From Cinnamomum chago (lineage: Eukaryota > Streptophyta > Magnoliopsida > Laurales > Lauraceae), in assembly GCA_038049695.1 (NCBI GenBank), contig CP142456.1, positions 67,855,922 to 67,919,921 on the forward strand: a stretch of DNA of 64,000 nucleotides. Direction: 5' to 3'. The position numbers were made by a program, and so were the translations under genes. Under the pieces are notes generated by a model. It did no database searches. It was not told the DNA's origin and saw nothing but the letters and a program-made list of their open reading frames with translations. Below are positions 1 to 64,000 of the stretch, in pieces (positions within the stretch are counted from its first letter, which is position 1; each line of letters starts with the position of its first letter).

Positions 1-518
1 AGATCACAGATGAGTGCTATGGGTCCCGCTGAATGAGCAGATGAAGAAATACAGTCACAGGAAGCAACCAGATCAAAACCAGTCCAAAAGACCCAAAAAA
101 ATGGCCCAGGCGTCCTTGATTTGGGGCACAGATTTGCTCTGTGGGCCCCACTGGATGATCAAGAGGAAGATCAGATCACACAGTGATCTCTGTATCAAAA
201 ATCCGAAGCACCTCCAAGTGGAATTTTGATAAAAGCTTGAGAGACCAAAAAATTGGACGGTCGTGATTAAAACTATGTGCACAAACGGGAGAAGTACAAA
301 GCAGAGAGAATGGCCTACCTCAGATGATCAAGAAATCTGGAAAAAATGTGTATAATTCCCAGGAATTATGGTCGACCAGGATGGGAGGATTTCTCTGGCA
401 GTGGGTGATCAATAGGTGGGCCACCTTTGATCACAGCCGATACAGTGCTTTTACAAGCAATCAGAACCGTCACAGGTCTTCTCCTATGCTGGAATGGATA
501 GACGATCAGTGCTCTAGG

Positions 519-530
519 GCTCTGATACCA
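519..530 (-). other. Primer binding site, initiator tRNA-Met type
   Basis: The minus strand reads TGGTATCAGAGC immediately 3' of the LTR. This is the standard 12-nt PBS complementary to the 3' end of initiator tRNA-Met and sets the element's orientation. Confidence 0.75.
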
Positions 531-812
531 TGTAGAAGATACTTGAACCAAGCCAGAGATATCACAGAGCATACACGAGAGAGAGAGAAGTTGTAATTGT
601 TTTTCTGTATTGAATCAATGGACGAATGATACATATATATACACAAAAGCCTAGATTAGAGGATCTCATTAGAGATCTGATTACACAATTACAGCCTTAA
701 CTAAGGCAACTAATATCTATCTAATCTGTTTACAACTCATACAAGGCTGACCCAATACATGGGTCAAACTGACCCATTAGGTTGAGCTGACCTGTGGGTC
801 TATTACTTTACA
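531..812 (-). repeat. 5' LTR of copia-type element (282 bp)
   Basis: On the minus strand it starts TGTAAAGTAATAG and ends ATCTTCTACA. A TATATATA stretch near 632-641 could serve as the TATA box. The exact junction with the PBS at 530/531 and with satellite DNA at 812/813 defines both edges. Confidence 0.65.
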
Positions 813-3800
813 GCCGATTCCCGTTCTGGACCCCCGAGGGGCCGTTTTCGAGATAAAGTGTTGGAAAAGAGTCAGTTTCCGGCTCTAATTCCCTAACCGT
901 GAGTCCAATCTGCAAGCCGTCAGTTCCTATACCCCCGAGCGAACTACCCGTGCTGGTCCCCGAATTTTCCTATCCCCGATTCACGTTCCGGACCCCAGGG
1001 AGGCGGTTTTCGAGCCTAAGTGTTGGAAAAGAGTCGGTTTTCGGCTCTAATTCCCTAACCGTGAGTCCAATCTGCGAGCCGTCAGTTCCTACATGTTACT
1101 CTACCCCTGAGCGAACCGCCCGTGCCGGTCCCCGAATTTTTTCCGGTCGCCGATTCCCGTTCCGGACCCCTGGGGGGCCGTTTTCGAGCCTAAGTGTTGG
1201 AAAAGAGTCGGTTTCCGGCTCTAATTCCCTAACCGTGAGTCCAATCTGCGAGCCGTCAGTTCCTACAGGTTACTCAACCCCCGTGGGATCCGTCCGTGCC
1301 GGTCCTTGATTTTTCCGGTCACCGATTCGCGTTTCGGACCCCCGAGGGGCCGTTTTCGAGCCTAAGTGTTGGAAAACAGTCGGTTTCCGGCTCTAATTAC
1401 CTAACCGTGAGTCCAATCTGCGAGCCGTCAGTTCCTACAGGTTACTCTACCCCCGTGCAATCCGTCCGTGCCGGTCCCTGATTTTTCCGGTCGTCGATTC
1501 GCGTTCCGGACCCCCGGGGGGCCGTTGTCGAGCCTAAGTGTTGGAAAAGAGTCGGTTTTCGGATCCAATTCCCTAACCGATAGTCCAATCTGCGAGCCAT
1601 CAGTTCCTACATGTTATTCTACCCCTGAGCGAACCGCAAGTGCCGGTCCCCGAATTTTCCGGTCGCCGATTCCCGTTCTGGACCCCCGAGGGGCCGTTTT
1701 CGAGCTAAAGTGTTGGAAAAGTGTTGGTTTCCGGCTCTAATTCCCTAACCGTGAGTCCAATCTGCGAGCCATCAGTTCCTACAAGTTACTCTACCCCCGA
1801 GCGAACTACCCGTGCTGGTCCTCGAATTTTGCGGTCGCCGATTTCCGTTCCGGACCCCCGAGGGCCGTTTTCGAGCCTAAGTGTTGGAAAAGAGTCGGTT
1901 TTCGGCTCTAATTCCCTGACCTTGAGTCAAATCTGCTACCCGTCAGTTCCTTCTTGTTACTGTACCCCCGAGTGAACTGCCCGTGCCGGTCACCAAGTAT
2001 TCATCTCTCCGATTCCCATTCCGGAGCCCCGGGGTCCGTATTCGAGCCTAACTGTTGGAAAAGAATCGGTTTCCGGCTCTAATTCCCTAACCGTCAGTCC
2101 AATCTGCGAGCCGTCAGTTCCTACATGTTACTCTACCCCTGATCGAACCGCCCGTGCCGGTCTCCGAATTTTCTGGTCTCCGATTCCCGTTCTGGACCTC
2201 CGGGGGGCCGTTTTCGAGCTAAAGTGTTGTAAAAGAGTCGGTTTCCCTCTCTAATTCCCTAACCGTGAGTCCAATCTGCGAGCCGTTAGTTCCTACAGGT
2301 TACTCAACCCCCAAGCGAACTACCCGTGCAGGACCCCGAATTTCCCGGTCGCCGATTCCCGTTCCGGATCCCCGGTGGGTCGTTTTCGAGCCTAATTGTT
2401 TGAAAGGAGTCGGTTTTCGGTCCTAATTCCCTAACCGTGAGTCCAATCTACGAGCCGTCAGTTCCTACATGTTACACTACCCCGAACGAACCGCCAGTGC
2501 TGGTCCCTAAATTTTCATCTCGCCGATTCCCTTTCCGAAAGCCCGGGGGGCCGTTTTCGAGCCTAAGTGTTGGAAAAGAGTCGGTTTCCGGCTCTAATTC
2601 CCTAACCGTGAGTCCAATCTGCGAGCCGTCTGTTCCTACATGTTACTCTGCCTCCGAGCGTACCTCCGGTGCCGGTCCACGAATTTTCCGGAAGCGGATT
2701 CCCGTTCCAGACCCCCAGAAGGCCGTTTTTCGAGCCTAAGTGTTGGAAAATACTCGGTTTTCGGCTCTAATTCCCGAACCGTGAGTCCAATCTACGAGTC
2801 GTCATTTCCTACAGGTTACTCTACCCCCGAGCGAACCACCTATACCGGTCCCCGAATTTTCCGGTCACCGATTCCGGTTCCGGACCCCCGGGAGGCCGTT
2901 TTAGAGCCTAAGTGTTGGAAAAGAGTCGGTTTTCGGCTCTAATTCCCTAACCGTGAGTCCAATCTGCGAGCCGTCAGTTCCTATATGTAACTCTACTCTC
3001 GAGCGAACCGCCCGTGCCGGTCCACAAATTTTCCGGACGGTGATTCGCGTTCCGGACCCCTGGGGGGCCGTTTTCGAGCCTAGGTGTTGGAAAAGAGTAG
3101 GTTTTCGTCTCTAATTCCATAACCGTGAGTCTAATCTACGAGCCGTCAGTTCCTACATGTTACTTTACCCCCGAACGAACCGCCCGTGCCTGTCCCCAAA
3201 TTTTCCGGACGCGGATTCCCGTTCCGGACCCTCGGGAGGCCGTTTTTCGAGCCTAAGTGTTGGAAAAGAGTCAGTTTCCGGCTCTAATTCCCTAACCGTG
3301 AGTCCAATCTGCGAGCCGTCAGTTCCTACAAGTTACTCTACCCCCGAGCGAACTACCCGTGCTGGTCCCCGAATTTTCCTATCGCCGATTCACGTTCCGG
3401 ACCCCAGGGAGGCCGTTTTCGAGCCTAAGTGTTGGAAAAGAGTCGGTTTTCGGCTCTAATTCCCTAACCGTGAGTCCAATCTGTGAGCCGTCAGTTCGTA
3501 TATGTTACTCTACTCTCGAACGAACCGCCCGTGCCGGTCCCCGAATCTTTCGGTCGCCGATTCCCGTTCCGGACCCCTAGGGGGCCGTTTTCGAGCCTAA
3601 GTGTTGGAAAAGAGTCGGTTTCCGGCTCCAATTCCCTAATCGTGAGTCCAATCTGCGAGCCATCAGTTCCTATAGGTTACTCAACCCCCGTGGGATCCGT
3701 CCGTGCCAGTCCTTGATTTTTCCGGTCACCGATTCGCGTTCCGGACCCCCGAGGGGCCGTTTTCGAGCCTAAGTGTTGGAAAAGAGTCGGTTTCCGGCTC

Positions 3801-6800
3801 TAATTCCCTAACCGTGAGTCCAATCTGCGAGCCGTCAGTTCCTACAGGTTACTCTACCCCCGTACGATCCGTCCGTGCCGGTCCCTGATTTCTCCGGTCG
3901 CCGATTCGCGTTCCGGACCCCCGGGGGGCCGTTTTCGAGCCTAAGTGTAGGAAAAGAGTCGGTTTCCGGCTCTAATTCCCTAACCGTGAGTCCAATCTGC
4001 GAGCCGTCAGTTCCTACATGTTACTCTACCCCTGAGCGAACCGCCCGTGCTGGTCCCCGAATTTTCCGGTCGCCGATTCCCGTTCTGGACCCCCGAGGGG
4101 CCGTTTTCGAGATAAAGTGTTGGAAAAGAGTCGGTTTCCGGCTCTAATTCCCTAACCGTGAGTCCAATCTGCAAGCCGTCAGTTCCTACATGTTACTCTA
4201 CCCTCGAGCGAACTACCCATGCTGGTCCCCGAATTTTCCTGTCCCCGATTCACATTCCGGACCCCAGGGAGGCCGTTTTCGAGCCTAAGTGTTGGAAAAG
4301 AGTCGGTTTTCGGCTCTAATTCCCTAACCGTGAGTCCAATCTGTGAGCCGTCAGTTCCTGTATGTTACTCTACTCTCGAGCGAACCGCCCGTGCCGGTCC
4401 CCAAATTTTCGGTCGCCGATACACGTTCCGGACCCCTGGGGGCCCGTTTTCGAGCCTAAGTGTTGGAAAAGAGTCGGTTTCCGGCTCTAATTCCCTAACC
4501 GTGAGTCCAATCTGCGAGCCGTCAGTTCCTACAGGTTACTCAACCCCCGTGGGATCCGTCCGTGCCGGTCCTTGATTTTTCCGGTCAACGATTCGCGTTC
4601 CGGACCCCCGAGGGGCCGTTTTCGAGCCTAAGTGTTGGAAAACAGTCGGTTTCCGGCTCTAATTCCCTAACCGTGAGTCCAATCTGCGAGCCGTCAGTTC
4701 CTACAAGTTACTCTACCCCCGTGCGATCCGTCCGTGCCGGTCCCTGATTTTTCCGGTCGCCGATTTGCGTTCCGGACCCCTGGGGGCCGTTGTCGAGCCT
4801 AAGTGTTGGAAAAGAGTCGGTTTTCGGCTCTAATTCCCTAACCGATAGTCCAATCTGCGAGCCATCAGTTCCTACATGTTATTCTACCCCTGAGCGAACC
4901 GCCCGTGCCGGTCCCCGATTTTTCCGGTCGCCGATTCCCGTTCTGGACCCCCGAGGGGCCGTTTTCGAGCTAAAGTGTTGGAAAAGAGTCGGTTTCCGGC
5001 TCTAATTCCCTAACCGTGAGTCCAATCTGCGAGCCGTCAGTTCCTACAAGTTACTCTACCCCCGAGTGAACTACCCGTGCTGGTCCTCGAATTTTGCGGT
5101 CGCCGATTTCCGTTCCGGACCCCCGAGGGCCGTTTTCGAGCCTAAGTGTTGGAAAAGAGTCGGTTTTCGGCTCTAATTCCCTGACCTTGAGTCAAATCTG
5201 CTACCCGTTAGTTCCTACATGTCACTCTACCCCCGAGTGAACTGCCCGTGCCGGTCACCAAGTATTCATCTCGCCGATTCCCATTCCGGAGCCCCGGGGG
5301 GCCGTATTCGAACCTAAGTGTTGGAAAAGAATTGGTTTCCGGCTCTAATTCCCTAACCGTCAGTCCAATCTGCGAGCCGTCAGTTCCTACATGTTGCTCT
5401 ACCCCTGAGCGAACCGCCCTGCTCCGGTCTCCGAGTTTTCTGGTCGCCGATTCCCGTTCTGGACCTCCGGGGGGCCGTTTTCGAGCTAAAGTGTTGTAAA
5501 AGAGTCGGTTTCCCTCTCTAATTCCCTAACCGTGAGTCCAATCTGCGAGCCGTTAGTTCCTACAGGTTACTCTACCCCCAAGCGAACTACCCGTGCTGGA
5601 CCCCGAATTTCCCGGTCGCCGATTCCCGTTCCGGATCGCCGGTGGGTCGTTTTCGAGCCTAAGTGTTTGAAAGGAGTCGGTTTTCGGTCCTAATTCCCTA
5701 ACCGTGAGTCCATTCTACGAGCCGTCAGTTCCTACATGTTACACTACCCCGAGCGAACCGCCAGTGCCGGTCCCCAAATTTTCATCTCGCCGATTCCCTT
5801 TCCGAAACCCCGGGGGGCCGTTTTCGAGCCTAAGTGTTGGAAAAGAGTAGGTTTCCGGCTCTAATTCCCTAACCGTGAGTCCAATCTGCGAGCCGTCAGT
5901 TCCTACATGTTACTCTACCCCCGAGCGAACCTCCCGTGCCGGTCCCCGAATTTTCCGGAAGCGGATTCCCGTTCCGGACCCCCAGGAGGCCGTTTTTCGA
6001 GCCTAAGTGTTTGAAAAGAGTCGGTTTTCGGCTCTAATTCCCTAACCGTGAGTCCAATCTACGAGTCGTCATTTCCTACAGGTTACTCTACCCCCGAGCG
6101 AACCACCTATGCCGGTCCGCGAATTTTCCGGTCGCCGATTCCGGATCCGGACCCCCGGGAGGCCGTTTTAGAGCCTAAGTGTTGGAAAAGAGTCGGTTTT
6201 CGGCTCTAATTCCCTAACCGTGAGTCCAATCTGCGAGCCGTCAGTTCCTATATGTAACTCTACTCTCGAGCGAACCGCCCGTGCCGGTCCACAAATTTTC
6301 CGGACGCGGATTCGCGTTCCGGACCCCTAGGGGGCCGTTTTCGAGCCTAAGTGTTGGAAAAGAGTCGGTTTTCGGCTCTAATTCCATAACCGTGAGTCTA
6401 ATCTACGAGCTGTCAGTTCCTACATGTTACTCTACCCCCGAACGAACCGCCCGTGCCTGTCCCCAAATCTTCCGCACGCGGATTCCCGTTCCGGACCCCC
6501 GGGAGGCCGTTTTTCGAGCCTAAGTGTTGGAAAAGAGTCAGTTTCCGGATCTAATTCCCTAACCGTGAGTCTAATCTGCGAGCCGTCAGTTCCTACATTT
6601 CACTCAATCCCCGAGCGAACAACCCGTGCCGGTCCCCGAATTTTCCTGTCGCCGATTCCATTCCGGACCCCCGGGAGGCCGTTTTCGAGCCTGTGTGTTG
6701 GAAAAGAGTCGGTTTTCTGCTCTAATTCCCTAACCGTGAGTCCAATCTGCGAGCCGTCAGTTCCTATATGTTACTCTACTCTCGAGCAAACCGGCCGTGC

Positions 6801-9787
6801 CGGTCCCCGAATTTTTCGGTCGCCGATTCACGTTTCGGACACCTGGGGGCCCATTTTCGAGCCCAAGTGTTGGAAAAGAGTCAATTTCCGGCTCTAATTC
6901 CCTAACCGTGAGTCCAGTCTGCGAGCCGTTAGTTCCTACAGGTTACTCTACCCCCGTGCGATCCGTCCGTGCCGGTCCCTGATTTTTCCGTTCGCCGATT
7001 CCCGTTCCGGACCCCTGGGGGGCCGTTTTCGAGCATAAGTGTTGGAAAGGAGTCGGTTTCCGGCTCTAATTCCCTAACCGTGAGTCTAATCTGCGAGCCG
7101 TCAGTTCCTACATGTTACTCTACCTCCGAGCGAACCGCCCGTGCCGGTCCCTGATTATTCCGGTCGACGATTCGCGTTCCGGACCCCCGGGGGGCCGTTT
7201 TCGAGCCTAAGTGTTGGAAAAGACTCGGTTTTCGGCTCTAATTCCCTAACCGTGAGTCCAATCTGTGAGCCGTCAGTTCCTACCTGTTACTCTACCCCTG
7301 AGCGAACCGCCCGTGCCGGTCTCCAAATTTTCCGGTCGCCGATTCCTGTTCTGGACCCCCGAGGGGCCGTTTTCGAAATAAAGTGTTGGAAAAGAGTCGG
7401 TTTCCGGCTCTAATTCCCTAACCGTGAGTCCAATCTGCGAGCCGTCAGTTCCTACAAGTTACTCTACCCCCTAGCGAACTACCCGTGCTGGTCCCCAAAT
7501 TTTCCGGTCGCCGATTCCCGTTCCGGACCCCCGGGAGGCCGTTTTCGAGCCTAAGTGTTGGAAAATGGTTGGTTTTCGGCTCTAATTCCCTAACCGAGAG
7601 TCCAATCTGTGAGCCGTCAGTTCCTATATGTTACTCTACCCCCGTCGGATCCGTCCGTGCCGGTCCCTGATTTTTCCAGTCGCCGATTCCCGTTCCGGAC
7701 CCCTGGGGGGCCGTTTTCGAGACTAAGTGTTGGAAAAGAGTCTGTTTTCGGCTCTAATTCCCTAACCATGAGTGCAATCTACGAGTCGTCAGTTCCTTCA
7801 TGTTACTCTACCCCTGAGCGAACCGCCCGTGCCGATTCCCGTTCTGGACCCCCGAGGGGCCGTTTTCGAGATAAAGTGTTGGAAAAGAGTCGGTTTCCGG
7901 CTCTAATTCCCTAACCGTGAGTCTAATCTGCGAGCCGTCAGTTCCTACAGGTTACTCAACCTCCGTGGGATCCGTCCGTCCCGGTCCCTGATTTTTTCGG
8001 TCACCGATTCGCGTTCCGGACCCCCGGGGGGCCGTTTTCGAGCCTAAGTGTTGGAAAAGAGTCGGTTTTCGGCTGTAATTCCCTAACCGTGAGTCCAATC
8101 TGTGAGCCGCCTGTTCCTACATGTTACTCTACCTCTGAGCAAACCGCCCGTGCTGGTCCCCGAATTTTCTGGTCGCCGATTCCCGTTCTGGACCCCCGAG
8201 GGGCCGTTTTCGAGATAAAGTGTTGGAAAAGAGTCGGTTTCCGGCTCAAATTCCCTAACCGTGAGTACAATCTGCGAGCCGTCAGTTCCTACAAGTTACT
8301 ATACCCCCGAGCAAACTACCTGTGCTGGTCCCCGAATTTTCCGGTCGCCGATTCCCGTTCCGGACCCCCGGGAGGCCGTTTTCGAGCCTAAGTGTTGGAA
8401 AAGAGTCGGTTTTCGGCTCTAATTCCCTAACCGTGAGTCCAATATGTGAGCTGTCATTTCCTATATGTTACTCTACTCTCGTGCGAACCGCCCGTCCCGG
8501 TCCCCGAATTTTTTGGTCGCCGATTCCCGTTCCGGACCCCTAGGGGGCCGTTTTCGAGCCTAAGTGTTGGAAAAGAGTCGGTTTCCGGCTCTAATTCCCT
8601 AACCGTGAGTCCAATCTGCGAGCCGTCAGTTCCTACAAGTTACTCTACCCCCGAGCGAACTACCCGTGCTGGTCCCCGAATTTTGCGGTCGCCGATTTCC
8701 GTTCCGGACCCCCGGGGGCCGTTTTCGAGCCTAAGTGTTGGAAAAGAGTCGGTTTTCGGCTCTAATTCCCTAACCGTGAGTCAAATTTGCGAGCCGTCAG
8801 TTCCTACATGTTACTCTACCCCCGAGCGAACCGCCCGTGCCTGTCACCAAGTTTTCATCTCGCCGATTCCCTTTTCGGAGCCCCGGGGGGCCGTATTCGA
8901 GCCTAAGTGTTGGAAAAGAATCGGTTTCCGGCTCTAATTCCCTAACCGTGAGTCCAATTTGCGAGCCGTCAGTTCCTACATGTTACTCTACCCCTGAGCG
9001 AACCGCCCGTGCTGGTCTCCGAATTTTCTGGTCGCCGATTCCAGTTCTGGACCTCCGGGGGGCCGTTTTCAAGCTAAAGTGTTGTAAAAGAGTCGGTTTC
9101 CGTCTCTAATTCCCTAACCGTGAGTCCAATCTGCGAGCCGTTAGTTCCTACAGGTTACTCTACCCCCAAGCGAACTACCCGTGCTGGTCCCCAAATTTTC
9201 CGGTCGCCGATTCCCGTTCCGGACCCCCGGTGGGCCGTTTTCGAGCGTAAGTGTTTGGAAGGAGTCGGTTTTCGGCCCTAATTCCCTAACCGTGAGTCCA
9301 ATCTGCGAGCCGTCAGTTCCTACATGTTACACTACCCCGAGCGAACCGCCCGTGCCGGTCCCCAAATTTTCATCTTGCCGATTCCCTTTCCGGAACCCCG
9401 GTGGGCCGTTTTCGAGCCTAAGTGTTGGAAAAGAGTCGGTTTCCGGCTCTAATTCCCTAACCGTGAGTCCAATTTGCGAGCCGTCAGTTCCTACATGTTA
9501 CTCTACCCCCAAGCGAACCGCCCGTGCCGGTCCCTGATTTTTCCCGTCGCCGATTCGCTTTCCGGACCATCGGCGGGCCGTTTTCGAGCCTAATTGTCGG
9601 AAAAGAGTCGGTTTTTGGCTCTAATTCCCTAACCGTGAGTCCAATCTGCGAGCGGTCAGTTCCTACATGTTACTCTACCCCCGAGCGAACCTCCCGTGGC
9701 GGTCCCCGAATTTTCCGGATGCGGATTCCCGCTTCGGACCCCCGGGAGGCCGTTTTTCGAGCCTAAGTGTTGGAAAAGAGTCGGTTT
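813..9787. repeat. GC-rich satellite array, ~172-bp unit, ~52 copies
   Basis: Head-to-tail array with a period of 172 bp: the marker CGAGCCTAAG recurs at 1011, 1185, 1357 and 1529, and so on. The best conserved blocks are GAGCCTAAGTGTTGGAAAAG, CTAATTCCCTAACCGTGAG and AATCTGCGAGCCGTCAGTTC. The segment around CCGGACCCCCGG and the CCCCGAATTTTCC block vary. The array is GC- and CpG-rich while its flanks are AT-rich. Private variants recur at offsets of about 3266 bp (19 units) and 860 bp (5 units), so there is higher-order structure. The left edge is broken by a copia LTR and the right edge by a CACTA terminus. Overlapping open frames occur in every unit, but the period is not divisible by 3 and no protein family is recognised. 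It could be pericentromeric, subtelomeric or a dispersed satellite; the sequence does not say which. Confidence 0.95.
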
Positions 9788-9997
9788 TCGTCGGTAAACC
9801 GACGTCTTATGATAAACGTCGGTAACACACTTACCGACGCTAATTTTCGTCGGTAAAACATAAATTTCGTCGGTAAAATAAAAAATAAATCCATTTTACC
9901 AACGTTTTATCTTTCGTCGGCAAATAAAAAATAAAACTCAAAAGACTTTTACCGACGATTTATAAAAGCGTCGCTAAAAGTGCATATTGCTGTAGTG
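9788..9997. mobile_element. Right terminus of a CACTA transposon (truncated)
   Basis: About 210 bp with dispersed CGTCGGTAA / TTACCGACG subterminal motifs in both orientations, ending TGCATATTGCTGTAGTG. The reverse complement begins CACTACAGCAATATGCAC, the hallmark CACTA terminus. The motifs and terminus match the element at 31204-51118, so both belong to one family. The left side joins the last satellite unit at a shared TCG, and no left end or transposase is visible. Either the element is truncated or it once spanned part of the array. Confidence 0.8.
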
Positions 9998-11493
9998 AAT
10001 CATGGAACACAAATTAGAATTACTAAACAAATAACAAGACAATTACTTACATTCATCCATAACTCTAATCAAGAAAATTAGCCCGCCATTGCAAAGAATG
10101 CTTCTTGATTTATCATTAAAAATTGCATCTTTACAACTTCTCCTTCACAAATCTTCTCCTTCAAAATAAATTCTTGGACATGGCTCAAGGCTACCAAAAA
10201 TAAAATTAAACTAATGGAAAAGAAGAAAGGAAGAGAGAAAGAAATGAATAGAAGAAAGGGTTGTACTGAGATGCTTGGTGAAGAATGACTTAATTTATAG
10301 ATGTTGATGCCTCCTTTTTAGCAAAGAATCTCCTCTCTTTTATGATTTGTTTCCTTATTTGTAAAGATTTCTTGCTTAGGTCTCAAGTTAGGCTTCACAC
10401 TTGGAAAGAATTTGAATTGGAGAGGATTTGTTATTAAGTGTGGTCTCTTGGACTCCAAGTCTTGCCAAATTGAACTTCTCAAACATCTCTCAAGTTGCTA
10501 ATTTTGAAAACTTTTTGTAATTCCCGCATAGAATTATAACAGCCAACTTCTGAAGGACATATCTCCCTCAATATAGCTCCAATTTATGAAATCTTGGGCT
10601 CCACGGATATTTACTCGAAAAGATCTTTCCAACGGTATGTAGATTGCACTAATCCGACACTCAAGTCGAAAGTTATGACCATTTCAATTGCTACCCCTGA
10701 AAAATCCGAGAATAATTGTGCAATTAAGGGAACTTCTATTTTTGGCATCCAATGGGGTGTGTGAGACCCATGTTGGATGTTCAAGATATGTTTGCACTCT
10801 TTATTTGCTTTCTTATTTGATTATCTTCCCATATTTAGCATGCTTTCTCACTTGCAACTTTGACTAGTCAACTCTCCTTGCAAACTTTCCAATTTTCTCT
10901 TTCTTTCATGAAGGGCATCCCCACCTTTGATCTCTATTCAAGTTTCACCAGTGCAGGTCCCACTCTTGATTTCTTCTACGTATATAAAATTAAATAATGT
11001 CAATAATAATCCAGTGTGAAGAATCTAGCTTGACTATGCATGGGACCCTACATGCCTACTTAATACACTAAAAATATCTAACTTTCCAAAAATAACACAT
11101 AGTGTCAAAATTAGCAGTTATGCATTAGTGGAGCTAGTTGCATGGCATACAAGCATTCTTCGCCTTCAGTAGAGAGCAAGGCCATGGAGGGTTTGAGGGA
11201 GCCCAATGCAAGTGTATGCTAAAAACTTTTGTGGAGGCCCAATGTTGAAGTGTCTGCAATTTATACAAACTAAGAGTTAGAGTAAAATAATAGTGAGGTC
11301 CACCTCACTGCAGATAAGGGATCAGCTATTGTGGTGGCAATAACAATTCTAATGTGTAACATTAAAGTTTGGTCTGCAGATTTATTGTTTTTAGCATTAT
11401 GCAACATCTCTCTGTTTTTTTCCTCTTAAAATTGCTTTGAAATAAATAACCATTTCTAATGCACTGTGCTTTGAAAAATATTTGAAGGAGAAT
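9998..11493 (-). repeat. Probable LTR-like noncoding segment, no gene
   Basis: No coding region is supported here. On the minus strand, 10302 down to 10262 has a TATAAATTAAG box followed by a CATTCTTCACC stretch, like an LTR promoter with its transcription start. Further upstream on that strand (10550-10730) is a block resembling plant gypsy LTR U3 sequence. I could not fix TG/CA ends or a target duplication. The part from 11150 to 11493 shows nothing recognisable. Confidence 0.3.
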
Positions 11494-11880
11494 TGTGAGG
11501 TCCCACCCTTGGTGGGCCCTCTAAATGCTATTTTATAGGCTAATTAATCTTAATCTATGTTAATTATTGGTTAATTATTGCTAATTACTACTAATCCCTA
11601 CTAATCTCTACTAATCTTTGCTAATCTTTGCTAATCTTGGTTAATTACTCTTTATTTGTGCTAATTAGGGGTTATTAGAGAGATTAGTTAGATTCTCCTA
11701 GCTTCTAGTTAGATTAGCTTAGTTGAGTATAATTTTCAATTAATTGGGTGTTAGTGCTAAACCTAGGCTATTAGTGCTAGTTAGGCCATTAATAGAGTTT
11801 AATTAACTAATTAAGGTTGGGTTAGTGCAAAAGGGTGCCCTCTCTAGAAGCTTCCAGCCTAATGACCCAACTACCCCCAG

Positions 11881-11977
11881 CCCTAACCCTAACTACATGA
11901 AAACCCTAGGGCTAAGATGGTAATTAGTCACCCCCCTTAAAACTATAAAACCTCTCTTATCCCCAAAACCCTAAACC
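11881..11977 (+). promoter_or_regulatory. LTR promoter: telobox cluster and TATA box
   Basis: CCCTAACCCTAA (11881-11892) and AAAACCCTAGG (11900-11910) precede a TATAAAAC box (11944-11951), and AAAACCCTAAACC (11966) follows. Teloboxes (AAACCCTA) are known plant promoter elements bound by Myb-type telomere-repeat factors. The arrangement is conserved in the other two LTRs of this family. Confidence 0.55.
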
Positions 11978-12931
11978 TAAGCTAACCCCTTTCCCAAGAA
12001 AACCTCCAGCCCCCTTCCCAAGAAAACTCCCAACTGTCTTCACTCCCATTGCAACTCTCTTCTCCTCCTTCCTCTTCCAACGTATTGAGCTAAGCATTCT
12101 ACTGTGACTGTGCTGGGAGCATCTTGCAGCTGTTGCAACCCTTCTCCTTCATCTCTCCTCCTCCTCTGCATCAGCCACTACCCCACTACCTCATCTTCTT
12201 CTCTTCATCCTCTCTACTGGGCTGAACCTCTGCTGGAACTCTTCCTCTGTTTCCCCCTGGGCTGTGCTGCAACTGCTTCTTCTCTGCTACTGTTCTGCTG
12301 GAATTTTCCAAGAGCTGTTGTTATTACCCCATCTTCCCTTCCCATTTCATTTCTCCAAGACTCTGCAGCTGTGACTGTTGCTGGAACCCATTGGAGCTAC
12401 AGCAGCTGCCACTTCTTCTTCTTCCTCTCTCTTTTCTTCACTGGGAGACTACTGTTGTGCTGGAAATAATTCTTGAGAGCTGCTGCTGGGTATTCTTCTT
12501 CTTCATCCAGCTGGGAGCAGCAACCATCATCTTCTTCTTCACTTCTCTGTTCAGCTGGGACTTGGATCTTCTTTGTTATTTCTCTCTTCTCTCTACAAAT
12601 CAATTCTCAAGCTAAAGAGGCAAGTGCATCTTACTATTAACTTAGAATATATGTTGTCTTTCCTTTGATTTCTGTAGTTTGATTTCATGATTGTCACTAA
12701 TTAGTCATAGAAACTCTACCTGAGCTTAGTTGTTTGTTTATGGGATGGATTGGCATTGATGGATGGGGGGTTTCACCCCCCATTTGGAAGATCAATGGGC
12801 CACAAGGTTGTCAATTAATGGGCATTAGAGTTATTTGATGTTTGGAGATGATTTGGTGAAGTTTGGGACTGATTGGAAGTGATTTGGTGGAAAAACGGGT
12901 TGAAATGGAGAAAACCTGAAAACTGGTCTCA

Positions 12932-13345
12932 GTGCATGGCCTAGACCAGTGCAGTACATGGCCGAGACCAGTGCAGTGCAGTGCATGGCCGAAACCGGTG
13001 CATTGCAGTGCATGGCCGAGACCAGTGCAGTGCAGTGCATGGCCGAGACCAGTGCAGTACATGGCCGAGACCAGTGCAGTGCAGTGCATGGCCGAGACCA
13101 GTGCAGTGCAGTGCATGGCCGAGACCAGTGCAGTGCAGTGCATGGCCGAGACCAGTGCAGTGCAGTGCATGGCCGAGACCAGTGCAGTGCAGTGCATGGC
13201 CGAGACCAGTGCAGTGCAGTGCATGGCCGAGACCAGTGCAGTGCTGTGCATGGCCGAGACCAGTGCAGTACATGGCCGAGACCAGTACAATGCAGTGCAT
13301 GGCCGAGACCAGTGCAGGACCGAGCTCAGTATATGGCCGAGACCA
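12932..13345. repeat. 27-bp minisatellite inside solo LTR
   Basis: About 15 copies of a unit containing GGCCGAGACCAGTGCAGTGC, with nested GTGCA iteration. Because 27 is divisible by 3, five or six frames stay open through it, giving ORFs of 136-159 residues made of 9-residue repeats. These are repeat artefacts. The corresponding place in the 34679 and 42072 LTRs holds palindromes instead, so this is a local expansion. Confidence 0.9.
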
Positions 13346-15372
13346 GTGCATGGCCGAGCTCAGTGCAGGACCGAGCTCAGTGACTGAAATTTCATGGAAA
13401 AGATGACCTGATACTTAGGATTTACAGTAGAAAATGTTTAAAGCTGGGACATCCATCTTTCTAGGGTTTTTGGTGTATGCGGTCAATCACCCAGGCCAGG
13501 TGTTTGACCGGACACGCTGGAAACCTTTAGAAACGATCTAAGTTATCCAGGAAGCCTGACTCAGGTTTGTCGGTGCACTCGGTTGATCTTCCCGGCCAGG
13601 AAATCAACCGAGCTCACAACACATCAGGTTCACCTGGAAAACCCTGATTGTTCCAGTTTTCAACACTTAGGAGATATGATCAGTTGTGGGGCCCATTGAC
13701 CATCCAAATGAGTATTTGTCAGTGTCCTAAGCCCGAGTCAACGGTGTGGCTCAACCTTGACTCGCGGGGACCACTGTTTAGAGTTTTGGTTGATAATCTA
13801 AGATGATTCGACCTCCAAGAGTTGTCATAGATGCCATTAACTAACTAAGCACCAAATACAATATTTTACGGCATTAATGACATCGTTTAGAGATCGAATT
13901 ACCGGAGATAGACCCGAACCTAAAGTGGCCCATTTACCTAGGATTGGACCGTTGCTTTTCCCGTTGATTCTCTGATTGAAGTTTATACTTCATTATTATT
14001 ACTCTGTCATTCTTAGATCTTTAGTTTAGCTGTTTACCGTTAATTAATCATAATTGGAAGACCTGAACCTAGGGTATCTAGAGGTGACCCGATGATGTGA
14101 TTTCGGAGATCATTGACCCGTGTCTGTGTCTAGGCGGGCCCTTATTGGGCCTAAGTGTGGTGATGTGAACCCTTTAGCTTGAAGAGATAGTTTCTATTGG
14201 ACTGTTAAGTTATATGGATTATAATGGAACTGTTTGTCAGTAGTAGATGGATTGGTTGCCTCGTTTGGACGGTTTTAGACCAGGCCATGTACTGATGGGC
14301 GTTGGTATGGATCCAACGAGTGGGCCTGGATCTTGAATGAGATCCAGAGACTGAATTGATATGTGTGGACCTTATAGAGGTATTGTTAGGACCTTGTTCA
14401 CGCAAGGCAAAGCCTAGACAGACACAGACCTTAGAGTTATTCTCGAGTCGGCATGAACATTCACTCGGTTGATTTAAGCTCAGCCTGTGGACTGATCATC
14501 CCCGGTAGGAGCTAGTTGAGTATGGTGAAGCTATCATGATGAGCTGTGTGGTTAAGACGGCAAGGTGTCATACCGTGCCGATCTAGAGTGATGAGATGAT
14601 GAGTTGATGAGTGATATTCGGGATTAGTTATCCCACTGGTGAGCTTTCCCCGCCGCAACTGTGTTCAGTATGGGAGGGCCGCGGCATAATATCCCGCGGT
14701 ATTCCAGCTCGTGTGAATGTGCCACTTTGTTTACAGTAGTTTAGATGTTTTTATTTATACTGATTCCTTATGATTTAAATGCACAACTGCCTAGTTCATT
14801 TCCCTTGCTATTCATTTAATTTATGTACTCGTCTTTACTTCCTTTGATATATGTTCTATGTTAGTAGTATGCTGTAACTTGCCAGATCGTTTAGATCTGA
14901 CCCATTCATTGGTGCTTAGGCCTTGACCCAGAGATCCCTGACGACGCACTAGCTGTAGTGGAGGCACCCGTTGCTGGAGAGTACGCGTGGGGCCCGGCCG
15001 ACACGGATGTCGAGCCGGAGGGCGAGGAGTTTATACACGGGTTTTGAGGGACTCTCTTTTGTTTTGGGTTTGAGAGACAATTTTGTAGCAAGTTGGGTAG
15101 ATTCAAATGTATAAGTTTTGATTAACAACTAATACTGTAACTAGACCTTTGTTCTGCTCACACTTTATATATCGATACCTATTGCTTCCGCATTGTTTAA
15201 TCGTTATGCTTCCGCAATTTAAATGTTATCATTATATGGTTCAAAAAGTTTTAAATTGGACCTCACTGCGGCCTACGATCTTGGAAGTTCTCGGATTTTC
15301 CGGGAAGTAGCGCGCCAATTTCGGGTAATCGAACGAGTATATCGGTATCCGGAATTGGGGCGTTACAAGAAT

Positions 15373-16307
15373 GATTTTTTTTTTTTTTTGTGAAAAATTA
15401 AATTTGAATCTCACTTTCTCCAATCAACTTTTTCGCAAAACATGGTGCTTGAGGACCTATAAATAGCCTTTCACCCCTTATCCTCTTCAAGCCTTCAATG
15501 TGGAGACTTCCATATCTTGCTTTGAGAAAAAAGAGAAAGAGGACTAAATGGTTCTCTAAAGGCAATTTGAAAGTTTCTAATAAATGGTTTCCTTTGCCAT
15601 TAGATTTGTACCAACGCAATCAACAACATACAGTAGAATGACTTTAAACCCAAAAATCCATACATAAAGTAGAATGACATGTGAGGGTTGGATCTTGATA
15701 TATGTGTATGTAGGATCCAGATCCCCTGTTTGGTATATGTGTATGTGGGATCTAGATCCCCAGTTTGGTCCAAACAGGGAAACCTGTTTAGACCAATCAG
15801 GGGTGTCACATGGAAAGATTTTATTTTTTTATGAGATGGGATTTTTTTTTAGAGATGAAATATGACATCTCAACCTCTGAAGCCCTGTTTCGATCAAACA
15901 GGAGATCCGTCTCCTTTTTCTATCCTCGTTTTTTATTCTTTTTTGGCTAGTGCTTCGATCACATGAAAATGGTGGACCAAGGGTTTTTGTTTCAAAATTA
16001 TTGATTCCACTTGTTCCACCATTCCATGTGACACATGTTTTACATTTAATTTCTCAATCTGGAGGAACTTTATTATAATATAAAAAAATGTTCAATCCAA
16101 CGCGTACGGTTAATACTGCTCCACTTTAAAGACATCTTGGACCAATCATCGTCTTCTTCTTTATTATAATAGAAGATCATCCAATTTGCAGATCACTGCT
16201 CCTAGTGACAGCCAGGGATTGGGCGTGGGTGGGTGGGTATTTGCCAAAGAATCCTTCTCCCGCAAGGATTACCAGTCCTATTCTGGATGATTATGTGAGA
16301 AACAAAA
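15373..16307. other. Intergenic segment with a TATA-like box and short duplications
   Basis: No gene is supported. CCTATAAATAGCC at 15456-15468 followed by a CT-rich stretch looks like a plant core promoter, but no reading frame follows. Two ~35-bp tandem copies containing ATATGTGTATGT and GATCCCC lie at about 15699-15768. The rest shows nothing recognisable. Confidence 0.3.
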
Positions 16308-16499
16308 GGCGTGTTTGGCATCGTTTCAACGGGATGTTTCTATGTTCCCATAAGATAAGGTTGTGAAAAACATATTTGATATGTGTAAATCACTGGTCCG
16401 AATTTTAATCTCACAGGAAGAAATCTCAAAATTTTGTTCCGCTTGCATAAGAAAATGTGAACAGAAAAACTTTATTTTTTTTAAATCCTCTAGCTTATC

Positions 16500-17400
16500 C
16501 TAAAGGTAGGCCCCATATTCACAATCTAAAAGAAGGTAGCCACACTTTATAATTCTTAAAAGTGGGTCATGTGGTTACAATCATAAAAGGTGGGCCCATA
16601 TTATAATTCTATAATGGAAGGACCGCATTAAAAATCCTATGAATGTGGGCCCTATCTTCTAATTTATAAAGGTGGGCATCATGTTATAATTTCTAAAGAT
16701 GGGTCCTATGTCTACAATCACAAAAAAGGTGACCCTACTTTATAATTCTTTAAGGTAGGTCATATGGTCGCAATTACAAAAGGTGGGACCACATTGTAAA
16801 TCCTATGAATGTGGGACCACATAGTGAATACTATGAATGTAGCCCCGTGTTTAGATTTCTAAAGGTGGGTGTCACATTGAAATTTTTTAAAAGTGGGTCC
16901 CGTGTTCACATTTACAAAAATGATGCCCCCCACATTATAATTCTTATTAAGTGGGTCCACACTGTAAATCCTATGAATGTGCTGTCCCCGTGTTCAAATT
17001 TCTAAAGGTGGGCACCGCATTGTAATTTCTAAAGGTGGGTTATGTGTCCGCAATCACAAAAAATGTGACTCCACTTTGTCATTCATAAATGTGGGTCATA
17101 TGGTCACGACCACAAAAGGTGGACCCACATTATAAATCCTATGAATGTGGGCCCTATATTCTAATTTCTAAATGTGGTACCGTGTTCTAATTTCTAAAGG
17201 TAGGTAACATATTTACATTCACAAAAGGTCGCCTTACATTATAATTCCTATAAAGGAGGGCCCATGTTGTAAATCCTATGAAAATGGGTTCCATGTTTTA
17301 GTTTTTAAAGGTGGACCACATTATAATTACTACAGGTGGGTCACATGTACAATAATAATAGAGAGGCACAAACAATAAAAGGTGGGTCTCAAATTGTAAA
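16500..17400. repeat. Degenerate minisatellite of AAAGGTGGG-type units
   Basis: About 900 bp of irregular tandem units of roughly 30-40 bp, each built from AAAGGTGGGTCC, CACATTATAATT and CCTATGAATGTGGGCCC. The units are too diverged for a single clean period by eye. Confidence 0.75.
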
Positions 17401-17939
17401 TCATACTTCCGCTCCTTAAATCGAAACTTTTATAAAGTTACAAAATAAGTTTCGTACAGCATATTCTCAGTAGAGTAATTTAATATAATCATGCAAAACA
17501 AGTTCTGTAGAGTATAGTCTCGACATAACCTGATTCAAGCATAAAATTGGGAACAACATAAGTGTTAGGGTTTTTATAGATTGCAATTTGATGGATGCAT
17601 TATCATTCAAGCATCATTTGATTTACACACTTGCATTGGTTTTAAATAAACTTGAAATCTTGTTTTATTCATGCATTGCTTTTAAGATTTGTAAAAGTAT
17701 TGATTTATGCATGATTTGTATTTTCATCTTGGATGCATTTGTTTTAGAAAAGAGTTTTCTAGAAATCAAGCAAGCCTTTGTTTTAAAAGTTTTGAATCTT
17801 TTTAGGCTTTTTATGTCATGTTTTAAAAACCATTAGAATCTTTAAAACATGTTTTCCAAGCTTGATTTAGTGGCCCAAATAGTTCCACAAAGAAATACTT
17901 TGAAATTGCAAAAATGGAAATTTGGGGCCCCGGCAGTGT

Positions 17940-18107
17940 CGCCGGTCGACCGGCGCAGAGGTCCCGGTCGACCGGGAACACTGCAAGGCAGAAAGTTGCC
18001 CTGGCGCCCCAACGGTCAGAAATTTGACCGTTGTGTGGTCCCGGTCGACCGAGGCCTGTGTGCCGGTCGACTGAGGACTAGCCGTTGGCAACTTTTTGCT
18101 ATAAATA
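17940..18107 (+). promoter_or_regulatory. LTR palindrome cluster and TATA box
   Basis: Palindromes around GGTCGACC occur at about 17941-17952, 17963-17976, 18041-18051 and, imperfectly, 18063-18070. They are followed by TATAAATA at 18100-18107. Palindromes upstream of the TATA box are a described feature of Sirevirus LTRs and are candidate regulator-binding sites. Confidence 0.6.
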
Positions 18108-18265
18108 TGAGTTCTTTCCCTTGCCAAAGGTTGGGAATTTTTAACCCCTCCTTGAGAGGATTTGAGGCATATCAAAAGGGAAAAGAACCAAGGGATGAAG
18201 GGGATGATTAGGAAAGCTAAAGCTTGGATTAATGAAGTTAAACCACCAAGTAGGCTCTTCCTTCC

Positions 18266-18863
18266 TTAATCATATGTTTTCATGCTTTTGTTTTATTTTT
18301 GGTAAATCATTTCTAGCATGTTAAACTATGTTTGTGTTGTGTCCTTAACATATTTTATGTTTTGAGTTGATTTATTGTTTTGGATACAACACCATATGAT
18401 TCAATCCAAGTAGTACTTGAATTGGTAAATCAAAGTAGATCATGTTAATGAAAGAACCTTTTGAAATTATATGTAACATGATTCCTATACTTGGTTGAAT
18501 CTTTGGTTGTTGTTTTCCATCATAAGAAAATCACTTTCAAAAGTATCTTATGTTTTGGATTCAACTTCTTTACAAATCATATGTTTTCATGTTTTGTTTT
18601 ATCATTGGTAAATCTTAGTAACATGTTAACCTATGATGTGTTGTATCCTTAGCATGTGTTATATTTTGAATAGATCTATTGTTTTGGATACATCACCATT
18701 GATTCATCAAAGTAGTACTTTATCTTTGGTAAATCTAAGTAGATCATGTTAATGAAATATGTAACATGATTCATATACTTTGTTGAATCATTGGTTGTTG
18801 TTTTTCCATCATAAGAAAATCTCTCTCAAATGTATCTTATGTTTTGGATCCAACATCATTACA
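18266..18863. repeat. Two ~300-bp tandem copies inside the solo LTR
   Basis: Blocks beginning AATCATATGTTTTCATG at about 18268 and 18576 run in the same order through GGTAAATC, TTGTTTTGGATACA, GTAGATCATGTTAATGAA and TTGGTTGTTG. A third start follows at about 18867. The copies are visibly diverged. Confidence 0.75.
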
Positions 18864-19783
18864 AATCATATGTGTATTATTGTTTTAAAGTTTCACAACT
18901 TGCATCACTTTGATAGGTAAATCATTTTCAAGTTGTATTTATAATTACATATGATTTGTCCCCTCTTTTCAATCAAATCTATTTTTATGTTTTGAGCTTC
19001 ATTGATGATTTGATTGACATCCCTATGCATCACATGTTTAGAGCTAATCCATTTCATACAACTTGTGTATCTTTGACATCATTAACAAGTTGTTACTTTT
19101 AACATGTGATTGCATTCTTCCTCAATCATAAATGTTTTATAGCTAAAACTTTCAAAAGCCTTAGGCATACATTTATGAGCTTTCATTTTCTAAATGATTG
19201 AGGACCACACACACACACTTCATGTGTTTTCATCTTTGCATTCATAGTGTGAGTGTGTATTAGTTTTTCACTTCCATATCCGCCTAATTAAGAGGCAATG
19301 TACTGAGCTTAATAGAATCTCCATCAAGTGTATTATAGACACTAACTTAGTGAGATAACCAACCTTGTGGTTGAAGAGGTTATTGCTTAGCCTATAAAAG
19401 CATAGTGTATAGGTTGATGTTAAGCCTTGAAAAACATCAATGTAAGGTTATTGCTTAGCCTTGGAAAGCATATTGTAAAGGTTATTGCTTAGCCTATTGA
19501 AAAGCATAAATAGTGAAAATCCGGTGGGGTGTTGGTTCACAAGCCGGTAGTGGATGTAGGCATTGAGGCCGAACCACTATAAATCCTTGTGTAATGGTGA
19601 TTGCTTTGTGGTGATTCTTTTGTTAGCTTCCGCATCTTGTATGATTAATCATCACATGTGACTAGTTTGTTTTAAAGAAGTTAAAATTGTTAAAATTGGT
19701 CATAAAAGAAGCTCACCCTATTCACCCCCCCTTTAGGGTTCGGATCCCCATGGTCTTACAATAAGAACGATGCCAAACGGGCC

Positions 19784-22151
19784 CAGAGTATCCAAACAAT
19801 GAGGCTACCCCTATGTTCTCAAAAGAAAGAGTTAAAGTATCGATTGATGCTTAATGTATTTGATAACTTTATATATTCTCATTTTAGCAAAATCACTTAG
19901 AAAGTAGTGAGAGAGCCTTTGCCTTTCAAGTGGGGCCTCTTCAATTATCCTCAAATCTCCTAAAATCTCTCCATCCCCTCCAATCTTCCCTAAAAAATCT
20001 CTCAAATCTCTCTTTTCCTAACTTTTCTATTTTATCTTCTTATCTTCATCCTCAATTATCAATTTTGATGGTGCAATTTTTTATACTATGGACCCCATCT
20101 AACTAAAGTCATAAATCTCCAATATTGTGGAGCCCACCATGCTATGAAGAATGTTAATGATATGGGGCCCATCTAATGAAATGTGACAATTCCCATAATA
20201 CGTGGATGGGAATCCAGAACCCAACTAACTGTGAAGAAAGTTCGATGTAATACAATAGCACACGTTTAACGAAAATTGTAGAGCTCACATACCATGAGTC
20301 TCATCTAAATGTGAAGAATATCTAATGATGCAATCAATGTTATATTTATGGGGCCTATCTAATCAAATGTCATAAATTTAAAAACACTAAATGTACAATT
20401 TCTATACATTTCCTTTTTTATGATTTTCTTTTGTTTAATGATTTTTTTCCTTTTATCGTAGTTCTATTTTATTTTTCTTTCTATTTTGATAGGTTTTCAT
20501 GGATTTATGGTTTTTCTTTTATTTCTTGGTTTCAATGTTTGATTTTTAGGCGTTGAGTTTCCATGATTTTATTTGTTTGTTCTAAACTATTTCTATCATT
20601 GGATTGTTTATGCACTTATATTTTTATTCTGTATTTTTGTGGTGTTTTTCTTAATTTTATTTTTTATTATGGGTTTGTTCTTCTAATTTTAAAAGAATGT
20701 TTGAAGTAAAATACTCAACTAATCTCAAATAAATTAAAAATCTCCGAGCCTTGCCCATGCATGCTAAATTGGCCCGATGAGCCTCCATGGGCACAACAGC
20801 ACAGGACATCAATTTTCATTGGGATGATGATAGTGGGCAATGGTCCCATGTTCTTTGATTACCAATAACATTTGAAATTTCTTTGATTAAATAGGCCGTC
20901 TTGCTTGGGTTTGATGATGGGTTTGAGAGTACTATCCACCATAAAGCTTGAAATTTCTTTTACTGTTTTTTTAATTTTTATATGTATTTCAGACATAATC
21001 AATTTGATGGCAGCAAGAACTCCATGTATGAAGTCTCAATGATCCTATCATTAAAGGAGTTGAATTCATAGGGCTTTGAAATTAGCAATGGGTAACAAAA
21101 ATCTGAATGCATTTCTTATGACTAATATTAATGGACGCATATTTTTTTTATCCTTCTTTGAATGGTACTGGTTTTTCCTCTTTGCTTCCATCTAGAATTT
21201 TCTCTTTTTTAGTGGGGACTTTCAACTCATGCATTTTTTAATTTACAAAAATTTTATAGGTGTGATATTACAAAATTCTCATTATTATTTTCCACAATAA
21301 TTCCTTTCTTTTACCATAAAATCTTAAGATCTTTTTCTACTTTATTTTCTTCTAAAAAATCTTTAAAATAATAATAGTGGATTCTTCTTTTTTAGTTTTA
21401 ATTATTATAATAATTTACTATATCTTTGTTTTGGCCCGGGCTCAGCGCAGGCGATTGTTGATAGTATATATTAAAGTAATAGGGATGCAGCCATAGTGAG
21501 TGCCATGTCAACATCACATGAGAGTTCTCCTTTCGAAACAAAATATGCACAAAAAATATATGTTGCTTTGACATGTCAGATCACTTTTCTAATCTTCATC
21601 TCCTAAAATCTCTCCATAATTTTTTTTATAAAAACAACCACTTTCTGACATCAATTCTTTACCAATCTGAAAAAAGAAGTAGGTGATACCATGTGCCTTT
21701 TGAGGGCCATCCATTGGTGAGCACAAGTATTAAATTCACATGCTACCATAAAGTGGCTGTAAAATGAAATTAAAGTAAAATCTTGCAACTATAACACAAC
21801 AGACGTTTTGAAGGGGGCCCGTTATTCAGATGTTATGACCCAAAATTATCAACCTCTTTCACTTATTTGTTACCCCACACAAGTTTTATTGAACTCAATG
21901 AATCTGAGCCATATACCATTTGAGTGGAACCTATTAAATAAATATTTTACTAAGCTACTTAGGATTTGATAGGTTAAATATCACAACCATCTTAAGTTGT
22001 TAACATTATCTACGAGACTCATTTGATGAAAGATCAACATATATCTATCATGGGAAAATATTCATGAGCATCATCCATCACCATATTATGGTGACGGACA
22101 ACATAGTGGGGCCGACTTTATGATACATTCGAACAATTTACATGCTTAGGA
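19784..22151. other. AT-rich intergenic DNA, no gene seen
   Basis: No supported ORF or RNA gene. A loose repetition of GGGGCCCATCTAATGAAATG-type phrases occurs between 20080 and 20370. The remainder is AT-rich and unremarkable. The last three bases (GGA) are the target duplication of the CACTA element that follows. Confidence 0.5.
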
Positions 22152-22590
22152 CACTACTATAAAAAAGAGTTTTTATCGGTTGCAAAAATTGCCCTATATC
22201 AGTTTTTCATATAACCGATATAATATCTTCAGTCAAGGTTTTTTATATCGGTTAATATTTTTTTATATCGGTCAATTTGTTTTTATATCGGTTACACAGG
22301 AACTGACATAATAATCTCGGTTAGAAAAATATGTGATATTAATTTCAATATTTTATATTGGTTATTATAAAACCGATATTATATACACATATTTTATATC
22401 GGTTGTATACATATATGTTATATCGGTTATTATAAAACCAATATGATATACACATATTTTATATCGGTCGTATACACATATTTTATATCGGTTATTATGT
22501 AACCAATATTATATATACATATTTTATAACAGTTATTATGAAACCGATATTATATACCCAATGATTTTACATCGGTCTTCAAATCCCTTA
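22152..22590. repeat. CACTA-2 left subterminal repeat array
   Basis: More than a dozen copies of TTATATCGGTT and its inverse AACCGATATA, often paired as hairpins, with TATACACATA between. In CACTA elements such subterminal repeats bind the TNPA-type protein. The same motif dominates 52355-52870 at the other end. Confidence 0.85.
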
Positions 22591-22800
22591 ATCGCCCGCG
22601 CGGGCTCAGTGGTTCTTTCCCTCCTTTTTATTTTTCCTTCCCTCCCTTCTCTTTCTTTCTCCATCATTCCTTCTTTCCTCTCACTCTCGCTCTCTTCTCT
22701 CCTCACTCTCGCTCTCTCTGCTCTTCTCTCACTACCGCGCTTTCTCTACTCTCTCTCTCTGCTCTCCCTGTCACTCTCGTTCTCTTTCTCTCTGCTATCT

Positions 22801-22909
22801 GCTGGGTATGTTAATGTGGATGAGAAGAGAGGGAGGAGTCTCTTTTACTATTTTGCTAAAGCAGAGGAGCATCCTGAGAAGAAGCCCCTTACTATCTGTA
22901 TGAATGGAG
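22801..22909 (+). pseudogene. Captured exon fragment of a serine carboxypeptidase-like gene
   Basis: One frame gives [20 protein letters not shown] followed by [16 protein letters not shown], the N-terminal region of plant S10 serine carboxypeptidases (family pattern GYV.V.E..GR.LFYYF and the oxyanion-region WLNGG; here the usual LW is changed to IC). A GT splice donor follows at 22910. The catalytic triad regions are absent. The 218-residue ORF spanning it is otherwise Ser/Leu/Phe-rich noncoding sequence. It lies just inside the left CACTA-2 array, so it is cargo. Confidence 0.8.
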
Positions 22910-23419
22910 GTTGGTTCTTCTTCTTTTGCTACTATTTTATAAGTGGGTCTTTTTATCTCCTTTTTTTCCTGTTTAATTTTTGGGTTGTAAAGATGAGACA
23001 TTGGAGTTCTTTTTTTTGCAATTTTGGGTCATGGGATATTAAAGTTTCACCTTTTTTTTTTTTTTTTCATTTCTCTCCTAACCATCTAGTCTTTTTTTTA
23101 GTTCTATCTCAATTTCAAAATGGTTGTTTCTTTCTTTCCTTTTTTTTTATTTTTATTTTTGGATTCTTGTTGATGGTACTTATGGTTATGGTTATGGTTA
23201 TGTTGTTTTTTCCCTAACTTGTATAATTTGTTTAGGCTTGTTAGCTCTACTCAGTATTTTCATTCCAGGAAGAAGCTTTATGTGCCTCTTTGACAGTGTA
23301 GTTTCTGTTGACTGTCAATGTTTCTCAATCTGTTTTAACCTGTTACGTTTGGGCGTTTGGGCGTTTGGTTATTTGGGTTTTATGGTATGGGATTTTGGTT
23401 GGCACTGTAGGTGTTTTGT

Positions 23420-23700
23420 AAGGGGGCTAGCCGCCAGACCCACGGTCAGCTTTCCAGGAAGCCTATTCTCTCAGGATGATTTTCAGCACGTCCTGCGGCT
23501 AACCGCCAGTCCACCTACGGCTAGCCGCAGTGCTAACCGTTGGAGTTCGGTTTGATTTCCAGAGACAAGTTTTTTAGAACACCCTCTTGCGATGACCCCT
23601 GCGGTTGCCTCACGGCTAGCCCCCAACTATTCCTGCGGCTAGCCGTGAGCCAACCTGATTCAATTTTCTGAGAGATAGACGTCGTGGATGGGGTGTGTTG
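23420..23700 (+). repeat. 281-bp Sirevirus-LTR-like insertion with 9-bp direct repeats
   Basis: It contains GCGGCTAACCGCCAGT and GCGGCTAGCCGTGAGC palindromic phrases in the same order as the LTR at 31090-31203 plus 51122-51270, with noticeable divergence. It is flanked by GTGTTTTGT (23411-23419 and 23701-23709). A nearby duplicate of the host sequence (23780-23863) lacks the insertion. It has no LTR ends or terminal inverted repeats, so the insertion mechanism is unclear. Confidence 0.65.
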
Positions 23701-24410
23701 GTGTTTTGTTTATTTCGGTTTTCACTTTTTGGTTGGTGCTGGTGTTTGTTGGCTTTTGTTTGTTTTGGTTTGGGAAGATGGGTTTCGTTTGGGCGTTCGG
23801 TTATTTGGGTTTTATGGTATGGGATTTTGGTTGGTACTGTAGGTGTTTGTTTATTTGGGTTTTGGAAGATGGTTTTTTTTTCTTGGTCACAGGGGAGTAA
23901 TTGAGCTAGTTGTTATCCTCAAATGCACAATTTACAGTAAGTGGGACATGAATAGTCACTTCAACGCACAATTATATCTCTGCATTTTCGAAGTCAATTT
24001 ACATATATGAATAGACCTGTGTTTTCTGAAAAAACAAATAGTCAAACCCATTTTATGAACAAAATCATTGTATGGGATTTATATTGGCTGGTTGCATTGT
24101 TTGGAGTGTTTGGATTGAAATAGAATCGTGACAAACCCAACTTATTGAATAGTTCATTGGGGCCGTGCAGTTGTCATCAAATTTTGTGTGCAGCTGCATT
24201 ACTCTTCTCAGGCATTTGTTTGTCATTAGATCTTTTTATTTCATCTTATTAATGTCAGTCATTTTTTTTCTGTGGATTATCTACATTACTCTTCTCTGTG
24301 GGTTAATTTTTTTAAATATTTGTATATGGTTTAATTGTGAATTTTTGAACTTGGTTGCTTTTGTATTGTTGTTTGGTGAATCTCTGTCCATGGATTTATT
24401 TCTACAAATC

Positions 24411-24499
24411 TTCAGCCAATCTGAAAGCTTTGCCCGAACGAGAATAACCAAGGTTGGAAACAAGGATATTCAGTTCGTTTGGTGCACACCAACCCAGGT
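24411..24499 (+). pseudogene. Unrecognised exon-like fragment
   Basis: Open segment reading SESFARTRITKVGNKDIQF then VWCTPTQ, preceded by CTTCAG (a plausible acceptor) and followed by CAGGTCTC (a plausible donor). The composition looks coding against its AT-rich surroundings. I do not recognise the family. It lies between the carboxypeptidase piece and the transposase in CACTA-2, so it could be another captured exon or a transposase leader exon. Confidence 0.3.
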
Positions 24500-24607
24500 C
24501 TCTCTCACATTAATTGGTTGTACATTAATTGGTTGTAATATTAGCATTATATGGCAATGACTTTCTGATTATTGCTTGTCTGTAGCATTTTATTGGGCTA
24601 TTCAGAA

Positions 24608-26293
24608 ATGGACAAGTCTTGGAAGTCATTGAATCGGTTTTCTATTGCATACGGGGAAGGGGTTGAAAGTTTTTTTATGTTTGCCAAAAAGAAGTTTGGT
24701 GATGGGAATCCCATGCCATGTCCATGCAAAACATGTGGGAATCTCAATAAATTTATAGCTAAGGATGTTGAGTACCATCTGTTTTTCCATGGTATCAATC
24801 GAAGTTATACTAGGTGGATATGGCATGGAGAAGCATCTCCTGGTGAAGCTCCCTCAAGTGTGCCTTTAAATAGGTCCACCCAACACCATTTTGGGAGTGA
24901 TGTCCCAGATGATACTACACCCCCAGATGATGCTGCAAGCTCATTAGAATTGGCTCAGACCGCTTGTGACCAGTATTCATTAAATCCTTAAAAGTTTCAA
25001 AGAATTCTTGTAGAGGCTGAGGAACCTTTATACAAAGGTTGTCTAAAGTTTACCAAATTATCTGCAGTAGTTACATTGTTTAATGAGAAAGCGAGGAGTG
25101 GGTGGTCTGACATAAGCTTTTCACGGTTGTTGAAAATCATTGGAGACATGCTACCCGACGATAATAATTTACTGCCCCGAAGTATGAAAGAGGTTAAAAA
25201 GACATTGTCTGTGTATGGGATGAGCTATGAGAAGATAGACGCATGTCCGAATGATTGCGTGCGTTATAGAAAGGGATCTGATAATGAGAATAAAACTAGT
25301 TGCCCTACTTGTGGTGAGTCAAGATACAAAGTGAATAAGAACTTGACTGAGCAACGTAAGGGGGTGCCGGCAAAAGTTCTATGGTATTTTCCACCTATCC
25401 TTAGGTTTAAGAAATTATTTCAGTCGGTACAGACATCGAAACAGATGACTTGGCACGCTAATGAGAGATTGGTTGACGATAAGTTACGCCACCCAGCTGA
25501 CTCCCCCGCATGGAAGTTGGTAGATGATAAATGGCCGGAGTTTGCACAAGAGCCAAGAAATTTGCGCTTAGCACTTTCAGCGGATGGGGTCAATCCGCAT
25601 GGTTCGATGAGCAGCAAGTATAGTTGTTGGCCAGTAATGTTAGTCACTTACAATCTCCAGCCTTGGTTGTACATGAAAAGAAAGTTTGTGATTTTAACGA
25701 TGTTGATATCGGGTCCACGACAACCTGGAAACGACATCGATGTTTACCTAGAACCATTAATCCATGACTTGAAAACACTATGAGATACAGGGGTTAAAGC
25801 TCATGATGCTTACCGACAAGAGGCTTTTACGTTGAAAGCAATGTTGTTGTGGACCATTAATGATTTCCCTGCATATGGTAATTTGTCTGGTTGTGTTGTA
25901 AAAGGCTATCAAGGTTGCCCCATATGTGGCGAAGAGACATAATCATGCAGATTAAAACATTCGAGGAAGAATGTATACATGGCCCATCGAATGTTCCTTC
26001 TAGAAGATCATCCCTTTCGGAAACAGAAAAAATCATTTAATGGTGAGCAAGAGTTTCGAAAAGCACCAATGATTTTGACTGGTGAAGAAGTGGCAGAAAA
26101 GGTTAATGGAATCAAAACCTTGTGGGGGAAACCAGTACCAAAAGAGAAGCCCAATAAAAAGAAAAAAAAATCAAAAAGATCGACTTCATTGAAGAGGAAG
26201 CGAGTGGAAGATGGTAGTGATGATGGTGCTAGAATTTGTTGGAAGAAGAAGTCAATTTTGTTTAACCTCTCGTGTCGACAAAATCTAAGTTGA
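24608..26293 (+). pseudogene. CACTA (En/Spm) TNP2-type transposase, degraded
   Basis: The start at 24608 (MDKSW) opens a transposase-associated domain with CPCKTCGN and a later HLFFHG. After it come the TNP2 signatures YEKIDACPNDC, CPTCGESRYK, RHPADSPAWK, LALSADGVNPHG, WTINDFPAYGNLSG and GYQGCPICGEET. Three in-frame stops interrupt one otherwise continuous frame: 24989-24991, 25781-25783 (where the family has Trp) and 25940-25942. The frame ends at 26293 near WKKKSILF, before the conserved region with HCIDVMH-like motifs, so the rest of the catalytic domain is missing. This is the only transposase remnant in the window and it belongs to CACTA-2. Confidence 0.88.
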
Positions 26294-27596
26294 AAGAACT
26301 TGGGGAGGCAGTGACATATGGCGATGAGGAGCTTAATGATTTACGTTTGGAGTTAGTTGAATACATTTTAGATTTTATCAACAATGGAGAATAGGTACAT
26401 TCTATGCTTTTGCCTCTAAATTGTCATGAATGCATGTTTTTTCTTGATTCATCGAATAGGGGAAGTGTCAACTTCCCACAAGCTTTTACCATCCAAAATG
26501 TTCTTAAAACTTACTACCATGTCATTTATGATAGATCCTCCTCTTTTATTCTCTATGATGCCTTTATTTCGTTTAAGCTGTGTTTGATTGCATATGGTGG
26601 CTGTTTTTACCAGGAAATCTCATTTTTACTGTATAGTTCTTCATGCATGAGATATGAAGCATATATATATATATATTAGATAGGCTTCTCTTGCAAAGTA
26701 TTGATCGATGAAGTGATTTATGCCTTGTAGGTCCATTTTTCATTGGAGAACTAATCGGGGAGTAGCGGTACACCAGGGCATCATATGCTACATAGTACAT
26801 ATACATACTTTTGGTAAATTTGTGCATATATAGCTCAACTTTTTGTACATCCCATGGAGGACAATGTAGATACTATATATATATACATTATTTCCATAGA
26901 GATTTGTCTAGTCAAGCTTTATGTTAAAACAGAAAGAAGTTATGACTCCTTGTTGTAAGATAAGCCTCCATCCAATTATAAGATCTCTTTTATATGTGAT
27001 TTAGTACTTGGGTTGGCTAAATTTAGTTTCAATTTGAATCATGGAATGGACATGGATTTTTTGGTCTATACTTCAATTGCTGTGACCTTCAGGTTTGGAA
27101 TGGTGGTACAAGTTGAAAATGCATGAACAAGTTGTATGAAGTTCAAAAAGAATTGAGAGATTGAATGTAGAAAAGATGCAGCCAACAGAACTCAGAGTTT
27201 GAATGTTTTGAATGTTGGTACAAAGTGGAATGTTAGCATGGATTTTTATTTTGTAATGGATCTAGTAAAGTTCTTTTAATGTTGTAAGGATATTTGAATA
27301 TTAATATGAAATGGAATGAATATTCTTGTTTCATTTCTTTATGGTGGATGGAAAAGCACTTTACTAGAGGAGGCAGTGGGTGTGCAGGTGGGTGTGTGCA
27401 GGGTGGTGCAGTAGGAGGGTTGTGCAGGGTGGTTTGATACTTTTTTTTAAGTGACTGAATTGAATTTAAAGAAAGCTATACAATATAGGAGAGGTATACT
27501 ATAACAAAAGAAGTGAAGAAGCTAGGACCCAAGAAAAACTTTGGTAATGTTCTTAAAACTTTGTGCATGCATAGCTTAATTGGCCTATTATTTTAA
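26294..27596. other. CACTA-2 interior, no clear gene
   Basis: Just after the transposase, 26275-26395 is open in another frame (KELGEAVTYGDEELNDLRLE) and ends in a stop. It may be a frameshifted remnant or an unrelated captured piece. The segment 26828-26927 recurs at 52086-52218. Short GTGTGCAGG-rich repeats lie at 27370-27430. Nothing else is recognisable. Confidence 0.4.
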
Positions 27597-27723
27597 GTTG
27601 AGCCTTATAATGCCACTCTCTCTGTTCATCAGCTGGTGGAGAATGTTGATGAGTGCATGGTGCTTGACAATGAGGCCCTCTATGATATCTGCTTCATAAC
27701 CCTGAAGCTTACTACTCCCAGTT
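27597..27723 (+). pseudogene. Captured beta-tubulin exon fragment
   Basis: Reads [20 protein letters not shown] then [22 protein letters not shown], matching the highly conserved beta-tubulin stretch of the nucleotide-binding domain with two deviations visible to me (Val in ENVDEC, Ile in CFITL). A GT donor follows at 27724, the place of a known plant tubulin intron. Only about 42 codons are present, and no other tubulin sequence is nearby. It is CACTA-2 cargo. Confidence 0.88.
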
Positions 27724-28649
27724 GTGAGTATACCCGTACTTAATAGTCTGATGACATGATTAATGTGAAATTCCTTCCCAGATCTTTTTTATGGTTTGTC
27801 ATTCTGTTTTGTTTGGTATGAATTTCTTTATGAATAGGTACACCTAATTTGTTGGGAGATTAAATTTTAATCTGTATTTGTTATTTTTGTTTATGGGATT
27901 TTTTGGAAACTCACTTTTAATTCGGTGTTGCAATTGTTGTCTTGAATGGCTGTTAACTGTAGTTCATGAACCATCACTGAGCTTGTGTAGGATGGTTGCT
28001 AACTGCAGTGAGCTTGTGTAACTTTTTATTCAGTTCAAAGACTCATCACTTTTTATTCAGTCCAAAGACCCATCAGTGAGCTTCTTTAGGATGGCTGCTA
28101 ACTGCAGTTAAACTTTAGAGTCCAAAAACACACTGATAAAGCAGGCCATGTTCATTTTCTTTAATCATGTGCAACAATTTCTCATCCATTCTCAGGAACT
28201 AGCTATTATTATCCAGTTGGCACAAAGAATAATTTGGCATTTTGTCACACTCTTCTCCATTATATATCATTGCACATTACAACAAAACTGAGTTGATGAG
28301 CTCAAGCTTGTGATCAAGTTTAAGCTTGATTTATGTTCCAAATAAGGTATTTGATTATTGAATTGACCCAAACTTGAGCTCACTTATGCTCTGCTTGTAT
28401 TTTATTCAAGCCAAGCTCAGTTTCAACTCTAGCTTGATTAATTGCTTCTGATCCAAGCTTGAGCTTGATAATGTGAGTGAGCTTGAAATTTGGGTGTGAA
28501 CTCAAATTGAGCATTAGCATTAGCATGATTATTTGCTTCATGTTCTTTGTAGGGGAGCATTTATGACCTCGTTCTATTATTATCCAGATGGTCCATCCTT
28601 AACTGATTTACACAATATTCATCCTGCAGTTACTCTTTAAAAAAAAAAA
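27724..28649. other. CACTA-2 interior, no gene
   Basis: Follows the tubulin fragment. It contains duplicated phrases (CTAACTGCAGT with CATCA.TGAGCTTGTGTAG) at 27970-28110 and many AGCTTGAGCT phrases at 28290-28510. No coding sequence is seen. A poly-A run at 28640 marks the approximate edge of the Sirevirus-type sequence. Confidence 0.4.
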
Positions 28650-29091
28650 AGTGTCTTTTCGGCTAGTTGTGAAAAGTCAGGCGGCTAACCGCATTCTGGG
28701 CCTGCGCCCTTTTAAGTTGCTTTTCGTTTCCCTCTTTTTCTTTCGGTTAGCTGCTATTCTCTTCCTTCTTTGGTCTTCTTCGTTGCTACGTATCTGATCA
28801 TCTTCTCCCTTCTTCCTCCAAGGCAGCTTCCCTTCTTTTTCTCTTATATTTCAGTTCTGTAGAATTATTTTCTTTTCCATTTTGTTAATAGTATCTGTTT
28901 CGTTTTGGTGTTTCTCTTTTCTTTCTCTCTTTCTAACTTCCTCCATTTCTCTCTTCCATTGGTTTCTTTCTTCATATTACTTATTGTCGTGTCATTTTCT
29001 CTTCCTTGTTTCTTCTAAATCCTGCCTTTTTGCTCTATGCTGTGTTTTCTTCCTCCTAGTGGTTTCTTGTGCACTCCAAGTGTTTGTAAAA

Positions 29092-30276
29092 ATGCCTCCA
29101 CGAATGAAAACAGCTGTGAACCGCCCTGCTAAACGAGGACGATCCACTACTGCCTCCTCTTCTCGTAGAACTAGATCTCCCTCACCCTCTAAGTCCACCT
29201 CTCCTTCTCTTACCCCTCCTTCTTCTCCTCCTCCACAGCCGGGCTCTGCTGTTCTCAAACCCAATGCCCAAATGCTGGCTGCTTTGAAAAAAAGATCAAT
29301 CATGGTTGAAAGACGCACTTTGCATAATGTTGTAAATCCCCATGAGTCAGCAGCCATTCTTGCTCAGGTCGGATGGGAAAACATCTTAGACTGGGGGGAC
29401 AAAACATATCCGTCTCTTGTTTTTGGCGTGTTTGCTTCAATCACTGGGGCAGTATCTTCCGTTGACTCATGTTCCTTCACAATTGCCTTTCGAAACAAAG
29501 AAGTTACGGTTGATCCCGATCTTATCTCTTCAATCATGAATATTCCAATGAACCCTGATGGTCTTTCCATGGTGTCTGACACCCTCACTGAAGCTGAAAA
29601 GGCCCAAGCTACTATTGTTCTCTGTGGTTGTTCTGTTAAATGGGATCCTAAGAACTTCCTTCCATTGGGATCCCTCGTTCCAAAATACAGGCTGTTGCAC
29701 CACCTATTCACCTTCAATGTCTATCCTCGTAAAGGAAATCGGACTGAATTAACTGCGTATATGGTAAATGTTCTTTCCAAAGTGGTGTCAGGTGTTCAAA
29801 TGTGTCTTCCCTCTCTTATCTGTAGAACCATTGTTCGCTTTCACCTCTCCACTGCCTCTAAGCCAGCAATTCCTTTTGGCTTCCTCATCTCTCAAATAGC
29901 TCGGTCTCTTGGTGTTCTCCGCCCAAATGAGCCTCCTATTTCCCATACACCTTTTGGCCCTGCTAATCTAATTCAGATGAATCTCTTTCCATATGAAGAA
30001 GCAGGGGATGTACCCCCTCATCCTCAACCCCAAGCCCCTTTAGCTCCTCAACATCAGGCACCTTTAGGGCTCGCTCCTTCCTCTTCACATTGACAGGCTT
30101 CCTCTTCATCTGTTCCCCGGAGTATTGAAGAACGGATGGATGCTTTCGAATGCAATCAGTCCAAAATCGAAAAGCTTCTAAAGAAGACTCTCAAATATCT
30201 CAGTGGACTGTCAAAGGTGTGCAAAACTCAAGATGCTACTATCATGCCTCTGTCTCCTTCACCTCCGTCGGATTAG
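29092..30276 (+). pseudogene. Extra ORF of Sirevirus-type element (putative plant transposon protein domain)
   Basis: I chose the start at MPPRMKT (29092), after a pyrimidine-rich leader. Residues 1-60 are basic and Ser/Pro-rich (KRGRSTTASSSRRTRSPSP). Residues about 75-290 fit the domain seen in plant retroelement extra ORFs: a GWENILDWGDKTYPSLVFGV segment, IMNIPMNPDGLS, FNVYPRKGNRTELTAYMVNV and IPFGFLISQIARSLGVLRPN. A Pro/Gln-rich tail follows. A TGA at 30091-30093 interrupts the frame, after which 61 more codons end in a short helix (RMDAFECNQSKIEKLLKKTL) at 30276. The next feature is a polypurine tract, placing it between pol and the 3' LTR. Function unknown. Confidence 0.65.
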
Positions 30277-30807
30277 TTCTATTGGGTATTCATAGCCACT
30301 TGTGTTTTTATTGGTTGTACTCTTTTTGGTGGTGTTCTTTTGGCTTGTGACTGCCCCTCCTATGGTTCTTTTGTTTAAACTTATGTTGGTTACTCTCTAT
30401 GGATGTTCACTGGATAAGGATGTTTTTATGGTCTTAGTGATTAACTGCTTTTATGCTTTAATTATCTATTATCTTCTTGCATTTATTGTCTGTCTTCTCT
30501 ACTTCCATGGTTATTTTATCTTGTTCAATTTGTGACAAAAAGGGGGAGTATGGTTTAAGTTTGCAGGGGGAGAATCCATCTCCATTTCTCATGCTTTTAA
30601 TCTCTGTTTGTTCGTGTTGTGCTTCTACAGGTTCATCTTCTCAATCTCATATGAAGAGCTATTCATACTAGTCTTGATGCCTTTTTGTTCTTGTATTCGT
30701 TTTTCAGTTGTAAAAGGTCTTGTACTTAGTATATGGTTGTTCTTTGAGTTGTTTTGGATATCTTCTGTAATCTTATATTAGCTAAATGATTTTGTCACGA
30801 CATTGAC

Positions 30808-30819
30808 AAAGGGGGAGAT
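30808..30819 (+). other. Polypurine tract of Sirevirus-type element
   Basis: AAAGGGGGAGAT lies directly before the LTR start TGTAAGTGTCACATG, as expected for the plus-strand primer. A second similar tract (AAAAAGGGGGAG) lies at 30536-30547, just downstream of the extra ORF. Confidence 0.7.
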
Positions 30820-31203
30820 TGTAAGTGTCACATGTCTGTGTGCACTGAGTTTTGTTTGTCAATTCTGCGCCAATGAGGTCCAAAGTTCTTGCCTCTCAAA
30901 TTGACTCAAGGAAGATCACATTCAAAAGGATTATCAAGCTTGTGGGAAAGTCCGGATTAATCAAAGAAGGTCTCCATTTGTGTTTGACAACCTTTTCAGG
31001 TAATTCATACCCAGACCAAACCCTTAGATCCCTGGGAAAAGTTGTGTTTTAAACTCATGTTTTTTATCCTTGATAATTAGTCCCTGTGGAAAGGGTCAGG
31101 TGACCCTACGGTCACCTTCGGCTAGCCGCCAAACCTGCGGCTAGCTTTCCAGTAAGCTGTTTCTCAGATTTTTTCTCTGTGCTTCCTGCGGCTAACCGCC
31201 AGT
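30820..31203 (+). repeat. Sirevirus-type 3' LTR, left part
   Basis: Begins TGTAAGTGTCACATG after the polypurine tract. Palindromic GGCTAGCCGCC, GCGGCTAGC and GCGGCTAACCGCC occur at 31129-31203. The LTR is broken exactly at ...CCGCCAGT by CACTA-1. Confidence 0.75.
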
Positions 31204-32025
31204 CACTACAACAATCTGCATAATTACAGACGTTTTTTAGCGACGCTTTTCAAAATTCGTCGGTAAAGATTAATTTTTCCCGACGTATATAATTTCGTCG
31301 GTGAAAATCGAACTTTTACCGACGTTTTTTATAAAACGTCGGTAAAAAGTGATCTTTATCGACGTTTTTTTACAAAACGTCGGTAAAAGTTCAATCTTCA
31401 CCGACGAATTTTAAAAAAATGTCAGCAAAAGTTGAATTTTATTATTAGCTTATTTTTTGAGGGAAAATAAAAATATGGAGTTTTACCGACGAAATGTAAA
31501 CGTCGGTAAAGGGTAATATTACCGACGTTTTAAAAATGAACGTCGGAAAAAGTCCAAATTTAGCTTTATTTTATTTTTGTAGGAAAAATAAAAAACATGG
31601 ACTTTTACTGACGTTTTTTTTCGTCGGTAAATCATTTTGCCGACGAAAATTGTATTTTACCGACGAAAAAAATCGTGGGTAAAAGTCTTTGTATAATTTT
31701 TATAATTTTTATTTATCATTTTGCTGACGAAAAAAATGTCGGTAAAATTCTTTTTTAATTTTTATTTATGATTTTGCCGACGAAAAAAACGTCGGTAAAA
31801 CTGTTTTTATAATATTTTTTATTTATCATTTTGCCGACGAAAAATGTATTTTACCGACGAGAAAAAATGTCGGTAAAAGTCTTTTTATAATTTTTATTTA
31901 TCATTTCGCCGACGAAAAATATATTTTACTGATGAAAAAAACGTCGGTAAAAAGTTTTTTATATTATTTATTTTATTTCTTATTTTGCCGACGAAAAAAA
32001 AACGTCGGTAAAGTATTAATTTTTC
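31204..32025. repeat. CACTA-1 left subterminal repeat array
   Basis: Roughly 25 copies of CGTCGGTAAA or its inverse, many paired as TTACCGACGAAAA with ACGTCGGTAA to form short hairpins separated by T-rich spacers of 40-70 bp. Such arrays in CACTA ends are presumed binding sites for the DNA-binding transposition protein. Confidence 0.85.
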
Positions 32026-32362
32026 CCTTTCCCTACACTATTTTCGCTCCCAATGACTCTCTCCCTCAAAAGCCCTGTTTTCTCTCTTTCTTCTCTCTCC
32101 CTCTCTCCCCCTCTCTTTGCTGTCTCTCCCGCCACTCCTCCAAAAGTCCTCTTTTCCCTCATTTCTCTCTTTCGTCTCTCTCTCTCTCGATCGATAGGCA
32201 TTCTTCCATTTCTTGCTAATTTACTGCTAAACCTGAAAAAGATGACCTTGTAATCTCATTCACCTCTTTCTCCTATTCCATTCTATTATATTGATTGCTT
32301 TTGATATTGGGGTTTTTGCTCATCTTCCTCCGTTTTGTTTTGTGGATTTTGGTCAGGAAAAG

Positions 32363-32925
32363 ATGGGTAACAAGGGGAAGAAATGGAAGCTTTGGAGGAG
32401 TTCCTCTGGAGAACATGGATCTTCGTGGAGGAGTCTTAAAGGAGGGCGTAGAGCGGCGTCGGAGGGATCTGATTGTTCTTCGGTAGCTGAAGCATTCAGC
32501 GCTGCAGTGGCAGCTGTGGTTAGAGCCCTTCCAAAAGATTTCAGGGTGGTGAGGCAGGAGTGGGCTGCAATCAGAATACAGACCGCGTTCCGTGCTTTCT
32601 TGGTAACTGGGTCTTCTTTCTTCTCTCCCCCAATCTTCCATTTCTTGCTAATTTACTGCTCAAAACATGGGGTTTGGTCTGTTTGGAACTGTAGGCTCGA
32701 AGGGCATTTCGGGCGTTGAAAGGAGTGGTGGGGCTTCAGGCATTGGTCCGTGGCCGGCAAGTGAGGAAGCAGGCTGCTATGACTATAAGGTGCATGCAAG
32801 CACTCGTCCGAGTTCAGGCCAGGGTCAGGGCTCGCCGTGTCAGGATGTCTACAGAGGGGTTGGCTGTGCAGCAACTGCTTGAAGTTCGACGCGGCAACAA
32901 ATATGATCTTTTGAAAGAAGCTGAG
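32363..32925 (+). pseudogene. Captured IQ67-domain (IQD) gene, first two coding exons
   Basis: Exon 1 (32363-32602, 80 codons from MGNKGKKWKLW) and exon 2 (32695-32925, 77 codons) join in phase 0 with a GT donor at 32603 and AG acceptor at 32693-32694. The product has the IQ67 domain: EWAAIRIQTAFRAFL, then [20 protein letters not shown] and [17 protein letters not shown], i.e. calmodulin-binding IQ and 1-5-10-type motifs rich in Arg. IQD proteins link calmodulin to microtubules. The next family exon (usually starting GWC) is not found downstream, so the gene is truncated. Both exons are free of stops, so capture is fairly recent or expression is tolerated. An upstream pyrimidine-rich leader (32040-32210) may be its captured 5' UTR. 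Confidence 0.88.
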
Positions 32926-32930
32926 GTAAC

Positions 32931-33070
32931 TACATTCAGATCTGGCCTTTATGCTTCTTTTAAAATGTTGCAATGCTTACATGTGTAAACAACAAATGGG
33001 TACATTCAGATCTGGCCTTTATGCTTCTTTTAAAATGTTGCAATGCTTACATGTGTAAACAACAAATGGG
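32931..33070. repeat. Perfect 70-bp tandem duplication
   Basis: The block from TACATTCAGATCTGGCC to AACAACAAATGGG at 32931-33000 is repeated without a visible mismatch at 33001-33070, just after the IQD exon 2 donor. Confidence 0.95.
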
Positions 33071-33448
33071 TGGTATGAATATGAACATAGGAACGTTCTA
33101 GCTTTCTATTTTCCTGTTACATTGTATGAGCCTTTGGATGATCTCTTGAAAGATTCATGAGTTACCCTTTTGGTTTTATGACTTTCTGGATTGTGTTAGT
33201 AAAATACTGTTGTAAGTTCTGATTTTGGGAGTATGCAGTTTAAGAAGTTGTTGTTTGAAGTAATGATGGAAAATTCTAGCTTGAAAGGAATGTGATGTAT
33301 AACTGTGATTTTGGGTATCATTTTAGGAATAATCTGAGGCAGTTCAGAGCCTATGACTGTAAACAACTGCTGCTGCTTTTTTTTTTTTTTTTAATCTCTG
33401 AAGTGAAAGTGGGAAAGGGTCTCTAATTTGATTTGGGTTTAGGAAACC

Positions 33449-33512
33449 ATGAAGAGATTGAGTAGCTCTGATTCCTTGGCTGCTGTGATTTCTATCCGTC
33501 CACCATCTATAG
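33449..33512 (+). pseudogene. Captured first exon of an HD-Zip class I gene
   Basis: MKRLSSSDSLAAVISIRPPS, followed by a GT donor at 33513, resembles the N-terminus of HD-Zip I factors of the ATHB5/6/16 group (MKR.SSSDS.). The homeodomain and leucine zipper are absent. The match is only about 20 residues, so this is a probable call. It sits between the IQD piece and the chromovirus in CACTA-1. Confidence 0.5.
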
Positions 33513-34678
33513 GTAACTTTTGAATGCCCCATCAAATGCTATTCTTTCATCAGATTAGGAAACTGGTAAAGAGAGGAAGTGATGGTAATAAGCATAACTT
33601 TTATTTGTTTTCAAATTAACTGCATGTCTAGGATATTGTCTTCACTGAATTCTGTTTTGGGTAGTCTCGTTTGGTATTACTATGGGTGGTAATATGTGTC
33701 TTTTAGAGCTCCCTCTTTTGGTGACATTAAGAAAACCCTCTGATTTTACTCCAGTCTTGGTCAAGTTCACCCTCTACTGTTAATTCTCCAATTTGAAAGC
33801 GGCTGATTTTTTTTTTTTACTAAAGCTGTTGTGTTCTCCATTGATTTGAGTTGAAATGAGTTGTGGAAGGGGTAGTCTTGACTCTTGACCCTTACCAACA
33901 GTGTTAGCTTCTTTAGACATGTCTACTTCAGTTTATGAAAATATATGGTAGATATCTTATCTGTTGCTAGTTGTGCCATTTGGTTGTCCTTGACTATTAT
34001 AAAAATAAATGCCCTCAAAATAGGCTTGATTCTTTTCATATGGATTTGTTCTTGATTGGCTGGCAGTGGCTTAGGATAATCTGATACAGGTTTTTTGGGG
34101 CATGATCCATCCATGATGGTGTCCACCGGAGCGATGAATTTGCTGAAAAGTGGACCCCACCTACCCATTGCTGGGCCAGACAAATGGTCTCTCTTTCAAT
34201 TGGAGCCCTTTTAATCCAAACCGGTCAGAAAGATAAAAGGTAACTGCTTTTATGAAAATAGAACCCCACCTATTCAGGAATTGTAGCTTACAGCCCATTT
34301 TCCACTGTGCAGGTGGTGTGCAGGTCCACTGCTCTGTGATATGGGATGTAAATCTTTTTTAATATTCTATTATAATTTTTTATTTTTTATTTTTCATATC
34401 ATCACTGCATTGGTGCTTGAATCGTGTGCTTGCATGCTTGTTGACAACTCCTAACCAAGACATCATTCATCCAATAGCTTGCAAGGGTAGGTTTGCAAAT
34501 ATGTATATAACTTGCATGGGTAAACTGACAAATATCTACGTCGTCTTTTTAGCTCCTTTGGGCCTTCTGCAGCCTCACGGAACTTAATGTATGTGTGTAA
34601 CCTTGCTGAGACCATGCATGTTACCTTACACAGATTGTTAGGTAAGTTGGGCGGGGCACGTGGGCACTTGGAAGATGG
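33513..34678. other. CACTA-1 interior, no gene
   Basis: Noncoding, AT-rich sequence between the HD-Zip fragment and the chromovirus. No exon-like open segment or RNA gene is seen. It ends in GATGG, the target duplication of the chromovirus. Confidence 0.45.
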
Positions 34679-35056
34679 TGTGAGGTCCCACCCTTGGTGG
34701 GCCCTCTAATTGCTATTTTATAGACTAATTAATTCTAATTTATGCTAATCTATACTAATTATATGCTAATTACTGCTAATCTATGCTAATTACTACTAAT
34801 CTTTGCTAATTATGGCTAATTACTATTTAATTGGGCTAATTAGGGGTTGATTAGAGAGATTGGTTAGATTCTCCTAAGTTTTTGGTTAGACTAGCTTAGT
34901 TGGGTTTATTTTTAATTAGGAAAGGGTTTTGGGTTAAACCTATGCTATTAGTGTTAGTTAGGTCCTTAATAGAGTTTTAATTAATTAATTAGGAGGGTTT
35001 AGTTTAAGCTAATGGTGCTCCTCTAGAAGCTTCCAGCCAAAGACCTAACTACCCTC

Positions 35057-35128
35057 AAACCCTAACCCTAATTCCATAAAACCCTAGGGTTAAATTGGTC
35101 CTTAATCACTCCCCCTAACCTATAAAAC
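35057..35128 (+). promoter_or_regulatory. LTR promoter: teloboxes and TATA box
   Basis: AAACCCTAACCCTAA at 35057-35071 and AAAACCCTAG at 35078-35087 precede TATAAAAC at 35121-35128. The 3' LTR has the same order (42460-42474 and 42524-42531). Confidence 0.55.
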
Positions 35129-36309
35129 ATCTCTTATCCCAAGGAGAACCCTAATCCCTAGATCAGCCCCCATCCCAAGAAAACCTCCAGCAACTGCTTC
35201 CCTTCCCATTCCTCTCTTCATTGAGCTGAGGCACCCACTGTTGCATTGCTGGAAATTCTTTCTCAACTGCTGCAAGAGCTGCTACTCCATCTTCCCTCTT
35301 CCTTTCTCATTCCATTCTTCCAGCTGCTGTTGTGGTTCTGTGCCGGAAGAACCACCTGGGTGCTACTTTTCTGCTGGAACCTCAACTTGAAGACTATTGC
35401 TGCAGCCACTTCACCATCTTCCTTCCCATTTCATCCCTCCAAGCCACTACCCCACCTTCCTCTCTTCATTTCTCTCATATGTTACCTTGCTGGAAAATCC
35501 CCTGGAGCTGTTGTTGATGTGTTCTCCTTCTTCTTCATTTCAGCGGGGAGCAGCCACCCCTTCATCTTCTTATTTCCCCTCTTCTTTCCTCTCATTTCCT
35601 CACCTGGGAGGTTCTGTGGTGCTGGGATATTTCATTAGAGAGCTCTGCTACTACTTCTACTTCTCCTCTGCTGTGCTGGAATTCCTTTTCTTCCTTACTG
35701 AGCTGGATTTCTAATCCTTGAAGAGCTGCAACTTCTTCTCTGTGACTGCTACTATTTCTGCTGGAATCCTTCATTAAGGAGCTACAGCTGCTATATTTCT
35801 TCTTCTCCTTCTTCCTTGCTGAGCTGGGACCATTCTAGTTGTGCTGGGATTGTTTTAGAGCTGCTGCTACACTGCTGCAGCTGCTGTGTCATCATCTTCT
35901 TCTCCTTCCTCTGCATTTCAGCTGGAACTGGGCTCTCTCTTCTCTTATTTGTTTTCTCTCTACAAACCTTCCTTCAATAGCTAAAAGGCAAGTGCATCAT
36001 ACTGATAACTTAGGGGATATATTTTATTTCGTGATTCAGTAGTTTTCAGTTCATAAATATGTTCTGTTATGTTTTAGTTTCTACCTGGAGCTCTGTTTTT
36101 GGTTTGGATGGATTTTGGCACTGATGGATGGGGGTTTCACCCCCCATTTGGAAGATCAGTGGGCCACAAGGTGTTAATGGATGGTTTATGGAGTTAATTA
36201 ATGTTTAGAAAAGTGTTGGTGAAGTTTGGAAAGGTTTGGAAGTGGTTTGGGCGAAAAAGGAGTCAAAACGGAGAAGTTGCAGAAATCCACCCGGGACTGA
36301 AAATGCAGT

Positions 36310-36540
36310 GTGCTCGGTCGACCGGCGACACTGAAATTCTGAAAAAAAAAATGAGTCTCAGTTAAATTTTCGGCAGACTCGACCTGACTCGACCGATAGT
36401 GTTCTGGGTCGACCGAGACCTGTCTGGTCGACCGAGAACACTGGAAAAAATGCAAATTTCAGCTCCCAGTTAGCTTTTCTCTGCAGACTGAGTTTCCTAT
36501 TGTCTGGGTCGACTGGGACCTATCCTTGTCGACCGAGAAC
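36310..36540. repeat. GGTCGACC palindrome cluster in LTR
   Basis: At least three complete GGTCGACC sites plus degenerate ones (GGTCGACTGGG, TTGTCGACCGAG), often followed by GAGAACACTG. The 3' LTR (43700-43950) carries one more palindrome, an insertion of about 20 bp. The solo LTR at 11494 has a minisatellite here instead. Confidence 0.75.
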
Positions 36541-38687
36541 ACTATATTTTTATGAAAAATTGGCCCTCGGCCATTTCCTTGCAGAAAATCCTTTTCAGTT
36601 AGCCAAGTTGACTTGGCCTTGACCAAGTTAACCTGGAACACACTATTACTGCAAGAATTGACTGAAAGTTGGTTTTTCACCCGAAACTCAGACTCCTTAC
36701 ACCCAAATCAACCTAATACTTAGGATTTACATTTAGAAAGTGTTTAAAGCTGGAACATCAATCTTTCTAAGGTTTTTAGAGTATGCGGTCAATCACCTAG
36801 GCCAGGTTGTTTGACCGGACACGCTGTAAGCCTTTAGAAATGAATTAAGTTGTCCAGGAAGCCTGATTCAGATTAGTTAGTGCACTCGGTTGATCCTCCC
36901 GGCCAGGAGATCAACCGAGCTCACAACACATCTGGTTCACCTGGAAAACCCTGATTGTTCCAGTTTTCTACATTTAAGAGATATGATCAGTTGTGGGGCC
37001 CATTGACCATCCAAATGAGCATTTATCAGTGTTCTAAGCCCGAGTCAACGGTGTGGCTCAACCTTGACTCGCGGGGACCACTGTTTAGTGTTTTGGTTGA
37101 TAATCTAAGATGATTCGACCTTTAAAGAGTTGTCAACAATGCCCTTAACCACCTAAGCACCAAATACAGTATTTTATGACATTAATGACATCGTTTAAAG
37201 ATCGAATTACCGGAGATAGACTCGAACCTAAAGTGGCCCATTACCTAGGATTGGACCGTTGCTTTTCCCTGTTGATTCTCTGATTGAAGTTTCTACTTCA
37301 CTGTTATCATTTATTGTCATTCTTAGATCTTTAGTGTAGCTGTTTACTATTAATTGAACATAAATGGAGGACCTGAACCAGGGTATCTAGAGGTGACCCG
37401 ATAGTGTGATTTTGGAGAACATTGACCCGTGTCTGTGTCTAGGCGGGCCCTTATTGGGCCTAAGTGTGGAGATGTGAACCCTTTAGCTGGAAGAGGTAGT
37501 TTTTATTGGACTGTTAAGTTATATGGATTGAAATGGAACTGTTTATCAGTATAAGTGGATTAGTTGCCTCGTATGGACAGTTTTAGACCAGGCCATGTAC
37601 TGATGGGCGTTGGTATGGATCCAACGAGTGGGCCTGGACCTTGAATGAGATCCAGAGACTGTATTGAGATGTATAGACCTCTAGAGACTTGGATAGGACT
37701 TTGTTCACGCAAGGCAAAGCCTAGACAGACACAGACCTTAGAGTTATTCTCGAGTCGGCATGAACATTCACTCGGTTGATTTAAGCTCAGCCTGTGGACT
37801 GATCATCCCCGGTAGGAGCTAGTTGAGTATTGAGGAGCTATCATGATGAACTGTATGGTTAAGACGGAAGGTGTGATACCGTGCCGGTCTGGAGTGTTGA
37901 GATGATGAGTTGATGAGATGATTTGCGGGACTAGTAATTCCCAGCACCGATGAGATTTCCCCGCCGCAACTGTATTCAGTATGGGAGGGCCGCGGCATAA
38001 TATCCCGCCGTATTCCAGCTCGTGTGAATGTGCCAGTTTGTTGTAGTAGTTTAGATGTTTATCTTTATACTGATTCTTTATGATTTAAATGCACAACTGC
38101 CTAGTTCATTTCCCTTGCTATTCATTTAATTTAGTTTACCTGTCTTTACTTCCTTTGATATATATGTTCTATGTTAGTAGTATGCTGTAACTTGCCAGAT
38201 CTTTTAGATCTGACCCATTCACTGGTGCTTAGGCCTTGATCCCGAGATCCCAGACGATGCATTAGCTCTAGTGGAGGCGCCTGTCGCAGGAGAGTACGCG
38301 TGGGGCCCGGCCGACACGGATGTCGAGCCGGAGGGCGAGGAGTACTTACCAGGGTTTTGAGGGTCTCTTATGATTTTGGGTTTTGAGAGAACAATTTTGT
38401 AGTGAGTTGGGTAGCATAAAAAATGTATAAACTTTGAGTAACACTGAATCTTTTAATTAGACTATTGTTCGGCTCACACTTAATATATATATCGATACCT
38501 ATTGCTTCCGCTTAATTCTTATGTTTCCGCAATTTAAATGTTATTATTATATGGTTCAAAAAGTTTTAAATTGGACCTCACTGCGGCCTACGATCTTGGA
38601 AGTTCTCGGATTTTCCGGGAAGTAGCGCGCCAACTTCGGGTATTCGAACGATTATATCGGTATCCGTAATTGGGGCGTTACATTTAT

Positions 38688-38699
38688 TGGTATCAGAGC
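38688..38699 (+). other. Primer binding site, initiator tRNA-Met type
   Basis: TGGTATCAGAGC lies five bases after the end of the 5' LTR, complementary to the initiator tRNA-Met 3' end. Confidence 0.85.
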
Positions 38700-38785
38700 G
38701 AGCTGGTCTCTAGGAAATAAAACACACTAGAAACCATAGGACATAGTAAGGATTCGAGTGATGGGATACGTGTGAGGACGATGGA

Positions 38786-41700
38786 TTGGGTAGGAGTGTG
38801 GTGTGTCAGACTTACCACCCCAGATGCCGAGTGCAGATCGGGGATTGCATTTTGCTTGCAGATCTGATCGTGCTACCCATGCATGACTTCGACATCATTT
38901 TGGGGATGGATTGGTTGGCTAGATATCGAGCGGTGATGGATTGCTTCAAGAAGACAGTCAGACTCTCTATCGACGGATCAGATGACACGATCGAGTTTGT
39001 GGGTGAGAGGAGATCACCTAGCACTCGGATGATTTCGGCACTGAAGGCCGAGAGACTGATGAAATCCGGTTGCGAGGGCTACATCGCATTCGTCTCAGAA
39101 GACAAGGAGTCCAAGGGAGTCGAGGAGATTCCAGTTGTTTGCGAGTTTCTAGATGTGTTTCTCGACGAGATCCCGGGATTACCGCCTGTTCGAGAGATCG
39201 ACTTCACCATCGAGCTTGCACCAGGCACGGCACCGATTTCCAGAGCTCCTTACCGCATGGCTCCTGCAGAGCTGCGAGAGTTGAAGACCCAGTTGGAGGA
39301 GTTGCTAGAGAAAGGCTTCATCAGGCCGAGCGTGTCGCCATGGGGCGCACCTGTGCTCTTCGTAAAGAAGAAGGATGGATCGATGAGGATGTGCATCGAC
39401 TACCGACAGCTGAACCAGGCAACAGTGAAGAACAAGTATCCTCTTCCCCGGATTGACGAGCTCTTCGACCAGCTTCAGGGTGCGCAGTTCTTTTCGAAGA
39501 TAGACTTGAGATCGGGATATCATCAGCATCGAGTCAGAGAGCAAGATGTGCAGAAGACAGCGTTCCGATCCCGCTATGGCCATTATGAGTTTCTTGTGAT
39601 GCCGTTCGGGTTGACGAATGCACCAGCGGTGTTCATGTCCCTGATGAACAAGATCTTCGCCCCGTACCTCGACAGCTTCACAGTGGTCTTCATCGACGAT
39701 GTTTTGGTCTACTCCAAGTCCAGAGAGGAGCACGAGCAGCATTTGAGGACATCTCTCCAGTTGTTGCGTGACAACCAGTTGTACGCGAAGCTCAACAAGT
39801 GCGAGTTTTGGTTGGAGGAGGTAGTCTTCCTTGGACACATCATCTCCAAGGATGGACTAGCAGTGGACCCATCGAAGATAGAGGCAGTGACGAACTGGGC
39901 GAGACCGACGAATGCCATGGAGATCAGGAGTTTTCTCGGTTTAGCAGGCTACTACCGCAGATTCGTCAAGAGTTTCTCCACGATCTCAGCACCGTTGACC
40001 AAGCTAACATGGAAGGATGTACCGTTCGTTTGGTCCGGTGCTTGCGAGAACAGCTTCCAAGAGCTGAAGGAGAGATTGACGACAGCACCGATCTTGTCTT
40101 TGCCTTCCGGCAGTGGTGGATTCGTAGTCTTCACCGACGCTTCGGGGACCGGTCTTGGATGTGTTCTGATGTAGGAGGGCAAGGTCATTGCCTATGGATC
40201 ACGGCAGTTGAAAGAACACGAGAAGAAGTACGCCACTCACGACTTGGAGCTTGCAGCGGTCGTTTTTGCTTTGAAGTTGTGGCGGCACTATCTCTACGGC
40301 GAGAAGTTCGAAGTGCACTCAGATCATCGCAGTTTGCAATACCTGTTCACTCAGAACGACCTCAACAACCGGCAGAGGAGATGGATGGAGTACATCAAGG
40401 ATTACGACTTCCCTATCAAATACCATCCCTGTAAGGCGAATGTCGTAGCGGATGCTTTGAGCAGGAAGACCGCCCTCGTCAGTTTCCTAGCAGCAGAGGG
40501 TGTGTGGACCGACGTCTTCAGCAGCTTAGAAGTTCAGTTTCAGCCGCTTGGCGAGAGAGTCTTGCTTGCTACCATGTCCGCGTGGGAACCAGAGTTGCTA
40601 GGCAAGGTCAAGGACAGTCAACGCAACGATCCCAAACTTGTCAGAGTGATCGAGCAGATTGACCAGAGGCCAGAGTTCAGGTTGATTGGAGGAGTGCTCT
40701 ACTATCAGGACAGATTGTGCGTGCCAGATATTCAGGAGCTGAAGGACGAGATTCTCGCAGATGCACACCACAACAGATACTCGATTCACCCCGGCAGCAC
40801 CAAGATGTATCAGAACCTGAGGAGCTACTACTGGTGGAACAACATGAAGAAGGAGATAGCACGCTATGTCTCCAAGTGTTTGACGTGTCAGCAGATCAAG
40901 GTCGAACATCAGAAGCCGCCAGGACTACTTCATCAGCTCGAGATACCTCAGTGGAAGTGGGAGCACATCACCATGGACTTCATCGCAGGACTCCCAGCCA
41001 CCAGGAGGCGCCACGACGGCATTTGGGTGATCGTGGATCGGCTGACTAAGTCAGCCCACTTCTTGCCAGTGTCGATGAGAGCAGGACTCGATGTCCTTGC
41101 CAAGTTGTATGTGGACCGGATTGTCTCGTTGCACGGAGTTTCAGCTTCGATTGTTTCAGACAGAGACCTGCGTTTCACTTCTCATTTCTGGTAGAGTCTT
41201 CAGCAGGCCTTGGGCACCAAGTTGAGCTTCAGCACCGCCTATCATCCTCAGACAGACGGACAGACAGAGCGCACCAACCAGACACTAGAGGACATGTTGA
41301 GAGCCTGTGTCTTGGACTTCAAGGAGAACTGGGAGGATTCCTTGCCACTTTGCGAGTTCGCCTACAACAACAGCTACCATGCGAGCATCAAGATGGCACC
41401 GTACGAGGCTTTGTACGAGAGAAGATGCAAGACCCCAGTCTGTTGGGAAGAAGTTGGTGTCAGGAGTTTCCATGGACCCTCCATAGTCAGCGACACCAGC
41501 GAGAAGGTTCGGCAGATAGTTGAGAACCTGAAGGTCAGCCGCAGCAGACAGAAGAGCTATGCAGACAACCGGCGCAGACCTCTCGAGTTCGAGAAGGGAG
41601 ACAGAGTTTTCCTGAAGGTTTATCCGGCTAGAGGTACCCTGAGGTTTGGTGAGAAGGGTAAGCTAGCACGGAGATATGTTGGACCCTTTGAGATCAGAGC

Positions 41701-42058
41701 GAGAGTTGGAGATGTCGCCTACAAGCTTCAGCTACCGCCAGAGCTTTCAGGAGTGCATGATGTGTTCCACGTCTCTATGTTGAAGAAGTACGTGGAGGAT
41801 CCGACGCATATTCTTCATCATCAGCCACTCAACATCCAGCCAGATGCTTCGTACGTCGCCAAGCCAGTTGCGATCATCGACACCAAGGAGCAGGTGCTCC
41901 GGACCCGAACCATTCATTGGGTGAAGGTTCAGTGGGAGCATCACACTCCGGAGGAGGCTACGTGGGAGCTACGCGACCAGGTGGAGAAGGACTATCCTCA
42001 TCTTCTACCTCAGGTATGTTCTAACTTTGTTTTTACATTTGGGGACCAAATATTTTAA
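38786..42058 (+). pseudogene. Chromovirus pol: protease tail, RT, RNase H, integrase, chromodomain
   Basis: One frame throughout. The protease remnant keeps [20 protein letters not shown] but lacks the catalytic Asp motif. RT has [32 protein letters not shown] and the catalytic FIDDVLVYS. RNase H has FTDASG, LELAAVVFALKLW and VVADALSRK. Integrase has a zinc-binding HHCC set (ADAHHNRYSIHPG ... CLTCQQIK), the Asp in TMDFIAGLP, the Asp in IVSDRD and the Glu in [14 protein letters not shown]. The end has a chromodomain-like [22 protein letters not shown] codons interrupt at 40172-40174 (RNase H) and 41192-41194 (between the second Asp and the Glu of integrase). There is no frameshift. Inactive as it stands and dependent on another copy for gag. 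Confidence 0.95.
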
Positions 42059-42071
42059 AAGGAGGGAATGA
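42056..42071 (+). other. Polypurine tract of chromovirus
   Basis: AAAAGGAGGGAATGA directly precedes the 3' LTR start TGTGAGG and overlaps the end of pol by a few bases. Confidence 0.8.
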
Positions 42072-45000
42072 TGTGAGGTCCCACCCTTGGTGGGCCCTCT
42101 AATTGCTATTTTATAGACTAATTAATTCTAATTTATGCTAATCTATACTAATTATATGCTAATTACTGCTAATCTATGCTAATTACTACTAATCTTTGCT
42201 AATTATTGCTAATTATGGCTAATTACTATTTAATTGGGCTAATTAGGGGTTGATTAGAGAGATTGGTTAGATTCTCCTAAGTTTTTGGTTAGACTATCTT
42301 AGTTGGGTTTATTTTTAATTAGGAAAGGGTTTTGGGTTAAACCTATGCTATTAGTGTTAGTTAGGTCCTTAATAGAGTTTTAATTAATTAATTAGGAGGG
42401 TTTAGTTTAAGCTAATGGTGCTCCTCTAGAAGCTTCCAGCCAAAGACCTAACTACCCTCAAACCCTAACCCTAATTCCATAAAACCCTAGGGCTAAATTG
42501 GTCCTTAATCACTCCCCCTAACCTATAAAATATCTCTTATCCCAAGGAGAACCCTAATCCCTATATTAGCCCCCATCACAAGAAAACCTCCAGCAACTGC
42601 TTCCCTTCCCATTCCTCTCTTCATTGAGCTGAGGCACCCACTGTTGCATTGCTGGAAATTCTTTCTCAACTGCTGCAAGAGCTGCTACTCCATCTTCCCT
42701 CTTCCTTTCTCATTCCATTCTTCCAGCTGCTGTTGTGGTTCTGTGCCGGAAGAACCACCTGGGTGCTACTTTTCTGCTGGAACCTCAACTTGAAGACTAC
42801 TGCTGCAGCCACTTCACCATCTTCCTTCCCATTTCATCCCTCCAAGCCACTACCCCACCTTCCTCTCTTCATTTCACTCATCTGTTACCTTGCTGGAAAA
42901 TCCCCTGGAGCTGTTGCTGCTGTGTTCTCATTCTTCTTCATTTCAGCGGGGAGCAGCCACCCCTTCATCTTCTTATTTCCCCTCTTCTTTCCTCTCATTT
43001 CCTCACCTGGGAGGTTCTGTGGTGCTGGGATATTTCATTAGAGAGCTCTGCTACTACTTCTACTTCTCCTCTGCTGTGCTGGAATTCCTTTTCTTCCTTA
43101 CTGAGCTGGATTTCTAATCCTTGAAGAGCTGCAACTTCTTCTCTATGACTGCTACTATTTCTGCTGGAATTCTTCATTAAGGAGCTGCAGCTGCTATATT
43201 TCTTCTTCTCCTTCTTCCTTGCTGAGCTGGGACCATTCTAGTTGTGCTGGGATTGTTTTGGAGCTGCAGCTGCTGTGTCATCATCTTCTTCTCCTTCCTC
43301 TGCATTTCAGCTGGAACTGGGCTCTCTCTTCTCTTATTTGTTTTCTCTCTGCAAACCTTCCTTCAATAGCTAAAAGGCAAGTGCAGCATACTGATAACTT
43401 AGGGGATATATTTTATTTCGTGATTCAGTAGTTTTCAGTTCATAAATATGTTCTGTTATGTTTTAGTTTCTACCTGGAGCTCTGTTTTTGGTTTGGATGG
43501 ATTTTGGCACTGATGGATGGGGGTTTCACCCCCCATTTGGAAGATCAGTGGGCCACAAGGTGTTAATGGATGGTTTGTGGAGTTAATTAATTTTTAGAAA
43601 AGTGTTGGTGAAGTTTGGAAAGGTTTGGAAGTGGTTTGGGCGAAAAAGGAGTCAAAACGGAGAAGTTGCAAAAATCCACCCGGGACTGAAAATGCAGTGT
43701 GCTCGGTCGACCGAGACCCCCCCCTCGGTCGACCGGCGACACTGAAATTCTGAAAAAAAAATGAGTCTCAATTAAATTTTCTGCAGACTCGACTTGACTC
43801 GACCGACAGTGTTCTGGGTCGACCGAGACCTGTCTGGTCGACCGAGAACACTGGAAAAAATGGAAATTTCAGCTCCCAGTTAGCTTTTCTCTGCAGACTG
43901 AGTTTCCTATTGTCTGGGTCGACTGGGACCTATCCTGGTCGACCGAGAACACTATATTTTTATGAAAAATTGGCCCTCGGCCATTTCCTTGCAGAAAATC
44001 CTTTTCAGTTAGCCAAGTTGACTTGGCCTTGACCAAGTTAACCTGGAACACACTATTACTGCAAGAATTGACTGAAAGTTGGTTTTTCACCCGAAACTCA
44101 GACTCCTTACACCCAAATCAACCTAATACTTAGGATTTACATTTAGAAAGTGTTTAAAGCTGGAACATCAATCTTTCTAAGGTTTTTAGAGTATGCGGTC
44201 AATCACCTAGGCCAGGTTGTTTGACCGGACACGCTGTAAGCCTTTAGAAATGAATTAAGTTGTCCAGGAAGCCTGATTCAGATTAGTTAGTGCACTCGGT
44301 TGATCCTCCCGGCCAGGAGATCAACCGAGCTCACAACACATCTGGTTCACCTGGAAAACCCTGATTGTTCCAGTTTTCTACATTTAAGAGATATGATCAG
44401 TTGTGGGGCCCATTGACCATCCAAATGAGCATTTATCAGTGTTCTAAGCCCGAGTCAACGGTGTGGCTCAACCTTGACTCGCGGGGACCACTGTTTAGTG
44501 TTTTGGTTGATAATCTAAGATGATTCGACCTTTAAAGAGTTGTCAACAATGCCCTTAACCACCTAAGCACCAAATACAGTATTTTATGGCATTAATGACA
44601 TCGTTTAAAGATCGAATTACCGGAGATAGACCCGAACCTAAAGTGGCCCATTACCTAGGATTGGACCGTTGCTTTTCCCTGTTGATTCTCTGATTGAAGT
44701 TTCTACTTCACTGTTATCATTTATTGTCATTCTTAGATCTTTAGTGTAGCTGTTTACTATTAATTGAACATAAATGGAGGACCTGAACCAGGGTATCTAG
44801 AGGTGACCCGATAGTGTGATTTTGGAGAACATTGACCCGTGTCTGTGTCTAGGCGGGCCCTTATTGGGCCTAAGTGTGGAGATGTGAACCCTTTAGCTGG
44901 AAGAGGTAGTTTTTATTGGACTGTTAAGTTATATGGATTGAAATGGAACTGTTTATCAGTATAAGTGGATTAGTTGCCTCGTATGGACAGTTTTAGACCA

Positions 45001-46092
45001 GGCCATGTACTGATGGGCGTTGGTATGGATCCAACGAGTGGGCCTGGACCTTGAATGAGATCCAGAGACTGTATTGAGATGTATAGACCTCTAGAGACTT
45101 GGATAGGACCTTGTTCATGCAAGGCAAAGCCTAGACAGACACAGACCTTAGAGTTATTCTCGAGTCGGCATGAACATTCACTCGGTTGATTTAAGCTCAG
45201 CCTGTGGACTGATCATCCCCGGTAGGAGCTAGTTGAGTATTGAGGAGCTATCATGATGAGCTGTATGGTTAAGACGGACGGTGTGATACCGTGCCGGTCT
45301 GGAGTGTTGAGATGATGAGTTGATGAGATGATTTGCGGGATTAGTAATTCCCAGCACCGATGAGATTTCCCCGCCGCAACTGTATTCAGTATGGGAGGGC
45401 CGCGGCATAATATCCCGCCGTATTCCAGCTCGTGTGAATGTGCCAGTTTGTTGTAGTAGTTTAGATGTTTATCTTTATACTGATTCTTTATGATTTAAAT
45501 GCACAACTGCCTAGTTCATTTCCCTTGCTATTCATTTAATTTAGTTTACCTGTCTTTACTTCCTTTGATATATATGTTCTATGTTAGTAGTATGCTGTAA
45601 CTTGCCAGATCTTTTAGATCTGACCCATTCACTGGTGCTTAGGCCTTGATCCCGAGATCCCAGACGATGCATTAGCTCTAGTGGAGGCGCCTGTCGCAGG
45701 AGAGTACGCGTGGGGCCCGGCCGACACGGATGTCGAGCCGGAGGGCGAGGAGTACTTACCAGGGTTTTGAGGGTCTCTTATGATTTTGGGTTTTGAGAGA
45801 ACAATTTTGTAGTGAGTTGGGTAGCATAAAAAATGTATAAACTTTGAGTAACACTGAATCTTTTAATTAGACTATTGTTCGGCTCACACTTAATATATAT
45901 ATCGATACCTATTGCTTCCGCTTAATTCTTATGTTTCCGCAATTTAAATGTTATTATTATATGGTTCAAAAAGTTTTAAATTGGACTTCACTGCGGCCTA
46001 CGATCTTGGAAGTTCTCGGATTTTCCGGGAAGTAGCGCGCCAACTTCGGGTATTCGAACGATTATATCGGTATCCGGAATTGGGGCGTTACA
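42072..46092 (+). repeat. 3' LTR of chromovirus (4021 bp)
   Basis: Same ends and order as the 5' LTR. Differences seen by eye are a 10-bp gain (ATTGCTAATT) near 42205, about 20 extra bases with a second palindrome near 43710, a short loss near 43262 in the GCTGC tract, and scattered substitutions. Confidence 0.95.
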
Positions 46093-46097
46093 GATGG

Positions 46098-46172
46098 TCT
46101 AAGAAGAAGGAGCTTAACAGAAAAGGCTTTCCCCAAGGTTTCATATTTGGGATTGCATCTTCTGCTTATCAG
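46098..46172 (+). pseudogene. Captured GH1 beta-glucosidase exon end
   Basis: Reads KKKELNRKGFPQGFIFG then IASSAYQ with a GT donor at 46173. This is the N-terminal signature of plant family 1 glycosidases (FP.GF.FG.A.S.YQ), including the Gln that contacts sugar in the active site. The chromovirus inserted just upstream of this exon piece (target GATGG). No other GH1 exon is visible in CACTA-1. Confidence 0.78.
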
Positions 46173-46241
46173 GTCCTTCTCTTCTTTCTTTCTTCCTTTT
46201 TTACATCCATCATTCATTAAAATTTACGAGTATTGATAAGT

Positions 46242-46490
46242 TCATAGGTTCTCTGATTTACAATCAGAGGCCAATTGTGGTTTTTTCTTCAAAATGTCAA
46301 CAATTAAATTGTTAGCTTTCTCCATTGTCTTCTTCAATTCATCTTCTGACGTTTGATACTTGTTGCAAAAAGATGCAATATGGATCAACATGCAAATACC
46401 ACCATCCAAAAGAGAGGCATGTGCCACTGGCTGCTGGCACTTGCATAGTATACCTTTCATAATGGGCTGAGCAACATTATTAGGACCCTA
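46242..46490 (-). pseudogene. Unrecognised exon-like fragment, minus strand
   Basis: On the minus strand an AG acceptor-like TTAGG near 46488 is followed by an open frame: [20 protein letters not shown], then [20 protein letters not shown], and a Lys/Glu-rich helix-like end, stopping at 46242. Composition and the splice-like border look coding, and codon spacing is unlike the AT-rich surroundings. I cannot name the family. It lies in the opposite orientation to the other CACTA-1 cargo. Confidence 0.4.
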
Positions 46491-47137
46491 ACATATCCTT
46501 TTAGAATGCAATACGAGCTTTTAGGTGCAGGATTGGGATCTAGAGGTATCTTTTTGTGTTATAGTTAATCAACTTAGTTGTTGAATCATTCAAGAATATA
46601 TTGCAGATTGTCAATTTCTTTTATGTTTATGTCTAATATCAGCGGTTTGTAGTTTTGCGTAGTTTTATGGGTTAGGAGTGGGACCATTTGGATGTCCATG
46701 GTATCAACTTTTATTGAGCTATGCTGTTGAAAATCAATGTGTTTGACTGCCTGTATAGTGTGGACTGAGCAGTGAGCACCTTTTTCAGATTGAAGGGGTG
46801 AAAATGCAATTTAAAAAGTGAGGGAGTCGTATTCCCAAAACCTTTGCTGTATTTTGTCTCAATGGTCTATCTGCAGGCCAAACTTTGATGTCTAGGAGAT
46901 ATCTGTTCTGGAAGGTTTTGAGGCTTGCTCATCCATGGATGGTTTCTGTTTGATCAACATTCTGGATGCCCAAATCATGAATTACTTGTATAGTGCATCA
47001 CATTAAGATACTGTACATATTGAAATACATCAATACACTAATTCCACTTTAATGGAATGTCTCTTGCTTAAATTGGCAGAGATACTGCTTGAACATTTTC
47101 CTGTTTTACTGAGTTTCTTTTGTTCTTTTCTAAATAG

Positions 47138-48324
47138 AAACTTGCTGTTAGACGAAGGGGGACACCTGAAAATTGGTGAATATTGGATTCAAATGCTTTA
47201 TGAACAAGTTGACCCTTTCCAAGATCACTGTATGTCATCTTATCAGTTAACTGCATGTAATTCTTTCATGAATAGTCAACTGCTTTGAGTTATGACCTAT
47301 GTCATTGTCTTTTTTCATTTATTATTTGAGAAAATGGATCTTCAGGTGAGTAATTATCTTGTTTTTACAGGTCAAAGAAATGATGAGGCTGCTATCATGG
47401 CCAATGCTCTTTACGATACTCGGAGAGACATATGTACATTTGCTCATATATTCTATAAGGTAAGAAAGGCAAGGTATTTAATTATAAAAAAAAGGAATTG
47501 TATTTCCTGTTTTCAAGTCCAAGGCTGTTTCTTTTATTTTCTATAAATTATAAGGTTAGTTTTGATTGTACAAGCATTCATCTTTCACTGTTTTCATGTA
47601 AAGTCCTAAGGAACTAAATGGGGGTCAATTTAAGACTATTTTCAGTGCACACAAACATACAACAATCGGGGGGTGGGCCCCACCTGGATGCACGTCAATC
47701 AAGGGATGCAAGGTGATGGATAGAATTGGATGTGGATTATGAGTGGACACAGATATAAGTCTAATATTATGATTCCAGTCCTTAATTTTAGGTCCAAAAA
47801 GTTGAATGGCTATGTATCATGCTAATTTTTTTCATTTGTTGGTGTGTTACATAGCCATTTAACTATAAAAAAGTTTTCCTTAAATCGATTAGTAAACCAT
47901 AGTTTTTCTCACACAAAGCACTATATTGATATACATAGCCATTTCATATCATATACATCTATGATTTCATTAATTTAGGAATGTTATAAAGATCACAATA
48001 GTGTTTTGCATGAAAAAACTGTAGTTTACTAGCATACTGATCTTGGTATCAACTTGAAGTCTCATTAAATTGAAATTGTCGCTGGGATTGTTGATGATGG
48101 ATGTATTGTAGTGCTTATGCCACTTGCAACTCCCAAATGAAATCTTAAGTTACTACCTTTATTGAACAGCTTCCCTATACTGTAGTTTCATTTGAAGTGT
48201 TCTTGTTGCAGATGTTGGAAGGACAAGTCTTAGTTTCTAGCCTGAGCATTGACTTTACACACTTCACATCAACTGATTCTGAACCTAAATTCAAGTTAAG
48301 CAAGTGCACAACAAGGATTAAAGA
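47138..48324 (+). pseudogene. Captured integrin-linked-type (Raf-like) kinase, three exons
   Basis: Three exons with proper borders: 47138-47229 (NLLLDEGGHLKIGEYWIQML, YEQVDPFQDH), 47371-47459 (RNDEAAIMANALYDTRRDIC, TFAHIFYK) and 48212-48324 (MLEGQVLVSSLSIDF, EPKFKLSKCTTRIKE). Together they match the activation-segment to lower C-lobe part of plant ILK/VIK-type kinases, including HLKIGEYW in place of DFG and DIC.F..IFY.MLEG. The N-lobe, catalytic loop and ankyrin repeats are absent. Intron retention shows DNA-level capture. The frame is open within each exon. Confidence 0.75.
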
Positions 48325-49741
48325 GTAAGAGGACTTCTTTCATCTTTTAATTTTTCTTAATCACTTTATTATAGGATGCAGTTTATGACATAGCTAGCTT
48401 GCCAAACTCGTGATTTGGATGTGACTCAGTAGCATAAATTTGCGAACACATGTATGCATATAGGAAAATGGTGTCAGCGCGCCCTTTGGTTAGTCTAAGA
48501 TTGGCCTAAACATGCACAAACTAGTATGATGCCCTTTTCCACCATTTTGAGCTGGCCATATTGCTCAAGCACCTTGTAGGTTGGTTTCATACAATCTCAA
48601 CCCACAAAATTTATAATTTCATACAACCTCCAATCATTTCCTAATTTTTTTGAAAAGAATCAATTCTATAATGGCACTGTAAAGAAATTCCTTCATTCTT
48701 TACAAAAAAAATTAAACTATTAAAGTAATTTGTTCATTTAAAAGCTCCACAACATGGATTTCTTTTCTTCTCAAAATTCTCAAAATAAGACATGTGGCAG
48801 AAGGTCCACTAGCCTTGGGGTTGAAAAAAACAAACGCACACTGTCCTTGATCAGCCCCCATCTAGCAGCAAACAATAGATATGATTTTTAGTTGTCTCGC
48901 CCCAAAACCCTCTTGTATTTAGTAGGCCAGTAGGTAGTAAACATTTCATGTGCTTTATTTTGAAAAGCAGAAGTGTAATTCGTGCTTGGAAGCTGCAACA
49001 GGATATGGATCCTACTAATATCAGCATAATCTTATCGTAACACAGGTCGAATTTGTGTCATCAGATCCTATACTCTGGGCTAGACCTGGCCTATTGAGTC
49101 TATAGTCTATACTTTGTATTTTCTTTTAGGTTCGGTCTTGGGTTTGACTCAACCCATTCAGACTGTTCAAATGAGCCAGTTAATCCTGGATTTCAAATTG
49201 ATCAGGCAAGGCTTTCAAGCCTTGGTCTATTCAAAGTTTGGACTTTTCAAACCAATGGACAACACTGCATAGCTCAGGCACAGAATTAATAGTGTAACGG
49301 AGAAAGAGGTGTGCTACTCAGGGCCCAACTCTGGCCTAATATTTAGATATCTGAGCCCAAGCTGGGCTTGAACTCTGCGTGCACATCAAAACTCAGGCTA
49401 GATCCTGAGCCCAAATCCAAACTGGCCCACCCCAAATTGCATTGTCATGATCTGAGCCCAAGTTGCATCCTGTTTATACATTCTTAGGTTAATTCATATT
49501 TCTGTCATAGGATGTAATTTGTCGTGATTGAAGGTTGGCAACTGTGATCCTTTCCTAGACATCTGGATTGAAAGAAATATATATTCCTTCTGATGCTTCA
49601 GAAGATAATTTTAAGTAAAAAGCATGTTGTTGACAACCATTTGATAAGATGACAGCTTCTTTTGATTCTTGCATCCCCAAAAGAATATTACACAACACAG
49701 AATATCTAATGGTTTTTTGAATGGGCTTTCCTTTGCTGCAG
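48325..49741. other. CACTA-1 interior, intron-like, no gene
   Basis: Noncoding sequence after the kinase exons. A short open stretch at 48967-49010 (RSVIRAWKLQQDMDP) is too short to assign. GAGCCCAA.CTGGGCT-type phrases repeat at 49340-49470. Nothing else is seen. Confidence 0.35.
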
Positions 49742-49999
49742 TTGTCTCTAAACTCAAAAATTTTGTTATTACAAGTGAAATGGTTCAGAGCCTTCTATGA
49801 TGATTTTGAGATTTTCACCAAGGACCAAGAGTTTTTGGTTTCACCTGCTGAAATGCAAGAAAAGAGTTCCAATGAAGTCGCAAAAGATCCTCTTGGTGAA
49901 GCTCGGAAAAAGGTACAACAGGAGTTTGGCAAGGAGTTCGCTGAAATTATGGCTATAGGACATCACAAAATTCCTGTAACCAAACAGCCCTTCTTGTAA
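49742..49999 (+). pseudogene. Unrecognised terminal exon-like fragment
   Basis: After a CTGCAG acceptor (to 49741) the frame reads LSLNSKILLLQVKWFRAFYD, then DFEIFTKDQEFLVSPAEM and a charged tail ending HHKIPVTKQPFL before a stop at 49999. About 85 residues, acidic and lysine-rich, looks like the last coding exon of a real gene. I do not recognise it. It is the last cargo before the right CACTA-1 repeats. Confidence 0.45.
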
Positions 50000-50389
50000 A
50001 TTCTGTTTCTCTTGAAATGAACGGTCTTTTATCATGAGAGAAAAAGTTACAGTGTGCATCATAAATCAGACTTAGCAGAAACACAATTGGGCTTATCTTT
50101 TATAGGAAGTTGATTGACGAGAGTTGAGTCCTGTCCATATGGTGGTGTTATCAGCAGGGCTTGCAAGGTAGCCCACACCTTCTTTTAGCTTATTTGTATA
50201 TGTATATTGGACATATATATGGGACTGTATCGTTATTGATTGTAATATTTGTTTAATGAGATGAATGATTTGATGAAAAATGGAGATGGTTATTTGTTTA
50301 TTTAGCAATTTTTTGTTTGAATGTATTTTTTATATTGAATAGGTTTGATACAGGTGTACAAATAGGTTTAAACGAAAAAAAAAATTATA

Positions 50390-51118
50390 AAACAAAATAA
50401 AACACTTTCACCGATGAAAAAATCCTTTTTATTATTTTTACCGACGAAACAATACGTCGGTAAAACGCTTTTTATTAATTTTACCGACGAAAAAAATACG
50501 TTGGTAACATCTTTTTTATTTTTACCGACGAAAAAAATACGTCGGTAAAATCCTTTTTTATTTTTTTTAATTTTTTGTTTATTTTTACCGACGAAAAAAA
50601 TACGTCGGTAAAATCCTTTTTTATTTTTTTAATTTTTTGTTTATTTTTACCGACGAAAAAAATACGTCGGTAAAATCCTTTTTTATTTTTTCTAATTTTT
50701 TTTGTTTTCTTTTCCCGACGAAACTTAACGTCGGTAGAAATTTTTTTCATTTTTTCTAAATTCTTTTGTTTTCTTTTGCCGACGAAAATAAACGTCGGTA
50801 AAAGTCTTTATATTTATATTTTTTTATATTTTTTTTTTACCGACGAAAAATAAACGTCGGTAAAAGTATTTATTAAATATTTAGAAATTTTAAATAGTTT
50901 TAACGACGTTTTAAAAACGTCGGTAAAGGAAATTAATCGTCGGTAAAAATTCAAATTTTTACCAACGAAATTTATTTTCGTCGGCAATAGGTTCTGTCCA
51001 CCATTTTTTGCCGACGTTTGGCCGACGAAAATTTTTTCGTCGGTAAAGGTTTTACCGACGTTTTTGTGAGTTTTGGCGACGAAAAATTTCTTCACTAAAA
51101 GTGCATTTTGTTGTAGTG
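50390..51118. repeat. CACTA-1 right subterminal repeat array
   Basis: Contains three near-identical tandem units of 62-63 bp, each with an ACCGACGAAAAAAATACGTC hairpin (starts 50524, 50587, 50649), then more diverged TTACCGACG/CGTCGGTAA pairs up to the terminus. Open frames on the minus strand here (Lys/Phe-rich) are repeat artefacts. Confidence 0.85.
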
Positions 51119-51860
51119 AGTGCACCCACGGTTAGCCGCAGAGCTAACTGTGGGATTTCGTTTTGCTTTCCAGAGGCTGTGTTTTTGTCAAATCATCTTG
51201 CGGCTACCCTTGCGGCTGCCTCACAACTAGCCTCCAACTGTTCCTATGGCTAGCCGTGAGCTAACCTGATTTGAAATTTTAGACCGTTATTTGAAATCGG
51301 CTAGCCGTTGGTCTAAAGGGGCTAGCCGCCAATATAGTCGTTGGATCTTTTCTATAAATCTGGAGCTTCTTTCTCCATTCACAGTGACTCTTTTTAGAGA
51401 GCTTTTGCAGGCTATTTTGTTCCCAACATATCTTAGCTCTCAAATCTTCTTCCAAACACTCATGTAGTACATTTAGGAAAATCCTAGAGCTCCATTAGCT
51501 CCAAGATGAGTGCGTTGTGTGAGAAGTTGCCTGTGTCTATTCTTTGTGGCATGATTTTCATTTCTATATCTATATTGTGGGATTTGTTATGTATGATAGG
51601 TCATCACTAAGATTCAATAAACACACACACTTGAGCTTATCTACTCTCATCTAATTGTATCTCTTTGGTATTGTTTAAGCTGTCTTGTTGAACACATATG
51701 CTACTTAAGTCTTTCTCTTCTTATGTTTGTTTTGTTATCTGTTTTGGTTTTATTAAAAGTGCCCTAAAAAGTTTAAAATTGGTAATTGATTCCCTTAGTC
51801 CTATTCACCCCCCCCCCTCTAGGACTTAGTCATTGGCCCTAGCGTGCAGTATCAAGGACA
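51119..51860 (+). repeat. Sirevirus-type 3' LTR, right part
   Basis: Resumes with the duplicated AGT and GCACCCACGGTTAGCCGC, continues through more GGCTAGCC palindromes, then has a TATAAAT box at 51352-51358. The CTATTCACCCCCCCCC tract is at 51801-51816. The 3' end is one of two CA dinucleotides (51848 or 51860); no target duplication could be assigned. Confidence 0.65.
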
Positions 51861-51965
51861 ACCTACATTAGAGGTAGGACCTTCAAACCCTACACAGGTT
51901 TAGTCATTTGTTACATTGAGTGCGCGCAATTTCACAGATGATTCATTTAGTGTAAATTTTTTCAG

Positions 51966-52046
51966 AAACTGATCATAGCGCCAGTAAAAAAGGAGTTGAG
52001 TCTTGCCTTCAAGGGAAGCCAAAAGATGGTTGTTGAAGCTCTGGAG
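51966..52046 (+). pseudogene. Captured glycyl-tRNA synthetase exon
   Basis: An 81-bp exon, AG acceptor at 51964-51965 and GT donor at 52047, reads KLIIAPVKKELSLAFKGSQK then MVVEALE. This matches plant glycyl-tRNA synthetase (family APVKKELGLAFKGNQK), upstream of class II motif 3. It lies between the Sirevirus LTR and the right CACTA-2 repeats, so it is CACTA-2 cargo. No neighbouring GlyRS exon is present. Confidence 0.78.
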
Positions 52047-52129
52047 GTAAATTATGATTATTTATCTTTTGGTTTTTTTGTTTATATATAGTTCCAACTT
52101 TTTGTACATCCCATGGAAGATGATGTAGA

Positions 52130-52131
<2 letters not shown>

Positions 52132-52178
<47 letters not shown>

Positions 52179-52179
52179 A
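52132..52179. repeat. (AT)n(AC)n microsatellite
   Basis: About 17 TA units followed by about 7 CA units, inside a ~110-bp segment that recurs at 26828-26927, where the TA run is much shorter. Confidence 0.95.
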
Positions 52180-52354
52180 TATTTCCATAGAGATTTGTCT
52201 AGTCAAGCTTATGTTAATTATTAATTAGTTATATATATATGATCACTTTATTAATTTGTATATATAGTGCAAATTTTTATTGGTGTACAGTGTACTGCAA
52301 TGGTACTGCATCAATGCAAATTCTTTTGATAAAAAAAATGCATATATAATATTA

Positions 52355-52888
52355 AATCGGTTACAGAACAAACGATATAATACAATCCAAAAAAACCGAT
52401 ATAACAAAGCCCTTTATAACCGATATTATAAATTATTTTTATATCGGTTTCACTCTTTTTTATATCGGTTTTACAGTAATGTATGCTATAATTTCAGTCT
52501 CAAAACACATCAGTTCTTCGAAAACCGATATTATAAATAAATAATTTTTATATTGGTTTCACTATTTTTTATATCGGTTTTACAGTAATGTATGCTATAA
52601 TTTCAGTTTCAAAACACATCAGTTTATCGAAAACCGATATGATAAATATTTTTTATATCAGTTTTACTTTTTTTTATATCGGTTTTACAATAATATGTGT
52701 TATAATTTCATATTCAAAAGACATCAGTTGTCCAAAAACCGATATGAAATATTACACATATTATATCGGTTATAGTTGTTTATTATATCGGGCGTACTTA
52801 TATCGGTTTGAAGTTTACTAAAAAACCGATATAATAAGTCTTTTATATCGGTTTTTAGCCGATATAAAAACACTTTTTTCTAGTAGTG
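52355..52888. repeat. CACTA-2 right subterminal repeat array
   Basis: Tandem blocks of about 120 bp built from AAACCGATAT, TTTTATATCGGTTTTAC and AATGTATGCTATAATTTCAG (copies near 52480, 52588 and 52690). The array ends with TTTTTTCTAGTAGTG. Confidence 0.85.
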
Positions 52889-54189
52889 GGACCCCCTGAA
52901 TTACAGTGGATCCATTGAGTTTTCACCTATCTGAATGGATTGGACCATTGATCGAGGGTAAAAAAATCATTTAATATAAAGTCGTTAAAGTTGTAGGCCA
53001 CAAATGAAAGGGTTAGAGGCATAAGATTAACCCCAAACTTGATATATGGGCCCATCTAAGATGTACTCTCTTTCCATCATCCCAAGTCCCATAATCAGTG
53101 GGGCCCGCAAGTGTGTCCCTCACCATATAGTGAAGGATGGAAGCACATGAATGTCCTTCATCTATCATGTGTAGTGGTTTTTTGTTTTTATTTTTTGTGC
53201 CTTATAGTAAATTTTTTTAATTATCATCATCATTCTTCTCTCTTATAGAATTCTTTTATAGCAATTTCAAACTTAGAAGCAGACAATAGCATTTCAATCT
53301 AAATCTTATAAATAAATTAGTTTAGTCTTTTTGCTAAGTAATATATTTATTTATTTTGCTATATTTTTTTATAGGTAATGTTTTAAAGAAACCAATGAAA
53401 TTAGATATATTTTTATTGTTTAGCTTGGGCTAATCTAAAGTGTCACATCTCAATTAACTAAATTTAAAACCCAATCTCCTAAAATCTTGGCATTAATATC
53501 TTTCATTCTCTTCTCTCTACCCATATGGAGCTTGGACCATTGATTTTGATAACACTATAAATTCTTTCGGTGTCATTCATAATGACATTTAGAATCTACC
53601 AATCAAGTTTTTATCCGTGTGTTTTCTTGAAATCTTGTCCCACCCATCATGTGTCTTTGAAAATCTCTTCTTTCGAACTCACAGGATTGCTCCCTCCACC
53701 TCAAAACTTACCAAACATCTTATATTTAAATTATTATGCCCATCTTCAATTTTCATATTTCAGTATCTCAAATAATTATATAATTTAAAAGACATGACAA
53801 CAACTAACATATAGCATAGTTCTTTTCTTCTTTCTAAAAATCACGCGGAAAATAAAAATGGGTGGAAGTTTATAATTTTGAATTTGGTTTGTAATTTTTG
53901 TCAGTTTATTTCAAATTCTTGTTTTATGTAGAATCTTGATACATAGAATAAATATCAATGATGATAAATAAATAGATTTGTTTCTCTTTTTTTTATATTT
54001 TTTATCTTAAATTATTTTTAGAAAAACTTAAATTTTAATAATATATTTTTCTTTTTTGGCCTATGCTTTGTTACCAGGTTTTTTTTTCCCCAATTGAGTG
54101 AGGGTTTATTTTCACTGACACAATTGATAGATGTTGCGAATCTAGATATGGGCTCATACCAGTCAGTATCATATTGACACACTTGGACT
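52889..54189. other. AT-rich intergenic DNA, no gene
   Basis: Begins with the GGA target duplication of CACTA-2. No supported ORF, RNA gene or repeat boundary is seen. It ends with CTTGGACT, the target duplication of the hAT-type element. Confidence 0.5.
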
Positions 54190-54752
54190 TAGGGGTGTAA
54201 CGGTTCGGTTAACTGGTCAATTTGGGAAAACCGTTAACCGAATCGTAACCGCGGTTTTTTGTCTTTTAAAACTGTAACCGTATCCACAAAAACCGTAACC
54301 GCGGTTAACCGTATTAAACGGTTCGGTTATGGTTAATAACTGTGGAATGCCACAAAAACCGTGGAAAACCATAACCGCGGTTAACCGTATTAAACGGTTC
54401 GGTTACGATTAATAACTGTGGAATACCTTACTCACATAAGGGGATAAATGTGAATTATTGAAGGTAAAATGACACATAAGGAGCAATTGAATAAGATAAA
54501 AAATATTTTATTAGCCCCCTTATTTTTTCTTTTATTTGTAAATGGTACGGTTAACCGCACATGGTTAACCGAACAGTATTATACAGTTCGGTTCGGTTAA
54601 TAATCATGAATTATTATGGAAAACCGTAACCGAACCGAACCCTGCGGTTTTTGGATTTCATTAACCTTAACCGAACCGGAAAATACGGTTATTAACCGCG
54701 GTTCGGCTCGGTCGGTTTGGTTAGACGTTTTCCTGTTTTTTTTACACCCTTA
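54190..54752. mobile_element. hAT-type MITE, 563 bp
   Basis: Terminal inverted repeats TAGGGGTGTAA and TTACACCCTTA (10 of 11 matching) are flanked by an exact 8-bp duplication CTTGGACT (54182-54189 and 54753-54760), diagnostic for hAT. The interior is filled with CGGTTAACCG / GGTTCGGTTA repeats in both orientations, giving many hairpins. No coding capacity. Confidence 0.92.
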
Positions 54753-54760
54753 CTTGGACT

Positions 54761-55900
54761 GCATTTCATATTGATATTGTGAGGAGAGCATAGGTGCTTC
54801 GATGTTAAGTATAGGTGGCTGTAGGTAAATTTGCCTCTTTAGTTTTATCATGAACGCTACAACCTATCTGTTTGCATGGAATATATAGGAGTAATTCATG
54901 TCATAAGTGGTCAAAAGTAAAGATCTAAGGTGAATATACAGAATTACTATCAAATAAACTTTCTTTTAATGGAAAGTGAGTCAAGGGAAGATGTGAAATA
55001 AATACTCACCTATCAGAGAAACGCGACACACCCCGTGGCAAGAGTGTTTAATCTCACATAGCTACCCATGGATCAATCTATGGGTAAGTAAGTTGTCTCA
55101 GCTAGCAAAAGAAAAGAAAAAAAAAAAAAAGAATACCCAGCTACCAACCTACTAACTCAAATCATATGAAAGTCAAGATCCCATCTACTTGCTACTTTAT
55201 ATTCTTTACCCATCAACTCAAATCATTCACACTCTACCTCTGTAATAGTCTTTTACTAGAACTCATTTGACCATAAATTACTATATTCAATTCCTAAGTA
55301 CTAGTAAAAACACCAGCCCTACGAGGACAAGAATCATCTAATGTAGATTAATATTTTCCCTAAAAAGGTGCTACCACCAAAAGTTTTTTTTTTGTTGTTG
55401 TTGTTGTTGTCAAATTACCAAATGGAAGTGAGGAAGCCCTTCCCTCCCATGCGCAAATAGGGGGCAGAGGAGCATCATGGGAAGTTATAGTCAAATTGAA
55501 TATAAACCGGTCTGACCCGAAATCATCATAAACAATACCTAGCTTAGGAGACGCTATCAAGAAGTAAAAGTTCCATGCTGCACCCAATAGTACTCCTACT
55601 AAAATTTATGATGAAGCTGTTCAGATTAGTGCAACGCACAGTACCATCTCAGTTTTCATTATTAGTATTTATAGTATAGGATAAACACTACACAACTGTG
55701 AGATGATCGAAATAGGATAGAGTACTATCTATGCTTAATCTATCTTATCATTTGAATACATTCAGATCTCTATCTGATTGTTTGAAGCAGTGCATGATGG
55801 GAGAGACCTTTATCTGATGACATGGATTATTATCTGATGACTGGTTGCTGCGACTGAGTTGTTGTGCTAACTGAGTTGTAGTACTATAGGCAGGTAGTTA
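54761..55900. other. Intergenic DNA downstream of the OMT exon
   Basis: No supported gene. A GTTGTTGTTGTT microsatellite lies at 55392-55410. The minus-strand open frame 55360-55587 runs through that repeat and has no recognisable domain. This region would include the 3' UTR of the OMT exon if it is expressed. Confidence 0.4.
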
Positions 55901-56203
55901 TCACATCTTCTTGTAGCATTCCATGACTGAACAGCCATAAGCACAACACACAACACTCAAACTTGCAAAGCCAGCCCCTTCTGCCAGCTCCACTAGTTCT
56001 TTCTCAGTTCTTTCATTTCCTCCATGGTTATTAGCTAACATGAGCATGTCGAGCTGAAAGATGTATTTTGCAGTGAGATTTGTCTCGGGGAATAATGGGA
56101 GTATCGACTCAACTATGATAACCTTTCCAGAGTCTGGAAGGGCTTTGTAGCAATTATTTAATAGTTTCAAGCAGCGCTCGTCGCTCCAATCATGGAGTAT
56201 CCA
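55901..56203 (-). CDS. O-methyltransferase (COMT-like), last exon only
   Basis: The minus-strand exon begins after a GCAG acceptor (56204-56207) with WILHDWSDERCLKLLNNCYK and ends VVCCAYGCSVMECYKKM, stop at 55901-55903. This is the C-terminal part of plant type I small-molecule O-methyltransferases. The His of HDWSDE is the catalytic base in caffeate OMT, KVIIVES is the following strand, and GNERTEKELVELAEGAGF is the usual helix before the last strand. About 100 residues of the usual ~360 are present. The SAM-binding LVDVGGG exon is not found upstream up to the Athila LTR at 57665. The gene is either broken, with its first exon displaced by insertions, or has an intron longer than the remaining space. 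Confidence 0.8.
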   Translation of the reverse strand, partial: WILHDWSDERCLKLLNNCYKALPDSGKVIIVESILPLFPETNLTAKYIFQLDMLMLANNHGGNERTEKELVELAEGAGFASLSVVCCAYGCSVMECYKKM

Positions 56204-57664
56204 CTGCAATTAGGAATTCCTTATCAGATTTTCCAATAAGGCAAAGTCACGTACAAGATAATTAATCAAGCCAGTGAGATGCATGCTTTAAGTGTAATGC
56301 AAATTGAATAATAAATTAAAACTAATAAAAAAAAAACTATAAGAATTGAGTGAATGACAAAAATCCATTTGCTTAACAGAAATAAATTAATCAATATTAT
56401 ACATAATTAAATAAAATAGGGGTTTTGTCGTCCACCTTAAACTTGCTTTTTTTCCAATTTCATGACCGAAATTCAAATGTCACAAGAGTCACTTGACTCT
56501 GGTTAACATGCTTTTTTTTTTTTTTAACTTTTTCCCTCCATATCACATGATATTATGAAATTTATCAGTTTATGCACTTTCCGCAACTAGCAAGTGAGAT
56601 TTTGTTTTTATAGAAATGAAAAATGGATTTTACGAAAAGTAAATACACATCTAACCACCATTTCTTTGAACCTATTATACAGAGAGCAAAATTCCTTAGA
56701 TGTTGCATAAAAGCGATGACATCTTGAGTTAGTCCATGACATCATGAAATTTATCAGTTTTTGTAATATACACTATCCTATAATATCATGGGATCTGGGT
56801 AAAAAAAGCTAAAAAAAAAATGTTGACTACAGTCAAATGACTCTAGTGACATTAGCTGAACATTGGCAATGAAATTAGAAAAAATGGGTTTAAGGAGAAT
56901 TAATATATCAAAGCCCCAATAAAATAAAGCCCATATACAACACTTCAACAATATGTAAGCAAATATCTGCAAATTAATGTGTGATTCTTTAACACAAACT
57001 ATTTATATTTGGTAAATATATATAATGTTTGCACAGATTTAAACTTTCTTAAGCATGTTTAGTTAAATATCACATTGTTTGCTTGTATGGGAAAGTGATT
57101 ACTAAATTAACAAAATATCCTTCCACTGATGATCAAACGAAAATCTTAAGATCAGCCCACTTAAATAACATAAACAATATTGTGGGACCTCGTGAATAGT
57201 ACTATAATAATAGTGAGCCCATTTAAATGATAATGGAACCACATGAGACCAGGCCACTAGATCCAACTAATCTGTCCACCACCAATGAGACCCATTGGTG
57301 AAATATTTGAATAGTAGGTCCAAGAGAAGGATGGATGGGTTGAATGTGATGGGTGACATGGAGACATAGGGTGGTTGGGTAGGGAGGGATTTTTCTTTGT
57401 TTTGTTTCCCTTTTTTTTGGGGGGGATAAATTTAATATTTACACACCCACACATATGGTACCATTCAATTTCCATAACAATCAAAACTACAACCAAAGAT
57501 CGATCCCTTTAATTGTTTCAGTTGAGAGGGAAGTGCCTCACCACCACCGGACTACCGTTGGATTGACGAGTGAATATTCCTATGAATACTCAAGGGATAT
57601 CATAGGGGTTTTCTAAAATTTTGGCCAAAAAGTTTGTCCAGGTAGCACTACTGATATCAATAAG
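56204..57664. other. Intron-like or intergenic DNA upstream of OMT exon
   Basis: Low-GC sequence without exon-like open segments on either strand. A short duplicated phrase (CATGATATTATGAAATTTATCAGTTT at 56545 and ATGACATCATGAAATTTATCAGTTT near 56736) marks a degenerate local repeat. Nothing else is seen. Confidence 0.4.
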
Positions 57665-59590
57665 TGATAAGTCCAAAATATCACATATTTAAATAATTAA
57701 TTCATATAAATTTGTGGACTTAATTAAAATAAAATGCATTGAATTCATAGATTTTCACAAAATCATGCAATTAGACTCTTTTGGTTGAATTTAAGTAAAA
57801 ATCTCATAAAAAATGCATGTCTTGGTGAAATTATCAAATTCTGCATTTTTGGGCCCCATGCATAGTATCATTCATTTTAATAAAAATTATTATTTCTGAA
57901 TTATTTTTTTATTATTTTGTTGAAATTCAGAAATCGGGCCCCGCATGAAGGAAGAAATTAAGAAGAGCATTGAATAAAAGAAAAACTGAAAAAAAAAACC
58001 CACCATGGGACCCACACCCCTTGATCGTGAATCCCAAGGTAGGGGGACATCCAAAGTGGGTCCAACCTGTGTTGCAGAAATTCAGATTCCCTCTCTTTTA
58101 TTTGAAGTTTTTTTAGAAGATTCAAAATTTTTGAGTTTTCAAGCTAAGATGGGATGGAAATCTACGATGCTTGGTGGTCAAGAAATTAATTAAAGAAGGG
58201 AGAGGAATGAAGGAAAGAATGCAAGAAAGAGATCCAGCCATGAAGTGGTCGTCCAATGCATGGATTCTTCAAATTTCAAACGTCCAAGTGGTCCGACATC
58301 CAATTCAAGAAATCTGACTATTAGATTTACACAAATAAAATCTGATTTCTTGGATCCCACACATCTCAATTGAAAGCAAATCAAGAAGATGAGGGTGGAG
58401 CCCAGTTTTGGAATGTGTAGAAAGTTCAAAAGGAAATATTATACAGATGAGGAAACATCTCTTAAGCATTCAAATATTTGAAAAGTTTCAAATATTGAAT
58501 GGAATCTATCCAAAGGAGTCACATCCGAGACTAAGAAGAAGCCCAAAAATTTCTCACGTCCAAGACTACTTCTCTTTTCTTTGGCGTGAAACTCTCCTCT
58601 CCCCCTAATTTCTCTCTCTCCCTCTCAATCTCTAACTCCCTCATCTCTATCTTTTCTCTCACACACAACGTCCCTCTTTTTTTTTCCCTATTACTTAGGC
58701 ACAACAACTCATCTCTCTCACGAGGTTATTAATTTTTCTCTCTTTTTTCTCTTTCTTTTCTCTCCTATCTCCACTCTATCTCACGTGCATCATTCTCTCT
58801 CCCATTAATCTCTTTCCATTCTTTTCCCCCCATCATCTACATCTCTCACTCACCTATTATACGAGGCCAAAGAAGAAAGTTGATTATTTTGTGAAGGAAG
58901 AAGAAGAAGGATGGAGGGGTAGATTGGCTACTTGTAATCTAAGGAGAAAGGGTGTAAGTTGATTTATTTTTATTGATTGATTATGGGTGAGCAATTTTAA
59001 TTCAAAATCTGATTTTCAATTTATTAATCTATTTTCTTTATTTATGTCTTTTTTATGCCTTATTTTTGAATGATATATTGCATGCTTAAAGGCCGCTAAA
59101 TACTGAAAATATTAGAAGGAGACTAGAGTCTTTATGAAATTTCTCAATATTAATAAATCTGATTTTTCAGATTTTGGGTCCTTAATGAAATCGCCCATAT
59201 TTTCAGTATTTAGAAAATAACTGAATCCTGACCCTTAGATTGCAAGGCTCTCATTCAATCTTGAATTTCAATTTAATTATTTCTGAAATTTTCTTTTTAT
59301 CTCTCAAATTGGTTTTCTGATTATTTTTATGGTGGTTGCAGTTTTTAGCATAGATCTATTAGATTAGGTCTCTAGTTTAGGATTTTCTTTTTAATCGGGT
59401 TGTAATTAATTTTATTCAGATCTGTGATTTTTTTTAATTAAAGTAGGATTTGTATTTTTTTTATAGATGCTTGATAGGCTAGTACTAGTTTTCCAATAGG
59501 ACAAGTACATCGCAATCATTGGCTCCCTGTCGACCCGGTTTCACCGGTTATTACTACAATCGTGACGACCCTACACTTGGGGCACGATTA
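57665..59590 (+). repeat. 5' LTR of Athila-type element (~1.93 kb)
   Basis: Starts TGATAAGTCCAAAATATC, typical of Athila LTRs, and ends about ACGATTA shortly before the PBS. The terminal CA appears mutated, so the end is accurate to a few bases. It includes a CT-rich tract at 58560-58850. Confidence 0.7.
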
Positions 59591-59596
59591 AGTTTT

Positions 59597-59614
59597 TGGC
59601 GCCGTTTCCGGGGA
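59597..59614 (+). other. Primer binding site, tRNA-Asp type
   Basis: TGGCGCCGTTTCCGGGGA matches the PBS typical of Athila elements, with one change (T for G) from the common TGGCGCCGTTGCCGGGGA. Confidence 0.8.
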
Positions 59615-60220
59615 GCTTACAAGCGCACGAAGGTAATTGTCTAACCCTCCTTTTTAATTGCTTTATGGGTGTGGTTTAATTCTGATCATCATTGTAGATT
59701 AGGGGTAGCATGCATGGAATGCTTGGACCAGCCCTTGGACATTAAAAAGAGGAATTGAAATTCTGATTTTTAATTAAAATTGGCAAATTTCAGATCTGAA
59801 AATAAATTCTTGCTGATTTTTTTTAAATCTCATATTTTTTTCTTGAAAATTGCCTTGATTTCTTGTCCTTTTAATAGCTAGTTTAGGTAGATTATTATTG
59901 TTATTTTCTTTGGGGTTTTTAGGATTAATTTATTTACTGTTTTTTTTTTATCACTTTTGAGCCACCTAAGTTGCTGGAAAATATTCTGGAATTTTCAGAA
60001 AAAGTTTGGGGGGTAAAACCCTCCAATTTCGGCTTTTTGGCAAGGAAATTGCCTAAAAATTTGGAAACTCCAGAATTCTTTTTGGGAACTTAGTTTTCTA
60101 AGTTGTTCTTAGTTTATTTACTTTTTTTTTGTCTAAAAAAAACCTTAAAAACTAAAAAAATTAATAAAAAAAAAAGTAATCCTAAAAATTGGACACCCGC
60201 CTTTCTTGATCCCATTGTGC

Positions 60221-61705
60221 ATGAGCACAAAGTCACCACCAATTTGGTATCATGACTCATTAAAAAGATTAAAGCGAAAGGACTCTCCGATCAAGAGGTT
60301 CATTGAGATCTACGAAAATCTAGGTTCTCTTGGTTCATCTAAACCATCTAGTCTAATGGCAGAAAGTGGGAATAATAATAATAATAATAACAATGATAGA
60401 AATCAAAATGAAAATGAAAATGAAAATGGAGTGGTTAATCAAAGGGGAAGGTCTTTACGTGAATACCTACAACTTACTAGGACTACCGCACCATCATGCA
60501 TGGTTGTCCTAGCCACCGTGGGAAACTTTGAAATCAAGCCGGGTGTGATCCAATTATTGCCTAAATTCCATGGCCTTGATTCGGAAAGTGCGTACCTTCA
60601 CATAAAAGAATTTGAAGAAGTGTGCGCTACTCTCCATTTGAACAATGTTAGGGAAGATGTTATCAAATTTAGGTTATTCCCCTTCTCTTTAAAGGAAAGA
60701 GCCAAGGCATGGCTACATTCCCTTAGGGCCAACTCAATTATTACTTGGAATGATATGGTCCGCGAATTTTTGAAAAAATTCTTCACACCTCACAAAACCA
60801 ACACTTTAAGAAAACACCTCATGAATCTCAAGCAAAAAGAAAAGGAATCTTTCTTCAAGTGTTGGGAACGGTTCAATGAGCTTCTACTAGCTTGCCCACA
60901 TCATGGATTTGAAATTTGGCGCATAATTGGGCTCTTTTATGATGGAATATTAACATCAGAAATGCGCCAATTCGTTGAGATGATGTGTAATGGGGACTTC
61001 TTGAACAAAGATCCCGATGAGGCATGGGAATATCTTGGTTCTCTCGCGGAAAGTGCTCAAAATTGGGACACATCTGATGGGACCGAGCACTTAAAACAAT
61101 CAAATAACTCTAAGCGAGGGGGAATGTACCTATTGAAATATGAAGAAGATGATGTTAATGCTAGAATCACTTCCCTAACAAGAAAGATAGAGGCCATAGG
61201 ATTAGGGAAAGGAAAACAACCCGCCCCGGTGTGCGGAATTTGTGAATGCGACACCCATACTTCTGAGGATTGTCCAACAATCCCCGCATTCAGAGAGGTG
61301 TTACATGAACAGGCCAATGCTACAAATACTTACCAGAGGTCTTTCACAAATCAAATAGGTAACACGTATAACCCCAACTGGCGGAACTACCCCAATTTCA
61401 GTTGGAAAAATGGGCAAAATGCTAACCAAGCACCTATCCTCCCAAAACCTACAAATCAAGGTGGTAACTTTGTACCCCCTAATCAGGGAGTCCCACCAAC
61501 TCCTCTGCAATCTCAAAATAGGTCTTTGGAGGATTTGTTGACCAATTTTATTCAAATTCAGAACTCCATCAACCAAAGCAATCAGCAAACATTCCAAGAC
61601 TTCCAAAAAGAGGTAAGAGCCTCAATTGGCCAAATCAATAATACCCTTCAAATTAGGGAGAAAGGGGCTTTCCCAGCCCAGCCTCAACCTAATCCAAAGG
61701 GCTAA
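60221..61705 (+). pseudogene. Athila-type gag
   Basis: Start chosen at MSTKSPP (60221); MAES at 60356 is an alternative. Features in order are a poly-Asn/Asn-Glu tract (residues ~50-70), the gag core (FHGLDSESAYLHIKEFEEVC, FPFSLKERAKAWLHSL, FLKKFFTPHKT, KECF-like SFFKCWERFNELLLACPHHG), and a CCHC zinc knuckle CGICECDTHTSEDC (C-x2-C-x4-H-x4-C). A Gln/Asn-rich tail carries SLEDLLTNFIQIQNSINQSN. It ends at TAA 61703-61705. The protease ORF continues in the same frame, and the family usually has Gln at this site, so the stop is probably a C-to-T nonsense change in a gag-pol polyprotein. Confidence 0.88.
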
Positions 61706-62830
61706 TACGAAGTGGCCAACTCAGGTCCCTCTACCTCACGGCAGCAGGTTCAAGCTGTGACCACCCTTAGGAGTGGCAAAGCAATTCCAGTTGAAGATTC
61801 GAAAAAAGATAAACAACCTGCTTCCTCGGATCCAAAACTATCCCATGTTACATCTGACTCTAAGGAAGTCATGGAAGAAACTACTGATGCTAAGGAAAAT
61901 GAGGCTGAACTACCTGTGTACAAGCCTGTGGCTCCATTTCCACAACGCTTAAATCCGCCAAAACAAATGACCCCGAACCAGGAAATCTTAGATATTTTCG
62001 AAGAGGTCAAAATCAACATTCCGCTTTTGGATGCGATCAAACAGATCCCATCTTACGCAAAATTCTTGAAAGATTTATGTACAATCAAGCGTAAAATGCA
62101 TGTCCAAAAGAAAACATTCTTGACTGAGCAAATTAGTGCTATTTTAAAACAAAACACTCCCCCTAAATACAAGGATCCGGGATGCCCCACTATATCATGC
62201 ATCTTTGGAAATTTTCGGATCGAGCAAGCATTGCTTGACTTAGGGGCTAGTGTTAATCTATTGCCCTACTCGGTATACGAACAGATGGGGCTAGGTGAGC
62301 TGAAACCTACTCAAGTCACTCTCCAGCTAGCTGATAGGTCAATAAAGAAACCGAGAGGGGTAATAGAGGATGTTTTAATCCAAATCGAGAAATTCTACTT
62401 CCCAGTGGATTTTATCGTCCTGGACACACAACCAATGGCCAACCCTAGCGCACAAATTCCGGTGATATTGGGAAGATCCTTCTTGGCCACATCAAATGCA
62501 TTAATAAACTGCCGGAACGGAGTCATGAAACTTTCTTTTGGGAACATGACAATTGAATTAAATATCTTTAATGTTTGCAAACAAATGCGGGATGATGGTC
62601 CTGATGTCGAACTAGTAGATCTCATTGAATCCATTGTTCAAGAAACCCTTGAGGAGTCCTCTGACTCAAATTTTCTGGACACAATGGAATCAAGCAAGGC
62701 TTTGGCCAATTTTATAGACACCCCGAATGACACTGTTAACATAGTGAATACAACATGGAAACCTCAGTTGGAGGAGCTCGTACGGCCTGCCGACAACAAC
62801 GATACTCTCTCTCCTTTTCTCCGCATTTGA
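61706..62830 (+). CDS. Athila-type aspartic protease region
   Basis: Continues the gag frame after TAA. QAVTTLRSGKAI marks the linker typical of Athila gag-pol. LDLGASVNLLPYSVYEQMGL holds the catalytic DLGA (family D-[TSL]-GA) and VILGRSFLATSNALINCRNG the second conserved block. It ends in a stop at 62828-62830, where RT should follow, so pol is truncated. The protease catalytic motif itself is intact. Confidence 0.85.
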   Translation, partial: YEVANSGPSTSRQQVQAVTTLRSGKAIPVEDSKKDKQPASSDPKLSHVTSDSKEVMEETTDAKENEAELPVYKPVAPFPQRLNPPKQMTPNQEILDIFEEVKINIPLLDAIKQIPSYAKFLKDLCTIKRKMHVQKKTFLTEQISAILKQNTPPKYKDPGCPTISCIFGNFRIEQALLDLGASVNLLPYSVYEQMGLGELKPTQVTLQLADRSIKKPRGVIEDVLIQIEKFYFPVDFIVLDTQPMANPSAQIPVILGRSFLATSNALINCRNGVMKLSFGNMTIELNIFNVCKQMRDDGPDVELVDLIESIVQETLEESSDSNFLDTMESSKALANFIDTPNDTVNIVNTTWKPQLEELVRPADNNDTLSPFLRI

Positions 62831-64000
62831 GCCTGTTTGCCCAACAACATTTCATTAGTATGAAGAACTGAAGCCTCAACTACAAGAAGAGGCCATTATC
62901 TTTTTTCTTTGCAAGCAAACAACCCTAGGATCTAATCACCCAACAGACAGATAATAAGAAATGGAAAAGTTCCACATCAAGGATTGCATATAAAGAAAGC
63001 TCGGGCATAAAGAGACTAAATTCAGCAAAATGAAGAATCCGAGTATGAAGAAGAGATTCTTTTACCCTCTTGGGAACATTTTCTTTGAAGAACATTTTCT
63101 CCATTCCGTCTCTTAACACATAAATGGAACGAGGAAAATCCATAGATGAAAAGGCTTTCACTAGCGGTGAAAATAAATACACGATAAAGAAATGTTCACT
63201 CTATTTGTAAATGGAGCTTGCCTGTGATCAATTCAAATCCTATCACAAATGAACCACATGGGGACTCATCAATGTTTGTGACCGTAAAACTCACACATGC
63301 AAATGGTTAATAGAATTCCTAAAAATGAAAGGTGGGGATGATTTGGAAGCCCCTATCTACACCGGTGAACTGTGCTTCTAATTTTTTTTTTCCTTTTTTT
63401 ATATTGTTTGTGGGATGGGTAGTATGAGTTTTAGCTTATAATCATTGATTTTGTAATGGGTTTTGCTTTGTAAACGTTATTATTCACTTTTCATTGCACA
63501 AATCTTTTTTCACCTGATTCCTGTATTCTGAAATGTTGGATAGGTCTCTGACATGGTCAGTAGGTCAAATACAGTGTTTATTTCATTTAGAATTCCTCTG
63601 ATCTAATGCTTCCTCTGTTTTGTGGGTTTGATTGGTGCCCAATTTTTCTAACTTTCACTACTAAGAACTGATGTAGTTGTAGATTTCTCAGCTCGATATG
63701 TTTTTTGTATTGGCTTGGATATGTTTTTTGTATTTCTCAGCTCCATAGATATTTTGCAGATTTCTCAGCTCGATTGTAGTTAATATAAATCAATAGCTTA
63801 GCCTTCCACATGTGCACCTCAAGTATGTGATTCACTTGAAGAGATGAAGCATTAAGCATGAAATCCGTCTTTTGAGAGAAAGTGTAGAAGCTCAGCATTT
63901 CCAGCAACAACGCCCAAATTACCGCAGCTATATATTAATGACGTTTCTACTATTTGTTGCATATGTATGGAGAGCAAAAGTTGCAACGAAAGGATAGTTA
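62831..64000. other. Athila interior or unrelated sequence, no gene seen
   Basis: No RT, integrase or LTR sequence is recognisable. The minus-strand open frame 62925-63182 has no domain I recognise. Repeated TTTCTCAGCTCGATATGTTTT-like phrases occur at 63687-63775. The sequence after about 63380 looks AT-rich and noncoding. Confidence 0.4.

Follow-up and report, generated by a model that had tools for sequence, protein, structure and literature searches.

CACTA transposons with captured genes, added domains or an enclosed satellite array are described in the available parts of two published accounts (PMC8978399, PMC4290129). Sireviruses are marked by multiple AGGGGGAG polypurine tracts, an AT/TG attachment site and CGG-CCG boxes in the LTR, according to the accessible portion of their description (PMC2829016). 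Here we analyse a locus where the two kinds of sequence are joined. It lies in a window of 64,000 nucleotides (C6:67855922-67919921) from the Cinnamomum chago genome (1.06 Gb, 14 contigs), the source of all the copies discussed below. The first-pass annotation had read this locus as a four-level nest, in which an outer CACTA element (CACTA-2) holds a Sirevirus-type element, whose 3' LTR is split by another CACTA (CACTA-1), itself the host of a chromovirus. The termini and target duplications given for three of these levels are right to within a base or two, and the three corresponding insertions each have empty sites in the same genome. The Sirevirus layer, however, came with CACTA-2. The locus is thus very probably a three-step nest upon a chimeric CACTA, with three insertions at the locus and one inherited layer.

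The outer CACTA element

CACTA-2 and the features recognised in it, apart from the nested layers, are the following.

22152..52888, + strand: CACTA-2, outer element, inverted ends CACTACTATAAAAAAGAG.../...CACTTTTTTCTAGTAGTG, target duplication GGA
23416..23667, + strand: fragment of about 250 bp resembling the Sirevirus LTR (about 79%), also in full-length copy L041
24569..26290, + strand: CACTA transposase pieces, Transpos_assoc and tnp2 (Transposase_21), Pfam 67.6, 162.1, 65.6 and 51.5 bits
26266..26269, no strand: internal deletion point, from comparison with copies L039 and L040
27633..27722, + strand: captured beta-tubulin exon piece, E 1.8e-12

Inverted ends, a 3-bp target duplication (GGA at 22149-22151 and 52889-52891) and a tnp2 transposase identify this element as a CACTA; the tnp2 pieces of the window copy are interrupted by in-frame stops. 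The outer termini belong to one element and not to different ones, since an independent full-length copy (L041+L011) has both of them, within a duplication of its own, CTT. When the two outer flanks were joined without the element into a query of 454 bases, we obtained 43 match rows, 11 of which cover the query from base 1 to at least base 447; five of these 11 lie at 67.95-68.16 Mb on the chromosome that carries CACTA-2. Three join-spanning loci were sequenced, and they present a single GGA in two cases (L082, L083) and GGG in the third (L081). The sequence flanking CACTA-2 is accordingly a repeat, and those of its other copies that we checked are empty.

At the deletion point, L039 has about 5.4 kb of extra sequence and L040 about 5 kb. 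In these longer copies the extra part of about 5 kb encodes DUF4218, DUF4216 and a piece of Peptidase_C48 (just below the cut-off); Transposase_24, which some CACTAs should contain, was looked for in two further pieces and not detected. The beta-tubulin stretch is also present in L039 and is missing from another copy, L064. Three CGG-CCG boxes (at 23496, 23518 and 23636) occur in the LTR-like fragment, and an exon-like piece at 51959-52030 matched nothing when searched.

CACTA-1 and its gene pieces

31204..51118, + strand: CACTA-1, CACTACAACA...TGTTGTAGTG, target duplication AGT, subterminal CGTCGGTAAA repeats
32363..33512, + strand: captured piece of an IQ-motif protein, with introns, Pfam 15.6 against a cut-off of 20.3 bits
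46098..46172, + strand: captured glycosyl hydrolase 1 exon piece, E 8.4e-4, adjoining the chromovirus duplication
49772..49852, + strand: captured cytokinin dehydrogenase piece (weak), E 0.012, Pfam 26.5 bits for a cut-off of 23

CACTA-1 is likewise recognisable as a CACTA by its inverted ends, its subterminal repeats and a 3-bp duplication (AGT at 31201-31203 and 51119-51121); no transposase appeared among those of its pieces, covering part of the frames, that were given to Pfam. A full copy found elsewhere (L062) lacks the chromovirus and has its own duplication, ATA. The Sirevirus LTR runs up to 31203 and continues at 51122, and 25 of the 29 other CACTA-2 copies that we compared have a single AGT followed by GCAC at this point, in an uninterrupted LTR (three have another trinucleotide and one is unaligned). 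The reading of CACTA-1 as the element that splits the LTR therefore holds.

Both CACTAs carry gene pieces, as had been proposed: beta-tubulin in CACTA-2, and in CACTA-1 glycosyl hydrolase 1, an IQ-motif protein, which we take to be an IQD, and, weakly, cytokinin dehydrogenase. These pieces differ among the relatives of CACTA-1: with 46098-47500 as the query, 16 of 19 non-self loci match parts of the query only.

We also observed thirteen near-identical loci (L049-L061) around a stretch of 577 bp shared with CACTA-1 (46842-47416). Their context differs from that of CACTA-1 and includes another gene piece, glycosyltransferase-like by eye. This set is a recent burst.

The innermost chromovirus and the order of the layers

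34679..46092, + strand: chromovirus, target duplication GATGG, LTRs 34679-38682 and 42072-46092, primer site TGGTATCAGAGC at 38688

The chromovirus is flanked by GATGG (34674-34678 and 46093-46097), and its LTRs of 4004 and 4021 bp differ by 36 substitutions over 3989 sites (K 0.0091). Its placement within CACTA-1 is confirmed by three of the 19 non-self loci (L043, L044, L045), which are empty at the site, the flanks of 34679-46092 being joined there with a single copy of GATGG; at the remaining 16, the matches are confined to other parts of the query. The pol region is of the Ty3 type and comprises the end of the protease, reverse transcriptase, RNase H, pieces of the integrase and a weak chromodomain (Chromo 20.7 bits, E 3.9e-4, below the cut-off of 25.1), with two in-frame stops. 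No gag was recognised in the internal part, which begins near the protease end. The element is a deletion derivative, and would have needed help from other copies to move.

The divergence of LTRs and paralogues, which had been suggested as a means of dating the layers, gives values of 0.0091 for the chromovirus LTR pair, 0.0125 between CACTA-1 and its copy L062, and 0.060 between the CACTA-2 flank and its nearest empty paralogue, the last two being bounds between copies rather than insertion ages. The series 0.0091 < 0.0125 < 0.060 agrees with the order of insertion that the nesting implies. That order can be read from outer to inner, as claimed; taken as a history, it applies to three of the four layers, those that inserted here.

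Could repeat copies have been wrongly joined in the assembly? In favour of this, every part of the nest is a repeat. However, exact duplications occur at three levels, the targets appear in single copy in paralogues, and independent loci show the same structures, which makes an artefact very improbable. The restored junctions of CACTA-2, CACTA-1 and the chromovirus all have counterparts among other genomic copies; for the chromovirus and CACTA-1, these empty sites are paralogues in the same genome and not the orthologous locus of another plant.

A truncated Sirevirus between the CACTAs

28636..31203, + strand: Sirevirus remnant, first part (linker domain, PF20167-like ORF, polypurine tracts, start of the 3' LTR)
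29092..30090, + strand: PF20167-like (env-like) ORF, 43.4 bits, Pfam cut-off 45
30541..30817, + strand: three AGGGGGAG polypurine tracts, at 30541, 30565 and 30810, the sole ones on the + strand of the window
30820..31203, + strand: Sirevirus 3' LTR, first 384 bp, TGTAAG...
51122..51854, + strand: Sirevirus 3' LTR, last 733 bp, ...TATCA

Several Sirevirus hallmarks are present in this layer. The AGGGGGAG tract is repeated, its last occurrence at 30810 lying 10 bp ahead of the 3' LTR with the AT/TG attachment site in between, and the LTR, complete at 1117 bp once its two parts are put together, contains four CGG-CCG boxes. A copia pol and a pair of LTRs, on the other hand, were not found for the remnant in the window. 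In a real Sirevirus at C1:66650200-66656900 (L080, L068, L079), the one such locus that we pieced out, this ORF has a copia pol (RVT_2, 236 bits) directly upstream and the LTR downstream. The window is homologous to this element (L080/L068) from 28636 as far as the end of the LTR, at 51854; the pol of L080 has no match within the window, and a search of CACTA-2 for a 5' Sirevirus LTR returned nothing beyond the fragment at 23416-23667. The same order of pol and ORF is seen at L066, where the pol was recognised by eye and the ORF by Pfam (92 bits); a second candidate Sirevirus locus, L084, showed no homology. The ORF of the window stops at 30091, while other copies read through to 30273. By its sequence, then, the layer is genuine Sirevirus material, as had been recognised, but a 5'-truncated remnant and not a whole element.

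The remnant is shared by the CACTA-2 family

Copies of the host element were sought with an internal CACTA-2 query (51119-51958), for which the best 40 of 1123 candidates were scored. The 30 loci extracted include the window itself and leave 29 other CACTA-2 copies, which are the closest ones, so that remnant-free copies may exist outside this set. (A terminus pattern built with the variant base of the window matched 3 times and is unusable as a copy count.) The remnant is at the same place in all 29: in each, a match to 29.7-31.2 kb is followed, after a gap of at most about 45 bp, by a match from 51119 onward. The right junction, TATCA/AGGAC at 51854, is common to the 29 copies and to L064, and the left junction, near 28630, to the four copies examined (4/4). 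The CACTA-2 terminus (52887-52891) is reached by 28 of the 29, CTAGTAGTG is present in 27, and the sequence past the terminus varies from copy to copy.

L064 is a CACTA-2 too, and one of five protein matches with an identical score (695.3 bits, with an open frame of 496 codons). In a tree built on the 5' portion of the ORF, the five sequences whose CACTA-2 context was checked (window, L039, L040, L041, L064) form one group together with L078, with a support of 1.000, and the real Sirevirus L068 falls outside it.

Since none of the 29 other copies has the remnant at a different position, it arrived with CACTA-2 and did not insert here; and since the junctions are common to copies with different flanks, they point to a single ancestral acquisition followed by amplification with the CACTA family. 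The history implied by the first-pass annotation was one of four independent insertions, the Sirevirus entering this particular CACTA-2 copy. It agrees with the nesting geometry, which is as described, and with the identity of the remnant, a real Sirevirus with an exact LTR end. Yet independent insertion cannot produce the same right junction in 29 of 29 copies, and the same left junction in four of four, at other places in the genome. The history could be saved if these copies were segmental duplicates of the locus, but their flanks differ. We therefore give this history practically no credit.

How did the remnant enter the family? The events that we envisage begin with a tnp2-encoding CACTA family, CACTA-2, that once gained the 3' part of a Sirevirus, from the linker and the PF20167-like ORF through the polypurine tracts to the full 3' LTR. 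A Sirevirus may first have inserted in CACTA-2, its 5' LTR, gag and pol being deleted afterwards, a sequence of events suggested by the right junction, which is the exact LTR end. Alternatively, gap repair or template switching may have copied the remnant in once a CACTA had excised, as has been proposed for the capture of genes by CACTAs. Its left edge falls within an A-rich stretch common to Sirevirus and CACTA-2, other captured pieces sit in both CACTA-2 and CACTA-1, and capture mediated by CACTAs is described in the available parts of two reports (PMC13317346, PMC4290129), all of which would suit such a copying event; the exact LTR end on the right is, however, more simply explained by insertion. 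The AGGAC site beside the LTR is without the partner that would prove insertion over capture. We regard such copying as a possible but rather unlikely origin.

Once formed, in our preferred view by insertion and truncation, the chimera multiplied through CACTA transposition, as the junctions that its copies share and their different flanks show. One internally deleted copy then landed at 22152-52888, duplicating GGA; CACTA-1, carrying its gene pieces, went into the Sirevirus LTR of this copy, duplicating AGT; and last, the gag-less chromovirus inserted in CACTA-1, duplicating GATGG.

Selection on the captured ORF

Is the PF20167-like ORF maintained by selection within CACTA-2? For 31 close copies, two of which consist largely of gaps, nonsynonymous relative to synonymous change stands at 0.57. 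Five control frames span 0.46-1.03, a range that includes this value, and constraint within CACTA-2 is therefore not supported. A set of 13 sequences that includes divergent ones gives 0.36, against 0.59-1.04 in five control frames. The constrained pairs in this set are those with divergent copies, among them the Sirevirus L068; the window compared with L064 and with L078 gives 0.72 and 0.82. The low ratio is accordingly tied to the divergent copies. As these include a Sirevirus, the constraint seen in the alignments is best assigned to Sireviruses.

One may imagine CACTA-2 as a stable hybrid transposon that profits from making the PF20167-like protein or from use of the LTR as a promoter, the ORF family then being an accessory module passed among Athila, Sirevirus, MULE and CACTA elements. 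We consider this improbable.

At C4:81459300-81466300 (L065), we observed a PF20167 ORF whose neighbour, on the opposite strand, is a MULE transposase; the ORF's open frame of 339 codons also occurs in several matches elsewhere.

Neighbouring repeats

Other repeats lie on both sides of the nest. A satellite array with units of 172/344 bp (813-9787) runs straight into a CACTA-1-like end near 9999, which has CGTCGGTAAA repeats and terminates in ...GCTGTAGTG; in quinoa, a CACTA enclosing a satellite of 171 bp is described in the accessible part of that account (PMC8978399). The chromovirus family of the nest is also represented by a solo LTR at 11494-15367, which has AGAAT at either end and a K of about 0.217 to the LTRs of the nest. 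A likely solo LTR at 17564-19762 (TGTTAGGG...CTTACA, with ATAAG on both sides) has its sequence also in CACTA-2 copies L016, L018, L029 and L037. Finally, 59599-62830 looks by eye like the start of a gypsy-type retrotransposon, with a primer-site-like sequence, TGGCGCCGTT, and a gag-like ORF.

Comparison with known systems

The nest was at first called unusual. This is overstated, nests and CACTA gene capture being well described even in the parts of the literature available to us (PMC4290129, PMC8978399, PMC13317346). A CACTA family with a Sirevirus 3' end did not appear in the titles and abstracts searched, subscription journals falling largely outside that search.

The chromovirus shares reverse transcriptase, RNase H, integrase, a weak chromodomain, a 5-bp duplication and long LTRs with chromodomain Ty3/gypsy elements; it differs from them in that no gag was recognised, its protease is cut and it contains two stops, so that it looks helper-dependent. 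PF20167 is also the family of an extra ORF in an LTR element, Athila of sunflower, as described in the available part of that study (PMC11728184); here, unlike there, Sirevirus-like copia elements and CACTA-2 carry it, and it also neighbours a MULE transposase. With Sireviruses (Ty1/copia), as partially accessible in PMC2829016, the remnant shares repeated AGGGGGAG tracts, the AT/TG site, CGG-CCG boxes and an ORF between pol and the 3' LTR. Unlike them, it is without recognised gag, pol or intact 5' LTR, and moves inside a DNA transposon.

The closest systems are the CACTAs with captured genes of Chenopodium (PMC8978399) and of wheat chromosome 3B (PMC4290129), both known to us from part of the text. 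CACTA ends, tnp2, 3-bp duplications and pieces of host exons are common to these and to CACTA-2, and the longer CACTA-2 copies also share DUF4218, DUF4216 and a Peptidase_C48 piece with them. CACTA-2 differs in that the linker, ORF and 3' LTR of a Sirevirus are constant components of its family, where the described elements, in the text available, have fragments of genes, satellites and other domains. Here the 3' end of a retrotransposon, including an ORF and a whole LTR, has become fixed in a DNA transposon family and been spread by it. When a nest is read from a single locus, a layer inherited in this way can be mistaken for an event of its own, and this would mislead dating and ordering. 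Nests of this kind are ordinary in plants; the chimera, a variant of CACTA capture, is the more interesting part.
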